Assembly (NCBI GenBank): GCA_030272155.1
Contig: CP126201.1
Coordinates: 2,702,501 to 2,766,500, forward strand
Origin: Tetradesmus obliquus
Lineage: Eukaryota; Chlorophyta; Chlorophyceae; Sphaeropleales; Scenedesmaceae
Length of the DNA: 64,000 nucleotides
Reading direction: 5' to 3'
Notes under the pieces: generated by a model
The model's database searches: none
What the model saw: the letters and a program-made list of their open reading frames with translations, nothing else
Told to the model about the DNA's origin: nothing
Made by a program: the position numbers and the translations under genes
Shown: positions 1 through 64,000 of the stretch, in pieces
How the letters are laid out: the number at the start of each line of letters is the position of its first letter
How positions within the stretch are numbered: the stretch's first letter is position 1

Positions 1-880
1 TGACGCTGAGGTCGGTGTTGGTTGCATGCAGAAACGGCATAACGCGGTGTCAAGCACGTTGCACTTGCACATGAAGAGGCACATGCTGCACTGTTCTGAG
101 GCCAGCACCTTGCAAATGCCATGTAGGGACAATAGGGCAACAAATGGTTTTTAATGGCCTGGTGGTGAATGCACAGCACAGCTGCAACATGCTGTTGAAA
201 TGCACTGCCTTGTGCGGCACCAGCGGTTGGGTTGCAGCTGGGCCGGCAGCTTCTGCTATGTCACGTGATCTGCTTGCTAGCAACCACCATGCAGATCCTA
301 CATTTGATTCGTGTGGCTTTTGCTACGATGTTTGTTAGTGTCATGGTGCTATGTTTGGATTTTGTTAAGCAAGCTCTACATACATCGCCTGCTATCATAC
401 TATGAAGCTATGATAGCATGCATGATGCAACTGATGTGGCATATCAGTGCCAGCCTTTTGTTATGAAGTGCATGGCCATCCCTGGTCAAGGGGTTTAAGT
501 TCTCACAAGCAGTTCCAGGTCACGGTTGCACTGATATTATTTGAGTGCTTGTGGCACTCATAGTTGTCGCCGCAGCTGTCAGGGCCTTGGCTGAACCACC
601 AGGGTTTCGCTGTAACGTGTCGTGTTTCTGTCCACTGGACAGTGTCCAGTGCTCTACTTGCATGGCTTGCAAGAGGGAGCAGCATCTCTGTTCTGCGAAT
701 GGTCAACTGGCAGCCTGCACCAGCATTTGACAGCGCATGCTGTGGAGTAGCCTGTTCCACCTCACCAACGTGCTGAGCTGGACTCACCAACCTCTGCACC
801 GACCTCTGCTTTCATCTCCACAGAGCTACTGAACCATTTCGTTCAATTTAATTAGCCTAATAGCTATCACATCAACGCAG
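1..880. other. 5' flank of the M48 gene, no gene recognised
   Basis: No open frame here resembles a known protein, and the short frames on both strands have no coding texture. The last 50 bases before the ATG at 881 are AT-rich and may hold the promoter or 5' UTR, but I see no clear TATA box. Confidence 0.4.
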
Positions 881-3456
881 ATGCAGCGAATGTCTGGGCT
901 GTTGAGGCCTGTGGACAGGACAGGCTTGCGACGAGCTGGTCATGCCGCGCGAGGCTTGCAGTCGCAACATCACATGCGTTCAGCTCTGCCACGATACAAC
1001 AGCGCAAGTCACGGGCGGCAGAGCTTGCTGCAGTGCCCGCATGCAGTGCAGCCCAGCCAGTCTCTGCACAGCACTGCTGGGAACGGCAAGGAGCAGCGGA
1101 TCAAGCGCTATGCAGGCCTTACTGCGGATGATTTCAGGTGCAGAAACGTGTTGGGAGTTGACTGGGCTCCTCCTAGCCAAGCACTGTACCACGCAACTGC
1201 AGTTGTTCCGTACCTTTCATCTTGCTGTGCTTCTGCTACTGCTGCTTTTGCCGTTTGCTTGCGTGCTTGCTTGCTGGTGTGCTTGATGTTGCGGTGCTGC
1301 TGCTGATGTTCCTGCAGGCATCCTCTAGACCAGCATAACACCAGCCTCATACAGGCGCTGCCTGGCATGGACTTTGTGGCAAAGACTCTCATGGGTGAGG
1401 GCAGCAGCAGAGAGCCAGTGCAGCTGCGGCGGCAGCAGCAGGGGCAGGATCACCATGAACCAGCTTTGGAGCCATTTTCAAGTTGAACGCCAGCAGGGTG
1501 ACAGCAGCCGATCCAGCCCGCTTGGCGCATGGCAGCTCACAGCAGCATCAGCATGTGGCGCGGCAAGGCGCCATCGTGCGTCTATGCTTGCAGCGGCTCT
1601 TGCACCAGACAACCATGCTCCGCCTTCACATGCCGCTTTGCCCTGAAGCAACTCCCACGCATACCTTCAAACAATCAACCAGCAGCCGGCTGTGGTGTGT
1701 CTGCGCTGTGGTGCAGGCCCTGTTGCTGAGCAGGTGCTGCTGCTGGAAAACATCGCCACGTCCATCAAGACTGGCCCGGACCAGCTGCCCACAGTGCACA
1801 ACCTGCTGCTGGAAGCTGTGAGTGCACTGCTAGCTGACAGCCAGCTTCTGTGTGCTAGCTATCTACTGCACCAACTATCAAGCTGTTGGAAGTGGCAGTG
1901 GCAGCAGCAGCAGCATCTGCGTACACAGCACAACCTGCTGCTGGAAGCTGTGAGTGCACTGCCGGTTTATACCTATATACTACAACTACTGTAGAGCATT
2001 CAAAGTCAGAGGCAGCAGCTGCTGCTGCTGCTGCCTACAGTGCACAACCTTCTGCTGGAAGCGGTCAGTGCGCTGCCAGGCAGTTGAGATTGAACTTGGC
2101 ATCACCAAAAGCAGCTGAACCTGCAGCAGCACCAGCACAGCAGGATGAACAATGTGCAGCTTGGCTTCTGGAATGCGTCAATGCAAGAATGCTCACTCTG
2201 GTATGCGTGGCTTGGTGTCAATGCTCAATCAGTAGAGGCTTATGCCGCATGGCCTACACAAAGCCTGCAGCAGCAGAGCGCGCACTGCACTTCCACACAC
2301 TGCCCTGGCACCTTGGATGGCCCCTCACTGCCTTTTGTCACCATTTTCTGCACCTTCTCTGCACCATGCAGGCTGAGATGCTGCAGATGGAGCCCCCTGA
2401 GCTGTACGTGCGCCAGAACCCCGACACCCGTGCGTGCTGCTGCTACATGCCACTAACCTGCCATGTAACCGTCATGTGTCTGCACCATGCAGGCTGAGGT
2501 GCTGCAGATGGAGCCGCCGGAGCTGTACGTGCGCCAGAACCCCAACCCTAATGCCTATACCCTGGCCATCACGGGCCGCAAGCCCTTTGTGGTGGTGCAC
2601 ACCAGCCTGCTGGAGCTGCTGACGCTGCCTGAGCTGCAGGCGGTGATTGCTCACGGTGCGTGAAAGCAGCTGCACATGAGGGCTGCATAGGTGTTGCCTC
2701 TTGACAGTACTGCTGGTGTTCGTTGTGCACACCAGCCTGCTGGAGCTGCTTACATTGCCTGAGCTGCGGGCAGTGATTGCACACGGTGAGGACATGCGCT
2801 CCCTTTGTGTCACATTGCCTGTCACTATTGCTGGTGTTGATAGTACATGAAGCCTGCTGGAGCTGCTGTTAGCAGACTGAGCTGCAGGCAGTGATTGCGC
2901 ACGGTGTGCAACAGCAGAAGGGCTGCATGTGAGCTGTCTTTGACATTGTTGCTGGTACTTGTAGCTTATACCAGCCTGCTACTGCTGCTCACGCTGCCCG
3001 AGCTGCAGGTCATTGCACACGGTGTGTGATTGTGTCCTGCCTACGTCAGTGCTGCTGTTCGCATTCTCGGTATTGCTGTAGTTACACATATGCCGTCGTT
3101 GGGTGTTGTTTGCTAGTATAAGCATGGTACACAAAGTTGCAGCCCTAGCTCTGAAGAGCCTGCAAGTGTTCTGGGCCAGCCTGCGCGTGGTGGTATGATG
3201 CTTCATTGTTCTAGTGTGCCTGCTGATGCTGACGCTGCTGTTCTGCAGAGCTGGGCCACCTCAAGTGTGACCATTGGCTCTGGCTGACCATTGCCAACGT
3301 TTGCAGGGAAGTATGTCGAACTGTTGTTGTGTGTCTGCTGCTGCTGCTGCTGCTGTTGCTGCTGCTCTGCAGAGCTGGGCCACCTCAAGTGTGACCATGG
3401 GCTGTCGCTGACCATTGCCAACGTGTGCATCGAAGTATGTTGAACTGTTGTTGTGT

Positions 3457-3500
<44 letters not shown>

Positions 3501-6091
3501 AATTGCAGAGCTGGGCCACCTCAAGTGTGACCATGGGCTGTGGCTAACCACAGCCAACGTGCTGGCGAGTGGCACGGTGTCTATACTGCCGTTCATATCA
3601 GGTGCGGGGCGCAGTTTGACCGCCTCGGCTTGCCTGTGACACAGCTAGTTGAGATTGGTTGTAAAGCGGGTCATGATGGTAAGCAGCAATTCTGTCAGTG
3701 GCAGTTGGGAGTGCACAGCACTGCTGCAGATTGAAGAAGTGTTGCAGGCAGCTGCAATCTGCATAGCTGTCCTCAGCTCAATTGTGCTGGCTGATGGCAG
3801 GGTGTCCATCCTGCCGCTCATATCAGGTGTGGAGGCGGGATTGAGCAAGTGGCTCAACACAAGCCAACCAGCTGGTGGTTGGTGTGCTGTTGAGGAGGCC
3901 CCTGCTGTCGTGTCTGCGTGCCTTGTGCCACTCGCTCATACCTGTTCTGTTGCCACACCACATCACACTTGAGCAGTGGCTCAAGCCAGCCTCCCCACCT
4001 AGTATGAGCGGCTTGAAGCTCGCAGCTTCAGTGCAGCTACTAATAACTGATCGATGGGTCTGTGTTCTAGTCAGCGACGCGGCAGCTGCTTTCAAACCAC
4101 ATCGCCAGATGTCAGGGCGCTGCATCGCAGCAATCAGCGATTAGAAGCAGTGGTTTGGGCAGAAGCATTGAAACGTACAGCCACTCAGCTCCTTGTACAC
4201 CTCATTTTTGAATTTCTCTTTGATTGGGTCGGGATCGAGCTGGATCAAGCTGGGGGGTTGTGCAGCAACCTCACTGGCCAGAGATCACACATCGCAATGG
4301 TCGCAATCCATCACAAGGCTGCTGTGGACTTCAATAGGCAAATTCATGTGTGTTGCTGTACAACAGATGTGCTGACCTGCTGCAGGCACGGTTGAGGACG
4401 CGCTGCTGCGCTGGCTGCGTAACAAGTCACATAACAACATATCTATTTTCAAATCTTGATGCTGCTGTATGCTGCGTTGCTGCAGGCAGGTTGAGGACGC
4501 GCTGCTGCGCTGGCTGCGCAACAAGTTACAACTATCTTCAAATCTTATTGCTGCTGTATGCTGCGCTGGTCATTGCTGGCAGGCTATAATAACAACCCTG
4601 CGCTGGTGCGTATGTCAGCGTATGCTGCACTGCCGCAGGCACGATTGGGACGCGCCGCTACTTAAATTCCTTATTGATCACATATCTTGTGGTGGTATGT
4701 ATGATGTGCTGCTGCAGGCACGGTGGAGGACGCGCTGCTGCGCTGGCTGCGCGCAGCGGAGTTGACATGTGACCGTGCAGCGCTGCTGGTGGCTCAGGAC
4801 CCAGGGGTGGTCATCGGGGCACTCATGAAGCTGGCGGGCGGCAGCCCTGCTTTTGCACATGAGCTGAGTGTGGATGCTTTTCTGCAGCAGGTGGGTTCAA
4901 ATGTAAACTGGTTGTTGTGGGTGTCTGTCTGTGTGTGCAGTTGAGTGCGCGCGCGTAATATGCGTGCTGGTGCGTGCTGAGGCTGTTGGGAGTGTGCAGA
5001 GGATTGCTTGGCTTCAAGTTTGGTTGCGGACCCCGGGGTGGGCATTGGGCCACTCATGAAGCTGGCGGGCGGCGGGCCTGCTTTCGCACATGAGCTGAGC
5101 GTGGACGCTTTCCTGCAGCAGGTGGGTGGCGGGCGGGGGTGCTGATGCGGGTGATGGCTGTCTCTGTCTGCAGTTGAGTGCTTGCATATAACAAATGCGT
5201 GTGTGCTGGTGCGTGCTCAGGCTGCTGAGGGCATTTAGCGGATACCTTGGCTTCACTTTTTGATGCGGGCTTTGACGTGGTCATTGGTGTGCTGGTGAAG
5301 CTGGCCGGCGGCAGCCCTGCCTTTGCAACCGAGCTCAGCGTGGACGCGTTCCTGCAGCAGGTGCGCGGCGTGCTTGCACAGTGCTTCTTTTTAACACCCC
5401 CACTGAATTACGGAGGTTTTGCACCAAGCTTTGGTGGCTTTGCACCAAGCTTGCATGGCCTCCCACTGAATCAGGGAGGTTTTGCACCAAGCTTTGGTGG
5501 CTTTGCACCAAACTTGCATGGCCCCCATTGCATTAGGGAGGTTTTGCACCAAGCTTTGGTGGCTATGCACCAAACTTGCATGGCCTCCTACTGAATAAGG
5601 GAGGTTTTGCACCAAGCTTTGGTGGCTTTGCACCAAAGTTCCTTCGGCTGCTTGCTGCTGCTGGCTAGCACTGTGTCTGCCGCCTTGAGCAGCGCTTACC
5701 CTTCTTCTAGGCTTCATGAGGATAATTGGTTGATGATTTTGGATGTTGCACCCTGTTACTGCAGGCGCGCTCATACGACGAGGTCACCACCAGCAGCATG
5801 CTTGGCTGGTACCTGCGCAATGCACAGACACGTGCGCTGAGCCATCCACTGCCAGTGATGCGTGCTCGGGAGATAGACCGCTGGGCCCAGGGCGCTCAGT
5901 ATAAAGCGCTGCTGGCGCGCAACAGGACGGTCAGCATCCCTATTACTAACGGCAGCAGCATCAACAGCAGCAGCAGCAGCAGCAGCGGCGGCGGCGGCAG
6001 CAGCGTTGCAGGGAGCGTTACAGCAGCGGCTGGCGGGCCTGCCGGCGCTGCTGCAGGTGCAAGCAACGGCTACCGACAGGCTAGCAGTTGA
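881..6091 (+). CDS. Plastid-type M48 family metallopeptidase, 7 exons, 396 aa
   Basis: Predicted zinc endopeptidase of family M48, of the plant/cyanobacterial kind exemplified by Arabidopsis At3g27110. Exons: 881-1137, 1318-1394, 1717-1817, 2493-2655, 3509-3601, 4718-4890, 5765-6091. All junctions are GT-AG and phases agree (1191 nt). Residues 1 to about 70 are rich in Arg, Ser and Ala and look like a chloroplast transit peptide. The conserved PPELYVRQNPNPNAYTL block precedes the zinc motif HELGH at 199-203, which is split by intron 4 after the first base of the Glu codon. The third zinc ligand is probably Glu245 in WLRAAELTCDRAAL. The plant C-terminal block LGWYLRNAQTRALSHPLPV is present, followed by a Ser/Gly/Ala-rich tail of about 50 residues. 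The loop between exons 5 and 6 is several residues shorter than in plants. Introns carry many partial exon copies, listed separately. Substrate is unknown. Confidence 0.9.
1797..2073 (+). repeat. Echoes of the M48 exon 3 end with its donor (3 copies)
   Basis: The real exon 3 end encodes HNLLLEA and runs into the donor at 1818. Intron 3 repeats the same exon end plus intron head at about 1924-1963 and 2037-2073. Spacing is about 127 and 113 bp. The third copy has gt changed at the donor position. Confidence 0.85.
2371..3028 (+). repeat. Echoes of M48 exon 4: one head copy, three tail copies
   Basis: A partial copy of the exon 4 head, including the tgcaccatgcag acceptor and the code for AEMLQMEPPELYVRQNP, lies at 2371-2430, 122 bp before the true exon at 2493. 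The exon 4 tail, coding LLELLTLPELQAVIAH up to the donor, recurs at about 2728-2788, 2847-2905 and 2968-3028, at 119-128 bp spacing with growing divergence. Confidence 0.85.
3240..3560 (+). repeat. Echoes of the M48 exon 5 head with acceptor (3 copies)
   Basis: The acceptor plus AGCTGGGCCACCTCAAGTG occurs at about 3249, 3370 and 3509. Only the last continues into a full exon. (CTG)n tracts sit just upstream of the second and third copies. The exon 5 tail (VSILPFIS) is also echoed at about 3795-3830. Confidence 0.85.
4381..5362 (+). repeat. Echoes on both sides of M48 exon 6
   Basis: Upstream of the true exon (4718) the acceptor and the code for VEDALLRWLR are repeated at about 4381-4430, 4481-4535 and, degenerate, 4632-4660. 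Downstream, the exon tail coding LMKLAGGSPAFAHELSVDAF plus its donor is repeated at about 5028-5125 and 5270-5362, at 235-240 bp spacing. Both downstream copies keep GT donors. Confidence 0.85.
5395..5650. repeat. 63-bp minisatellite in the last M48 intron (about 4 units)
   Basis: The unit contains two copies of a submotif around gaggttttgcaccaagctt. Units start near 5404, 5467, 5530 and 5593. Unlike the neighbouring arrays it does not resemble the flanking exon. It stays open in one + frame as a GGFAPSFGGFAP-like repeat, which I take to be chance. Confidence 0.85.
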
Positions 6092-7070
6092 GTGGTGCAT
6101 GCATGCAGATATGCGTTTGGAATGCTGCATGTACATATGCACTGCTGTCTAGTATGGTCTCAGCATCTGTTGAGTGGTGCATGCAGGCAGACACGCATGT
6201 GTGGATACCCTGCTCTTAGTGCTCCCACTGTGGACCACTGGAGAAGTTCAGTGTTAACAAGTGTACTTGCTGCAGCACTGGCAGCAGTGTGTGGCTCCTG
6301 TGTCCCCTTTTTGTCATGGACGTTTGCTCTGGTGCTGCAGTTGCTGCGACGAGTGCGGATGGCTTGGCTGGTAGCTGTTGTGCGTGTATGCACGCGGCTA
6401 TCACTGCCATCCATTGCTGTAGCATGTTTCAAGGGGCTGTCTGCTGGGTGATGCTGCATCTGTGATCAGCGTAGGTTGCCCTTGTGTTGATGTGTGTAAA
6501 GTATGTTGTTATGTATGGAAGGTGTTTGACGTCATTGGACCGCATGCTGCAAAGCATGAAGGCGGCAGGTTTCTGCCTGCAGACGCGCATCACGCGGGTA
6601 TGAGGCTCGTACCCATCGCGTGTGCACGTGCTGTGGGTTGCAGCCCTGGCAAGTGATGGGGGTGCTGCATACGCTGGGAGCTGTTGCGGACACTGCGGCG
6701 CACATGAAACGCTGGTTCAACGCTGCAGCGTACGCTGCTGTTGCTGCTGCTGACCACACGGTGGTTGCCAGGCGGATGCGCTGTGTGCTACATGGGTCAG
6801 GAAGCCATGCCGTAAGGCCTTCTTACCTGCTTGGCCGGGCTGCGACACAGGCCCGTACGGCAGTACGTACTGCACAGTGTTGCACTCGTTCCCATGCAAT
6901 GCTCCCGCTGCATCCTGCCTGAATGGCTTCACCTGAGCTTCAGCTTGACATGATGTCAGCAGTGTGCCGTTCTCGGTGGGCAGGTGGTGCTGTTCTTCAT
7001 TCCGGTGGTGCTGGGGCTGCTGTTAGCTGCTGATGAGTTGCTTACACAACACGGATGGAGTGATGGTGCT
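6092..7070. other. 3' flank of the M48 gene
   Basis: No recognisable gene. The stretch around the stop codon (about 6086-6115, gttgagtggtgcatgca) is echoed at about 6168-6197, so duplication continues past the coding end. A TGTAA at 6495-6499 is a possible poly(A) signal about 400 nt after the stop. Confidence 0.45.
6495..6499 (+). terminator. Candidate TGTAA poly(A) signal of the M48 gene
   Basis: TGTAA is the usual green-algal polyadenylation signal. Position and orientation suit the M48 transcript, but a pentamer this short also occurs by chance. Confidence 0.3.
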
Positions 7071-7212
7071 GATGGTAGGGAGGTGTGAAGGCGGATGGGG
7101 TATCCGCATGGGATATCCTCATCGTCACACACACCCTCCCTTTTCTCTGACGTCAACTCAGGGGGGTGGCGAGTATCAACACACCACGCGTAGCTCATTC
7201 ATTCATTCATGC
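7071..7212 (+). mobile_element. ATTC-tailed dispersed repeat, copy 1 (SINE or LINE 3' end)
   Basis: About 140 bp shared with an inverted copy at 33914-34055. Shared blocks include ggtaggg/ggtagg, gatatcctcatcg, cacacac and acaccacgcgtagctc, followed by a short (ATTC)n tail here. A simple tetranucleotide tail at one fixed end is typical of non-LTR retrotransposition. No coding capacity is visible. Confidence 0.6.
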
Positions 7213-8408
7213 TGTTGCTTATCTGTTCACAATGCAGCTCAAGGCTATGATCTAAACTTTTGCGCGGTACATCGTGGGCAACATGATGAACTTTGCTAGT
7301 GTAGATCCTTGTAGAAGGACAGATATGTTCTGTTGTGAGGTGCGATTGAGTGGCCCATCTTTATCGTCGTGATATTTACCAACCGAGCCATAGCAATGAC
7401 ACCATCGGCCCATCTTGCCATTTACCCCGTCACGCGCTTTACGCTTTACGGCGCTCCCCAAACACCCAAGCGTAGGCTGGTCAGGCTAGATGGTTGCCTG
7501 TGCCTCCATAGTGTGCACAGCCCATTGCACAGCAGGACACGCAAGGCAGCTGCTGCACACATAAGCCAGCCTATCAGGCCTGACAAGCCGTAGCAAGCAT
7601 ATCTCACGACTGTTTCGGCCCGTGTATGGTGGCACCAAGCAAGCAGCAAACGGTATTCCCAAAACCCCAAACCTCGATCGATCCAACATGGCCCCCGCAT
7701 GTTTAACTTCCTCTCGTTGAAGAGCAAACCCTCACTAGAAAAAACCCAGGCAAGGTCCCCCCCCCCTGCCACCTTGCAAACAATCTTGACAGCATTGACT
7801 GCGCTGTTGCCACTTGCAACGGCATGGCAGGGGTGGTCATCTTCATCATGCTGGCATGAACGCCATCGGCCCCGCGCCCCGATGGAGCGACAACAGGAAG
7901 GAGCACTACACCATCATGTTTGCAAGTATTACGCACACCCCAAGCTTCTCCAAGAAAAGCAGTGATGATCCTGGACCCCCAAAACCTAACAGAACCCCAA
8001 GCATCATCCGACACCGTGTTGCAACCGCTTCACCTTCACCTCAGCATCGGCAATAGACAACAAGTCAAGCAACTTTCCAGCGCAACCAGACATGGCAGGG
8101 ATGGTGGCCCTCCAAACCATCAACAGCGCCACACCCTGCTAGGCTCAGCCACTGAGTAGCCAGAATGTATCAGTTCTAAATGCACCCTTCCAGTACACTA
8201 CTATATTATCGTTTGAACGAGCGAGGCTTGCCTGGCAACGCTGCCAACAAACATGTTGCAATTGCAGCGGCGCAGTGTGGTGCCCACAGTTGCGACGTGT
8301 ACTTGAATATGTGCATGCCCACTCACAGCAGCTGGGAGATGCCGTGCAACGGCTGCAAAACTTCCAGGCTCTGGATCTGAAAACCATTGCGAGTGCTTTT
8401 GATGGCGT
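7213..8408. other. Intergenic, no supported gene
   Basis: Short frames only, none recognised. An open stretch at about 8275-8400 (+) may be a frame-shifted upstream part of the LINE fragment that follows, but similarity is too weak to claim. Confidence 0.35.
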
Positions 8409-8987
8409 TTGTATCAGCAGTGGCAGGGGTGCCCTGTCAACCCGCGTGATGCTGCTAGTGGTCATGGCGTCTACAGTACTTATGAGCGGTGGTTTGCGGC
8501 ATGCTCTGCTGCTGACATGCTGTCTGTGAGCCCAGCTTTATGGTGCCCAGATTATGTCTCTCAAACTGCTGGGATCAACAGAGAGCATCTGGGGTCCTTG
8601 ACCCGTTTCCGTTTTGGTGCTCATGATTTACGTGTCTGCAGTGGCAGGTGGCAGCGACCTCCTGTGCCGCGAAGTGACAGGGTGTGCTTACGCCCTGGCT
8701 GCCAGTCTGAGGTTGTTGAGGATGAGTTTCACATGGTCTTTGAGTGCCCGTTCTATGCACCAGTCCGCGAGCGGTTTGCTATGTTGTTTGGACCTTTCGG
8801 GGCCTCGTCACAGACATGGGCTACCACTGCTGGGTGCCATCCAGCAGGCGATGACATGATCACCTTTATGAGACAGTCACCTGCTTTGGTGGCTGCTTTT
8901 GTGCACTGTTGCTATCTGTTGCGGTGTCACCCGGACACTACGGTTGCTTTCAAAAGGTTGATGGCGTCTGCAATTGTGTCAAACTGA
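8409..8987 (+). mobile_element. LINE (non-LTR retrotransposon) ORF2 C-terminal fragment
   Basis: The frame of about 190 codons carries the region typically found after the reverse transcriptase of L1-like and related LINEs. It has SLTRFRFGAHDLRV, a Trp-rich RWQRPPVPR stretch, and a CCHC-type cluster (Cys-x4-Cys, then His and Cys in VEDEFHMVFECPFY). No reverse transcriptase or endonuclease core is found upstream, and a stop lies in frame at 8400, so this is a 5'-truncated remnant. Its 3' boundary and tail are not clear. Confidence 0.75.
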
Positions 8988-9633
8988 TACTTATTAAAAC
9001 TGATGTGATCTTCAGGTACGCGGCATTGTCTAGGTGGCTCACAAAGCATGATACGCAGCAATCCTGTGAGGTTACACAAATGAGGGATTATCGACCCCCT
9101 CAAACTCGACCTCCGTCGCCGTGCTGTGATCAGAAAATAATCAAAGGTTGTTCCGTAGGATAAATGATGTCTGGTTTTCAGAACGGGCACAGCCCCGCCG
9201 CGTCCGACACCAGCTATCAGCTGGTGCACATGCAGCACATGGGCTGCTGGATGGTCAGTTGGACACTCGGACAGCACCAGACAGACCAACACAAGCATCG
9301 GATCATCTCAACCCAACGTCCAAGCATCAAAAAACACAAAACACGACAGCAACTTGAGCAGCCACCATGCTGGCACCCCTACGCAGCTGTTCAGAGCATC
9401 AGAACAGGGATCAACAATTGCTCAGCATATCAACTGCTTGGCAGCTAGCATAGACGCCGCTCTCTACACTTGCTCAACAGAAACTACACCTGGCAGCTGC
9501 CGGCTACACCTGCCCCATCCGCTGGTACACAGTAGATGCCTGCTGCACTGCTGCACGGGCCTGCGGCGGCGGCGCTGCCGGCCGCGGCACTGCCTCTCCC
9601 AGCTACAGCCAGCCATTGCGCACCAGCTGCCGG
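8988..9633. other. 3' flank of ISA2 and LINE remnant
   Basis: Holds a TGTAA on the minus strand (9072-9076), a possible ISA2 poly(A) signal about 560 nt past its stop. It also holds an echo of the ISA2 coding end at 9494-9610. The rest may include LINE 3' sequence. Nothing else is recognised. Confidence 0.4.
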
Positions 9634-9730
9634 CTACACCTGTCCCATCCGCTGGTACACAGTCGACGCCTGCTGCACTGCTGCGCGAGCCTGTTGCGGC
9701 GGCGCTGCTGTCCGCGGCACTGCCTCCAGC
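9494..9730 (-). repeat. ISA2 coding end echoed beyond the stop codon
   Basis: A block of about 110 bp beginning cagctgccggctacacctg at 9624 (spanning the ISA2 stop and last codons) recurs at 9494, exactly 130 bp downstream of the gene. Differences are mostly single substitutions. This shows the duplications are not limited to introns. Confidence 0.85.
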
Positions 9731-12700
9731 ATGATTGCTGCGCCTGGTGCCACAACATACTCCGAGTGCAGCATCTCCCCATGCTCCACTGCCACGTCCT
9801 GAGGCGGCATCCTGCAGCAGCAAAACACAGCACAGCAAGTTGAATTGTTTGGCCTGGTGCTATTCAGAGTGCAGCATCTCCCCATGCTCCACTGCCACAT
9901 CTTGAGGCGGCATCCTGCAGCAGCAAAGCACAGCACCGGGCAGCGCAGCAAGTTGAGTTGTATAGGCCTGGTGCTACAATGTTTAGTCAGAGTGCAGCAT
10001 CTCCCCGTGCTCCAATGCCCACGTCCTGAGGCGGCACCCTGCAGCAACAAAGCACAGCACAGCGCAGTATCGTGTGTTGGTTTGACCTGGACCTACAATA
10101 TACTCAGAGTTGCAGCATCTCGCCATGCTCCACTGCCACATCTTGAGGCGGCATCCTGCAGCAACACAGGATGGCATTTGTGTCTGGGGTGATCTGGTTT
10201 GGTTGCTCAGTGCTTGCAGGGCAACTGTGTCAACACGACTCAAGCTCAAGCCGGTTGAGTGAGCAGCACAGCGGCGCGTGATCATGCAGCAGCAGCAACA
10301 GCAGCTGTGCACACTGCTGACAACAGATGAAATTGCGAAGCTGAGAAGGAACGCCGAGACACGTCATGACAGGATCCCTGCTGCATGGTGTTTCAGTCAT
10401 GCGCGCGCTGCACGACCCCGTCCTCTGGCACATCCATGGCCATAATCCTTGCTGCCCACCGTGCTGTGTCCACTATCCTCTTCCACTGCATGCGCATGCC
10501 GGGCTGCATCATCATCATCATCATTAGCAGCAGGAGCAGCATCTGCAGGTGCTCAAACAGTGTTCCCTTGCATAGGTGTCACCTATCCTTCTCACTCACC
10601 GGGCTGTGTCCACTATCCGCTTCCACTGCATGCGCAGGCCCGGCGGCGGCAGCGACGCACTGCAGGGTTCAGGGTTGGGGTTGAACCCCACATACACAGC
10701 CTGCTGCTGGTCCCCTTTGACCATGAAGGCCACATAGTTTGACCCGGGCAGCAATGCTGCTGCTGCCTCGCCGCTCCAGTCTGGCTCTGACATGGGCCCT
10801 GCTCCGTGCCAGCTGTTGATGTGTTGTGCAGTTAGTGGTGGCAGCAGGCAGTGGACAGGCAGGCGCAAAACACATGGCAGCAAGAACAGCGTGAAAGGAG
10901 CGCAGGAGAAGGATGCAAGATGGGCGGGGAAGGCCAGGCAGGCAAGGCATCACATGCAACAGCCGTTGCATGCTTGCTGAGTTTGCACTGTCTGAGGGCA
11001 CATGCATGTTTGCGGTTGCGCGTGCAGCAGCTCAAACAGCAGCCTGTGAACCCAAAGGAGCAGCGTGTCACAAATACCTGATGGCGCGCGGCGAGTCAAA
11101 CATTGGGGGTGACAGCAGGTTGCGGTACTTCCGCCGGATGGTCAGCACGCCGCGCACAAAGTGCAGCAGGTTCTTGCGGCTCAGCGTAGGCGCGTTGAAC
11201 ACCGGCGTGCCCTGCGGCAACAGATGACAGTGATCCAAAACGATGTTAGGCAGTGATAGCGTCAAATGTCATTCAGTAGGACAATGGCTCAGGGTGAACA
11301 CGTTGAACACCGACGTTCCCTGCATCAGCGGCAGCAGCAGCAGCAGCAGCGCACGGCACAAGGTTGGCGAAGGAGCACCCAGTTGTGTGACGATGCTTAG
11401 CTTGCTGCGACGTTGCATCTGCCGTCCATTTCCACCCCTGACGGTCCCGCCCAGGGCAAAACCATCAAACCCAACAAACCCATGAGTGACCAGCAGCAGC
11501 ATCGCCTCAACTGCGCCACTAGCACTGCCAGCAGCTTGGCAGCCACCTCAATGAATGATTCGGACACTCAAAGGCACAGTCATCATCAACATCCACAATG
11601 CTGTCCGCCTACCTGTGCCACCAGCACTGCCAGCAGTGCCGACTTGGCCACCACCTCAGCCCGCTCCATATCTTCTGCTGCCCCCACCAGCGGCCGCCGT
11701 CAGCCCACCAGGCAGCCCACCAACGCACAACATTAGCTCTACTACGCTGTCGCCTTCTGCCGACCACAAAACAGTGACATGATTTAGTCATCAGCAGCAT
11801 CTTCTCACCTGTGCCACCAGCACCGCCAGCAGTGCCGACTTGGCGACCACCTCAGCCCTTTCAATGTCCTCAGCTGGGCCCCTTCCCCGCAAGTGCCAGC
11901 AGCGAGCCAGCCAACGGCTCCAGCGCACTCATCAACATTCACAATGCTCAGCATGCTGCTGCCTGCTGCCAGCTGCCAGATCCCAGCCCCAGTTCCACCC
12001 AAGTCAGGCAAAAAATAGACCCGCCTAAACAAAGACATCAGCAACATCTTCTCACCTGAGCCACCAGCACCGCCAGCAGTGCCGACTTGGCCACCACCTC
12101 AGCCCTTTCCATGTCCTCAGCTGCCCCCACCAGCGCCAGCAGCGAGGCAGCCAGCGGCGGCTCAAGCGCATTGATCCCAAAGGCGGGCCGCCGGCCAGCC
12201 GCCAGCCCACCAGGCAGCCCACCATCCCAGCGAGCAGCAAAGAGGTCCTGGCTGCCGGTCATGCGCGTGGCGAAGGCACTCAGCATGCCGCCTGTGATCA
12301 GGTGAGCAAGTTTGCGGCACAGTAGCACCAGCAGCAGCAGCAGCAGGGATACTATGAGTGAGACTGAGCAAGCCGCTGGGTGAAAGCAGCTGCCAGAGTG
12401 CAAACCATGACGCCTGTCGAGAAGAAGACGAGACACCCACAGCAATACTTGTGCTTGATGCATGTCAACAGGTCCTGGCTGCCGGTCATGCGCGTGGCAA
12501 ATGCACTCAGCATGCCACCTGTGAACACGTGAGCAAGTTTACGGCACAGTAGCACCAGCACCAGCAGCAGCAGTAGGGGGTGGTGTGAGTGATACTTAGA
12601 TAGTTGCTGGGTGATATCAGCTGCCAAAGTACCACGCCATGCAGCCCGTCAAGATGACGACAGGAGTTTGAGCAGCGTTTCAATGTGCTTGATGCACGTG

Positions 12701-13020
12701 CAGGGGTCACACCTGCTGCTATGCATTCATGCGCCTGGACAATATGCACATCAGCTACTGTGCCACCGCATCTGGAGGATCAATGATAAAGCAGTGAGCC
12801 TGCGCACCTGCGTTGTCCCGCAGCAGCCGCAGGATGTCATTTCCAAAGCGGTTGTTCCATTCCAGCAGCACGCCGTAATGCGGGAAGCCGCGCTCGCCGT
12901 TGCGCGGCAGCAGCGAGTCGTTTGCAGAGGCCGCAATGAGCTTGCGGCTGGCGAGCACGGGGTCGGCTGCTATCTCTTCTACGATGGCGGGCGAGTCCTG
13001 CACTGCGTTGAGCGGGTCCT

Positions 13021-13055
<35 letters not shown>

Positions 13056-13157
13056 TGGGATGGCTAGTGGTGTGGGCATGCGGCCGGCTGCGACTCTTTG
13101 GCAATGGCGGGCGAGTCCTGCACGGCATTGCAAAGATCCTGCAGGAGGGAGGATTGT

Positions 13158-13211
<54 letters not shown>

Positions 13212-16200
13212 TGAAACGGCTAGTGGTGTGGTGAGATGGCTGGCGAGCACGGTACATATCAACAATCTATGCTCACCTGTGTGCGGTCTTCCGAGTTGAC
13301 GAAGCAGCAGCCGTCCACCTGGTACTCCACCAACCAACCGCCAGCAGCAACAGCCGCCGAAAACTGCTCCAATCCACAAAGCGGAAGCCACGGCCATGTT
13401 CTACAGCACATGAACCACCAGCGAACTGGCTTCTTTACTGCTGCTGCTGCTGTTGGCACAACCGCTGTATCTGTGCAATACCAACAGTGCCCCTCGTTTC
13501 TGCTGTAAGAAACCATAACACCGCGCTTACCTGTGTGGGGTTTTCTGTGTTGACGAAGCAGCAGCCGTCCACCTGGTACTCGACCAACCGCCAGCAGCAA
13601 CAGCCGCTGCATGATGCACTATCCAAAATACAAGGCCACGACCACGTTTCAGCCACCAATCAAGCAGGCTGTGTACTGCTGCTGCTGCTGCCGCCACGTC
13701 CGTGCTTTTGCAGTGTATTAGCGCCCACATATCAGCTGTCTTGTTAAACCAGTCCTCTCACCTGCGTGAGGTTTTCCGCGTTGACGAAGCAGAAGCCGTC
13801 CACCTGGTACTCCACCACCCACCAGCGCAGCGCATCTAGCAGCAGCTGCTTCACAACAGGCTGCCCTGCAGCCAGCAAGTAGGCAATGTGGTGGTAGTAA
13901 CATGTTATTGAAGGGCTTGTCAAACTGCTCTTAGAAAGAATGCTAATGGGCATCCAGCAGCAGCTGCTTCACAACAGGCTGCCCTGCAGCCAGCAAGCAG
14001 GCAACATTAAGAGCAGCAGGCCAACCTTGACACATGCGCCTTGTTAAGTTGCTTGCAGGAAGCACGGCTGTTGGTGCTTGCAGGAAAGGTGAGGTAACAT
14101 GCTTGATCCAAAGGTGCCAAACAACCAGCAAATATAATCCAGGGGGCTCTGAAGCAGCAGCCAGCAGCAGCTTGCACAACCCGATGTATCACCAACTGAC
14201 CTGTGTTGAGCACGCCTGTCGCGTCTGGCCCGCCACCTCCCCGCAGGTACATGTCTCCATCCAGCCCTGCATAGCTCTGCAGCCTGCCCCCGATGCCGCC
14301 GCCCGCCTCAGAAGTGAGGCAGAAGTCCGTCTGCACAGCAAACAACAGTATAAGGACGAGCAGTGGACGAGTTGCCTTTGCAGGTTAACACAGCAGTCCA
14401 TCAGGCCCAGCGTAGCTCTGCAGCCGGCCCCCGATGCCGCCGCCCGCCTCTAAAGTGAGGCAGAAGTCCGTCTGCACAGCAAACAAACATAATCAATAAC
14501 ATCAGAAAAGAGAGGTTGCCTTGTCGGTTTAGTGGGACAATGCAGTTGGTGCACAGCAGCAGCGCAAGCTTGTCTGCAGAGGACGGCAGTGCATGCATCT
14601 ATGCAACGTGCTTGAAAGCTGCACAGCAAGAAATACACTTTGGGTTCAATAACTCTGCTGAGTTATCTGTGCATGTTCACACCTCCAGCAGCACCTCCAG
14701 CCCCACCCTGTGCAGCCCAAACGCAATCATCAGTCATAACTGCTTTACTTTCTGTCAGTGCTGAGTCAACTGTTTGTATTCCTGCAAGTGTGTTCCCACC
14801 TCCAGCAGCACCTGAAGCCCCGCCCTGTGCAGCTGCAGAGCAAGAACTACACTCTGCACTCAAGTTCATCAAATATCTTTATCTGCTGTGTATTCCTGCA
14901 AGCCCCGCACCTCCAGCAGCACCTCCAGCCCTGCCCTGTGCAGCTCCCGCATCAGCTGCTTCAGCTGGTCCGCTGCATCACCAGCGTTACCACCAGCAAC
15001 AAACCTGCAGCAACAAAAGTACACCGCCGTTGCCTCACATTCATGTGAAATGCCAGATGCAGGACCCTGCCGCATGTATGTACGGAAAAGCATGCAGCAC
15101 ACTACGAGGCAAATTGCTGCACAACACAGAGCTGCACTTCGTAGGTGTGCAGCCATACAGATGGCACGCATGTGACAAGCAATCTGTGTGCACGCACGCA
15201 AAGTCCCAGGTGTGAGCTCACCTGTACCTGCAAAAAGCACAGCCCAGCAACACCAACGGCAGCAAGCACGTGTGCATCCCCGTGTGCATGTGCGGCCCCA
15301 GGCATACACACAGAAGCAGCATTAACCCACCGAGTGTCTGGCGCAAAGTAGGACAGCGGGCGCCGCACTTCCGGTCCATCCACCGTCACGCTGCTGCTGC
15401 TGCCGTTGCCGCCAGGCGCTGCTGTCTTGGTGCTGCTCAGGAACACGTTAGCCAGCAGCACTGCTGTTGCGCCTGTGGCCTTTATGTCTTCGAGCCGGTC
15501 TAGCACCCCCAGGTAAGTGTTGCGGTGCTCGGGCGGCACAGACTGCTCTGCATCGAGACCTGCAAACACAAGAGATCACAGCACAGGTTGAAGTGCAGCA
15601 GGTGCCAGTCTTTGATCAGCACACCCAGGTATGTGTTGCAGTGCTCGGGCGGCACAGACTGCTCTGCATCAAGACCTGCACACAATTCAACAAGAAACCA
15701 CAACACAGGTTGAGGAGACTAAAAAACAGCTGTCGCCAGTCCTTGGTCCCAGCACTTAGCAGGTTTGCAGGCACATGCTTTGATTGGCATGACATCCAGC
15801 AACACCGCGTGCATTGCAGCCCGTGCGAAGCCACCCACCTAATGCCACAGCAATCAAGTGTTGTGGAGCCAGCACACCCATACCCACTATCAAATTCAAC
15901 ACAACCCTGTTCACGGCCAAGCAAAACATGCCACACAACTTTACGCTCAGCCGCACATGCCCACAGCACGCACCCGTTGTGAAGCCAGCCACGTCCAGCT
16001 CCACAATCACCGTCTCCTCCAGCGGCACCTGCGGCGCCCTCACGCCCTGCCACCCTACCAAGTGAAACACAACTGCAAACAAAACTGCAAGGTGCTGCAT
16101 GACACCATTCCACTGATATCAACTTCCACCTTGCCTGACGCCTTGTTGACAAAGAAGGATAAAGCATCGCACGACATGGATGATACATATGACGCTAGGT

Positions 16201-18706
16201 TGGTACACATAGCACGCACCCGTTGTGAAGCCAGCCACGTCCAGCTCCACAATCACCGTCTCCTCCAGAGGCACCTGCGGGGCCCGCACCCCCTGCCAGT
16301 CAAAGCAGTCAACCAGATGTGACAAGCTGCCTAACAAACACGGCCCCTGCACACTGCCCTCAGGCGGCAGCAGCGGCGCTGTGTCATATGCTGCTTGAGG
16401 CAGCGGGATGGGCAGTGCTCGGGGGCAGTAGGGGTCCAGCATGATGTATGCTGGGTGGTAGCGGCCGCCTTCGGCCCAGGTGCCGGCGCCGTTGGCGCGC
16501 CAGCCGTAGACCAAGCTGGCGACGTCCTGCAGGGTGGTGCAAAAGGCACAGCAGCCGGTCAAATTGCTGCATTGTCAGAAAGTCAATGGGCAGGGGTCCA
16601 GCATGGTGTATGCTGGATGGTAGCGGCCGCCTTCGGCCCAGGTGCCGGCACCATTCGCGCGCCAGCCGTAGACCAAGCTCGCGACGTCCTGCAGGGTGCT
16701 GTGAAAGGCACAGGAGGCTCTCATGATGATGCCGCAGTGCAACACCAAATGGCAGCTTTGTTGAGCCTGAGCTCTGCAGTTCCAAGCATGCTGTACCATG
16801 CAGGCAGACATTCGCCATGTTACACGCTGCTCTTACCACCAAACTGCACGGATACGAACGCCGTATGCTTGAGTGCGATCACCACAAGACAACCGAGAAC
16901 TAGTACCTCCAGCAGCAAGCCATGCAGCGCACCTTGAGCCCTGACAGCTGCACATGTCACACATCACCAGACTTGTTGGTGATGGGGTCCAGGCTCACTT
17001 CCAAGTAGCACCAATTGCATGCACATCACACACTTCTTTCTGCTCAGCCAACCAACGAGTGTCCTGCTCTGCCGATCTAAACAACAAGACAGGCACCAAA
17101 CGTATCACCAGCAGCAAGCCACGTAACACCATGCGGCGCACCTTGAGCCCTGACAGCTGCACATGCCACACATCGCCAGACTTGTTGGTGATGGGGTCCA
17201 GGCTCACTTCCAGGTAGCCGCTGCCGTCAGCGCGCATCAGGCACAGCGACATCTCAGACGCATGCCGTGAAAACACCTGCAGAAGCAAGGAGGTTTGCAG
17301 GGGCTGATGTATGACATGACATGACATCTCAGACGCATGCCGTGAAAACACCTGCAGAAGCAAGGAGGTTTGCAGGGGCTGATGTATGACATGACATGAC
17401 ATCTCAGACGCACGCCGTGAAAACACCTGCAGAAGCAAGGAGGTTTGCAGGGGCTGATGTGTGACATGGGCATTCACCTGGCAAGGATGGGTGTGCTTGC
17501 ACTCGCACTGCAAAAGATTGCCAAGCACTGCATGCTCTCTGACCCATCGGGTGACACAGCACTGCTGCAAAATGGTCAAATGGGCGCGCTTCTCACGCAC
17601 CGCAAAGTTCAGGGTGCAGGCTGCATCCATGTTCTGCTGATGAGCTGCACAAACAAGAAACCTCTCCTGCGCTGACCCTATACTCATGCTGCCAGGGCCC
17701 CAGGCCCGCTCCTCTTACCGCAAAGTTCAGGGTGCATGCTGCATCCTGCGGTCGCGCAGCTTGGCTGGCTGACACCAGCGTAGGTCCTAGTGGCTGCGGC
17801 TTGCCTGCTGCATGGCCCACGGGCACTGCAAAGTGGCGCCCAGAGCGCGCGCCATCAAACGCCGACAGCTCTGCAGTGAGGTGAGATGATGGGCAGGTGG
17901 AATAGGCAGACCGGGGGGATGCAGGGCAGCGGCACAGAGAGGTTAGTCAATCGACCAGGGCGGCCCACTGGCACCGCAAAGTGGCGCCCGGAGCGCGCGC
18001 CATCAAACGCCGACAGCTCTGCGGTGATGCCATTTGGGCAAATAAACAGGCAGGGCAGCGGCACCGAGAGATCAACCAACCCACCAGCGTGACCCGGGCA
18101 CCGCAAAGTGGCGCCCAGAGCGCGCGCCATCAAACGCCGACAGCTCTGCGGTGAGGTCAATCGGGCGAAAAAAAACAGGCAGGGCAGCAGCACAAAGAAG
18201 TTAGACAACACACCAGCGTGGCCCACGGGCACTGCCAAGTGGCGCCCGGAGCGCGCGCCATCAAACGCTGACAGCTCTGCGGTGATGATGGGCAGGCAGT
18301 ACACGCACACAGAGATCAGTCAGCCCACCAGCAAGCAGGTTCACAGCGCTGTTTGCAGCATTTGATGCACCGCACAGTCAATATTGCAAGTTGCCTTTTG
18401 CGAGCTGAAACCCGGCAAACCACGACACAACTCAACCTAGTCATGGCGCTGCTGCCGCTGCTGCTGCTGCTGCTGCTGTCATGCCGCACCTGGGTACCAC
18501 AGCACGAGGCCAAGGATGACTGGGGCCATGTTGCGCGGCACGTGCTTGCCTGGAAACATGCTGTGACACTCCATACAAGTGCTACCGCTGCAGCTGCTGC
18601 TGCTGCTGCTCCCTGGCCGCACCTGGGTACCACAGCACAAAGCCCAAGTTCACAGGGGCCATGTTGCGCGGCACGTGCAGCATGCTACTACAGTGCCGTA
18701 CGCTCG

Positions 18707-18743
<37 letters not shown>

Positions 18744-19225
18744 CGTGCCGCACCTGGGTACCACAGCACAAGCCCAAGTTTACAGGGGCCATGTTGCGCG
18801 GCTTGTGCATGCCTGCTACCACAGTGCCGTGCGCTCACTGTTGCTACTGCAACTGCTATTGCTGCAGTTGCGTGTCGTGCCGCACCTGGGTACCACAGCA
18901 CAAAGCTGAGGTTCACAGGGGCCATGTTGCGCGGCACGTGCTTGCCTGGAAACATGCTCTGACAGTCCATACATTTGCTACCGCTGCTGCTGCTGCTGCT
19001 GCTGCTGTCGTGCCGCACCTGGGTACCACAGCACAAAGCCGAGGTTTACAGGGGCCATGTTGCGCGGCACGTGCATCTCCAGCGCCCAAACGTCCTGCTG
19101 CTGGTTGTAATGCAGGTGGCTGCGCATGGCCCCTGTGGCCTCATCACGCCAGCTGTCTGGCGGGATCACGTCCTGGGGGTGCACCCAGGTGGGGTTGTTG
19201 CGGTACAGGCCCCTGCGCAGCAAGC

Positions 19226-19268
<43 letters not shown>

Positions 19269-19415
19269 AAGTCAGGTGACAGGGTGCACCCAGGTGGGGT
19301 TGTTGCGGTACAGGCCCCTGCGCAGCAAGCAGCAGCAGCAGCAGCAGCAGGAAAGTCAGGTGACAGGGTGCACCCAGGTGGGGTTGTTGCGGTACAGGCC
19401 CCTGGAGAGCGCCAA

Positions 19416-19466
<51 letters not shown>

Positions 19467-19618
19467 GAAAGTCAGGTGACAGGGTGCACCCAGGTGGGGT
19501 TGTTGCGGTACAGGCCCCTGCGCAGCAAGCAGCAGCAGCAGCAGCAGCAGCAGGAAAGTCAGGTGACAGGGTGCACCCAGGTGGGGTTGTTGCGGTACAG
19601 GCCCCTGGAGAGCGCCAA

Positions 19619-19653
<35 letters not shown>

Positions 19654-19801
19654 AAGTCAGGTGACAGGGTGCACCCAGGTGGGGTTGTTGCGGTACAGGC
19701 CCCTGCGCAGCAAGCAGCAGCAGCAGCAGCAGCAGGAAAGTCAGGTGACAGGGTGCACCCAGGTGGGGTTGTTGCGGTACAGGCCCCTGGAGAGCGCCAA
19801 G

Positions 19802-19845
<44 letters not shown>

Positions 19846-21054
19846 GAAGGGTCATGAGGCAGAGCACCAGCTCTGTGGTGGATTGCATCCTGCAGGGCTG
19901 CAGGTATGAGGCCGCTCGCCCTTCCTGTTTACACGTTGAATGCCAGCAGAGAGCACTTGCTTGCAGGTTACGGCGGCTGCAGCCGCATACACCTCCAGCT
20001 CCTTGACCTGCAGGCTTCAATGCTTGCTAGCCTGCAGAACGCACACTTACTGCGTCTGCAAGTGTGCTGGCTGCTGCAGCTGCTGCACTCACTGCTGCAA
20101 CTGCACTCGCACTCGCTGCTGCTTCTGCGGATGCATTTTGTGCTGCGTCTGCTGCACCTGCTGTGGTGACGCACATTTACTGCTGCATCTGCAAGTGTGC
20201 TTGCTGCCGCAGCTGCTGCACTCACTGCTGCAACTGCACTCGCACTCGCCGCTACTTCTGCGGATGCATACTTTTGCTGCGTCTGCTGCATCTGCTGGTC
20301 TGACGCACCAGTGCAGTTTGGGAGCTACTCCTGCAGGCAGGCTCTCCCCTGGGATGGAAAAGAGAACCTTGTAGCCATTATCGCTGCGCTGCACTGCAGA
20401 GTAGACCTGTACACAGGGTGCAGCAGCAGCAACAAGAGGAGTGTGTTGCTCGGCACACAGCAGCTCTGTGCATCAGGGTGACATGCATTGAATGGTGATG
20501 CAAGTGCAGACGTGCGTACAACAGGTACATATGCTGGTATCTGTGTGGCCAGCTTGCCAGTGCACTTTTTTTGCCACAGCATATTGCACTTAAACTTAAA
20601 CAACAACAGTTTCCTTGCACACCGCTATCTTTCAAGCATGCTAGAGGTCTTGAACCCAACTGCTAACTGAGAGACTGCATTCGGATACATGCAAGCAGGC
20701 CACCATCATATCCCGTTGTGTCTTATTGCAAACCATGGTAGGGCTGACAAGTGCACTGCTTGTTGTGCCACAGCTGTGTTCGCAAATCGCGTGCAAAGGT
20801 GCACTGCTGCAGCTCACCGATACACGCTTGCTGGTGATGAATCTGTACTTCTCTGCTGCTGGGCTGAGCCAGAGTGGTAGCACTGGCGCTGGTGCTGGTG
20901 CAGCTGCTACTATTTGCAAAGAGCGCCGCTTGTTGCCTGGCGACGCTACATGCCTGTGTGCTGCATGCTGCTGCTGACAGGCTGCACCAGCTGCTGCTGG
21001 CAGAGGTCTGCTTGCGTGCAAGCTGCTGACATTTGTCGTTGAGCACAGCAGCAA
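9634..21054 (-). CDS. ISA2: Isoamylase-type starch debranching enzyme, ISA2-like non-catalytic subunit, 15 exons, 877 aa
   Basis: GH13 isoamylase homologue expected in the plastid, where ISA2 partners a catalytic isoamylase (ISA1) in trimming pre-amylopectin. Exons on the minus strand: 21054-20818, 20388-20309, 19212-19019, 17870-17719, 17276-17142, 16526-16220, 15559-15331, 15004-14911, 14330-14201, 13865-13762, 13018-12808, 12291-12056, 11211-11078, 10812-10600, 9811-9634 (2634 nt, all phases agree). Residues 1-75 look like a transit peptide. Residues 80-215 form an extra N-terminal module (LHWGLYRNNPTWVHPQDVIP) resembling glucan-binding beta-sandwich domains; that assignment is tentative. 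CBM48-like and GH13 parts follow. Catalytic acids are missing: DGFCFVNA has Val547 at the nucleophile Asp, KLIAASA has Ala584 at the acid Glu, and no HD pair follows. Loss of these residues is characteristic of ISA2. Introns are full of partial exon copies. Confidence 0.88.
9776..10170 (-). repeat. Echoes of the ISA2 last-exon head with acceptor (4 copies)
   Basis: The segment coding PPQDVAVEHGEMLHSEY with its ctgctgcag acceptor is present in the true exon (9811 downwards) and again near 9877-9930, 10000-10050 and 10118-10170. Spacing is 103, 123 and 118 bp. Copies keep an AG at the acceptor position. Confidence 0.88.
10464..10650 (-). repeat. Echo of the ISA2 exon 14 end with donor
   Basis: The exon end coding LRMQWKRIVDTA next to the donor (true donor at 10599) is repeated at about 10464-10509 with its own GT. 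A short (ATC)n tract lies at 10510-10527. Confidence 0.8.
11500..12540 (-). repeat. Echoes flanking ISA2 exon 12
   Basis: The exon 12 end coding ERAEVVAKSALLAVLVAQ plus the gtgag donor recurs at about 11812-11895 and 11608-11680, with a fainter trace near 11500-11545. The exon head coding GGMLSAFATRMTGSQDL with acceptor is repeated upstream at about 12465-12535. Confidence 0.85.
13018..13990 (-). repeat. Echoes around ISA2 exons 10 and 11, with long CAG tracts
   Basis: The exon 11 head (AVQDSPAI) is echoed at about 13085-13145. The exon 10 end coding EYQVDGFCFVN and its donor is echoed at about 13530-13590 and 13275-13335, and the exon 10 head at 13953-13985. CAG tracts on the + strand at 13020-13053 and 13158-13210 read as CTG in the gene sense. 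Confidence 0.85.
14400..16700 (-). repeat. Echoes around ISA2 exons 6 to 9
   Basis: Copies seen: exon 9 head at 14405-14472; exon 8 end (AGLEVLLE) at 14789-14833 and 14672-14715; exon 7 head (GLDAEQSVPPEH) at about 15610-15680; exon 6 end (QVPLEETVIVELDVAGFTTG) with donor at 15975-16050; exon 6 head (DVASLVYGWRANGAGTWAEG) at 16575-16690. Each keeps the adjoining splice-site context. Confidence 0.82.
16924..18290 (-). repeat. Echoes around ISA2 exons 4 and 5
   Basis: Exon 5 head (VFSRHASEM) is present three times in an 81-bp tandem between about 17262 and 17460. Exon 5 end (SGDVWHVQLSGLK) is echoed at 16924-17007. Exon 4 head (ELSAFDGARSGRHFAVPVG) occurs four times between 17826 and 18290. 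Exon 4 end (AACTLNFA) is echoed at about 17590-17620. Confidence 0.85.
18480..19050 (-). repeat. Five copies of the ISA2 exon 3 end with donor at 133-bp spacing
   Basis: The segment coding RNMAPVNLGFVLWYP followed by the gtgcggca donor starts at about 18487, 18619, 18752, 18885 and 19018 (true). Period is 132-133 bp each time. All copies keep the GT donor, and all are followed in the gene sense by CAG repeats. Confidence 0.9.
19160..19860 (-). repeat. Seven copies of the ISA2 exon 3 head, minisatellite-like
   Basis: The acceptor region and GLYRNNPTWVHP code of true exon 3 (19212) recurs six more times up to 19800 in units of about 84-117 bp. Units differ mainly in CAG (sense CTG) tract length and in alternating spacers (cgcagcaag or gagagcgccaa). 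Confidence 0.9.
20040..20303 (-). repeat. 130-bp tandem duplication in ISA2 intron 2
   Basis: Two units of about 130 bp (20040-20169 and 20170-20303) sharing ctgcaagtgtgctggctgc-type sequence. The unit adjoins the exon 2 donor (gtgcgt), so it again duplicates an intron head. Confidence 0.8.
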
Positions 21055-22619
21055 AGGCAGGCCCTGCAGAGCATAAGACGTTGCACAGGGCGTCTAGAGG
21101 CTGATCACGGATGCACGTACAGCAGTAGGTTGAGCACAGTGCAGATGCCTCATGTAGCGCACCTGCTCACATCCAGCAGCTGCAGCGTGCCTGGATCCTC
21201 CAAACACAGTGCGACGAAGCATATAAGGTGTGGCGCGCGCGGCTATGCAGTAAGCACTAGGCAACCGGTGCCGAAAGCACCCTGATCCGAGCGTGTCGTT
21301 ACGTATTTGAAGCAGTCGCAGCTGAAGTTGGTTCGTTTTGTAAAAGTTCTGAGATGTTGAGACAAAAGATTGCGGGATCAATCTGCCAACTCGAAGCGTT
21401 TCACCAGAGGCAAGCGATCAGATAAAGGAGCGCACCAACCACGCAGTTTGCAAGCTGTAATTTGTACCTCTCTTTTACGCAAGTCACGTATGCAGTGAAG
21501 TGTGCCCTAGAGTAACTAGGGTTGCTACTGCTAACCCACATGTTAGTGCTGCCCCTTGGGCCCAGTGGCCGTTGCCCTGTCTGATGCTTGCAGGCTATAC
21601 GTTGCAGCTTTTCAGCTTGCTACAAGGTACCATTCATTTATAGTACGTGATTTGGATCAAATGCTAGAGCTGATCTGTCATCAGTCACTGCGGGTGTTGA
21701 CACTGTGAAGTGCAACACGTCACTGGAAGATCTCATGCTTACACACTCAGCGTAGCTGCAGGCATTGCTCTTCAACGTACGATTCTGCACAACAAGCCAG
21801 ATCCAACCGTTTTCTCTAAAATTTACTAATCGGTTGCAGGTAAGAAGTGCTGCTTAAGATTGGACGTCCTTAGCATCGGACATCCTTCAAAGGGGGCTGA
21901 AAACATGCACAGCAGCACTGCCGCACGTGGCACAGAACCAGTCACCAAACCTGGGCTCTTGCAGCGCTTTCAGCACAACCCCAGCACATCCCTCTGCTTT
22001 GTTTACTGAAGTACAGCAGGTGATGCAGCCGTGGTCGCCGCTGCGGCAGCCAGCAGCCTGCCTGAGGCCGCCTGCAGGGCGGCCCTGCTCAAGTTGAAAG
22101 CTTTTGGCCGATTCACTGAGAGCATTGGTGATTGACTTTCACAACAGCGCATTGGTGATGAATTTCGCAACAGTTTTTCAAGAATGTATTTTTACGTGCA
22201 TTGCCACAGATGCCACGTATACCATACTATGGTAGTACCAGCTTGTTGCAACCCACCCACTGTAATGAGTGGCAAGATCGATCAAACACCGGTGCAGTGT
22301 TTGTCGCCACATCCAGTATATGCTCTGCGAGCTGTCACGACAAACTGCATCCTCGGCAGATGGTGACCATCTGCAACAGGCGTCAATGTCCACAACATGA
22401 GAAGACAGTGCGCTGCTGTTACTGTGCCCAACACTTCAAACCTCCAACATATGATACTGCAAATACATGCACCTAAGGGTTCCCACCGTTGCTCAGCGAG
22501 CTGAGTAGGCGGCACAGCCACAAGTGCACGTGGTGTAATTGCAGCCCCCAAAGCCAGAATGTGGCTGTCAGCACCACCCATCAGAATCAAGCCTCTTCAC
22601 GACACCACAAAGGAGCTCC

Positions 22620-22620
<1 letters not shown>
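21055..22620. other. ISA2 5' flank and 3' flank of the Gln/Ala-rich ORF
   Basis: No gene recognised. A TTATAT-like motif on the minus strand near 21219-21226 could serve ISA2. A 27-bp direct repeat built on gcattggtgat lies at about 22119-22175. Base composition is more AT-rich than in the genes. Confidence 0.4.
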
Positions 22621-22651
<31 letters not shown>

Positions 22652-25600
22652 CATGCCTGGTACAGCTGCACCAGCAGCAGCCAGCTCTGTTGTGAGGCCT
22701 CCACCACCAGCCGCTTCAGCATGCCTGCAGAGCCATATACAGCTGCCTGTGCCATCGGATGCGCTCCTTGCAGCACCCGAGCTGTTATTAACACAGCCAC
22801 CCGCTCAGCAGCAGACAGGGCACGCAAAGCCATCCAGCCAGCCCCTGATGCAGCCCATGCTAACACCTGCCCAGCAATAGTGTGAATGCTGAATCCACTC
22901 CAATCATCCTCGTCTGCTGCTGCATAGTAGCGCCACATCCTGTGCATGGCAGCAGCTGTAGCCTGCACTGCATACGTGGCTGCGGCTGCAGCGCTGCCCA
23001 GCAGCTGCAGCAGCACTGCTCCGCCTGGTACCGCCTGCGCTGCTGACTGCAGCAGTGCTTGAACAGCAGCAACTGCTGAGGTGCCTACCGTGGTCCACCA
23101 CATTCCAATGACCTGCCTTGCCGGATCAGCCGCATACAAGCCAGCGCTGCATGCTGCTGCCAATGCAGACGCAGTCGCCGCAGGCAGCTGCAGCCTGCTA
23201 TGCGCCAGGAGCAGCGCAGAGCACTGCACCAGCAGCCGCACAGCATGCAGCACATACGCTGCAGCAGCTTTCACAGCTGCAATGCTCAAGCTCACACCCT
23301 GGCCTGCAGCATCCAGCCAGATGCGGCCTGCAGTGAAGGGTCCCTGCACACTGAGCAGCAGCCAGAGCTTCAGCCCCCAGCCTACCCACAGGCCAGAAAT
23401 GACAGACAGGCTGTCAGCTACAGCCAAGCTGCTGCCACCCTGCTGCTGCTGCTGACCTGACAGGTTAGCCTGGGCTTGCAGCAGACCGGTGCTGCTGCCT
23501 CTGCGAGCCACCACACCCTGCTGCTGCTGCTGCTGGGTAGCTAAGGTGTCACTACTGCCGAGCCATGCTGTTGCTCCTCCTGCTGCTGCCGCAGTGGTTG
23601 GTTTGTCGCCATCATCTGCAGCTGGCTTGCTGACAGCTGTGCCAGTTATGAGTGCTAGAGCGCTGCGTGCCCACCCCCATGCTCCTGCCCAGGTATCATG
23701 GCTTTGCTCCGGCTGCTGATGCTCAGCTGTGGCAACAGCAGCAGCAGCAACTGCAGCAGCACCAGATGCTGCTGCTGCACCAGCAGCAGCGCTATCTGCT
23801 GCTGGTGCTGCCAGCATCAGCTGGCTGTCACTGCCTGCCGCCAATGCCAGCCGCTGTGCAGCCAGCAGGGGGTGTGACAGCAGCACCTGCTGCGGCAGCT
23901 GCCGCAGGTCACTTGCAACCACACGTGCTGCTGCTCCTGCAAACAGCTGCCCCTGCCGCATTGCAAACGCACCCATCTGCCATGAAATTGCCAATGCTGC
24001 TCGGCCTGTCCCCCAAGCCAGCTGCTGCGTTGCCAAGGCCGCAGCAGACGCACCGAGCAGCGTATACAGCAGCAGCACGAGCTGGTAGTGTGCAAACCAC
24101 ACAAGCACCATAACATACAGCCGCACTGCTGCAGCCTTGCTGTGTGTCACCAGCCCCAGCCCAGAAGCAGCTGCTTTCTGTGCACTCGTTAGCACTGCAA
24201 CAGGCGCTGATATAACACTCAGGCCTAAACCACTCAGCCCTGTAGACTTCACATCAAGCTGATGATCTGTGCTGTGAGCGTTCGTATCTGGCTGCTGCTG
24301 TGCTGCATCAGCAGCTGCCATGAAGCTCCTGCCAAGCATCCAAGCCATAGCTGCTTCTGCTGCTGACAGCGGCCACGCTGCTGCTGCAAACTGCCTCGGC
24401 AGCAGGCCTGCAATACCTCCACCAGCTGCTGTGACTGGAGGGCTAGCTGCTACAATGCCTGCGGAGTTCAAGCGCTGCAGTGCTTGGCTGAATGTGCTGT
24501 TACCAAAGCCTGCTGCTGCTGTTTCCTGCAAGGCTGGTGCTTCAGCAGATCCTGCTGTTGCTCCTGCTGGCGCTGGTGACTGCACCCTGGTTGACTGCCG
24601 CGACATGTCCCCTGCTTCTGTAGGCGGTACAGTAGACACGGATGCTCCTGCGCTGCCTTGCGCTGCTGCTGCTGCTTCAAAGTACTGGCGCTGCAGTGCT
24701 TGCCAATACTGCATACTGGCAGCAGCAGGCATCTGCATGTGCATCGGCATGTGCATTGGCACTGGCACAGCAGGGTACATGCCATATGCCATGTGCATGC
24801 CCATGCCCTGGGCTTGCTGCTGGGCTGCTGCTGCTGCTGCTGCTGCTTGCATGAACTCTGGCTGCATGGCTGACTGTGCCATCATAAACACACCAGGATG
24901 GTACGGTACCATCATTGCGGGTTGAGGTGCTGCCATGGCTGCTGCTGCTGCTGCTGCAGCCATGGAAGGCCCCAGTGCAGCAGTGTGAGGCCCAGGCGGT
25001 GCAAGCATGCTTGCAGGAAACCCGCCAGGAGCTAGCAGAGAGGCACCTGGCGCTGCTGCTACTGCCGTTGGCTGCTGGTTGTGGTGGAACGTACTTGCAA
25101 GCGCACTAACACTGCTAGCGTCCTGCTGCTGCGGCCACTGCTGCTCTGCTGCAACCATTGCTGTAGTAGGGTTGTCAGCCGCGACTGCAAGGTGGCCAGG
25201 TAGCATCAACTGCTGGTTGAGCTCAGCACCCAACTGTGCTGTGCCAGATGTACAGCCACCTTGTGGTTGCTGCTGCTGCTGCTGCTGCTGCTCCTGCTGC
25301 TGCTGCTGTGCCTGCTGGCTGTACTGCTGCTGGGCATGTGGTGGTGGAGCATGGTGGTTTGTTGCTGGGTGCAACTGTCCTGCAGCTGGCCCTGTTTGTT
25401 GGCTCCAAGGCATCCCATGTGCCTGGCCCCACATGGCCTGGCCCTGCAAGTTATAAGCTTGCTGCAGTGCTGGCGCTGGCTGTGTAGTGCTGGCCCCAGC
25501 ACTGTAGTGTGCAAAGGGTGTTGCTGTAGGGTCTGCTGCTGTCGCTGGCGATGGAGAACCCAGCTGCTGCTGCGGGTGCAGATGGTACAGCTGCTGCTGC

Positions 25601-27342
25601 TGTGGTTGCTGCGGCAGCAGCTGAGGCTGCTGGTATTGCGGGTTGTACTGCTGGTACAGCTGCTGCTGCTGCTGTGGTTGCTGCGGGGGCAGCTGCGGTT
25701 GCTGATGCTGCTGGTTGTACTGCTGGTAGAGCTGCTGCTCGTGCTGCTGCTGGGTGTGTGGCAGCGCCTGCTGGCCAGGTGCAGCCATGTTGCTGCCTGC
25801 AGGGAAGCTGCTGCTGTTGCTGCTGCCACTGGGTCCGTTAGCAGCCAAAGCAGCCAGCAGCTGCTGAGCAAGCTCCTCGATGGCTGGCTGCTGCTGCTGC
25901 TGCTGGTGCTGTGGCTGGTGCACGTTGTGCTGTTGGTGGTGAACGTGGTGCAGCTGCTGCATGCATGGATGCAGTGTCATGCCTTGCATGGTACCTTGCC
26001 GCTGGGGCCGTGGTGATGGCACACCATGTGCTGCACTACCTGCATAAGCACCTAGTGCATGCTGGGGGTCAGCTGCAGCTAAGAATGATTGCTGCTGCTG
26101 CTGCTGCTGCCCAAGCATTCGCAGCATTGCCTGATGCAGCAGCTCCTCGGTGCCACTAGGTACTGGCAGCGCGTGGTCTGCAGTAGCTGTGTCATGTGTA
26201 ACAGCGGCAGCAGCAGCGCTGCCGCTACTGGGGCCGTCGAAAGCGCCCCTGGGTGTCGCGTACTCTGATGCTGCTTGCGATGGTGCTGTGCAGCTGCTCT
26301 GCTGCTGTGGAATCTGGGGGTGTTGCATGCCAGTTGCAGTGTGGTACCCTGTTGCACTGTGGTTGCTTGCAGGAAAGGCGGCAGCCACACTTGGTGGTGC
26401 GCCGCCACTGCTGATGCTGCGTGAGCCATCACTGGCCACTGGGGGCTGACCTCCACTGCCACTGCTGCTGCCATGCTGCCACTGGTTGGCTGCCAATCCA
26501 AGAGGCGAAGGTGTGTAGCGTGGGGCGGCACCAGTCGTGCTAGCTACAACACTTGCGGCTGCTGCTGCTTGCTGCTGCTGCTGCTGCAGGTGTAGCCAGT
26601 ACTGCTGCACATCTGCTGTTCCTGCAAGGCTTCCAGGGGTGCTTGGAGGAGAGGCCACCTCTGGCAGCAGCGCTTCCAGGTTGCTGCTGCAGCTGCCTGC
26701 AGGACTGCCCAGCAGCTGCACATGCAGGCTTGGCGACAGCGGGTAGGCCGTTGCTGCTGCTGCTGTGCTTGCAGGAAATGGGCTTCCGGTGCCTGCAGCC
26801 GCCTGCTGCTGTGGCTGCAGATGCAGCTGTGTGTGCTGGTAGGGATGAGGCATGCTGGGCATGCCAAGAATGGTTTGGGAGCTGCTGAGAAAGGAGTCTG
26901 GCGCTGTTGGAATGTTTGAAGGCCCTGCAGGCATGGTGCTGTTGTGGTGGGGTGATGGCAGCTGGGGGTAGCTGCTGTGTGGTCCATCCTGCAGCAGCTG
27001 CTGCTGTGCTGAGCTGGCGTAGCCAGCGCTATCACTGCTGCTGCTGCTGCTGCTGCTGAAGCGCTGGCTCTGCTGCCACGGGTTGGATACTGCTGCAGTG
27101 TGCTGCTGAATTTGGTGCTGATTGGGATAACCCATGGCTGGAGCTGTTGCTGCTGCTGCGACATTCGTAGCTGCTGTTACTGGGCCTGTTGTTGTGGCAG
27201 CTGCTTGCAGGGGGGCTTGACCATAGAAGGCATCTGGTGGCAGCATCCCCTGTGCTGCATGCTGCATGCCAAGTCCTGCAGGACTGTTAGGCTGCATGGA
27301 TGGGCTGAGGCTGCTGGTACTGCTGGGGGCGTTTGACTGCAT
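22621..27342 (-). CDS. Large single-exon Gln/Ala/Ser-rich protein of unknown function, 1573 aa from the first ATG
   Basis: One uninterrupted frame of about 4.7 kb ends in a TAG at 22621. The first ATG is at 27342; the frame stays open some 80 bases further upstream, where an acceptor-like ccgcag could join an earlier exon. The N-terminal two thirds are low complexity: polyGln, polyAla and polySer blocks with Met, His, Pro and Tyr. The last 500 or so residues contain hydrophobic stretches that could be membrane segments, such as LVWFAHYQLVLLLYTLLGAS, and Trp-containing amphipathic segments near the C-terminus. I recognise no domain. A long frame this free of stops in a repeat-rich region supports real coding, although GCT/CAG repeats lack stops in several frames and weaken that argument. 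It has no intron echoes. Confidence 0.6.
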
Positions 27343-28628
27343 ATTCAAGGCTTGTCTGTGTGCTGCTGCTGTGCTATCTGCGGCAGGGGCAACAGGGGAC
27401 AGGGGCCTTCAGTTGGGTGAGGCACAGGGTGGTGACTTGCTGCTGGCTGTGTTGCCTGCAGGAGGTTGACCAGACTTTTTGCTGTCTTGCTATGTTGCTG
27501 TAAATGGTCGAATCACTACCTGCAGTTCACGTCCAGTGCCTGTGTTGGAGAAACACAGCCACTTTAAGCTGAGCAGCAGCAGGGCAAGGAAACAGCGAGC
27601 ACCTCTCGCCACAGCAGCCTGACGCTGTGGAGCAGTGCAGAAACGACAATCAGCATGATCACACCGCTCTCACCTTTCCCTTCAGTGCGTAGCTGTTGCG
27701 GATCACGACGAACAATACCAGTTGGCTTGCTGCAGAGTGCGCTCTGGCGCACAAACACAACCAGGCAGGGTCCCGCACGCTCAACCTACGTTCATAATCA
27801 GCATTTATGCATCGGTACCGGAGCCCTGAGCTGTTGTAAACGACGACTTTAATGGTGTAAAGTTTGTACTCATCATGACAGCAGCGCTGTCATCTGCTGA
27901 CAACATTAATTAGCATTGGTGAGATCCAAAATGCAAAATTGGTACACGCACGTATGTGCAGATGCCCTATATGCGACGCCAAAATACGTAACGGCGAAGC
28001 CAAGGTTTGACAGCAACGCCTGAAAGGCTGTTCCTCCGCACAGCTTGAGTGCTGTGCTATGTAGAGGATGCCAATAAGCCATCAGTATGGTTGTTAAATC
28101 AATCAAAGTGGCTTTGCACGCCGACACTGTCCTTCGGTGAGCGCTGGGGTACACCCAGACTTCGTTGACCTTCTGCTGCGGTGTTCCAATAATTTTCCTG
28201 GAAACTCGCAGCAACACACTCAACAAAGTGATCATTGGATTATAACTAGTAGTGGCCCTGTCTAGCCATTGCAGCGGCTTGAGGCACATGCAGCGACCGC
28301 CGAGACCAACGTTCTAGCCAGCCTTCCGGGCAGGCCACTGGAAGGCGAAGCTACATCAACGACCATGAACGTATAGTAGTTGATGCCTCTCGGCACCTGA
28401 GTCGATCATACAAGTGTTAAGATGCTGTCTCCAAGGCAACAGCAGCAGCAGCAACCCTCGTGCTAGCTAGTTCAAGGTGTGCCTGCTGCAGCAGCAGCAG
28501 CCTGCATTGCGTGCCGGACAAGCTGGCTGCGTGGCTGCTAAAGGAATTGTCTTACATACGCTTACAATCTTATATCCTCGTGCACTTCGTGCAGGCGTGT
28601 GTAACATTGTGTCAACTGGCGGCGCATT
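27343..28628. other. Intergenic between the Gln/Ala-rich ORF and the LRR gene
   Basis: The two genes face away from each other, so this is probably a shared 5' region. No supported gene, RNA or repeat is seen. An open frame at 28460-28695 (+) has no recognisable F-box or other N-terminal domain. Confidence 0.35.
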
Positions 28629-31105
28629 ATGAGCAGCACAGAGAGCAGCTGGCAGCAGCTGGCTCTGCTCAACATAGCCGGTCTCACTCTCAGTGAGACA
28701 GCCAGCAGCCATGTGGTGCTTGCAGTGTTGCTGCGCCGTCCCTGCATCACGCAGGATCAGCAGCTGGTGGCCAAGCTGCTGCAAACATCTCAAGATGTCC
28801 GAGCACAAGTAGTGCAGTGGGGTCTAAGGCAGCTGCAGGTCATCCTACAGCCCAGAAACATGCAGGAAGTCAAGTGCTTCACACAATGGCTGCAGAAGCA
28901 TGGCAGAATGGTTTGTGGCATTGCCGCAGACCTGACCAGGAAGCACAGCCCACACTGCGTGGGCAGCTGCAGCAGCGGCTGCAGCAGGGAACGGGCCTGG
29001 GCAGCAGCAGCTGTGTCTGCCCTAACAGCAGCCTTTCAGCAAGCAGCAGCCACAGGTGCCCTGCAGCTGCAGTCCCTCGCAGTCTCTGGCAGCTCAGATG
29101 CATCACTACTGCTGCAGCTGTCAGCAAGGCACCTGACACGGCTACACGTGGAAGTTGACTTTTTCAGCAGAGGCAGCATCTGGGCAGTAGCAGCTCTAGC
29201 AGGGCTGCAGGAGCTGCAGCTGATCAACACCTCACCACCAGGCACGGCAGCATACATGAATACATGCGGTCGCGGCGGCCGCCAGCATGCCTGCACCCGC
29301 TGCAGCATCTACAGCAGCTTACGCAGCTGCATCTGGGCCCGTTAGAGCCTGAGCAGCTGCTGTGCCTGCAGCTGCTGCTGCCACAGCTGCAGCAGCTGCA
29401 CATAACCGCTGATGCGTGCGGTTATCCAGAGCGGTTGTTGATACTGGCGAGGTGGCTGCAGCAGCACGCCACCGCTGTAGCAAGCCTGCAGCTGGATGAC
29501 AGTGGTGGTGTGCTCAAAGTATTGGAGGGCAAAGCAGCTCTTCGGAGCTTTGTGTCAGCATTGCGAGCAGCGACGGCCCGAGCGCCAGCACAGCCAGCAG
29601 CTCAAGCAGCAGCAGCAGCAGCAGCAGCAGCAGGCGCATCAGCAAGGTCTGCTGCTGTACCACAGCCAGTGGCAGCAGCAGCAGCACCTGGCAGTCCTGG
29701 ATTGCAGCTGCAGTCCTTATCGCTGGGCTTGGCTTTGCCTGACAGAGCAGCAGAGGGGCATCTCCGTGCTGCTCCATCAGGTGGGCTTGTTGCGCCTCTG
29801 CTGCGGGCACTGCCAGCCTGCAGCCTCACACATTTGCAGTGTGAGTTCAACTGGGGCAACACAGCACACGTGAGGGCCCTGAAGCGGCTAACCGCACTGC
29901 GCAGCTGTGCATTGATGGCTCCCTCCTATTGTGCAGCCTATATGGACCATGCTGCAGCACGTCACATGCTGCTCAGTCAGCAAGGCAGCAGACTGGGGCA
30001 GCTGTCACCCCTGCAACAGCTCACACGCCTGACGCTGGCAGAGGTCAGTAGGTCGCAGCTGAACCAGCTGCAGCTGCTGCAGCTGCAGCTTCTAGAAGTG
30101 CAGGTGTTTGACTTAGTCCCTGTACCCTGTACAGTCCCGGGCCGCCAGCAGCTGGACTTGAGCCGCCTGCCAGCTGTGCGGCAGCTGAAGATTACAGACG
30201 CCACGCCGCTGCTCGGTGCCGACCAGCTGCCGCCAAACTTGCAGGAACTTGTGTGGAGCAGACCCAGCAGTCCTGCAGGCCGCAGGTTCTATGGCAGTGA
30301 CTGTGGCTTCACCCTCAAGCCACTACTAGCCCTTGGAAGCTGCTTAGAACAGCTTCAGCTGCATACGTAAGGGCCTGCAGCTGCAGCAGCAGGGCTTCAG
30401 CAGCTGAGTAAGCTGCGGGAGCTCGTCCTCAGCTTCAGTTACAGCTCAGAATATTCGGCACGCAACGTGCTGATTGGATCTGTGGCAGCTGCATGGCATG
30501 TTTTGCAGCTCAGGTCGCTGAAGCTGCATAATGTTCAGCTGTCGGATTGCTTCCTGCAGCAGCTGCCTGGATTCAAGGGGCTCACCTGCCTCTCACTGGA
30601 CCAGGTGTTTGTATATCATAACAAAGGGGACGTGGTACAGCAGCTGGCAGCCGCGCTTAAGCACATGACAGGCTTGCAGTGCCTGGCCGTGTCAAACACA
30701 CTGCCAGAGTGCAGGTACAAGCTAGAATACGCATTTTTTGACAGTGATGGTGATGGTGACGACACATGCGCTGCCTTGGAGCGTCAGGAGTCAGAAAACC
30801 TCAGTGAGTTGTTTTATTGACTGCAGCGCGGCTACAGTGAAGATGATGCAGTATCATACAAGTGCCTCGAAGGCAGCAGTGTAGGTGCCGAGGGCGTGCA
30901 GGCACTGCTGGCAGCAGTTGGTGGGCTGCCAGTGTTAGCTGATGTGTATGTGTACTGGGAGTTGCCTGCCTTTTGTAGCTTTGGGGATGACTATTTGAGC
31001 AACGCAGCACACCAGCAGCTGGCTGAGGTGCTTGAGCAGGCCCTGCCAGCCTGGCTTGTACCGCATTGCGAGCTGCGGAAAGACTTGTTGAGGATATGCA
31101 CATGA
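28629..31105 (+). pseudogene. Leucine-rich-repeat protein gene, probably decayed
   Basis: Four consecutive frames together read as one LRR protein of the kind expanded in green algae. 28629 to about 29260 holds QWLQKHGRM-type and LQSLAVSG/LQELQL repeats. 29264-30370 holds many Leu/Gln repeats such as LTQLHLGPLEPEQLL and LTRLTLAEVS. 30371-30820 and 30821-31105 continue the pattern. A frame change falls near 29255-29280 (frame 3 to frame 2). In-frame stops interrupt at 30368 (TAA) and 30818 (TGA), after which the same frame continues with LRR-like sequence. Small introns cannot be excluded, but no convincing GT-AG pair of usable length spans the stops. A polyAla and a polyGln-like tract lie mid-gene. 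No exon echoes are present. Confidence 0.6.
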
Positions 31106-32426
31106 TGGCTGGTTCTGTTGTGACAGAGGCTGCCTGGAGTCGAACTGTGGTGGCTTCCAGCCTAAAGCTGCTCCACACCACATGCATTGGCATTGCACCT
31201 AAATGGCATTCCGTTGTGTGCTGCAAGCACACACCCCATGGCGCAGGCAGCTGTGTGGGGCTCTGCAGGCATGCGGGACTCCCGCATTTGAAATCGGCTT
31301 GTGGTGCAGGCATGGCAGCAGAGGTGACTGCTGCTGCAGCTGTACCAAGCATGCAGTAGGGTTTCTGACGTGCCATTGTGCGCTTGATGATGTTTGGAAG
31401 TGGTTGAAGCTGGCAGCAGAATCTACTTTGAATACAGCAAGTGTGCGCTGCTGGGCAGGTATGCTGTTGTGCTTTGCCTGCAGCTGCTGCAACGTTCAGC
31501 AGCAGTGCTGCTGCAAGCTGCGCTCTCGTGCCCAAGGTGCACAGCCTTCCTTCCTGTTCCCTACTGCTAGTTCCTGACAGTGCAGTGGATGTTCACACAG
31601 TGATGGTATGGTATCGCCGACAGCAGCAACTGTTGTGCTGCACTGTTGTACTGCTCAGCATTGATACTAGCCCATTCCTGCCCATTTTTTTTTTCCTTAT
31701 CACGCAGTTGTCAACACGTGGTATACTATACCTGCTGAGCAGGATACAATGTTACACATCCATCAGATCAAGATTGTGTACCTTCACACTTTCATCCTTC
31801 TGATACAGTAGTAGTATACAGCACCACCATCCGATTACCAAACCAAAAGCTGCACCAGCACAACAGATCAATGGTCGTTAACAGCAATTGCTTGCTACAG
31901 CAAAAAAGGTGGCATGACACCAGCATGCTATCAACCCCTCAATGAAATAAGGCATCTCCTTCTCGAGTGCTGCCCATCATCTCCCTTGTGCACGCTGCCA
32001 TGCACATTTCATGTTCATAGGCACATGCCCTACCATACAGTAGACATAACACCAGCAGTTGCTGGCACACAAACAGTTCCTTCATACACCCTTCTGCGCA
32101 GGATGAGGGTGAGAAAAAAGGCTATTGCACAGTGCAACCACGACTAGTATGGAAAAAGCGGACAAAACAGGCTGCACAGCAAAACTACAGTCACCTAAAC
32201 ATGCGCTTTTGCTAGTGGCACATATGACAGCGCCACGAGACACAGCTCACATGCAATGCTTATACTGATCACCACTTTGACTCCCATAGCATGGCGGGTA
32301 ACGACAAAACAAAGACGAAAAAAAACCTTTTACAAACACATCTTCTGAAACGCAAAACAACAGTGTACAAGCTGCAGATGATCGACATCAATTTATCCAC
32401 GTAGCAAGCAAAACTGCCAAGCCAGC
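31106..32426. other. Flank between the LRR gene and the 3' end of HCP
   Basis: No gene recognised. The part from 31580 to 32400 is AT-richer than the genes and probably contains the HCP 3' UTR. Confidence 0.4.
32330..32334 (-). terminator. Candidate TGTAA poly(A) signal of HCP
   Basis: TGTAA on the minus strand about 93 nt after the HCP stop, in an AT-rich stretch. Spacing and motif fit green-algal 3' ends. Confidence 0.45.
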
Positions 32427-35400
32427 TTAAGCGTTGGCCATCATCCGCTTGATCTCATCCTCAGGGTGCTTGGTGTCGGCCTGCAGCACATAGAAACAGC
32501 AGCAGCAACACACAAGCAGGTCAGTACACCACCACACCATGCAACCACCAATGAAGCAAGCCAACAGTGTTGATTCCAGCTGTTGCCTCCATACATTTAT
32601 TACAGCTGTGGTCACATATAAGCCATGACCTGCCATATGCAGTCACAATCACCACTCACCGCCTTGAGGTCGAAGGTCTTGACCAGCAGGTCGATCATGT
32701 CCGGGGTGCAGAACGCTGGCAGCTGCGGGCCGAGCCTGATGTTCTTCACACCCAGGTTGAGCAGCGTCAGCAGCACCGCCACAGCCTGCAGCGCAGCAGC
32801 AAAAGGACAGCAGCAGCCACATGTCAGCGTGTAGTGATAATTTTTGATATGACTTACATTCAAGAGTAGTCAAGACAACAGTTTCACCAAGAGGTGTGCA
32901 AGTTGCCGCTGCTGCTGCTGCTAAACAACAGAAAGATGCTGCTCCTCACCTTCTGCTCAAACCAGGAGATGTCCAGGGACAGTGGCAGGCTGTTCACGTC
33001 AGTGTCCAGCGCCTTGGCCAGCTCAGTGGCCACCACCAGCGCGCTGTAGGCGTCATTGCACTGCAGCAGAAAGAAGGACACAGGAATGAAGGGACACAGC
33101 ACACATGTCAGCATAGATGTACAACATGTCTTGGGACACAGGCAGGCCTCCAGCTGCATTGAACGGCAGATACATGCAAGCACTGCAGCAAAACTTCCTA
33201 AAGCTGCAGATTCAAGCAGCGGGTGTCAGCACAAATCCTGCCCTCACCTGTCCCATGTCCAGCAAGCGTGGCAGGCCGTTTGCCCCGGTGCCCAAGTCCT
33301 GCTCGTCACACCTGTACTTGCCACACCACTGTACAACAGTCAACAAGCTCAAAACCATCTATAAACCCACCTGTCCCATGTCCAGCAGGCGTGGCAGGCC
33401 ATTGGCGAGTGTGCCCAGGTCCTGGTCATAGAACCTGTACTTGCCGCAGCCCAGAGTGAGCACCATGGTGTCCTCGGGCAGGCCTTTGACAACGTCTGTG
33501 TAGTACTTGCGGCTGGGCTCGGGTGCATCGCAGCCGCCAACCAGGAAGATGTGTGACAGCTGGCCGGCTTTAATGGCATCAAGCACAGCGGAGGCTGCAT
33601 CAAAGTAACACAGAGCAGGCAGCAGTTGTTTAGCTTGTGTCACGGATGCAAAGCAGCCTCCCAGCAGGAAGATGTGTGACAGCTGGCCTGCCTTGATGGC
33701 ATCAAGCACAGCGGACGCTGCAGGATAGAAAAAATGCAGAGCAGGCAAAGATTTTTTAGTGTAAGCTGTGGCAGCGAGCAACCTCCCACCAGGGAGATGT
33801 GGCTGAGCTGGCCAGCCTTGATGGCATCCAATACAGCGGAGGCTGCAGGAAGCAAAACAAATGCTAGCTGCAAATACACAGCAGCTGCCTCTGCACATCA
33901 ACTACTATCATTGCATGAATGAATGAATGAATGAATGAATGAATGAATGAATGAGCTACGCGTGGTGTGTTCACACTTAACACCCGCGTAAGATAAGGAA
34001 GGGGACGTGTGTGGCGATGAGGATATCTCGTGCGCCTCCACGCCTCCTACCATTCTATCAATGCAACAACATGCTAACACCGTCTCACCTGCCCCAGGGT
34101 GCACTGGTGGCCAAAGCCCACAGCCACCTCCTTGGCCTCAGACTGGCTGACGCACTTGCAGGCAAACCAACACCACACACAAAATGACCACACAGCCTCA
34201 CCTGCTCCCAGGGTTGCCTGGTGGCCAAAGCCCACAGTGACCTCCTTTGCCTCTGGCTCGTGGCTGAAGCCAGGCAGCTGCTGTGCGCGCGCAATGACCT
34301 CACTGAAGTCCTTGGCGCCTGGCGTGCCTGACAAGTGCTTGCTGGCTGACACGCCAACCTGCAAGCAAGGTGTTGCAATACACAGAAGATCAGCAGACGA
34401 GTCGGCATGTAGGTGATGCATGTCGCTGTGCTGCAGTACCTGCATACAAATCACAAAACTAGAAGCACTCTTGCTGACTGCTCCAGGAGAACTGCTGCTT
34501 GCTGTGCTGATGCACAGCCGGCAAGCCCCTCACCTCTCCAGTGGTGAAGATGCGGTCAGCGTAGGCGGGGCTGGGGTCCATGATGCAGTTGGTGGTCATC
34601 AGGATGGCACCAGGGAACTCTGCAAAGTCCTTCTTCTGGCGGTACCAGGCACCACCGTAGTTGCCTGCAGGAAGTAGCAGCATCAGGCCAAATTAGTGCT
34701 ATTTTTCCATTGTTTACTCTGACACAGTGGCAGCCATGCAAAACCCACATGCTGCAGCTTTGAGCATAATTAGTTGTTCTCTGCCATGGCACAACTTGCA
34801 GCAACCAGCCAGCTTACTACAGCCACACTGCGTTACAGCAGCACAGCCTGCAATGATCACAGCAGCCCACCCACGAGGTGCTTGAACTTGTGCAGCTCAG
34901 GGTAGCCGTGCCCTGGCAGCATCTCGCCGTGCGTGTACACGTTGATGCCGGTGCATGTCCACATCAAACACCAAACAAGCAGCAAGCAGCCAGCAACAAC
35001 TGGCCGCCAACTCGCCCACGACGTGCATAACTTGTGCAGCTCAGCGTAGCCATGCCCCAGCGACATCTTCCTTCTTACGTAACACATTAACCACCAATTG
35101 AAACAGCACAACCATCAACTCACCCACGAGGTGCTTGAACTTGTGCAGCTCAGGGTAGCCGTGGCCGGGCAGCATCTCGCCGTGCGTGTACACGTTGATG
35201 CCGGTGCCCTCCGTCTGGCGCAGCAGGTCGTGCAGGTCGTGCATGTCATGGCCGCTGATCAGGATCGCCTTGCCCTTGACTGGGGTGATGCGCACCTGCG
35301 TGGGGGTGGGGTGGCCAAACCTGCGGCACAGAAAATAGAACACAAGATCAGCACAGGAGATGGTACAGGGAAGGCCTTGCCCATGCATTTGCTACATGTG

Positions 35401-38183
35401 CAGCCTAGCGTAACAGAGGTGTAAGCGACGCGTAACTTGCCGCAGCCCTGCTGATGACTGTTGAAATCAGCCTCTGCAGTGCAGCACGCATAGAACACCT
35501 GCGCAGCTGCCAGCCGGCACAGATCATGGATCAGCTGTAGCTGCTGCCCTTCCCCACCTGCTGGTGTGTGCGTCGTCCAGCAGCGCCATGACCTTGAAGT
35601 TGACCTCGCCCAGGCGCATGCACATGCCCAGCACAGCCTCAGGGGTGGCTGACGCCTCGCTGGCCAGGAACGCCAGCACCTGCAGTGCAGGACAAACAAA
35701 CACAATTAGCATCAACATGATAATACTGCTGAGCCAGCACTCGAAGGAAGACGGTATGAATGTGTTTGGTGGCTGTGCACAGCATGAGCAACATCCAACA
35801 CAAAAGCAGAGCAGCCGGACACCGCATTCATCACAGCACAGCATGCACTGCACAGCATCATCATCACCCCCGCAACCCACCTCCTCAAAAGTGCCATCCA
35901 GGCTTCCATTCACCTTGCCCAGCATCTTACCACAGCATCTCAGCACAGCACGCGCAGTAAGCAAGATCAAACACACTAGTAATGTACCAACAACACCTCT
36001 CACCTCCTCAAAAGTGTCGTCCAGGCTGGCATCCACCTTGCCCAGCATCTCAGCGTGGTGTGCATACGCAGCCACGCCCTTCAGCCCTTACATGAGCTCG
36101 TGCAGCCCCAGCAGCGTGCTGTTGGCCTCGCCCATGACACACATAACACACATAAATACGCATGGAACGTCACAGCAGAAAATAGCACAGCACAGCACAG
36201 TAAAATCCTCTTAACATTTTAAAAGCAGTTGAAACAAAACTGCAAACCTCACCTCCTCAAAGGTGTCATCCAGGCTTGCATCCACCTTGCCCAGCATCTC
36301 AGCGTGATGTGCATACGCAGCCACACCCTTCAGCCCGTATGTGAGCAGCTCGTGCAGTCCCAGCAGCGTGCTGTTGGCTTCGCCCATGACCTCACGCCTG
36401 TGCAGCAGCGAGACCTGCTCGCCGAGGGCCTCCAGGGTGTCTGCGTTGATGGGGGTTCCTGCCATGGCGCTGCGCAGGCTGAAGTCCATGGGGTTGCCCT
36501 GCAGCATCAGCAGCAGCAGCAGCAGCAGCGTGAGTAAGAATTGGACTAACAATGTATACAACACAAGCGTTGATGGGCGTGCCTGCCATGGCGCTGCGCA
36601 GGTTGAAGTCCATGGAGTTGCCCTGCAGGAGGCAGGGTTGATGGGGGATGAGGCAGCAAGAGCAGCAGTCAGCTCCAACTTCATGCCATGCACGGTACCC
36701 GTTACAAATTTTGGAGGCCACAGCAGCAGAAAACAGCAGCGACAGCCCTCCTGACACTGCAATCACAATTACCTGCATCCTTTGGGCAATGCGCTTCCAT
36801 TCATCCCAGGCATGCATGAGCAGCAGCAACAGGAGCAGAGCAATGGTGACGAGTGCTCACCTGCAGGTCAAACCAGGGCAGCGCTGCTGCTGTGGGCCGC
36901 CCCTCCACGCCGGCCTGCGCCAGCTTGTTGCGGATGAGCTGCAGGAAGTCATCGGCCTTGGTGATGTACTCCACAAAGCGCTCAGGGTCAAAGTTGACCT
37001 GTGATGTAGGATAGGTGAAAGAACAGAAGGGTAGCAGGGAGAGCAAAGGCAGCAGCAGCATGAGTCAGCACACTCGCCACACCATGAGTAAGCACACGTC
37101 GCACGGCTGAAACGCGCGACACAAACCGCATAATCGCCAAGCTTACAGAGCAAAGCACACACAGGGCTGGAAAACGAACGGCGTCAGTCCTGCCTCGTCC
37201 CTGTGCTCACGTTGGTCAGTGTTGCAAAGATGGCTGCCTTGACGAAGGAGTCCACCTCTGGCGTGGGCAGGTTGGTGGTCTGGTGTGCAAAGTTGGCCCA
37301 TGCACCAAGACCCTGTGAAGGCAGGCGGTGGAAGCAGCAGCAGCAGCAGCAGCGGCATGTGTCAGCAGCAGCAAACATGCCATTTAAGTGGGCGCAGTGA
37401 ATCAGCACGAGTTACGCATGCATCATTGCCGCCCAACCTGCAGAGTGCACCTGCACCTGCAACATGCTTTCAGCTCACCCACAGCACATTCATCTATCCC
37501 TTTCAAAGATTGCTGTACCCCTCACCTTGAGCTGGTAGATGAGCAGGTCCTGCAGGATGGCCACCTGAGAGGTCTTGCCACACACGCCGATCTTGGTGCA
37601 GCCGGTGTTGCCCTTGGTCTGCTCGCACTGTGAGCAGCAGGGTGAGAAAGAGGTGGCGAACAACAGCACAACAGCAGCAGGAGCATTGGTCAGAAAAGCA
37701 GGAAAAATGAGTAGACGATTGGTGTGATCATGAGCGCCTGTATACAGCCGGAGGAGGGATGCATGTGCTGTGCTGCTGTTGCTTGCTGCTGCTTGAACAG
37801 CAGTTTTGGCAGGATAGCACACCAGCATGCGCGTAAAGCATACTTCAAGGCAGAAGGATATAATCGACCAAAAACAATTGCCGAACTAGCTAAAGCGTCT
37901 TCAAGGCCCGGTCGTGGTAAACATTGGCCCGGGTTTCCTCCCGCTGCTGTTCGAATGACCGCACAGATCATCCGGCACCAACCTGATAGCAGAACATGGC
38001 CTCGTCGTCCTGGAGCGTAGGCCTGGTCATTTCAGCCACGCGTGCAGAGACAAGCTGCCTTGCGGGCATCCTGCAGGCGCCAGACTGCAGACCACCTGGG
38101 CGTAGAGGAACGCTGCGAACACCATGGCTCTTGGATGCACCCTTGAGAGCTGCAATGCCCCTGCTGCTCATGTGCAGTGCCAT
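32427..38183 (-). CDS. HCP: Hybrid cluster protein (prismane/hydroxylamine reductase), 13 exons, 636 aa
   Basis: Iron-sulfur protein that reduces hydroxylamine or NO and can act in S-nitrosylation. Minus-strand exons: 38183-37983, 37627-37526, 37312-37211, 36998-36861, 36498-36253, 35679-35558, 35320-35124, 34664-34534, 34358-34202, 33594-33371, 33060-32950, 32785-32660, 32480-32427 (1911 nt, phases agree). Residues 1 to about 50 look like an organelle transit peptide. The N-terminal cubane ligands are Cys65, 68, 77 and 83 (CYQCEQT...CTKIGVC), spaced as in the 4Fe-4S class. Hybrid-cluster ligands are all present: His328 (SGHD), Glu352 (THGEML), Cys396 (TTNC), Cys487 (VGGCD), Cys515 (TLGCGKYRF), Cys541 (GQCNDAYSA), Glu575 and Lys577 (WFEQK). 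The His-Glu and Glu-Cys spacings (24 and 44) equal those of the Desulfovibrio enzyme. Green algae are known to carry HCP genes, usually linked to anoxia or nitrate. Confidence 0.93.
33247..33850 (-). repeat. Echoes on both sides of HCP exon 10
   Basis: The exon 10 head ([20 protein letters not shown]) with its tgcag acceptor occurs at 33594 (true), about 33722 and about 33845, spaced 123-127 bp. The exon end ([13 protein letters not shown]) plus donor is echoed at 33247-33315, 124 bp away. Confidence 0.88.
33914..34055 (-). mobile_element. ATTC-tailed dispersed repeat, copy 2, inside HCP intron 9
   Basis: Minus-strand copy of the element at 7071-7212, with about nine ATTC units at its 3' end (33914-33952). 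It lies in the HCP intron between exons 9 and 10, in the gene's own orientation, next to an exon 10 echo. The tail is longer here than in copy 1, which suggests a younger insertion or tail expansion. Confidence 0.62.
34087..36630 (-). repeat. Echoes of HCP exon 9, 7 and 5 edges
   Basis: Exon 9 end ([12 protein letters not shown]) is echoed at 34087-34140. Exon 7 end ([20 protein letters not shown]) is echoed at about 34868-34955 and, more diverged, at 35010-35075. Exon 5 end ([16 protein letters not shown]) plus donor is echoed at about 35999-36141 and 35879-35925. Exon 5 head ([16 protein letters not shown]) is echoed at 36564-36625. Confidence 0.86.
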
Positions 38184-38318
38184 GCTGCTGTATTTCGACG
38201 TGGTCTACGAGTGTGTCGGAGCAGCAAAAGCACAACTTGACCTTGTGATTGATAGATGAGCACCAAACTAATACAAAACCGACATCATATCGCTGTGGTC
38301 AGCTCAGGATTGCAGGGG

Positions 38319-38325
38319 CTATATA
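38319..38325 (-). promoter_or_regulatory. TATA-like box upstream of HCP
   Basis: TATATAG on the minus strand about 136 bp before the HCP ATG. Position suits a core promoter with a 5' UTR of about 100 nt. This is inferred from the motif alone. Confidence 0.35.
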
Positions 38326-38947
38326 CCCATGGCTTCGCGGGATGTTGTCCTTCGAAGAGACCACCGAGACGTGTAAAGCATCGGTTGTCACTTTGTTGCA
38401 CCTTCATAAACAGCATCAGTCTACTAACATATACAAAATGATTGCTGCGCTGCTTGTTCTGGAGACAAAAACTTGCAATCACATGACCGCCATGACTAAG
38501 GGCACCTGCAGTAATCGAAGCGCCCTTGCCCCGGCTGACGGCATGGGCACGCCGGAGGCTTGCAATATGTATTCGATATGTTATAGACGCATTGTAGGAC
38601 TGTAAGCAACCGCATCAGTACCATCTGCCGCTCTGTCGTGCTACTCTGGAGCCCACCCTGTACCATGCTGGTGACTCATGAACCGCCTGCCAAGTTGGGA
38701 GCACCTGCAGTGCTTGAATAGGCAGTCAATGCGCTGCTGCAGTCAGCATTGATGCTTGCAGGACAACATTACCAAACCAGCCGTGCCTCAGGCGTCAACG
38801 GCTGACGTGCTCAGTCAAGACCTTCAGCAGGAACCTGCCTGCATTGCTGGCAGCGCTGCAGCATGTGACACAGTAAGCTTGCACAACTCATATGTTCAGC
38901 CCATGCTTGTACGCACATGGCTTGTAACATGCGTCGGCGGGTACAGC

Positions 38948-38995
38948 TGCGCCACAACCGTTGTGGCGCATCCCGGCTGATGATCAGCCGGGATG
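38948..38995. repeat. Two adjoining perfect hairpins
   Basis: 38948-38970 has 11-bp arms (tgcgccacaac / gttgtggcgca) with a 1-nt spacer. 38969-38995 has 12-bp arms (catcccggctga / tcagccgggatg) with a 3-nt spacer. They share two bases. Function unknown; they could be binding sites or folded DNA/RNA. Confidence 0.8.
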
Positions 38996-39194
38996 TCGAA
39001 CATCGCATTACGCTGTAAAGGCCCAGCAGCGAGTGCAATTGCTGTTGGGTATGGCACACAATAACTTATTTAAAAAACATATGCATCGAGAGCTGCTGTC
39101 CAGCGCACACCAATACACAGGACTCAGCACACACCAAATCACCAAAACACATCTTAGCCTGGGTGTTGCTGTGAAGGACACCACTGCAGATCAT

Positions 39195-39260
39195 GTGACT
39201 CATGCTGAGTCACCAGATGAATCGCTCTCTCGTTGTAACAAGTGACTCATGCTGAGTCAT
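39195..39260. promoter_or_regulatory. Twice-repeated bZIP-like palindrome upstream of HCP
   Basis: gtgactcatgctgagtca occurs at 39195 and 39242, 47 bp apart. Each is an inverted pair of TGACTCA/TGAGTCA half-sequences, the AP-1/GCN4-type bZIP core, separated by TGC. The pair lies about 1 kb upstream of HCP. Regulatory use is inference. Confidence 0.45.
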
Positions 39261-39623
39261 CAACTGGCGGCAGCAGCTGCAATGATTATCTGGCGTAGAG
39301 CACCTGGAAACGGCATTCCCTGCAGCAACTGTTAACATGCTAATGAAATGCATGCCAAGCGTTGCCACTGCAGCCCCACAGCCACCATTGGAGCACTCAC
39401 GACACACATATGCTGAATGCCAATGCGTACCCTGTGGACAGAGAGTTAACAACATACATGTAAGCAGTGATACCCCAACCCCACAACAACTCCACAGCTA
39501 GGGCGCTCGACACAATGCCAAACCCTGTCTGGATACAAAGACATATGTGCAAGCGTAAATGATGACTAAATGCATGCTGTGCAGCTAAAACAGGGCACTC
39601 ACCACGCCTGTTTCAACGGAAAT

Positions 39624-39645
39624 CCACCGCGTGATGGCGCGGTGG
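39624..39645. repeat. 8-bp-arm hairpin
   Basis: ccaccgcg and cgcggtgg flank a 6-nt spacer. It sits about 190 bp past the DUF3754 stop, so it might fold in that transcript's 3' UTR. Confidence 0.6.
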
Positions 39646-39828
39646 TACTGCACAAGCCAGAATCCACAGTCGCCTGCACAAAACCCGCGACACTACTACT
39701 ATTCAAACTAGCTGACTGCAGCACTGGAACAGACAAAGCTAACACTGTACATTGCGGTCCAATATCAGCAACAATTATTGGCAACTGTGAGAAGAAAGCA
39801 CACCTGAACCAGCACTGCAGTTATTAAT

Positions 39829-41494
39829 CTACACGTCTCGCAAGATGGACCGGACCCGTTGCCGCAGCAGACCTGCCCAATATTGCTGCAGCACCTGCTG
39901 TGCTTCTCTACTATCCAGCACGCTGTACAGCACCTGCTGCTGCTGCTGCACTGCCTGCACATCTGCAGCAGCAGCTGCCACCGCTGCCGGCGCCAGCGCC
40001 GACGCGCCGACAACTGCTGTTGCTGCTGGCCGCCGCGTTGCGCCTTCTGCTGCTGCTGCAGCAGCAGCAGCAGCTTGAGCCAAGCCCTGCCCCATTCCCT
40101 CCTGCTGCATGCCACCAGCAATCCCTGCTGCACCCTGCTGCTGCTGCTGCTGTTGCTCCACAAGCAGGCCAAATCGGCGCAGCTCTGCCAGTGCTTCCTC
40201 TGCATTGAAGCACACCTGCAGCTGCAGCTGCTGCTGCAGCACTGCCTCTGCTGATGCTGCCACCTGGCCAGCATCCAGGGGGGTGTCTGCTGCTGCCAGC
40301 AGCACGTATGCCAGTGCTGCCTGCTTGAACTGCTGCAGGCCTGCGGGGCAGCAGGTTGGCACAGCAGTAGCGGCGTGAGCGGTAGGCACCAGGCTGAAAG
40401 CAAGCTATACAATGGTATGCCGCTGGATGCATCACCACCAGCCTCGTGCTTACAGCACCAGCTGAAAGCGGCATGATGCTGCAGATTGCTGCTGCATTCG
40501 ACCTGTTGGTGGGCGCATCACCCAAGCCGCTGCACGCAGCACTGTTGCCGGGTGAGCACAGCACACACCCCTCACCTGCTGCTGTTGCCAGGCACTCCAG
40601 CCCACCCTCCCCACCAGCCATGCTGCATCGTGTGCGGAATAAAACAGTGCAGGGCTGCTGGGTCAGCATGCCCTCACCCACCTGCTGCTGTCGCTAGGTC
40701 AGCACACTCCCACCCACCTGCTGCTGCTGCCGCTGCCAGGTCAGCACACTCCCACCCACCTGCTGCTGCTGCTGCCAGGTCAGCACACCCCCCTCACCTG
40801 CTGCTGTTGCTGCTGCCAGGTCAGCACCCCCCCTCACCTGCTGCTGTTGCCAGGTACTCCAGGCCTCCCTCCCCACCAGCCACAGTGCGCTCCGCCAGCA
40901 GCTGTGCCACGATGCTCTTGTACCTGCAGCCAGCATGCATCACCTTAAAGCACTAGACTTATGCAGTAGCAGCACATGTGCTGATATTAGAGTGAGATGC
41001 TGCAGATGCTCTTGTGCCTGCCACCAGCACGTGCTGGGCAGCTATAGCAGGGACAGTTGCATATGTGCAAATTCTCCACCCCTGGCTGCGGCTGCCCATG
41101 TTTCCAGCCGCAGCCTGCACGCACCTGTCGCCCATGCGCAGGAATCCTAGCACCAGCCGCGGGCGCCACACACTCAGCGACACCAGCTCAAGCACCAGGC
41201 TGGTGTATTTGGCCTGCTGCTGCTGCTGCTGCTTGCTGCTGCTGCCCTGCAACATACACCCACCTGTCTCCCATGCGCAGGAATCCCAGCACCAGCCGCG
41301 AGCCCCACACGCTCAGCGACACCAGCGTGACCAGCTCCAGCACCAGGCTTGTATACTTGGCCTGCGCCAGCACTGCGCCAACCCCCGCCAGGCCAAACAG
41401 GTCCAGGCGCAGCAGGTCAAGCGGCCGGAACTGCAGTAGCTTGTCGGGAAAGACTACCTGCCAGGAGGGCAGAGGGATGTCGCGGTACACCTGC

Positions 41495-41528
<34 letters not shown>

Positions 41529-42815
41529 CAGCAGCAGCAGCAGCAGCGGCAACAGCAGCAGCAAGATGAATTATCACGTAACAGTGTGGCAGGTCAGGGA
41601 TGTGGGAAATGCAGCAGCAGTAATAAGAAGGCAGGGCGAAAGTGTTGGCATTGCTGTGAGTGAACAGGGAGGGGTTGACAGCCTGGTGTTGCACACAGCT
41701 GGCAGCCAGAGCGGCAACTAGCACAACAGGCGAGCAGCAGAGCCGCATGCAGCCGCAGCAGCGGGCAAAAACATGCATGCCCTTGCATCTAGCTAACCTC
41801 GCTGCATCCCATACCCACCTGCAGCTGAATCGTCAAGCGCCGCGCAACCGGCGCTACTTTTTGCCCCGTCAGTTTGAACCACGCCTCCCTCCAGCGCTCC
41901 TGCTTTGGCTTCTTGCGATACACCACAAGCATCTGCCTAAAAGTTGGCTCCACTATTTCAACCGGCTCCAGCAGCGTCTGCAGCAAGCTGCCCCTGCTGC
42001 TGCTGCTGCTGCTGGTGTTGTCAATGCTGGCGGCCGCAGCCTCCCAGCTGCTGCTGCCGCTGCTGCTGTCATCAGTGCTGCCTGCCGCAGCTGACAGGCT
42101 GTCAAAGCTCCTGCTGCGGCTGCTGCTGCTGCTGCTGCTGTGGTTTAGCCGCAGGGTTTTGCGCTCCAGCCAGCGCAGGCGGGGTTCAATGACGGGGTCC
42201 ATGATGTCTGGCAGGGTGGCCTTTTCGATGAACAGCGGCTGGAAGCGGCGCGGCTCCAGCAGCGGGTACACCTGCCGCATATTGAAGTTGACAGCGCAGC
42301 GGCATACCCATGTGGTGAGCCAATATGAAGGCTCAGAGTACTCTTGATGTATGAACAGTGGCTGGAAGCGGCGCGGCTCCAGCAGCGGGTACACCCGCCG
42401 CTTAATGATTCAACAGCGCAGCCGAATGCGGTTGTAGCGAGCCATTAAACAAACTACAGTTTTAGTGTATGAACAGCTGCTGGAAGCGGCGTGGCTCGAG
42501 CAGCGGGTACACCTGCAGCGCCGACAGCAACGACATTGCAGCACCAGCGGCATGTGGATGCTCTGAACGCAGCATGAACATGAACTGCACTATGGCGGCA
42601 GATGTTGGAGCGAGTTATGCTGCATAAGATGCCACCGCAGGCGCAGTTAAAATCGAATTCACTGGACTCCGTGCTGCGTACCTCATCAAACACTTCCAGC
42701 GGCGTCACATCCATGCGGGGGATAAAGCCCCACTCCGACAGCGAGTGCAGCAGGCTGGCAAAGCTCTGTTCAGCACGGGAGGATACCTGACCCCACAGGC
42801 CCCGCTTCTTCTCAC

Positions 42816-42847
<32 letters not shown>

Positions 42848-45405
42848 AAGTCTATTGCAGCTTGGCTGCCTGCTGGTATGCTGCTGTTGGCAGTGTTGCC
42901 ATCAGCATCATTGCTGCTGCTGCCGTTGCTGCTGCTGCTGGGCGCATCACTGTCAGCTCGTGCCGAAGTTGATTGCAATTCCAACCCCACACTACTGCTG
43001 CTGCTGATCTCTCCTGCAGGGTGCTGCGCCTCAGCTTCTGCTGAGTAAGGCCTACCAAACGCATCAGTCAAAGGCTGCCGACTGCTGCTCTGCCTCCTCA
43101 GCTGCCTGCTGCTGCTGCTGCTGCCAGCCCTTTCATCAGGCACTTGTTTTGCAGCCATCTTCCCCTTCCTACTGTTAACAGGCAGCTGCCGCTGCATCCT
43201 GCGCTGCACCTTGCTCTGCTGCTGCAGCTTAGGCTTGCGCTGGTTCACGCTGCGTGCCTGCTGCAGCAGGTGCCCGCCCAGCCTGGTCAAACCACCGATG
43301 GCTCGTTTGACCAGCAGCAGCTGCAGGTAGTCCAGCTTCTGCAGCAGCCAGCGGCCCCGCTGCTGCTCGCTGCTGTAGCCGCGCCTGCGCAACATGGCAC
43401 GTCATGGAAAGCAAAGTCGTGCATGGTCCATATGAAGGTAAACAACGCTGGTGATGCATTTGTGCTTTGCTGGCATCTGACAACATGTAACACAATGCAT
43501 TTGCATGCCTGCTTGCATGCTGCATGAACAACAAGGCTTCTGATGCAAAGTGACAAAACAATGCACTCATACAATGCTGTAGGTGGGCACCCTGCACATC
43601 CTGCACCCCATTGCAGCACACCTGAGCACCAGCAAGCTCTCTGTCTCCTTGAGCAGCTGTGCAGCACCACCAACCCCACCAGCGGCACGCCCTGCCGCAC
43701 CACCACCACCACCACCACCAGCAGCAGCCGCACCCCCAGCAGTGCCAGCAGCTCCAGTAGTGCTACCCAGCAGCTGCGGTGGCACCAGTGTAGCATCCAG
43801 CTGTTCAGTGCTGACCTTCACAAACAGCTGCCACAGGAAATCTGTGTTGAGGCTAACTCCAAGCGCTACATCGCGCTCAGACAGCGGCACAAATGCTGCA
43901 CGCTGTGCTAGCAGCAGAAGCAGCTGCATGAATGCCGCATCTGCTGCTGCTGCGGCGTCCTGCTCGGCGGCTTCTGGCGTCGATGCTGCAGTTGCTGCGG
44001 TGTCGGCTCCGTTCGAAGCGCCTGTGCTACTGCTGCTGCTGCTGCTGGTGCTGGGCGGTGGCTGTTGCGGGTCCTTTCCAGCTGACAACTGGCTGCTGAT
44101 ATGTTGCTGCGCTGCATGCAGTTCTCCATTGCTTCTACTGGTGCTGCTGCTGCTGTGGCTATCATCCTCATCCTCGCTGCTGCTGCCACTTCTGCTGCCC
44201 GCTGCACTGGGGCTGCTGCTGCGGCTGTTGCTGCGCCGCCTGGCAGCGTCAGGCAGGCTGATCAACAGTGAAGGACCCAGGTGGTCAAACTGGTCAGAGC
44301 CCAGCTGTCCGGAAAAGTCAAACCTCTGGTCAACATCAAGATCGGATGCTGACCTGGCAGGGCCTGCTGCTGCTGCTGCTGTGCCGGCGCTTGCAGGAAC
44401 TCTGTTAGCCTGCTGGAAAGCTGTCAGCAGCTGCTCTGCAATCCCTTGGTACTCCACCCTGCAAACAGCATGCATGCACATTTCGTTTTCCAAATGCGTT
44501 TCAACCTTTCCTGGCTCTCACAGCTGCCATGCAAATGCAGTATGCCAAACTGTGCGGCACGCTGAAACCATGTGCTGTTTGCAAAGCCAAGTTACTGCTG
44601 TTCCACAGCATTGCGCTTCAAATGCGCAGCAACACTTTGCTTGCAGGAACACATGCCAGCTGTTCCCTGCAACATTAGCTTGCCAGCCAGCAGGCTTGCT
44701 TTCAGTTGTAACAGTAATTACAGCTCACCCGTAGATGGACTCCAGCGTTGCAAGCACAACTGCCACCTGCTGCCACTTGCGGGCTGGCGTGACGTCCTGC
44801 GAGACAGGGGCAGCAATAGAAGCAGACACCCATGCAAGGGTAACAAACCCTGTCAACTGACTGGAGGTGATGATGCACATGCTGTGCCTGTGTGTTGAGC
44901 ACAGCAGTGTACCGCAAACAGTGGATGGTAGAGCCCCATTGAGGCGCAGCTCTGGACAGGCTGCTAGCTGCTAGCTGCTAGCTGCTAGCTGCTCCCACCT
45001 GCATGAGGGACCACATGGCTGCCCTGCTGGCCCTGATGAAGGTGTCATGCTGCACTCGCACCCTGGTGGGGCTGAAAGAGGGAGCTGCAGCACAGTCGAC
45101 AGCAACAGCTACGGGTCAAGCACAGCAGGACAGGTACCAAGTGCTGGAGAGTTTCAATGGCATGATGCGACGAGTTGTTTGGATGTGGTTTGGTGGCATG
45201 CAGCAGCCGCATGACCTGCTGCTGCAGAGGAAGTATGCCACATCATTTACGGGCTGTAAGCATGACGCCTGCCAAATGCAATGCCTGCAAAGCGGAATGC
45301 TAGGTGTGTGGTGTGTGCAGTTTACACACCCACCTACAGGGCCGGCCCGCTGTTCAACAGCCTCTTCAGCTGTGCCAGCGTCTGATCGCAGCCCTTGCGC
45401 TGCAT
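39829..45405 (-). CDS. DUF3754/TMEM143-family membrane protein, 9 exons, 1008 aa
   Basis: Family of unknown biochemical role found in plant organelles, bacteria and animal mitochondria (TMEM143). Minus-strand exons: 45405-45338, 45071-44999, 44796-44729, 44458-43622, 43384-42682, 42271-41819, 41490-41264, 40923-40838, 40340-39829 (3027 nt, phases agree). Family blocks in order: RRGYSSEQQRGRWLLQKLDY, MDVTPLEVFDE, IVEPTFRQMLVVYRKKP, VYRDIPLPSWQVVFPDKLL, a hydrophobic stretch LDLFGLAGVGAVL, then RMGDRYKSIVAQLL and QQFKQAALAYVLL. These match the plant proteins (for example Arabidopsis At3g19340) in the same order. Long Ser, Gln, Ala and Gly tracts are inserted between blocks, so the protein is roughly twice the usual length. 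The start is the first ATG after in-frame stops; an unseen upstream exon with a targeting peptide remains possible. Confidence 0.85.
40560..41213 (-). repeat. Echoes of DUF3754 exons 7 and 8
   Basis: Exon 8 end (GGEGGLEYLATAA) plus donor is echoed at about 40560-40620. A CTG-rich minisatellite of about 40-bp units derived from the same junction (tcagcacactcccacccacc) fills 40683-40850. Exon 7 end (RLVLGFLRMGDR) is echoed at about 41125-41213, 138 bp from the original. Confidence 0.85.
42225..42515 (-). repeat. Three copies of the DUF3754 exon 6 head
   Basis: The code for VYPLLEPRRFQPLFI occurs in the true exon (42271) and at about 42345-42400 and 42470-42515, spaced 125 and 116 bp. Acceptor context differs: ccgcag in the true copy, cggcgg and ctgcag in the others. 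Confidence 0.87.
44961..44992. repeat. Short tandem repeat ctgctag
   Basis: Four to five units of a 7-bp motif in DUF3754 intron 2, directly beside the exon 2 donor. Confidence 0.8.
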
Positions 45406-45838
45406 TTATCACTCTGAGCCGACGGTGGAGCCTGTGGGCTGAAATTGCATCACTTGCAGGACACCAAGGCACCACTTGTGAAGTAGGGTTGCTGCTGGTC
45501 AGCAGCATGATGCACTGATCACGACATCTACGTGGCTGACGTTCATAAGGCTGTTGAAATTCACCTGCTGCTCTTCATGCGTGCTGGACTGCCTTCAAGC
45601 ACCCAGAGATGCTACTCTTGTCGACCCTGAACCTACACCTGTCACACCTGTCACAAGTTCACGTTACGCTTAGAGGACTTGGTAGGCACTATTGTTCACG
45701 CCGATATCGTGCTTTGTATATCTGTTTGTTTTGTGCTCGTTCCGAGCGGGTGAAGCCTCTGCATACTCTCTAATCTGTCGCATTGGCTTGTGTGCACAAC
45801 GGCAGCATGACGACAGCCCGATCAATCCAATCTATTGA
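45406..45838. promoter_or_regulatory. 433-bp divergent promoter region
   Basis: Separates the start codons of DUF3754 (minus) and the retropepsin-like gene (plus), so it probably drives both. A TGTATATC motif at 45715-45722 is TATA-like for the plus gene. A direct repeat of cacctgtca lies at about 45636-45652. Confidence 0.5.
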
Positions 45839-47591
45839 ATGCTGAGGGTAATTCAGCATCGGCTCAGCAGCATGCACGGCTTCTCGTCGCTTAGGGCACC
45901 CAGGCACCAGGCCCCCCACCCAAGTTCAGCAGCAGCAGCTAGTAAATGGAGGTTATACGCACGACTGTCCTCTGGGTATATGAAAGGAAACATCAATGGC
46001 AGGCCAATGAGTCCATACTACCAATCCAAGCCGGACTGGCCGCACTTGAGGTTGTCTCTGGCAGAAGTGCTCGACAACATCAGGCATGCGCTGCGAGGCA
46101 ACACCCGCTTGGAGAACAAGAACACCAGCGTAAGTGTTATATCAACGTTATGTAAAGGGCTGAGATGCTGGGATGCAGCGGCACGTCCAGCATGTGTAGT
46201 GCAGTGGAACCCTGTGCTATGCTACTGTTCCTGCAGGGAGCAAAGCAGCATGTTTGCATGCATGCACACTGTACATTGCAGCCTGGAGTTCCCTGTTTGT
46301 TCAAAGCATCAGAGCTGTGCCTTGCGCTAGGCCAATGCATGCGCCTGCAGCTGCCAGTTGTGTGCTTATTGCAGTGCGCTCTGTCTGCTGACTGCACCAG
46401 TCACGGCTCCTGCAAGCATGCTCAACAAGCACTGCACGTGCTGGCATGGTAGCCCTTATACCCTTAGCCTCAAGAGGCTATCATAAACCTTTGACTTTGC
46501 TTGCACAACATGTTGATCAACAGCCCAGCTTCTGTACAACATGCAGCAGGTCTCTCTGAGGAGTGCTAGAGGTCTTCAGTCCTTTCGTGTCGCGCTGCTT
46601 GACAAGCACGTCCCCCACCCAATCTTCAAATCACCCGAAATTGCGATTCATGCCAACCTCAAGGTGTTGTTTGCTTCGATGTGTTGCTTTGCGCAGGCCA
46701 TGGCGTTTGGCGTGGGCACGCACATGGGCTGTGAGGTCAGCTGGACATTCATCTGGAGGCCAGATGGCGCCTTCTACGAGGAGGTGCGCAGCAGCAGCAG
46801 CAGCAGCAGCAGCAGTATGTGCAGATGCAAGTGGTGCAGCAGCAAGGCCAGCAGCAGCAGCAGTCAGTGCAGCAGCGCCACCAGGAGTGGAAGAACATGC
46901 TGGGTTACATGGCCATGGTGCAGCCGTCACGGCATGAAAAGTTGCGGTCCTCTGCTATGTGTGTCCGTCAAGGCTCCTCGCAATTGATCTGGCACTGTTA
47001 ACACCAGCAGCTGGAGGTTGAGTTGAATTCCCCGCAACCCCACTGTGCATGTAACATGCAACGCAACATCCAACGCATGTTTAAACCTATGTATGTGTGC
47101 TGTGTGCAGGTCCGCAGCAGCCATCTGACATACAAGTGGGGCTTCGATGGCGGCAGTGACAGCCAGTGCTGGGAGGTGCGGCAGCAGCACAGATGCAGCA
47201 CAGCTGGTGTGCTCATGTTGCCCAGCTGGCTGCGGAGGCGCTTGTGTCACCCAGCTGGCTGCGGTTGTGCTCATGTGATACAGCTGGCTGCAGTGAACAG
47301 CTCAAGCACTGCTGGCTGCTGCAGCGCTCGCCATGCTTGGCTAGCTCTGTAGCACTGCTTGTGCACCACTGGTTGATGGAATGGGGATAATAGACAGTTT
47401 ACAAGGACGCTGCCAGCAAGCCTACTGACACGCTGCTGCTGCTGCTGCTGCTGCTGCTGCCGCCGCCGCCGCAGGTTGATCCCAGTGGCGTGTCAAAAGT
47501 GTTGGAGCGGGATGATCATGAGGCTTCACTGCTGGTGAGTGCCACAGCAGCAGCAGCGATGAGGCAGCAGCGGTTGCATTCACATCCGTTC

Positions 47592-47624
<33 letters not shown>

Positions 47625-48691
47625 CCGGCAGTTGCAGATGGTGCAGAGTGGCCACGTCATGCTGCAGGTGCCCAGAGAGCCTGTTGTCCAGCTGCAGCTC
47701 GCTTTGCTGCGTGCACTACCAGCACCTATTTGGTACCCGTGGGTGTTGCGAGATAGGGTCATGTTATGTTCGCGTATACGCAGCGCGTGCATGCACCTGG
47801 ACTAAACTGAAACCTTGCCACCTCGCTGCTGCTCGTCAGGGTGCACTGATTAAGGGTGGCGGCTGGCTGGTGCCTGAGCTGGCGGCGCAGCGGCTGGAGG
47901 TGGAGCTGGAAGGGGACAGCAGACACTGCAGCAGCCCCAAGCAGCTGTGGCGGCAGTACGTGGTGAGCACTAGCAGCAAGAGCTGTGGATACCACTGCAT
48001 AGCATGCATTGTAGCAGACAGCAGGCACTGCAGCAGCCCCAAGCAGCTGTGGCTGCAGTACGTGGTGAGCACTAGCAGCAAGAGCTGTGGATACCACTGC
48101 ATAGCATGCATTGTAGCAGACAGCAGGCACTGCAGCAGCCCCAAGCAGCTGTGGCGGCAGTACGTGGTGAGGCTCAGCAGCTGGCAGGGATGCAGCTGTG
48201 GAATGTCACTTTGCATCAGCTGAGCACGCTGGGGGGAAATGGGGCGGCTGGTTGAGGCTTTGTGTCTGCGCGGAGATGTGTCTTGGGTTATGTGCATGTG
48301 ATTGTTTGTGTTTGGGTCCATGTCTGGTGCATATCTGCCGTGCATGCGTGTGCGTATGTGCCTGACGTCTGCTTGTACTGTGCTCATGCTTATGCTGCCT
48401 GTCCTGCTGTGCCTGCAGCCTCACCTTGACATGCCACCAGTGGCAACAACCATCTCGGGCCCACAGCAGCAGCCACACGTAGCAGCAGCAGCAGCAGTCG
48501 GCGAACATGGCTGGCAGCAGCAGCAGCAGCAGCAGTGGGACTGCCAGCAAGGGGAGCAGCAGCTAGGGGTGCAGCTGCTCCAGCAGCAGCTGGCAGCAAA
48601 CCAGCAGCAGCAGCAGCAGCAACAGTGGCAGCCGCAGCAGCACTCACAACGCGCTGCTGCAGGACAGCAGCAGCAGCAGTGGCGAAACACT

Positions 48692-48724
<33 letters not shown>

Positions 48725-49425
48725 GCGCAGCCGGCGCCTGTTGTTGCTGCTGCCACGTACACAAGCGACACAGACACGGATGGGAATCTGTCGGACACGT
48801 TTTATGCTGAGGAGCATGACAAGACTCCGCCTGTGTTCATTGTGATCAAGCTGAAGGGAGGCAGGGTGAGTGCTGCACAGCTGGCGGCTCAGCTGTATCC
48901 AACCGACGCTTCACTGTTGTCATTGGTGTCCTTGACCATTGTTATGTCATTGTTTGATTGTGCTCAAGCTGAAGGGAGGCAGGGTGAGTGTGGTACAGCC
49001 TGCAGCTTCGCTGTGTCAGTGCTCAGGTGTCACTGTTCTTGTTGATGGCCGTCATCATTGTGTTCATTGCGCTCAAGCTCAAGGGAGGCAGTGTGATTGC
49101 AGCACAACTTGAGACGTGGCTCTGCTGGTGTGCTGCGATGCAATCGCCCTGTAGCAGCAACAGTAGCAACAGCAGCAGGACCTTCTTCAGTACCAGGATG
49201 AATTTGTCAAGCTGCAACTGCATGAACAGCAGCAGCAAGCAGCGCTGCGTGTGTAATGGGGTCAAGCCAGTCCCAGTGTCACACCTGCTCACCGAACCAC
49301 CACCATCAGGCATCGCTAGGTAGAATCGTAACGAAGGCTCTGCCTCGTGCCGCGTGGTGTCGCCAATCACATCTGCTGGAGCACATGCACAACTGTGTTG
49401 TCTATGCCTTGGGTGAGCTGCCCAG

Positions 49426-49467
<42 letters not shown>

Positions 49468-49551
49468 AGATGCTTGCACAGCTCGAGGTGGACGGCGCGC
49501 TGTGCCGCCAAAAGTGCCTGCTGGAACACATGCTCAGAGTGTGTTGCCCAA

Positions 49552-49605
<54 letters not shown>

Positions 49606-50063
49606 AGATGCTTGCGCGGCTTGAAGTGGACGGCGACACCTGGCAGGTGGTCAACGCCAACCACCCGCTGTGCAGCGAGACAGAAGTGTGGCGCTACAGC
49701 GGCTGGAACAACTGGCGCCCTGTCAGCGGCGGCTTCACCAGGCGCGGTGTGCCTGATGTGTTCTTTCCTCGTGAGGTGGAGCACGTGCTGTTCCCCGGCT
49801 GCTCTCACAAGTGAGTGATGTGGCGGAGGCCCTGTTTTGTTGAGGTGTGAGTGAGGTGAATTGAGTGGAGCGCATGCTGTTCCCTGGCTGCCGTCACAAG
49901 TGAGTGAGGCGCTCGTTTGTGTGAGTGAGGCGGCAAGGGTGCCGGGATCGCGGCCCTGTGGGCATTGCTTTGTTGCACCCTACGGCTGGCCAATGCGCGG
50001 TCAAGAGCGTGTCGAGAAAGGAGGTGGAGCATGTGCTGTTCCCTGGCTGCCCACTTACAGTTT

Positions 50064-50094
<31 letters not shown>

Positions 50095-53000
50095 GCTGCT
50101 GCAGGTACACCACGCTGGGCTGCAAGGTGCGCAGCGAGGACATCCACAAGGCCTACCAGCTGCCGGCATCACCCCCGGTGCCCATTGATGCACAGTACCT
50201 GGACATCTACTCGCAGCGCGTGCCGGTGCGTGCGAATCGCTAGCTTTCTCGAGCTTTTGGCCGTGCTTTGCACCCTTTGACGGGAATACATGCCGAAGAT
50301 AAGAGTACTCTGCATATGACCATGTCGCAGTGCGCGAGGTTAGCTCAGCCTCAAAAGACACCACTTGAAAGAAAAAGTTGACTGTGGTTACGGCCTGATG
50401 ACGTTTGCGCTAATGTAACGGGCCACCACAGGTCATGCACCAGCAGAGCGCCACCAGCGCAACTTGCGTCAAAGCAACACCACCTGAAAGTACTGACCTC
50501 TGCACACAATCTTTGCCTTCACAGGTGTGGCAGACCACCACAGGGCACCTGCTAGCCGAGTGCCACATCAACGGCAAGCGTGCCGGCTGGATGATCTTAG
50601 ACACGGGCGCCTCTGGCTTTGTGATCGAGCCGGGCGTGGCTGATCAGTACGAGCTGCCGACGTTCGGGGACCTGCGCATTGCAGGAGTGGCCGGCAAGGT
50701 GAGCAGGCTGGGGCTGTGTGTGTGACGCGGTGATTGCTTTGCTTGTTGCTGTGCGTCGTTAACTGTTTGGCTGTCTGAAATTGTGTTCTGGCTGTGAAGG
50801 ATGCTGCCAAAGAAATGCACCGGCTGGATTCTCCTGGACAAATGGGCATCTGGCTTTGTTATTGAACCGGGTGTAGCTGACCAAAAGGAGCTGCCGACGT
50901 TTGGGGACCTGTGCATTGCAGGAGTGGCGGGCAAGGTGAGCAGGCTGCTGCTGTGTGTGTGACGCGGTGATTGCTTTGCTTGTTGCTGTGCGTCATTCAA
51001 CTGGTTGGCTGTCTGGGATTGTGTTCTGGCTGTGAAAGATGCTGTGAAAGAAAAGCGTCGGCTGGATGTTCCTAGACACTGGGGCATGTGGCTTTGTGAT
51101 CGAGCCGGGGGTAGCGGACCAGTACGAGCTGCCAACATTCCGGGACCTGCGCATTGCAGGGGTGGCCGGCAAGGTGAGAACGCGGCGTGGTGTCTGGGTT
51201 TTGAAGCGGATGCACTTGTGTTATGTGGCTATGTGTTGTGTGACTACTTTTCCTCACTCATATGTTTTGCCGCAGATCAGGATGTGCCGTTTGATGCGCG
51301 CACCAGCTGCGCGTTTCTGGTACCAAACAACTGCTTCTACTGCATGTACTGCCGTACTGCCTTACTACTGCCTTGCTGCATTGCACTGCCGCAGATCAAG
51401 ACGCGCTTCAGGCGCGCCCTCCAGCTGTGCATTGGCCCGCTGCTGTCACTCAACCTGTGCTGATGCACCGTCATACTGCCGCTTGTACTGCTGCCGCAGA
51501 TCAAGACGCGCTTCAGGCGTGCGCGGCAGCTGTGCATTGCCTAGCTGCTGTTCTGCCAACCTGTGCTGATGTACCGCTGTACTGTACTGCCATAACTGCC
51601 GAAAACTGTTTTGCCTGCAGATCAAGACGCGCTTCAGGCGTGCGCGTCAGCTGCGCATCGGCCCGCTGCTGCTGAGTGACCCTGTGCTTATGGAGATGCG
51701 CGCGAGCAAGCTGGTGCAGGGCTTCCATGACAGGGTGGTGGGCATTGCAGGTGAGCAGGATGATTCTTTGGTGCCTTTGTTTTCGTCTTTGAGTGTCATG
51801 TATTATGCGCATCGCTGAGTGACTCCGTGGTCATGATGGGATGCGCGCCAGCAAGCTGGTGCAGGGCTTCCACGACTGCATGGTGGGCATTGCATGGTGG
51901 GCATTGCGGGTGAGCGGGATAATTCTTTATGCCTTTTGCTTTCCTTCTTTCTGTGAGTGTCCTGTATTATGCGCGTTGCTGAGTGATTGCGTGCTCATGG
52001 AGATGCGCGCGAGCAAGCTGGTGCAGGGCTTCCATGACAGGGTGGTGGGCATTGCGGGTGAGCGGGATAATATTGTATATGTCTTTGGTTTCTCGAACCA
52101 ACATATCTGCATCATCCCCGGTGCTGAGCAAAGTGGTGCACAGCTTTCATAATGCGGTGGTATGCATTAAGGGCAAGTTGCTGTGCGGGGTTGGTGACGC
52201 ATGCGTCGGCCTCACTGCTGACTCGTGCTCCCCTGCGGTCTGCTGCTGTGCATTCCTGCAGGCTATGACGTGTTCAGGCGCTGCCGCATGACGCTGCCCT
52301 GCCACAAGACACGCGAGGGCTTAGTCAAAGCCACCAGCTGCATGGGCAAAGTCAAGCCTCAAGGAGCCTACAACTACTCCTTCAATAACAGCCTCAACGG
52401 CACAGCGCAGCCGTGGCCACCCAGTGTAGCCACTGCACAGCAGCTTGCGGAGCTTCAGTCCGTGCAGCAGCAGCTGCTAGTGGCAAACAGTCCGTCACAC
52501 GTGCCTGCAGACGCTGCGGCGCCTGCTGCTGCGACGGCTGCGGTGTCGCCCACGCGCAGGCGCGGCAGGACTGCTGCCGCTGCTGTTGCTGCTGGCGCTG
52601 GCAGCGGTACAGCGAGCACCAGCAGCGTGCAGACGCGGCCGGCGGCAGCCGCCGCAGCAGCAGCAGAGCAGCAGCAAGGCAGCAGCAGCAGGTTTGTCAG
52701 CCGGCGGCGGCGCAGCAGGTCCGCCAGCTTAAGCACCTCAGCTACAGCAGTAGCTGCGCAGCCTGTTACAGCTGCTGATGTCAGCAGCAACAGCGACACG
52801 CCTCAGCAGCAGCAGCAGCAGCAGCAGGAGCTGCAGATGTTGCAGCCTGTGGAGGTGCCGGCTGTGCTGTATGCTCCGAATGCTGGCAAGCCCAACGAGC
52901 TGGTTGAGATGCTGCTGCAGCGGCCGCAGCTGATCAAGGATCCGCAGCAGCTGGAAGAGGGCTACATCTGGCAGCCGCTGGTCATGGTGAGCGCAGGACA

Positions 53001-55781
53001 GTGCGGCTGGTGTTTTGTTTTGTGTTTTATGCTCGGTGACATTGGCGATGCGCATGTCTGCTGGAGGATGGCTGCATCTGGCAGCCACTGGTCATGGTGG
53101 GCCAGGCCCTTGCTATGTTGTGATGGCAGTGCGGCTGGTGTTGTGTGGTGTATCTCGGGATGACAATGCCTGCTGGTTGAAGAGGGCTACATCTGGCAGC
53201 CGCTGGTGATGGTGAGCGAGACCCTTTTTGCAGTGTTGCTGATGTGGTGTTGGTGTGTGGCAAATGATGTTGTGGATGAGCATGGCGTGCACTTGGTGGC
53301 CGCTTGTGTCGTGAGGGTGTCATACACGACGCAAATGATGGTGGCGGCGAGGGCAAACAGGCCTTGTGAGAGGCTGTGCGGCGCTGGCCATAGTGGCAGG
53401 GCAGGCCGCAACTGATCAAGGGCCCGCAGCAGCTGGAGGATGGCTACATGTGGCAGCCGCTGGTCATGGTGAGCTGCATGATGCTGCAGCTGGTGTTTTG
53501 TTTTGTGTTTTATGCTGTGTGTTCTCGGCGATGCGCATGTCTGCTGGAGGATGGCTACATCTGGCAGCCGCTGGTCATGGTGAGCGCAGGACAGTGCGGC
53601 TGGTGTTTTGGTTTGTGTTTTATGCTCGGTGACATTGGCGATGCGCATGTCTGCTGGAGGATGGCTGCATCTGGCAGCCGCTGGTCATGGTGGGCCAGGC
53701 CCTTGCTATGTTGTGATGGCAGTGCGGCTGGTGTTGTGTGGTGGTGTATGTTTCAGGATGAGCATGTCTGCTGGTTGAAGAGGGCTACATCTGGCAGCCG
53801 CTGGTCATGGTGAGCGCGGTCCGTTTTGAATTGTTGCTGATGTGGTGGTGTTGTGGCAAATGATGTTGTAGATGCGGATGCCGTGCACTTGGTGGCCGCA
53901 TGTTTCGTGAGGGTGTCGTTTACGACGCAAATGATGCTGGCGGCAAAGGCAAACACGCCCTGTGGCAGGCTGTGCGGCGCTGGCCATGGTGAGAGGGCAG
54001 GCCGCAGCTGATTACAGATCAGCGACAGCTGGAGGAGGGCTACATCTGGCAGCCGCTGGTCATGGTGAGCGAGGCCCTTTTCTGCTTCAAATAAGGTCAT
54101 ATGTGACGTTGCTGGTGTGGTGTTAACGATCTTGGGGATGAGGGTAAAGTCTGCTTGGTGGCCGCGTGTGGCGTTGTTCACACGTCCAATTTTATCCAAA
54201 CTGTTGAGCGTCAAGATCCCGCTGTGCCGCCAGCCTGCCGCATATCGAGCTAGAGTTTGTGTCGCCAGGCACCGGCGCCCGCCACAGCAGCCTGTTCCTG
54301 GTTGACACGAATGCTGTCTGTTGTTACGTTCAAACTTTCAACCAAGTTTCCAAACTATTGAGTCGTTGAACTTCCCGCTGTGCCGCGCAGATCGCCAGCC
54401 TGCCGCACATCGAGCTGGAGTTTGTGTCACCGGGCACCGGCGCCCGCCACAGCAGCCTGTTCCTGGTGGACACGGGCGCAGGCGGCATGGTCCTTTCTAA
54501 ATTTCAATTTAAACCTTCACTCAAAACACTTCATCCTCACCTTCAAACCTTCCTGCTGAACTTTGCGTGTGCGCAGATTGCCAGCCGGCTGCACGTTGAG
54601 CACGAGTTTGTGTCGCCATCCCATCTTCTACAACTCAAAACACTTCATCCTCCCGCCAATTGTCCCGCTGCGCAGATCGCCAGCCTGCCGCACATCAAGC
54701 TGGAGTTTGTGTCACCAGGCACCGGCGCCCGCCACAGCAGCCTGTTCCTGGTGGATACTGGCGCAGGCGGCACGGAGGCCCAACTCAAACTTTCAAACCC
54801 TCCTTTCTGCGTGCGCAGATTGCCAGCCTGCCGCACATTGAGCACGATTTCATGTCACCATCCCATCCTGTGCAACTCAACACTTTATCCTCCTGCCAAT
54901 TGTCCCGCTGCGCAGATCGCCAGCCTGCCGCACATCGAGCTGGAGTTTGTGTCACCAGGCACCGGCGCCCGCCACAGCAGCCTGTTCCTGGTGGACACTG
55001 GCGCAGGCGGCACTGAAGTCATGTTCCACAGCAGGGCGGCACGCGAGCTGAAGCTGCTTCAAGACCAGCGGGCACTGTACGACGTGAGTTGCTGCTTGGA
55101 GGGATTGGTTGCATGCGTTGTGGCGCTGAGCAGGAGTCGTGTTCCACAGCGGGCGGCGCGCGAGCTGCAGCTGCTGCAGAACAAGCAATAATGGTGCCAC
55201 GTGTCCTTCAGCATGGATTGAGTCTGGCACACCAGATCATTGAGGCATCACCATACGTCAAAGATTCAGTCTCCTCCCATCCTAGGCTGGCTTATCTGTT
55301 GCTCACCCTCACCTCCTGCCGCTGCCCTTCACTTCTGCTGCCCTCGCCCACCCTCACCAACCACAAACCACAAACTTCAAACCACCAGCCGGCCTACGGC
55401 ACCACATACGTGTCAGGCGTGGATGATGGCAAGAGCACCTCCCACTCATCCCCGCAAGTTGCGGTGCAGTCCGGGAAGCTGCCAGAGATCATCATTCGGG
55501 GGCAGGCAGGCTCCAACCCACAGGCCTGTGGCTCTCTGGTGCTCAAAGATGTGGCAGCGCTGTATAGCAAGACTGGCGGGCTGGATATTAGTTTGTACTC
55601 GGCGGGCATGGTGTGCATTGATCTGCTGTCGAGGATGCAGGTGGTGCTGGACTACCCGAATAAGAGAATCGGGTGGAAGGTGCCTCCGCCGCCGCCGCCG
55701 TCGCAGCAGCAGCAGCAGCAGCAGGGTGTGGGAGCAGCGGCAGCGGTTGCTGCGGCCAGCAGCAGCAGCAGCAGCAGCTGA
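45839..55781 (+). CDS. Host protein with two retropepsin-like aspartyl-protease domains (algal plastid-type family)
   Basis: Multi-exon host gene, not a retroelement. Exons I can support: 45839-46129, 46529-46783, 47110-47175, 47475-47534, 47840-47962, 48419-48865, about 49170-49250, 49608-49810, 50105-50225, 50525-50698, 51621-51750, 52262-52986, 54916-55083, 55389-55781. Phases agree across these. Gln-led stretches near 46800-46960 and 47590-47757 may be further exons. The N-terminus is basic and Ser/Ala-rich, possibly a transit peptide. Blocks follow as in green-algal homologues: YKWGFDGGSDSQCWE, VDPSGVSKVLERDDHEASLL, WRYSGWNNW. The first protease motif is GWMILDTGASGFVIEPGVAD, followed by GIAGYDVFRRC. 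The second is SLFLVDTGAGGTEVMFHSRA, then GGLDISLYSAGMVCIDLL. Two DTG motifs in one chain suggest an internal pseudo-dimer; proteolytic activity is inference. Introns are the most echo-rich in the window. Confidence 0.75.
47917..48190 (+). repeat. Triplicated exon end at about 100-bp spacing
   Basis: The segment coding DSRHCSSPKQLWRQYV and the gtgagc donor is present at 47918 (true), 48016 and 48118. Copies are nearly identical and each has a usable donor. Confidence 0.9.
48837..49110 (+). repeat. Echoes of the IKLKGGR exon end
   Basis: The true end at 48865 is followed by degraded copies near 48947-49000 and 49052-49110 (KLKGGS), about 105-110 bp apart. The third lost the exact gtgag donor. 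Confidence 0.8.
49430..49640 (+). repeat. CTG tract plus exon head, duplicated
   Basis: (CTG)n ending in CAG followed by ATGCTTGC(A/G)C(A/G)GCT occurs at 49430-49492 and 49556-49640. The second leads into the true exon at 49608. The exon end (VEHVLFPGCSHK) is also echoed at 49862-49905 and 50022-50055. Confidence 0.87.
50525..51180 (+). repeat. Three copies of the first DTG protease exon at 238-bp spacing
   Basis: The GWM(I/F)LDTG segment starts at about 50584 (true), 50822 and 51060. Copies run through the exon end (DLRIAGVAGK) and its donor. Copy 2 reads DKWASG instead of DTGASG; copy 3 reads DTGACG. Only copy 1 has a clear acceptor and the full upstream exon part. Confidence 0.9.
51273..52060 (+). 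repeat. Echoes on both sides of the IKTRFRRA exon
   Basis: The exon head (ATCAAGACGCGCTTCAGGCG) with its cgcag acceptor occurs near 51276 (degenerate), 51394, 51500 and 51621 (true). The exon end (MRASKLVQGFHDRVVGIAG) with donor is echoed at 51839-51920 and 51998-52060. Confidence 0.88.
52950..54070 (+). repeat. Eight copies of the EEGYIWQPLVM exon end with donor
   Basis: Copies of ggctacatctggcagccgct lie at about 52960 (true), 53070, 53184, 53441, 53551, 53664, 53782 and 54038. Spacing is 110-118 bp, or about 256 bp where a unit seems lost. Most are followed by gtgagc. Confidence 0.9.
54220..55020 (+). repeat. Six copies of the second DTG exon head with acceptor
   Basis: The acceptor plus IASLPHIELEFVSPGTGARH code occurs near 54227, 54393, 54570, 54678, 54819 and 54917 (true). 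Three copies reach the DTGAGG motif; only the last continues to the full exon. Confidence 0.9.
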
Positions 55782-55874
55782 CATCAAGCACAGCAGCTGT
55801 CTTTAACTAGCTTTAAGGCACTTTCAGACGGCAGCGCTGCAGCATGGTGCAGGCTGCGGGTGCCAGCATAGCAG

Positions 55875-56183
55875 TCCGGGAAGCTGCCAGAGATCATCAT
55901 TCGGGGCCAGGCAGGCTCCAACCCACAGGCCTGTGGCTCTCTGGTGCTCAAGGATGTGGCTGCGCTGTTCAGTAAGACCGGCGGGCTGGATATTAGTTTG
56001 TACTCAGCCGGCATGGTGTGCATTGATCTGCTATCGAGGATGCAGGTGGTGCTGGACTACCCGAATAAGAAGATTGGGTGGAAGGTGCCGCCGCAGCAGC
56101 AGCACCAGCAGCAGGAGGGTGTGGGTGTGGGTGCAGCGGCAGCGGTTGCTGCAGCCAGCAGCAGCAGCAGCAACAGCTATTGA
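55875..56183 (+). CDS. Second copy of the terminal exon of the retropepsin-like gene
   Basis: The stretch coding SGKLPEIIIRGQAGSNPQAC through the C-terminal Ser-rich tail is duplicated: 55466-55781 within the first terminal exon, and 55875-56183 as a separate open segment preceded by atagcag, an AG acceptor in the same phase (0). It has its own stop. Differences are few (ALF for ALY, KKIGW for KRIGW, a different Gln/Pro tail). It lacks the preceding YGTTYVSGVDDGK part, so use as an alternative last exon would give a shorter protein. It may equally be an untranslated 3' duplicate. Confidence 0.6.
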   Translation, partial: SGKLPEIIIRGQAGSNPQACGSLVLKDVAALFSKTGGLDISLYSAGMVCIDLLSRMQVVLDYPNKKIGWKVPPQQQHQQQEGVGVGAAAAVAAASSSSSNSY

Positions 56184-56908
56184 CAAGCTCGGCAGTGTGT
56201 TCGCAGCTGTGAGGTGTTTGCAGTTGGCAGGTCCGCAACACATGGCAGGCTGCTGCTGGTATATCATAAGGCTCTTACATAGAGTCTGGGCAGTGCATAG
56301 CATGCATGTGCGTGCACCTGAACACGTGTTAGTGTGACCTGCTGCAGCTGCAGCAGATGACATGTGCTGCAATGGCGTGTGACATTGCATGTGTACAGTA
56401 TGCAGCTGATGACGCTGCTGTCGGTCTGATGTCCCGGTGTGATGTTTTCGCATCCAATGGGTAGGGCTTCGGCACTGCGAGACGCAGAAGCATAACTGTG
56501 GTTTGACTGCTCTGGTGACAAGTCACTACCCTACTAGAGGTCGCAAGCTTATTACATCTGGTAACCGTAACACGTGATTCGCCCAGTAACCTGCTACATA
56601 TGTGTTTGAAGGAGCTCAGCCTGTTATGGGGTGTGGGACGCTGCTGCTGATGCAATGCTACTGGACTAGCAGTGCAGCATTTGCTGGCTGCTGCTGTTGC
56701 AGGGCCTGGCCAGGACGCGTCAGCCAAGTTGCACGCCTTCAGAACAACAACAAGGTGCTGTTCGAACAGCAGGATGAATTCATCCTCACTCTCACTGTCG
56801 AGCCACGGCACCCTCCCAGCACGCTCATCTTGCGCGCCAGCGACGCACCCAGCAGCTGCTGCCGCTGCGCCGACACCAGGATCATTGGACAGAGAAAACC
56901 GCACATGC
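56184..56908. other. Convergent 3' region between retropepsin-like and SET genes
   Basis: No gene recognised. A TGTAA on the minus strand at 56552-56556 may end the SET transcript, about 353 nt past its stop. The exon edge coding the SET C-terminus (ARKMSVL) shows an echo at about 56815-56900. Confidence 0.45.
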
Positions 56909-57863
56909 TCACTGTCGAGAAACAGCACCCTCCCAAGCTAACACACTCATCTTGCGCGCCAGAGAGGCACCCAGCAGCTGCCGCCGCCGAGCCGACAGCA
57001 GTGCAGCCAGCAGCCGCTGCGGCAGCACACCATAGCGCGCTGCATGCGCCCTACTGCACAGCCCCTCTGCTAGCCTCACTTCATCTGACTCAGCACCATG
57101 CAGCTGCCTTACAGCATCCATGTGCTTCAAAGCTAGCACAATGTGTACCTCAGAGCCGCGCGCAACAGCATCCACAACCTGCAAGTTGCATTCCAATGCG
57201 TCCACATACAGCGCCAGCAGCTGCCGCTTTGTAACAGGCCCGGCATCCGCCTCTTCCCTGGACCCTAAACCCAGGCCTGAAACCCAAGCTCCTAAACCTC
57301 GGCCCTCGCCTGAACCCTGACCAGCACGCTGGCTGCGGCCCCGGGACAGCGACAGCCGCGCTGCTGCTGCTGCGCCTGCAGCAGCCATGCGCCGACTGCC
57401 AAATCCCTTGCTGCTGCTGCTGCTGCTGCCAGTGCTGGTGCGGCCTGTTACGAGGTCGTCATATAACGAGTTCTCGTCAACTGGCAGCTGCCCACTCGCC
57501 AGCAACAGCTCGAGTAGCTCAACCTGCAGCTGCAGCAGCGGCTGTACAGATGCTAGCAGCCACCTAGCAGCCACCTGTGGCGAAGCCTGCTCTGCTAGCC
57601 CCGCATTGCTCTGCAGCTGTGGCAGCACGCTGGCCACTGCATCTATTAACACGTCAACCTTGTCACTGATCTGCTGTAGCAGAGCCAGCTGGCGGTCGGT
57701 GCGGCGGCTGTCAGCTGTGACAGCTTCCTGCACTGCTGCTTGCAGCTCTGCTGACTCAGCATGCAGCTGCAGCAGCAGCTGGTGCTGCTCACTGGGCTGC
57801 AGCTGCTGACCCCTGCTGCTGCTGCCGAGGCCGATGAGCCCCAGGGCTTTGTCGAGTAGGCCA

Positions 57864-57898
<35 letters not shown>

Positions 57899-59509
57899 AC
57901 TGCCGCTGCTGCTAGAAGGTATGTTAGGGTCTATGATTCCCAGAAGCGCATTGTCTGCTGGGTAGTATGTTGTTGGGAAAGTGCTCTGTTCTGCCATGCA
58001 GCGCGCACACTGCAGGGCATCAGCAGCAGCAGCAGCAGCAGCAGACGCAGCAGGCAACAACACAGGTGAGTTGTGTTCACTGACAGTACATGGAGGTGTG
58101 TGTGAGGCAGCTGTGCTCAGCCAAAGCCAAGCAGCTCATCCACAGCATTGGCAGCACTTGAATAACCATTGCCAGTAGAACGCCGTAAGGAAACATACAC
58201 AAGTGAACCCACGCGCCGAAGCAGGACCATGCAACACATGTGGCTCACCTGGCAGTGGAAGCCGTACACACCCTGTCGTTCAGCCCGCCGCAGCGCCAAA
58301 GGACACTGAAGGTGCACTTAGAAGGCAGCTGAACAAATATCTTCAAGCTTTTACCAGCTCACCTGGCAGTGGAGGCCGTAGACGCCCTGCAGATACGCCT
58401 GCCGCCGTGCCACGGGCGCCAGCCCGCGCTGCCCCAAGTAGCTGCCGCTGCACAGTATAATCAACATATCTCAACCCAATTGACAACTCACCTGGCAGTG
58501 GAAGCCATACACGCCCTGCAAGTACGCGCGCCGCAGCGCCACAGGCGCCAGCCCACGCTGCACCAGGCGCCTGCCGCTGCACATAACAACCAATATATCT
58601 CAACCCATTGACAACTCACCTGGCAGTGGAAGCCATACACGCCCTGCAAATACGCGCGCCACAGCGCCACAGGACACTGAAGGTGAACTTGAAAGGCAGC
58701 TGTATATAAAAACTTAAGCTTTTACCAGCTTACCTGGCAGTGGAAGCCATACACGCCCTGCAAGTACGCCCGCCGCAGCGCCACATAATAACCAACATAG
58801 CTCATCCTTGTCACCCACTCACCTGGCAGTGGAAGCCATACACGCCCTGCAAGTACGCCCGCCGCAGCGCCACAGGCGCCAGCCCGCGCTGCCCCAGGTA
58901 GCTGCCGCTGCACCTAACAACCAACATATCTCAACCCATGGACAACTCACCTGGCAGTGGAAGCCATGCACACCCTGCAAGTACGCGCGCCGCAGCGCCA
59001 CAGGCGCCAGCCCACGCTGCCCCATGTTCCTGCAGCTGCACATACTCAGCAAACTCGTCCATTTCACTGATCCACTCACCTGGAAGTGGAAGCCATACAC
59101 ACCCTGGAAATACGCCCAGCATAATGCCGCTGGTTTGACAGAAAGGCAACACGTGTGACTCACCTGGCAGTGGAAGCCGTAGACACCCTGCAAGTACGCG
59201 CGCCGCAGCGCCACGGGCGCCAGCCCGCGCTGCCCCAGGTAGCTGCAGCTCAGCTCCTCTCCAGCTAGCACAGGCGCTGCAGCACGCAGCAGCAGGTACT
59301 GACCCACCACAACTGGCACTGTGTTGGGTGCACAGCTGTGGTTTAGCAGCGCAAATTCTGGCCAGAGACCTGTTATGGATTCAGGTGTGAGCTCTCGGAG
59401 GAGTGAGGCTCCGGAGTCTTCTGAGGGCTCACTGTATGCGTTGCCTGAGATCAGCTGCTGCAGCTGTCTGCTGTTGAAGGGGCAGGCGATGGACGTGATG
59501 GAGGCATCC

Positions 59510-59544
<35 letters not shown>

Positions 59545-60467
59545 GTGAGCTGCTGGTGCTGCAGGAGGGCTAACGCCTGGTGTTGTGTCAGAAAAGGCGT
59601 CTCCCTGCAACAGCAGCTGCTGCAGCAGTGCAAGCTCATCGTCGCTGGCGCAGTGCTGCTCCAGCTGCTGCAGCAGCTGAGCGCCGCTGTCTTGCCCCTT
59701 GTCACTGCTGCTGCTGCTACTGCTGCTATCAGGCGCTTGCTTGCCTTCAACCGCAGCCACCCCTGCTGCTGCTGCTGCTGCTGGCTCTCTATACAGCAGC
59801 CTCAGCCACTGCAGCTGCCAGGGCGGCAGCTGCTGGCCCTCCAGCTGACACAGCAGCTCCTCATTTGCAGGTGCTGCTCCTGCAAGGCCATACGCTGCGA
59901 CAAGTGGAGGCACCACCAGCAGCAGCGAGCCTACTGGGAGGTTCTGAGTTGCTATGAGGCCGTAGCGCTTTCCTGCAGTGGTGCAAATCGTGATAGGTAG
60001 TGGTCAGTGGCTGTGGGCTTTACTTGATGGGGAGTGTGTGTGCGGGTTGGGTGGGTGCTGTTATTTGCAGCATGTGGTGTTGGCATGGTCCAGCGGCAGC
60101 AGAGGAATATGCATGGCTAAGGCATGCTGCATGTGCGTAGCATTCTGCTGCTGTGCAGTGCCTGCTCAGCTGCTTCCCAGGGACTTTCTTTAGGGGCGCT
60201 GCTGTGTGCTGAGGCAACTGCAGCAAGCAGACCATACAAGCGTACACAGCACAGCGCACCTGGTACCCTGGAAACTTCTATTGGTCCAACATAGCGGGGA
60301 GGTGCGTACGAGCGGCGAGTGAGCAGCTGCTGCACGATGTCAGCAGGCTGTGCTGCTGCTGCTCCTGCTGCTGCTTGGCATCTCAGCGATCGACGTGTGT
60401 TAACTGCTGTGTTACACACATAAGGACTGTTTGTTACTTTGAAGTGGTCAACGCGTGACTGCAGCAT
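56909..60467 (-). CDS. SET-domain protein (putative lysine methyltransferase, SMYD-like layout), 3 exons, 705 aa
   Basis: Minus-strand exons: 60467-60260, 59972-59164, 58009-56909 (2118 nt, phases agree). The SET core starts at GKRYGLIATQNLPVGSLLLV (residues 70-89). It contains NHSCAPN at 280-286, GEELSCSYL at 307-315, and the terminal Cys cluster FHCQCARC at 336-343, formed across intron 2. Cys338, Cys340 and Cys343 match the CxCxxC post-SET zinc ligands of SMYD and related enzymes. The core is split by a long low-complexity insert (residues about 100-270). The C-terminal 360 residues are mostly helical-looking, with LLQLHAESAELQAAVQEAV-type coiled-coil stretches and Gln/Ser runs. The N-terminal 60 residues are Arg/Ala-rich and may be a targeting peptide, which would place it in an organelle. 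Substrate is unknown. Confidence 0.82.
58245..59220 (-). repeat. Nine copies of the SET exon 2 end with donor
   Basis: The code for ALRRAYLQGVYGFHCQ followed by gtgag or gtaag occurs at about 58250, 58362, 58492, 58619, 58735, 58823, 58950, 59083 and 59164 (true; + coordinates of the donor side). Spacing is mostly 112-133 bp. Several copies also include the preceding SYLGQRGLAPV part. Nearly all keep a canonical donor; none has its own acceptor. Confidence 0.92.
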
Positions 60468-60555
60468 TGCAGGCGCGATCTACGGCGAAAACCGAGGCAG
60501 GGTGAGCGGCACGCCGATGTGTGCTGCAGCACAGATGACCTAGAACAGAGAACGA

Positions 60556-60600
60556 CCAAAATATAAATTTAGTATCGTATTATCATATAAAGGAGAGAAA
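60556..60600 (-). promoter_or_regulatory. AT-rich, TATA-like stretch upstream of the SET gene
   Basis: Contains TTATATG and AAATTTATATTTT on the minus strand, 90-130 bp before the ATG at 60467. It stands out in otherwise GC-rich sequence. Confidence 0.35.
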
Positions 60601-60661
60601 ACAGATCGTTACACAGCCGGGTGACCAGGATGTCACACATGACCTGCTGGGTACAACCCTG

Positions 60662-60980
60662 TCATCTCACCCGTCTGTGAGCCAAGCCCAGGAACTCCCA
60701 GCGCACGCTCATGCCAATGTGAAGTCCTGAAATGGCCCCATCTCCAACCGATGCTTCAGCAATCACACGCAGTGCACACCCCCTGTCATGCCATGCCTGT
60801 CCCCAAGGCCCATCCGCCCTGGGGCCCATCAAATTCAGCAACATCCAGCAACCACTCCAACCCCTGCATCGCCGATGCTGGTGTATGAATGTCCACCAGC
60901 TTCTCAACAATCAGCACACCACATCCTGCAGGAACAGCCCAGCGTGGACCGCTGCAATGTGCCAGCCCACACAATACCAC
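60662..60980 (-). CDS. Coding-like fragment, unrecognised
   Basis: Two partly overlapping minus frames look exon-like. One (about 60930-60786) follows a cctgcag acceptor and reads VLIVEKLVDIHTPASAMQGL. The other (about 60780-60675) reads LRVIAEASVGDGAISGLHIG and ends at an RR|gtgaga donor. They are in different frames. A possible last piece with its own acceptor reads VICAAAHIGVPLTLP and stops near 60484, only 17 bp before the SET start, which makes a complete gene here doubtful. No family recognised. Confidence 0.25.
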
Positions 60981-63022
60981 TGCTGCACAACCCTAGTTCC
61001 CACACACACATGCCAGGCACGCCAGCAGTCCTGCACACCACCATAGATGCTGAACACCACGCCGTCTGTTAACATGGAGTTTGCAACCACCGGTCTGTGT
61101 ATGCATGTACAACAACACCGCTACCTGCCAAACCTGATGTACTGGTATGGTGCTGGCCTGTTGAACATGCTGGCAATGAGGCGTCAAGATGCGCGCTGAA
61201 ATCAGCAAGCCATGCACACAAGTTGAAAGATGTGTACAGCAACAGACCATGCAGGCCAGAAATTGCTACACACGGTCCCTTGTAACAACCCTGGCTGTGC
61301 AAACTTAAGAGCAGAAAGGCCGGTGCTAGTCAATGCGTAGCACTAACGCCAAACACAGAACATCCACACACATGGGATGCACAACGACAGGAAGCACAAG
61401 GCCAATTTGAAGCATGCCTTGCACGCACTTTGCAGCAACACCGTGCATGCCCTGCAGGCATACATCTGCAGATGTGACAAGCTGTTTGCTCATCCACCCC
61501 TACGCTGCTACTTGCGTGGTCTAGGCCACCAGCAAGCTCTGCAAATCAGCAGCGACGCTTTTTATGTATGATGTAACTGTGCATGCCAGCAAAACCAGTC
61601 ACAGCCGCGTCCGCGGCTGGCTGCTGCTGCTTACTGTGTGGCGCACTTAGCCCCTGGCTCTGGGCAATCAGCATGCCTCGACACCTGCTGTGCGTTGCAG
61701 CATAAACACATGGCATGCGCAGGGCTGGCCAGCAGATGCATCAAGTGCACGGATACCTGGATTGCTTTTCGCAGCTGCATCACCACGTGCATATCAATTG
61801 CTTGGATCCTCAGTCCTACAACCCATCACAAAGGTCCTGCAAATCATCCTAAAGGTACAAAGGCAGCATGCATCATCGTGCAGCGCCCGTTGAAACAACA
61901 AGCCATGAGCAGGCAGCGCCCGCTATACACGCCGCAGGACCAAAACACCGCAGCAACAAAGAATGATGTGTGTGTGATCTTCATACTAAGTTGTTCATAC
62001 ACTGGTAGGCTTCGCTGCTTGATGTAGCAAGCAGTTGCACACCCAGCAGCAGCACGCCTCAAGCCTGCTGAGATACAAAAAACAGCAGCGGGCTGAAACG
62101 TGCATGGCACGCAGACAAGCTGTACACAAGCTGACGTCTGCTGCTGCCAAGATGATCAGTGCTGCTCAGCTCAGCTGCCACAAGGAATCACAGGCAGCAG
62201 GCACTGCCTGTCTGTAGTGTACATAGCAAGCGCACTGCGGGCAGTTGCAGCAATCAACCAGTCCTGCATACCGAGGCATGCGGGACCTCGCAGATGCAGC
62301 GAAATACATAGGTGCTTTTCCAAACACAACACCCACAGCTGCAAACGATCATCCACCTAGACAAGACATCCAGCTTCAAAGCAGTAAAGCACCATGAACT
62401 CTGCGTGATTCACGCCTGCTTTCCTGCAGCCAGCTGCAGTCCGCTGCAACGCGACCCATTTACAAAGCACCATTACCAGCAGCGCTACAGTCATCAGGAC
62501 GCTGCAGCGGCAGCTGCAGCATGCTCCTCCATATGAAATGTGCTTGCAATGCTCCTGCAGGCACTTGCGCAGGTCTGACTCATGCTGCTGCTGTGCTGCC
62601 CAGCTGCCTTCAACGCAATGCTGCACGCGCCGCTGCACGCGCCGCTGCATGCGCAACGCCGCAGCTGGTGCCTTCCCCTTTCCCACCCTATGGGTCACAG
62701 CTCGTCATCTTGCCTGCTGCGCAAGTTTAGCTGGTGGACTTTCCAAAGCCAAAGATTTTGCTCCACAGTCCTGAAGGCGCCTTGGTCAGGCCGCTGTTGC
62801 CAGCCCTGGAGCGCTGCCACTCTGCAGCAGCACGACAGCAGGCACAGGAGTGTCAGAAATACTGCAGTCGGATGATTTGATTACCTAAATTGCTGTGCCA
62901 CGCCCACTGGGCAGGTATCAAGGGGAGTGGAGCCTGCTGTGCTCTGCAGCTGCTGTGAGCTTATATGTCTGTCAGATCCCTTGCCGGCCTCTTCCAGACC
63001 CCTGCATAGTATCGTTACCTAC
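60981..63022. other. Sparse region, no supported gene
   Basis: Only short frames without recognisable domains. A 7-bp-arm palindrome (agccgcg / cgcggct) lies near 61604-61619. Codon texture does not suggest real exons, though parts could be introns of the candidate gene beginning at 63215. Confidence 0.35.
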
Positions 63023-63215
63023 CTGATTTCCAGTCCCACATCGCCACATCTGAAGGGGAGAAGGTCCTGTATAGATCCGCGTTGATGTGCTCGTGGGACT
63101 CGTGTTGTTGCTCCGCCACTGTCTGATGTGCCGTGGGATGCGATGTCGAGGGGATGGGCTTTGCATCTGAGTGGGCCACAGTCTGTGTCGAAGGCTTGGA
63201 GAACGGGGAAGCCAT
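63023..63215 (-). CDS. Candidate first coding exon of an unrecognised gene
   Basis: ATG at 63215 opens a 64-codon segment (MASPFSKPSTQ to FSPSDVAMWDWKS) ending at AAATCAG|gtaggt, a good donor. Composition is polar, with Ser, Thr, His and Gln, free of the Ala/Gln repeats typical of shadow frames here. The frame is open further upstream to an earlier ATG at 63410. No continuing exon was identified to the left, so this is tentative. Confidence 0.3.
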
Positions 63216-64000
63216 TTTGCCGTGTGACAGGTGCAGTTCGCGAGTCTGTCGTGAGTTCTTTGTCGTGATTTGTGCTATTTGATGCTGCACGATATACACT
63301 GTGTGTCCAGCAATGGCTCGGATAAGAAGACGCGGGACTGTCACAAGTCCGGAATGACTTTTGGGCTCAAGGGTTCGCTCATTTGCGTGACTCGAGCAAC
63401 TTGCCTTCATTGGTCACCCGAAAGCCATCAGCATAGGCCACTCAAGCTCAGCATCAGATCGGCAACTGCTGTTGCTTGAACGTTGGCTGGTGTGTCGGGT
63501 GTTTGCTTGCCACCTGCTGCCTGCCAGTCGAGAGCAAGCTTTTAAGTGATCAATACGCTTACAGCTGAATAATCCAACATCTGCTGTGTCAGTGCTACTC
63601 ACAGCAGGTGCTGTGTTGAAGCCTGCCCGGACGTCAGCCAACCCTAGCCAACCGCTGCTTGTGGGTCCAAACACGCCAGCCTGCAAGAACCTTTGCTGAA
63701 AGGCAGCTCACATGGCAGCATCTACGTCATGTTCGAACACAAAGGTTTTATGGGAGAACTTTAGGTCAGAGCAGTACGATGCACGGCTGCAGTGGGCGTT
63801 CCCCCCGGCCTCTCACAGCATCAACCAACAAGGTGGCTTGGTAGTGCAGACAGCTGGAGAGACAGGTGTGCATCAGTGGAAACAGTGCTGCTTGGTGGTC
63901 TTTGTTTTGTTCAATAGTGCTATGTGTTTGGATAGTGTTGCAGTGTTCTTATGCCCACCATCTCACGGTGTGCAATGTCAACCGCTACAGTGGTATGCGT
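63216..64000. other. Right edge, no gene recognised
   Basis: Possibly promoter of the candidate gene to the left and start of a further gene beyond the window. No motif or repeat of note was seen. Confidence 0.35.

Follow-up and report, generated by a model that had tools for sequence, protein, structure and literature searches.

Partial copies of exon edges with their splice sites recur in the introns of an alga-like genome

The window, i.e. the whole 64,000-nucleotide stretch of DNA analysed here, carries six spliced genes, in whose introns lie partial copies of the adjoining exon edge together with its donor or acceptor (hereafter 'echoes'; Table 1). Genes were modelled with a self-trained splice-aware finder, with the same model set being used for the window and the first ten other blocks; because this finder overlooked some exons, echo counts are approximate. 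Genes scoring below 30 or having too few exons (fewer than three or fewer than two, depending on the analysis), introns shorter than 60 bp, as well as copies covering under 25 exon columns (reducing 134 copies to 129), were left out, and in the copy table no copy was credited with more than 110 nt of exon. The model of the sixth spliced gene, an M48 peptidase gene (2487-6091), scored too low and lies outside the edge counts; one of its three tandem versions is presumably the real exon, and the repeated motif resembles the zinc site.

Two of the models were compared with solved structures. The hybrid-cluster protein model matches structure 7de4 (E 1.8e-139) over residues 78-518 of 522, spanning eight of its nine exon joints. 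For the isoamylase-2-like model, the match to an isoamylase 2 structure (E 5.4e-45) covers residues 12-414 of 577 and so stops short of its last exons; the model hits no Pfam family at E 0.01. The arrays upstream of its modelled exons look coding-like by eye and are perhaps N-terminal exons of the same gene. For the six-exon gene, the last exon, the sole one scanned, had no Pfam match.

Table 1. Genes, repeat arrays, and echoes in the window
Feature	Position	Strand	Remarks
M48 peptidase gene, three tandem versions of acceptor + exon edge	3220..3561	+	period 124
Isoamylase-2-like gene	9634..17252	-	10 modelled exons; 12 of 18 edges echoed; N-terminal exons perhaps to ~20.3 kb, outside model
Isoamylase exon 10 acceptor edge (junction 9811), three copies	9844-9926, 9966-10050, 10086-10166	-	exon beyond the part matched by homology
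Isoamylase exon 8 donor edge (junction 12055), three copies	11500-11550, 11611-11692, 11798-11918	-	in intron 8
Isoamylase exon 2 donor edge (junction 16219), one copy	15962..16052	-	
Isoamylase exon 2 acceptor edge (junction 16526), one copy	16592..16698	-	
Dense tandem arrays	17810..20308	-	periods about 129-185 bp; upstream of modelled isoamylase exons
Hybrid-cluster protein / hydroxylamine reductase gene	32427..37061	-	10 exons; 6 of 18 edges echoed
Hybrid-cluster exon 7 donor edge (junction 33370), copy	33245..33325	-	offset 123
Hybrid-cluster exon 7 acceptor edge (junction 33594), two copies	33643..33847	-	offsets 123, 248
Hybrid-cluster exon 4 donor edge, two copies	34860-34954, 35008-35068	-	the farther one is better preserved
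Hybrid-cluster exon 2 donor edge, second, shorter copy	35874..35927	-	
Hybrid-cluster exon 2 donor edge (junction 36252), copy	35999..36110	-	longer BLAST match extends to 36138
Spliced gene	39829..44475	-	6 exons; 3 of 10 edges echoed at score 50
Echoes in gene 39829..44475	42351-42404, 42469-42519, 41118-41217, 40568-40620, 40788-40810	-	40788-40810 is short
Aspartyl protease gene (PF13650)	48431..56183	+	8 exons in the model; a further exon, missed, lies by eye at 54916-55083; echoes at 7 of 14 modelled edges
Aspartyl protease exon 4 donor edge (junction 50699), two copies	50846..51178	+	offsets 237, 475
Aspartyl protease exon 5 acceptor edge (junction 51621), two copies	51387..51571	+	
Aspartyl protease exon 5 donor edge (junction 51751), two copies	51814..52068	+	
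Aspartyl protease exon 6 donor edge (junction 52987), seven copies	53060..54071	+	offsets 110-1078; higher-order repeat 593 bp
Aspartyl protease missed exon (start by eye 54916), acceptor-type copies	54217..54860	+	
SET gene	echoes 58239..59115	-	1 of 4 edges echoed
SET-gene exon 2 donor edge (junction 59163), eight copies	58239..59115	-	offsets 84-915

The initial annotation had described such copies in adjacent introns on both strands, and counting bears this out. An exon edge recurs in its own adjacent intron at 29 of 64 modelled edges in the window and at 61 of 274 in all 19 genes, as compared with 2/822 comparisons against introns of other genes (Fisher p = 9e-37) and 14/1856 against introns of the same gene two or more away. 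Sequence from inside exons, over 110 nt away from an edge, matched the adjacent introns in 0/524 cases. The further statement that every spliced gene is affected stands for the window, where all six genes show copies, but not outside it, with 5 of 19 genes lacking any echo. Beyond the window, 32 of 210 edges are echoed, as are 4 of a further 40 in later blocks, very unevenly so (e.g. 0/22, 1/32, and 10/20). An echoed edge has one to eight copies, in agreement with the two to nine originally reported if the original is included, and a single copy is found at 33 of 67 edges. The initial annotation's refuting case, copies as frequent away from edges as at them, was put to the modelled genes: among 29 of the 34 intron-only pairs, inspected by eye, 22 turned out to be the edges of missed exons, two were coding but had no splice site in the match, and five were plain intronic repeats.

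Echoes are tandem duplications across exon-intron boundaries, whose unit measures roughly 120 bp or double that. Each unit takes in 27-110 bp of exon edge (with the cap applied), the splice site, and a piece of the neighbouring intron, and the exon end is reached by 123 of 134 copies. All 121 junction-spanning matches are located in the adjacent intron (search radius 1.5 kb), and none of them (62 edges; matches within 1.5 kb) holds a whole exon, in line with the initial annotation, which saw copies usually shorter than a full exon; mutually exclusive or duplicated cassette exons, and whole-exon duplication generally, are thereby ruled out. Spacing is 123±17 bp for 95 of 134 spacings, with a second group at 234±17 bp (16 first copies). 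The lengths of the exon and intron parts are anticorrelated (-0.63; 42 first copies); therefore, unit length is what is held. At the DNA level the units are tandem duplicates, intron included: spacers are homologous in 34 of 64 first copies (22 of 64 are unrelated by a shuffle test), and those of only 29/79 donor and 15/49 acceptor copies exceed the 95% null. Each additional copy goes with about 154 bp of extra intron length. Several echo families have one common exon-internal boundary. Nearer copies are not the younger ones, since the near copy is the better preserved in 17 cases and the far copy in 15, with one tie.

The copies differ from their exons, and from one another, mainly at third codon positions. 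Divergence at positions 1, 2, and 3 is 6.1, 4.4, and 18.6% between exon and copy and 7.4, 5.9, and 20.3% between copies. Transversions likewise are fewer at 2-fold than at 4-fold sites, both between exon and copy (3.0 vs 11.9%, p 1.6e-13) and between copies (5.1 vs 10.7%, p 5e-5). The hybrid-cluster echo at 35999..36110 is an example, with differences mostly at third positions and yet an in-frame TAA. Divergence at positions 1+2 relative to that at position 3 amounts to 0.28 for exon-copy pairs (CI 0.235-0.336) and 0.33 for copy-copy pairs (0.26-0.395), as against about 0.67-0.77 in simulated neutral donor-edge copies; the codon ratio is 3.56, as against 1.3-1.5 in simulated neutral copies. 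It is as high in families of 6-8 copies (4.53, three families) as for single copies (3.95, 31 families), with 3.38 and 2.81 between, and falls below 2 in 3 of 14 genes, which together have seven copies (0.29, 1.49, 1.92). Base composition was ruled out as the source of this bias; CpG sites change more, but the position-3 excess persists outside CpG. Splice signals are kept as well, with GT or GC at 78 of 80 donors and G at +5 in 72 of 77, whereas positions +3 to +6 diverge by 25.6%. At the same time, 23 of 129 copies are frameshifted, of the 46 indels in the exon parts 40 have lengths not divisible by three, and eight in-frame stops occur in 2460 codons; in frameshifted copies, constraint is relaxed (frameshift test, p = 1.5e-6). 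As a working haplotype has one working edge, ratios below 0.5 argue that the copies either had separate histories in different haplotypes or that both edges were used.

In their frequency spectrum, third-position variants behave like a sample drawn from a recombining population. The observed counts {54,21,6,3} follow the coalescent expectation {52,25.1,5.5,1.3}, not that of a star {88.6,8.5,0.1,0.1}, so a one-time burst is rejected, and 21 of 50 site pairs fail the four-gamete test. One divergence fits all 129 copies (position-3 dispersion 1.07). Singletons in the exon number four, fewer than the 11.7 expected for an exchangeable sample. Variants at positions 1 and 2 are private to one copy in 58 of 65 cases, unlike the spread of position-3 variants (p = 0.0005). 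A two-parent hybrid is rejected because, by eye, the copies do not fall into two classes; a paralogue as the source is rejected for one exon, hybrid-cluster exon 2, whose best-scoring candidate matches in the genome are the exon itself and its three echoes.

Most copies, we infer, are edges captured from other, strongly diverged haplotypes rather than decayed duplicates of the adjoining exon. We tentatively propose, with a probability of roughly two in five, that recombination between strongly diverged homologues, which pair only in their exons, stacks the exon edges of other haplotypes in introns. In meiosis, or in other homologue-templated repair, introns would be too diverged for pairing, and recombination would for that reason start in exons. 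A strand could invade the partner exon, copy about 120 nt over the exon edge into the partner intron, and be rejoined beside the resident edge; alternatively, a resident echo could pair with the partner's real exon edge, resulting in unequal exchange. By either route, the working edge of another haplotype would turn into a copy and then decay. The anatomy, the spacing, the substitution pattern, the allele-like spectrum, and, in the sample, a greater density of local direct repeats on shorter chromosomes are observed; what we infer is the repair route, a part played by meiosis, and a synonymous diversity that stands near 0.2, so extreme a figure that it counts against capture. Further points against it are the limited spacer homology, the shortage of exon singletons, and the three genes whose codon ratio is below 2. 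Nor can repeated independent captures be the whole story, because the common exon-internal boundaries imply that many copies derive from one unit, and relaxed constraint in frameshifted copies is to be expected under any model of past function.

Tandem duplication at random sites (through slippage, paired nicks, or end joining), with selection and drift shaping what survives, is the strongest competitor, though we consider it unlikely. It would explain DNA-level units with homologous spacers (34/64 first copies), the growth of introns by about 154 bp per copy, the absence of whole-exon copies, as selection would demand, the predominance of indels that are not multiples of three (40/46), and the three genes of 14 with a codon ratio below 2. 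Junction-spanning units would do no harm, since splicing continues at the outer site, and units confined to introns would fade sooner because both partners drift. Units inside exons would be purged by selection. The codon-level pattern nevertheless stays unexplained by slippage, one of the causes raised in the initial annotation, or by duplication, with neutral decay afterwards: neutral simulation yields 1.3-1.5 where 3.56 is observed, and amino-acid constraint is seen between copies too. Young copies are not in excess, one divergence fitting all, and plain intronic units are scarce (5 of 29 inspected pairs). This explanation is already disfavoured; slower mutation of intron copies, by several times relative to exon synonymous sites, would rescue it but is contradicted by the spacers. 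Concerted evolution within an array, by unequal sister exchange and gene conversion in one haplotype, where a former copy may at times take over as the working edge, appears slightly less probable again. Higher-order repeats, common boundaries, identical neighbouring copies, and four-gamete failures all fit it. By argument, however, a single working slot per haplotype puts at most half of the separate history under selection, and the position 1+2 to 3 ratio should therefore be at least about 0.5, not the 0.28 and 0.33 observed; families of 6-8 copies (4.53) are as constrained as single copies (3.95), and position 1+2 variants, which should spread like position-3 variants, do not (p = 0.0005).

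Direct use of the copies is more doubtful than either of these. Short isoforms would begin in donor-type copies used as alternative first exons or end in acceptor-type copies used as alternative last exons, with selection keeping their coding and splice sequence; this would account for the conserved splice signals and amino-acid sequence and, as no second splice site is needed, for copies with one site. On this view many introns in genes for ordinary enzymes would have to give truncated isoforms, and the idea sits badly with frameshift indels in 23/129 copies, with eight in-frame stops per 2460 codons, with exon-internal boundaries that, as printed and judged by eye, have no consistent splice signals, and with position 1+2 variants being private in 58/65 cases, unlike those of long-kept functional copies. 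False duplications occur in assemblies where haplotypes differ, and haplotypes of a diverse or mixed culture joined end to end as false tandems would give copies their allele-like look. We regard such an artefact as very improbable, given as many as nine distinct versions of a single edge, the frameshifts and stops, the regular 120-bp step across many genes, and the absence of whole-exon copies.

If capture from other haplotypes by exon-only pairing is correct, introns would be an archive of population alleles, each echo having once been a working edge of another haplotype, and one haploid genome would sample past polymorphism with a synonymous diversity near 0.2; we hold this fuller picture a shade more tentatively than the recombination process itself. 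Were the copies captured alleles, a single genome would report population diversity, and the exchange process would be directly testable from two strains. The subject bears on why some lineages have long introns and on how introns turn over; the text available of PMC8226300 describes the advantage of long introns in Chlamydomonas and its relatives as unknown and does not settle the mechanism.

Local direct repeats, a proxy and not counted echoes, tend to be denser on shorter chromosomes in the sample (Spearman -0.66 over 21 blocks, with contig 11 assumed to be 5.4 Mb long). The comparison of C8-C16 with C1-C7 gives p = 0.0015 when the window, which was chosen for its oddity, and L024, which holds another kind of repeat, are omitted, although the groups overlap (C13, 0.051; one C1 block, 0.173) and the C7-C8 boundary is no large size step. 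A prediction set in advance (C16 and C17 high, C4 and C7 low) held for the two of these chromosomes sampled, C16 and C4. Block GC is not associated with coverage (rho -0.25, p = 0.28; 21 blocks).

Several known systems share features with the echoes. Introners (PMC9860276, as far as its available text goes) similarly alter intron content over many genes; an introner or transposon family is ruled out here, as it was in the initial annotation, by the 2/822 matches of edges to introns of other genes. Intron gain by tandem genomic duplication of sequence containing AGGT, as presented in the accessible portions of PMC4974935 and PMC2891723, also involves local tandem duplication with exon sequence and splice sites. 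Unlike in that process, existing introns grow here, with one splice site per copy, and among the copies printed, a part of the whole set, inspection by eye showed no AGGT pair where the copies end inside the exon. The polyubiquitin gene with dual-specific splice sites likewise has tandem repeats bearing splice sites, but, per the accessible text of PMC10809524, its AGGT array delimits ubiquitin monomers of which variable numbers are spliced in, whereas echoes are partial edges with one splice site. Among the literature matches listed, mostly outside subscription journals, no account of exon-edge echoes in an alga was found.

The closest known system is exon stuttering (or sequence stuttering) on chicken dot chromosomes, named by Hron et al. 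2026 (PMC12954441), so that the initial annotation's statement that it knew of no named mechanism in green algae calls for amendment. According to the main text of that article, the anatomy is the same: a lateral part of an exon is repeated with its donor or acceptor in the adjacent intron, as imperfect, local tandems. More than 90% of chicken sources lie within one base of the exon border, which is reached here by 123 of 134 copies. In chicken, intron length is also extensively polymorphic among individuals (PMC12954441). Stuttering there occurs on small chromosomes; the density of local direct repeats here runs in the expected direction, in a small sample. Purely intronic stuttering is described in chicken and is present but rare here (5 of the 29 inspected intron-only pairs). 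The chicken authors report a potential association with GC-rich sequence, whereas block GC shows none here. In contrast to chicken, the genome is alga-like, its size and protein style suggesting a chlorophycean green alga such as Tetradesmus, its chromosomes measure 4-11 Mb, and the unit is quantised near 120 bp; codon-level and allele-like patterns are described here, and the words 'synonymous' and 'codon' do not occur in the main text of PMC12954441. That birds and this alga-like genome have one anatomy in common suggests a general process, which may perhaps be a by-product of recombination.

Exon edges, that is, the exon ends at splice junctions, recur with their splice sites as partial tandem copies (echoes) in the introns beside them. 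Of 122 repeated pairs in a self-comparison of the window, 120 were direct repeats no more than 1.1 kb apart; exon-to-intron pairs made up 9 of 11 in the hybrid-cluster gene and 20 of 28 in the isoamylase gene. Of the 274 edges in 19 gene models, 61 matched their own adjacent intron, compared with 2/822 for introns of other genes and 14/1856 for introns at least two positions away in the same gene; none of 524 exon interiors matched an adjacent intron. The junction-anchored intronic copies proposed in the initial annotation are thereby borne out. All 121 junction-spanning matches, found at 62 edges in a search within 1.5 kb, lay in the adjacent intron and none covered a whole exon, in agreement with the earlier description of copies as usually shorter than an exon.

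These analyses covered the window (C11:2702501-2766500), ten 20-kb blocks (contigs C1–C10), eight 10-kb blocks, and two 8-kb blocks of a 104.66-Mb genome in 17 contigs. Gene models are predictions of a self-trained splice-aware finder (donor CAG|GTGAG, acceptor TGCAG|G), which missed some exons. Homology supports residues 78–518 of 522 in the hybrid-cluster protein model and 12–414 of 577 in the isoamylase-2-like model. Pfam matched four of six submitted proteins (M48, prismane, aspartyl protease, and SET), with no match for the isoamylase model or the single submitted exon of the gene at 39829–44475. The hybrid-cluster protein/hydroxylamine reductase family is most familiar from bacteria and anaerobes; here its gene is nuclear and spliced (see the table).

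When 29 of the 34 intron-only pairs were inspected by eye, 22 proved to be edges of finder-missed exons, two were coding sequence whose match held no splice site, and five were plain intronic. Because most are missed exon edges, junction anchoring is real, beyond what visibility alone would give. Several missed edges in introns of a gene spanning two blocks outside the window (L018–L019), and at 280–820 of block L025, are also echoed, so that our echo counts are probably too low. The claim that every spliced gene is affected fails outside the window: echoes are spread unevenly, with at least one echoed edge in 14 of 19 genes and only 1 of 22 edges echoed in a DEAD-box-like gene of 12 exons (so named on its sequence alone).

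Successive junction copies are offset by 123±17 bp (95 of 134 spacings). First copies, those nearest the exon edge (n=64), have offsets of 80–150 bp (40), 151–204 bp (4), 205–270 bp (16), or more (4), and the exon and intron parts of the unit are inversely correlated (−0.63; 42 first copies). Spacer homology beyond the splice site is detectable in 34 of 64 first copies, absent in 22, and intermediate in the remainder; 29/79 donor and 15/49 acceptor spacers exceed a stricter cross-gene null. At least in many cases, therefore, the units are duplicated DNA with intron included. Introns lengthen by ~154 bp per copy (137 introns).

In the sampled blocks, the shorter chromosomes carry more local direct repeats. 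Median sequence coverage by such repeats, a measure of repeats rather than of echoes taken in 21 blocks on C1–C16, is 0.258 on the shorter C8–C16 (9 blocks) versus 0.025 on C1–C7 (12 blocks; p = 0.0015 when L024, an unlike block, and the window are left out). A prediction written after the trend appeared in 19 blocks (C16 and C17 high; C4 and C7 low) agrees with both of the two blocks sampled of the four (C16 0.487; C4 0.000). Block L024 (C14:1500001-1510000), with repeat distances of 149–594 bp, inverted copies, and GC 0.494, is unlike junction echoes and possibly holds a satellite or transposon.

Repeat features and genes in the window
Position	Strand	Feature	Remarks
5399-5637		Young tandem array	63 bp units (92%)
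17248-17468		Young tandem array	75 bp units (98%); at modelled isoamylase gene start
22621-27342	-	Single-exon gene model, ~1574 aa	Long glutamine/alanine/serine runs; no local ~120 bp pairs at self-comparison threshold, save one short 72 bp tandem array
32427-37061	-	Hybrid-cluster protein/hydroxylamine reductase gene	
52950-54070		Higher-order repeat	Several-echo block duplicated 593 bp further on, 89% identity

Divergence at codon positions 1, 2, and 3 is 6.1, 4.4, and 18.6% between exon and copy (6.7, 5.0, and 18.1% in the two homology-checked genes only) and 7.4, 5.9, and 20.3% between copies, copies of one array being non-independent data points. The ratio of position 3 to positions 1+2 is 3.56 (CI 2.98–4.25), and simulated neutral donor-edge copies give 1.3–1.5; it exceeds 2 in 11 of 14 genes, the other three holding 7 copies in all. 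Transversions are rarer at 2-fold than at 4-fold sites, also between copies. Frameshifted copies have a ratio of 2.29 versus 4.09 in indel-free ones (position 1+2 differences, p = 1.5e-6), 40 of 46 exon-part indels are not multiples of three, and in-frame stops number 8 in 2460 codons versus 20 expected under random placement. Donor GT/GC persists in 78/80 copies and acceptor AG in 38/43. We read these substitution patterns as suggesting that the copies were coding exon edges during much of their separate history and decayed only afterwards.

Variation among copies resembles that among alleles. Position 3 divergence is unrelated to rank in the array and uniform across 129 copies (dispersion 1.07, against 2.3–2.8 expected under uniform ages and 3.8–5.4 under exponential ages). 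Minor-allele counts at position 3 (54, 21, 6, 3), taken from families of four or more aligned sequences, are near the neutral-sample expectation (52, 25.1, 5.5, 1.3) and far from the star expectation (88.6, 8.5, 0.1, 0.1); the four-gamete test failed for 21 of 50 informative site pairs, and position 1+2 variants are almost all private (58, 5, 2; p = 0.0005). Exon singletons, at 4 versus 11.7 expected, count against a simple allele reading.

Since a haplotype can have a single working edge at any one time, selection acting through over half of the history that the sequences share means either that they worked in different haplotypes or that the copies are in use. Use of the copies is hard to square with their one-sided splice sites, their frameshifts, and the boundaries that lack splice signals. 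Given this poor fit, we favour capture, in which edges of other haplotypes would be acquired through recombination limited to pairing in exons. Such capture would need synonymous diversity of ~0.2, which would be extreme, yet with precedent, diversity in Schizophyllum commune being ~0.2. One study calls that species the most polymorphic known (PMC9187340).

In two green algae, tandem repeats are reported to be more frequent near intron–exon junctions (PMC3887541). Exon stuttering, the chicken dot-chromosome counterpart, is reported for birds, with gerbil genes mentioned as an additional case, and its authors weigh either repair under replication stress or strand invasion in meiosis (PMC12954441). 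The codon-level pattern is described here, the words ‘synonymous’ and ‘codon’ being absent from the main text of the chicken paper; in anatomy, chicken exon stuttering matches the echoes of T. obliquus (PMC12954441).
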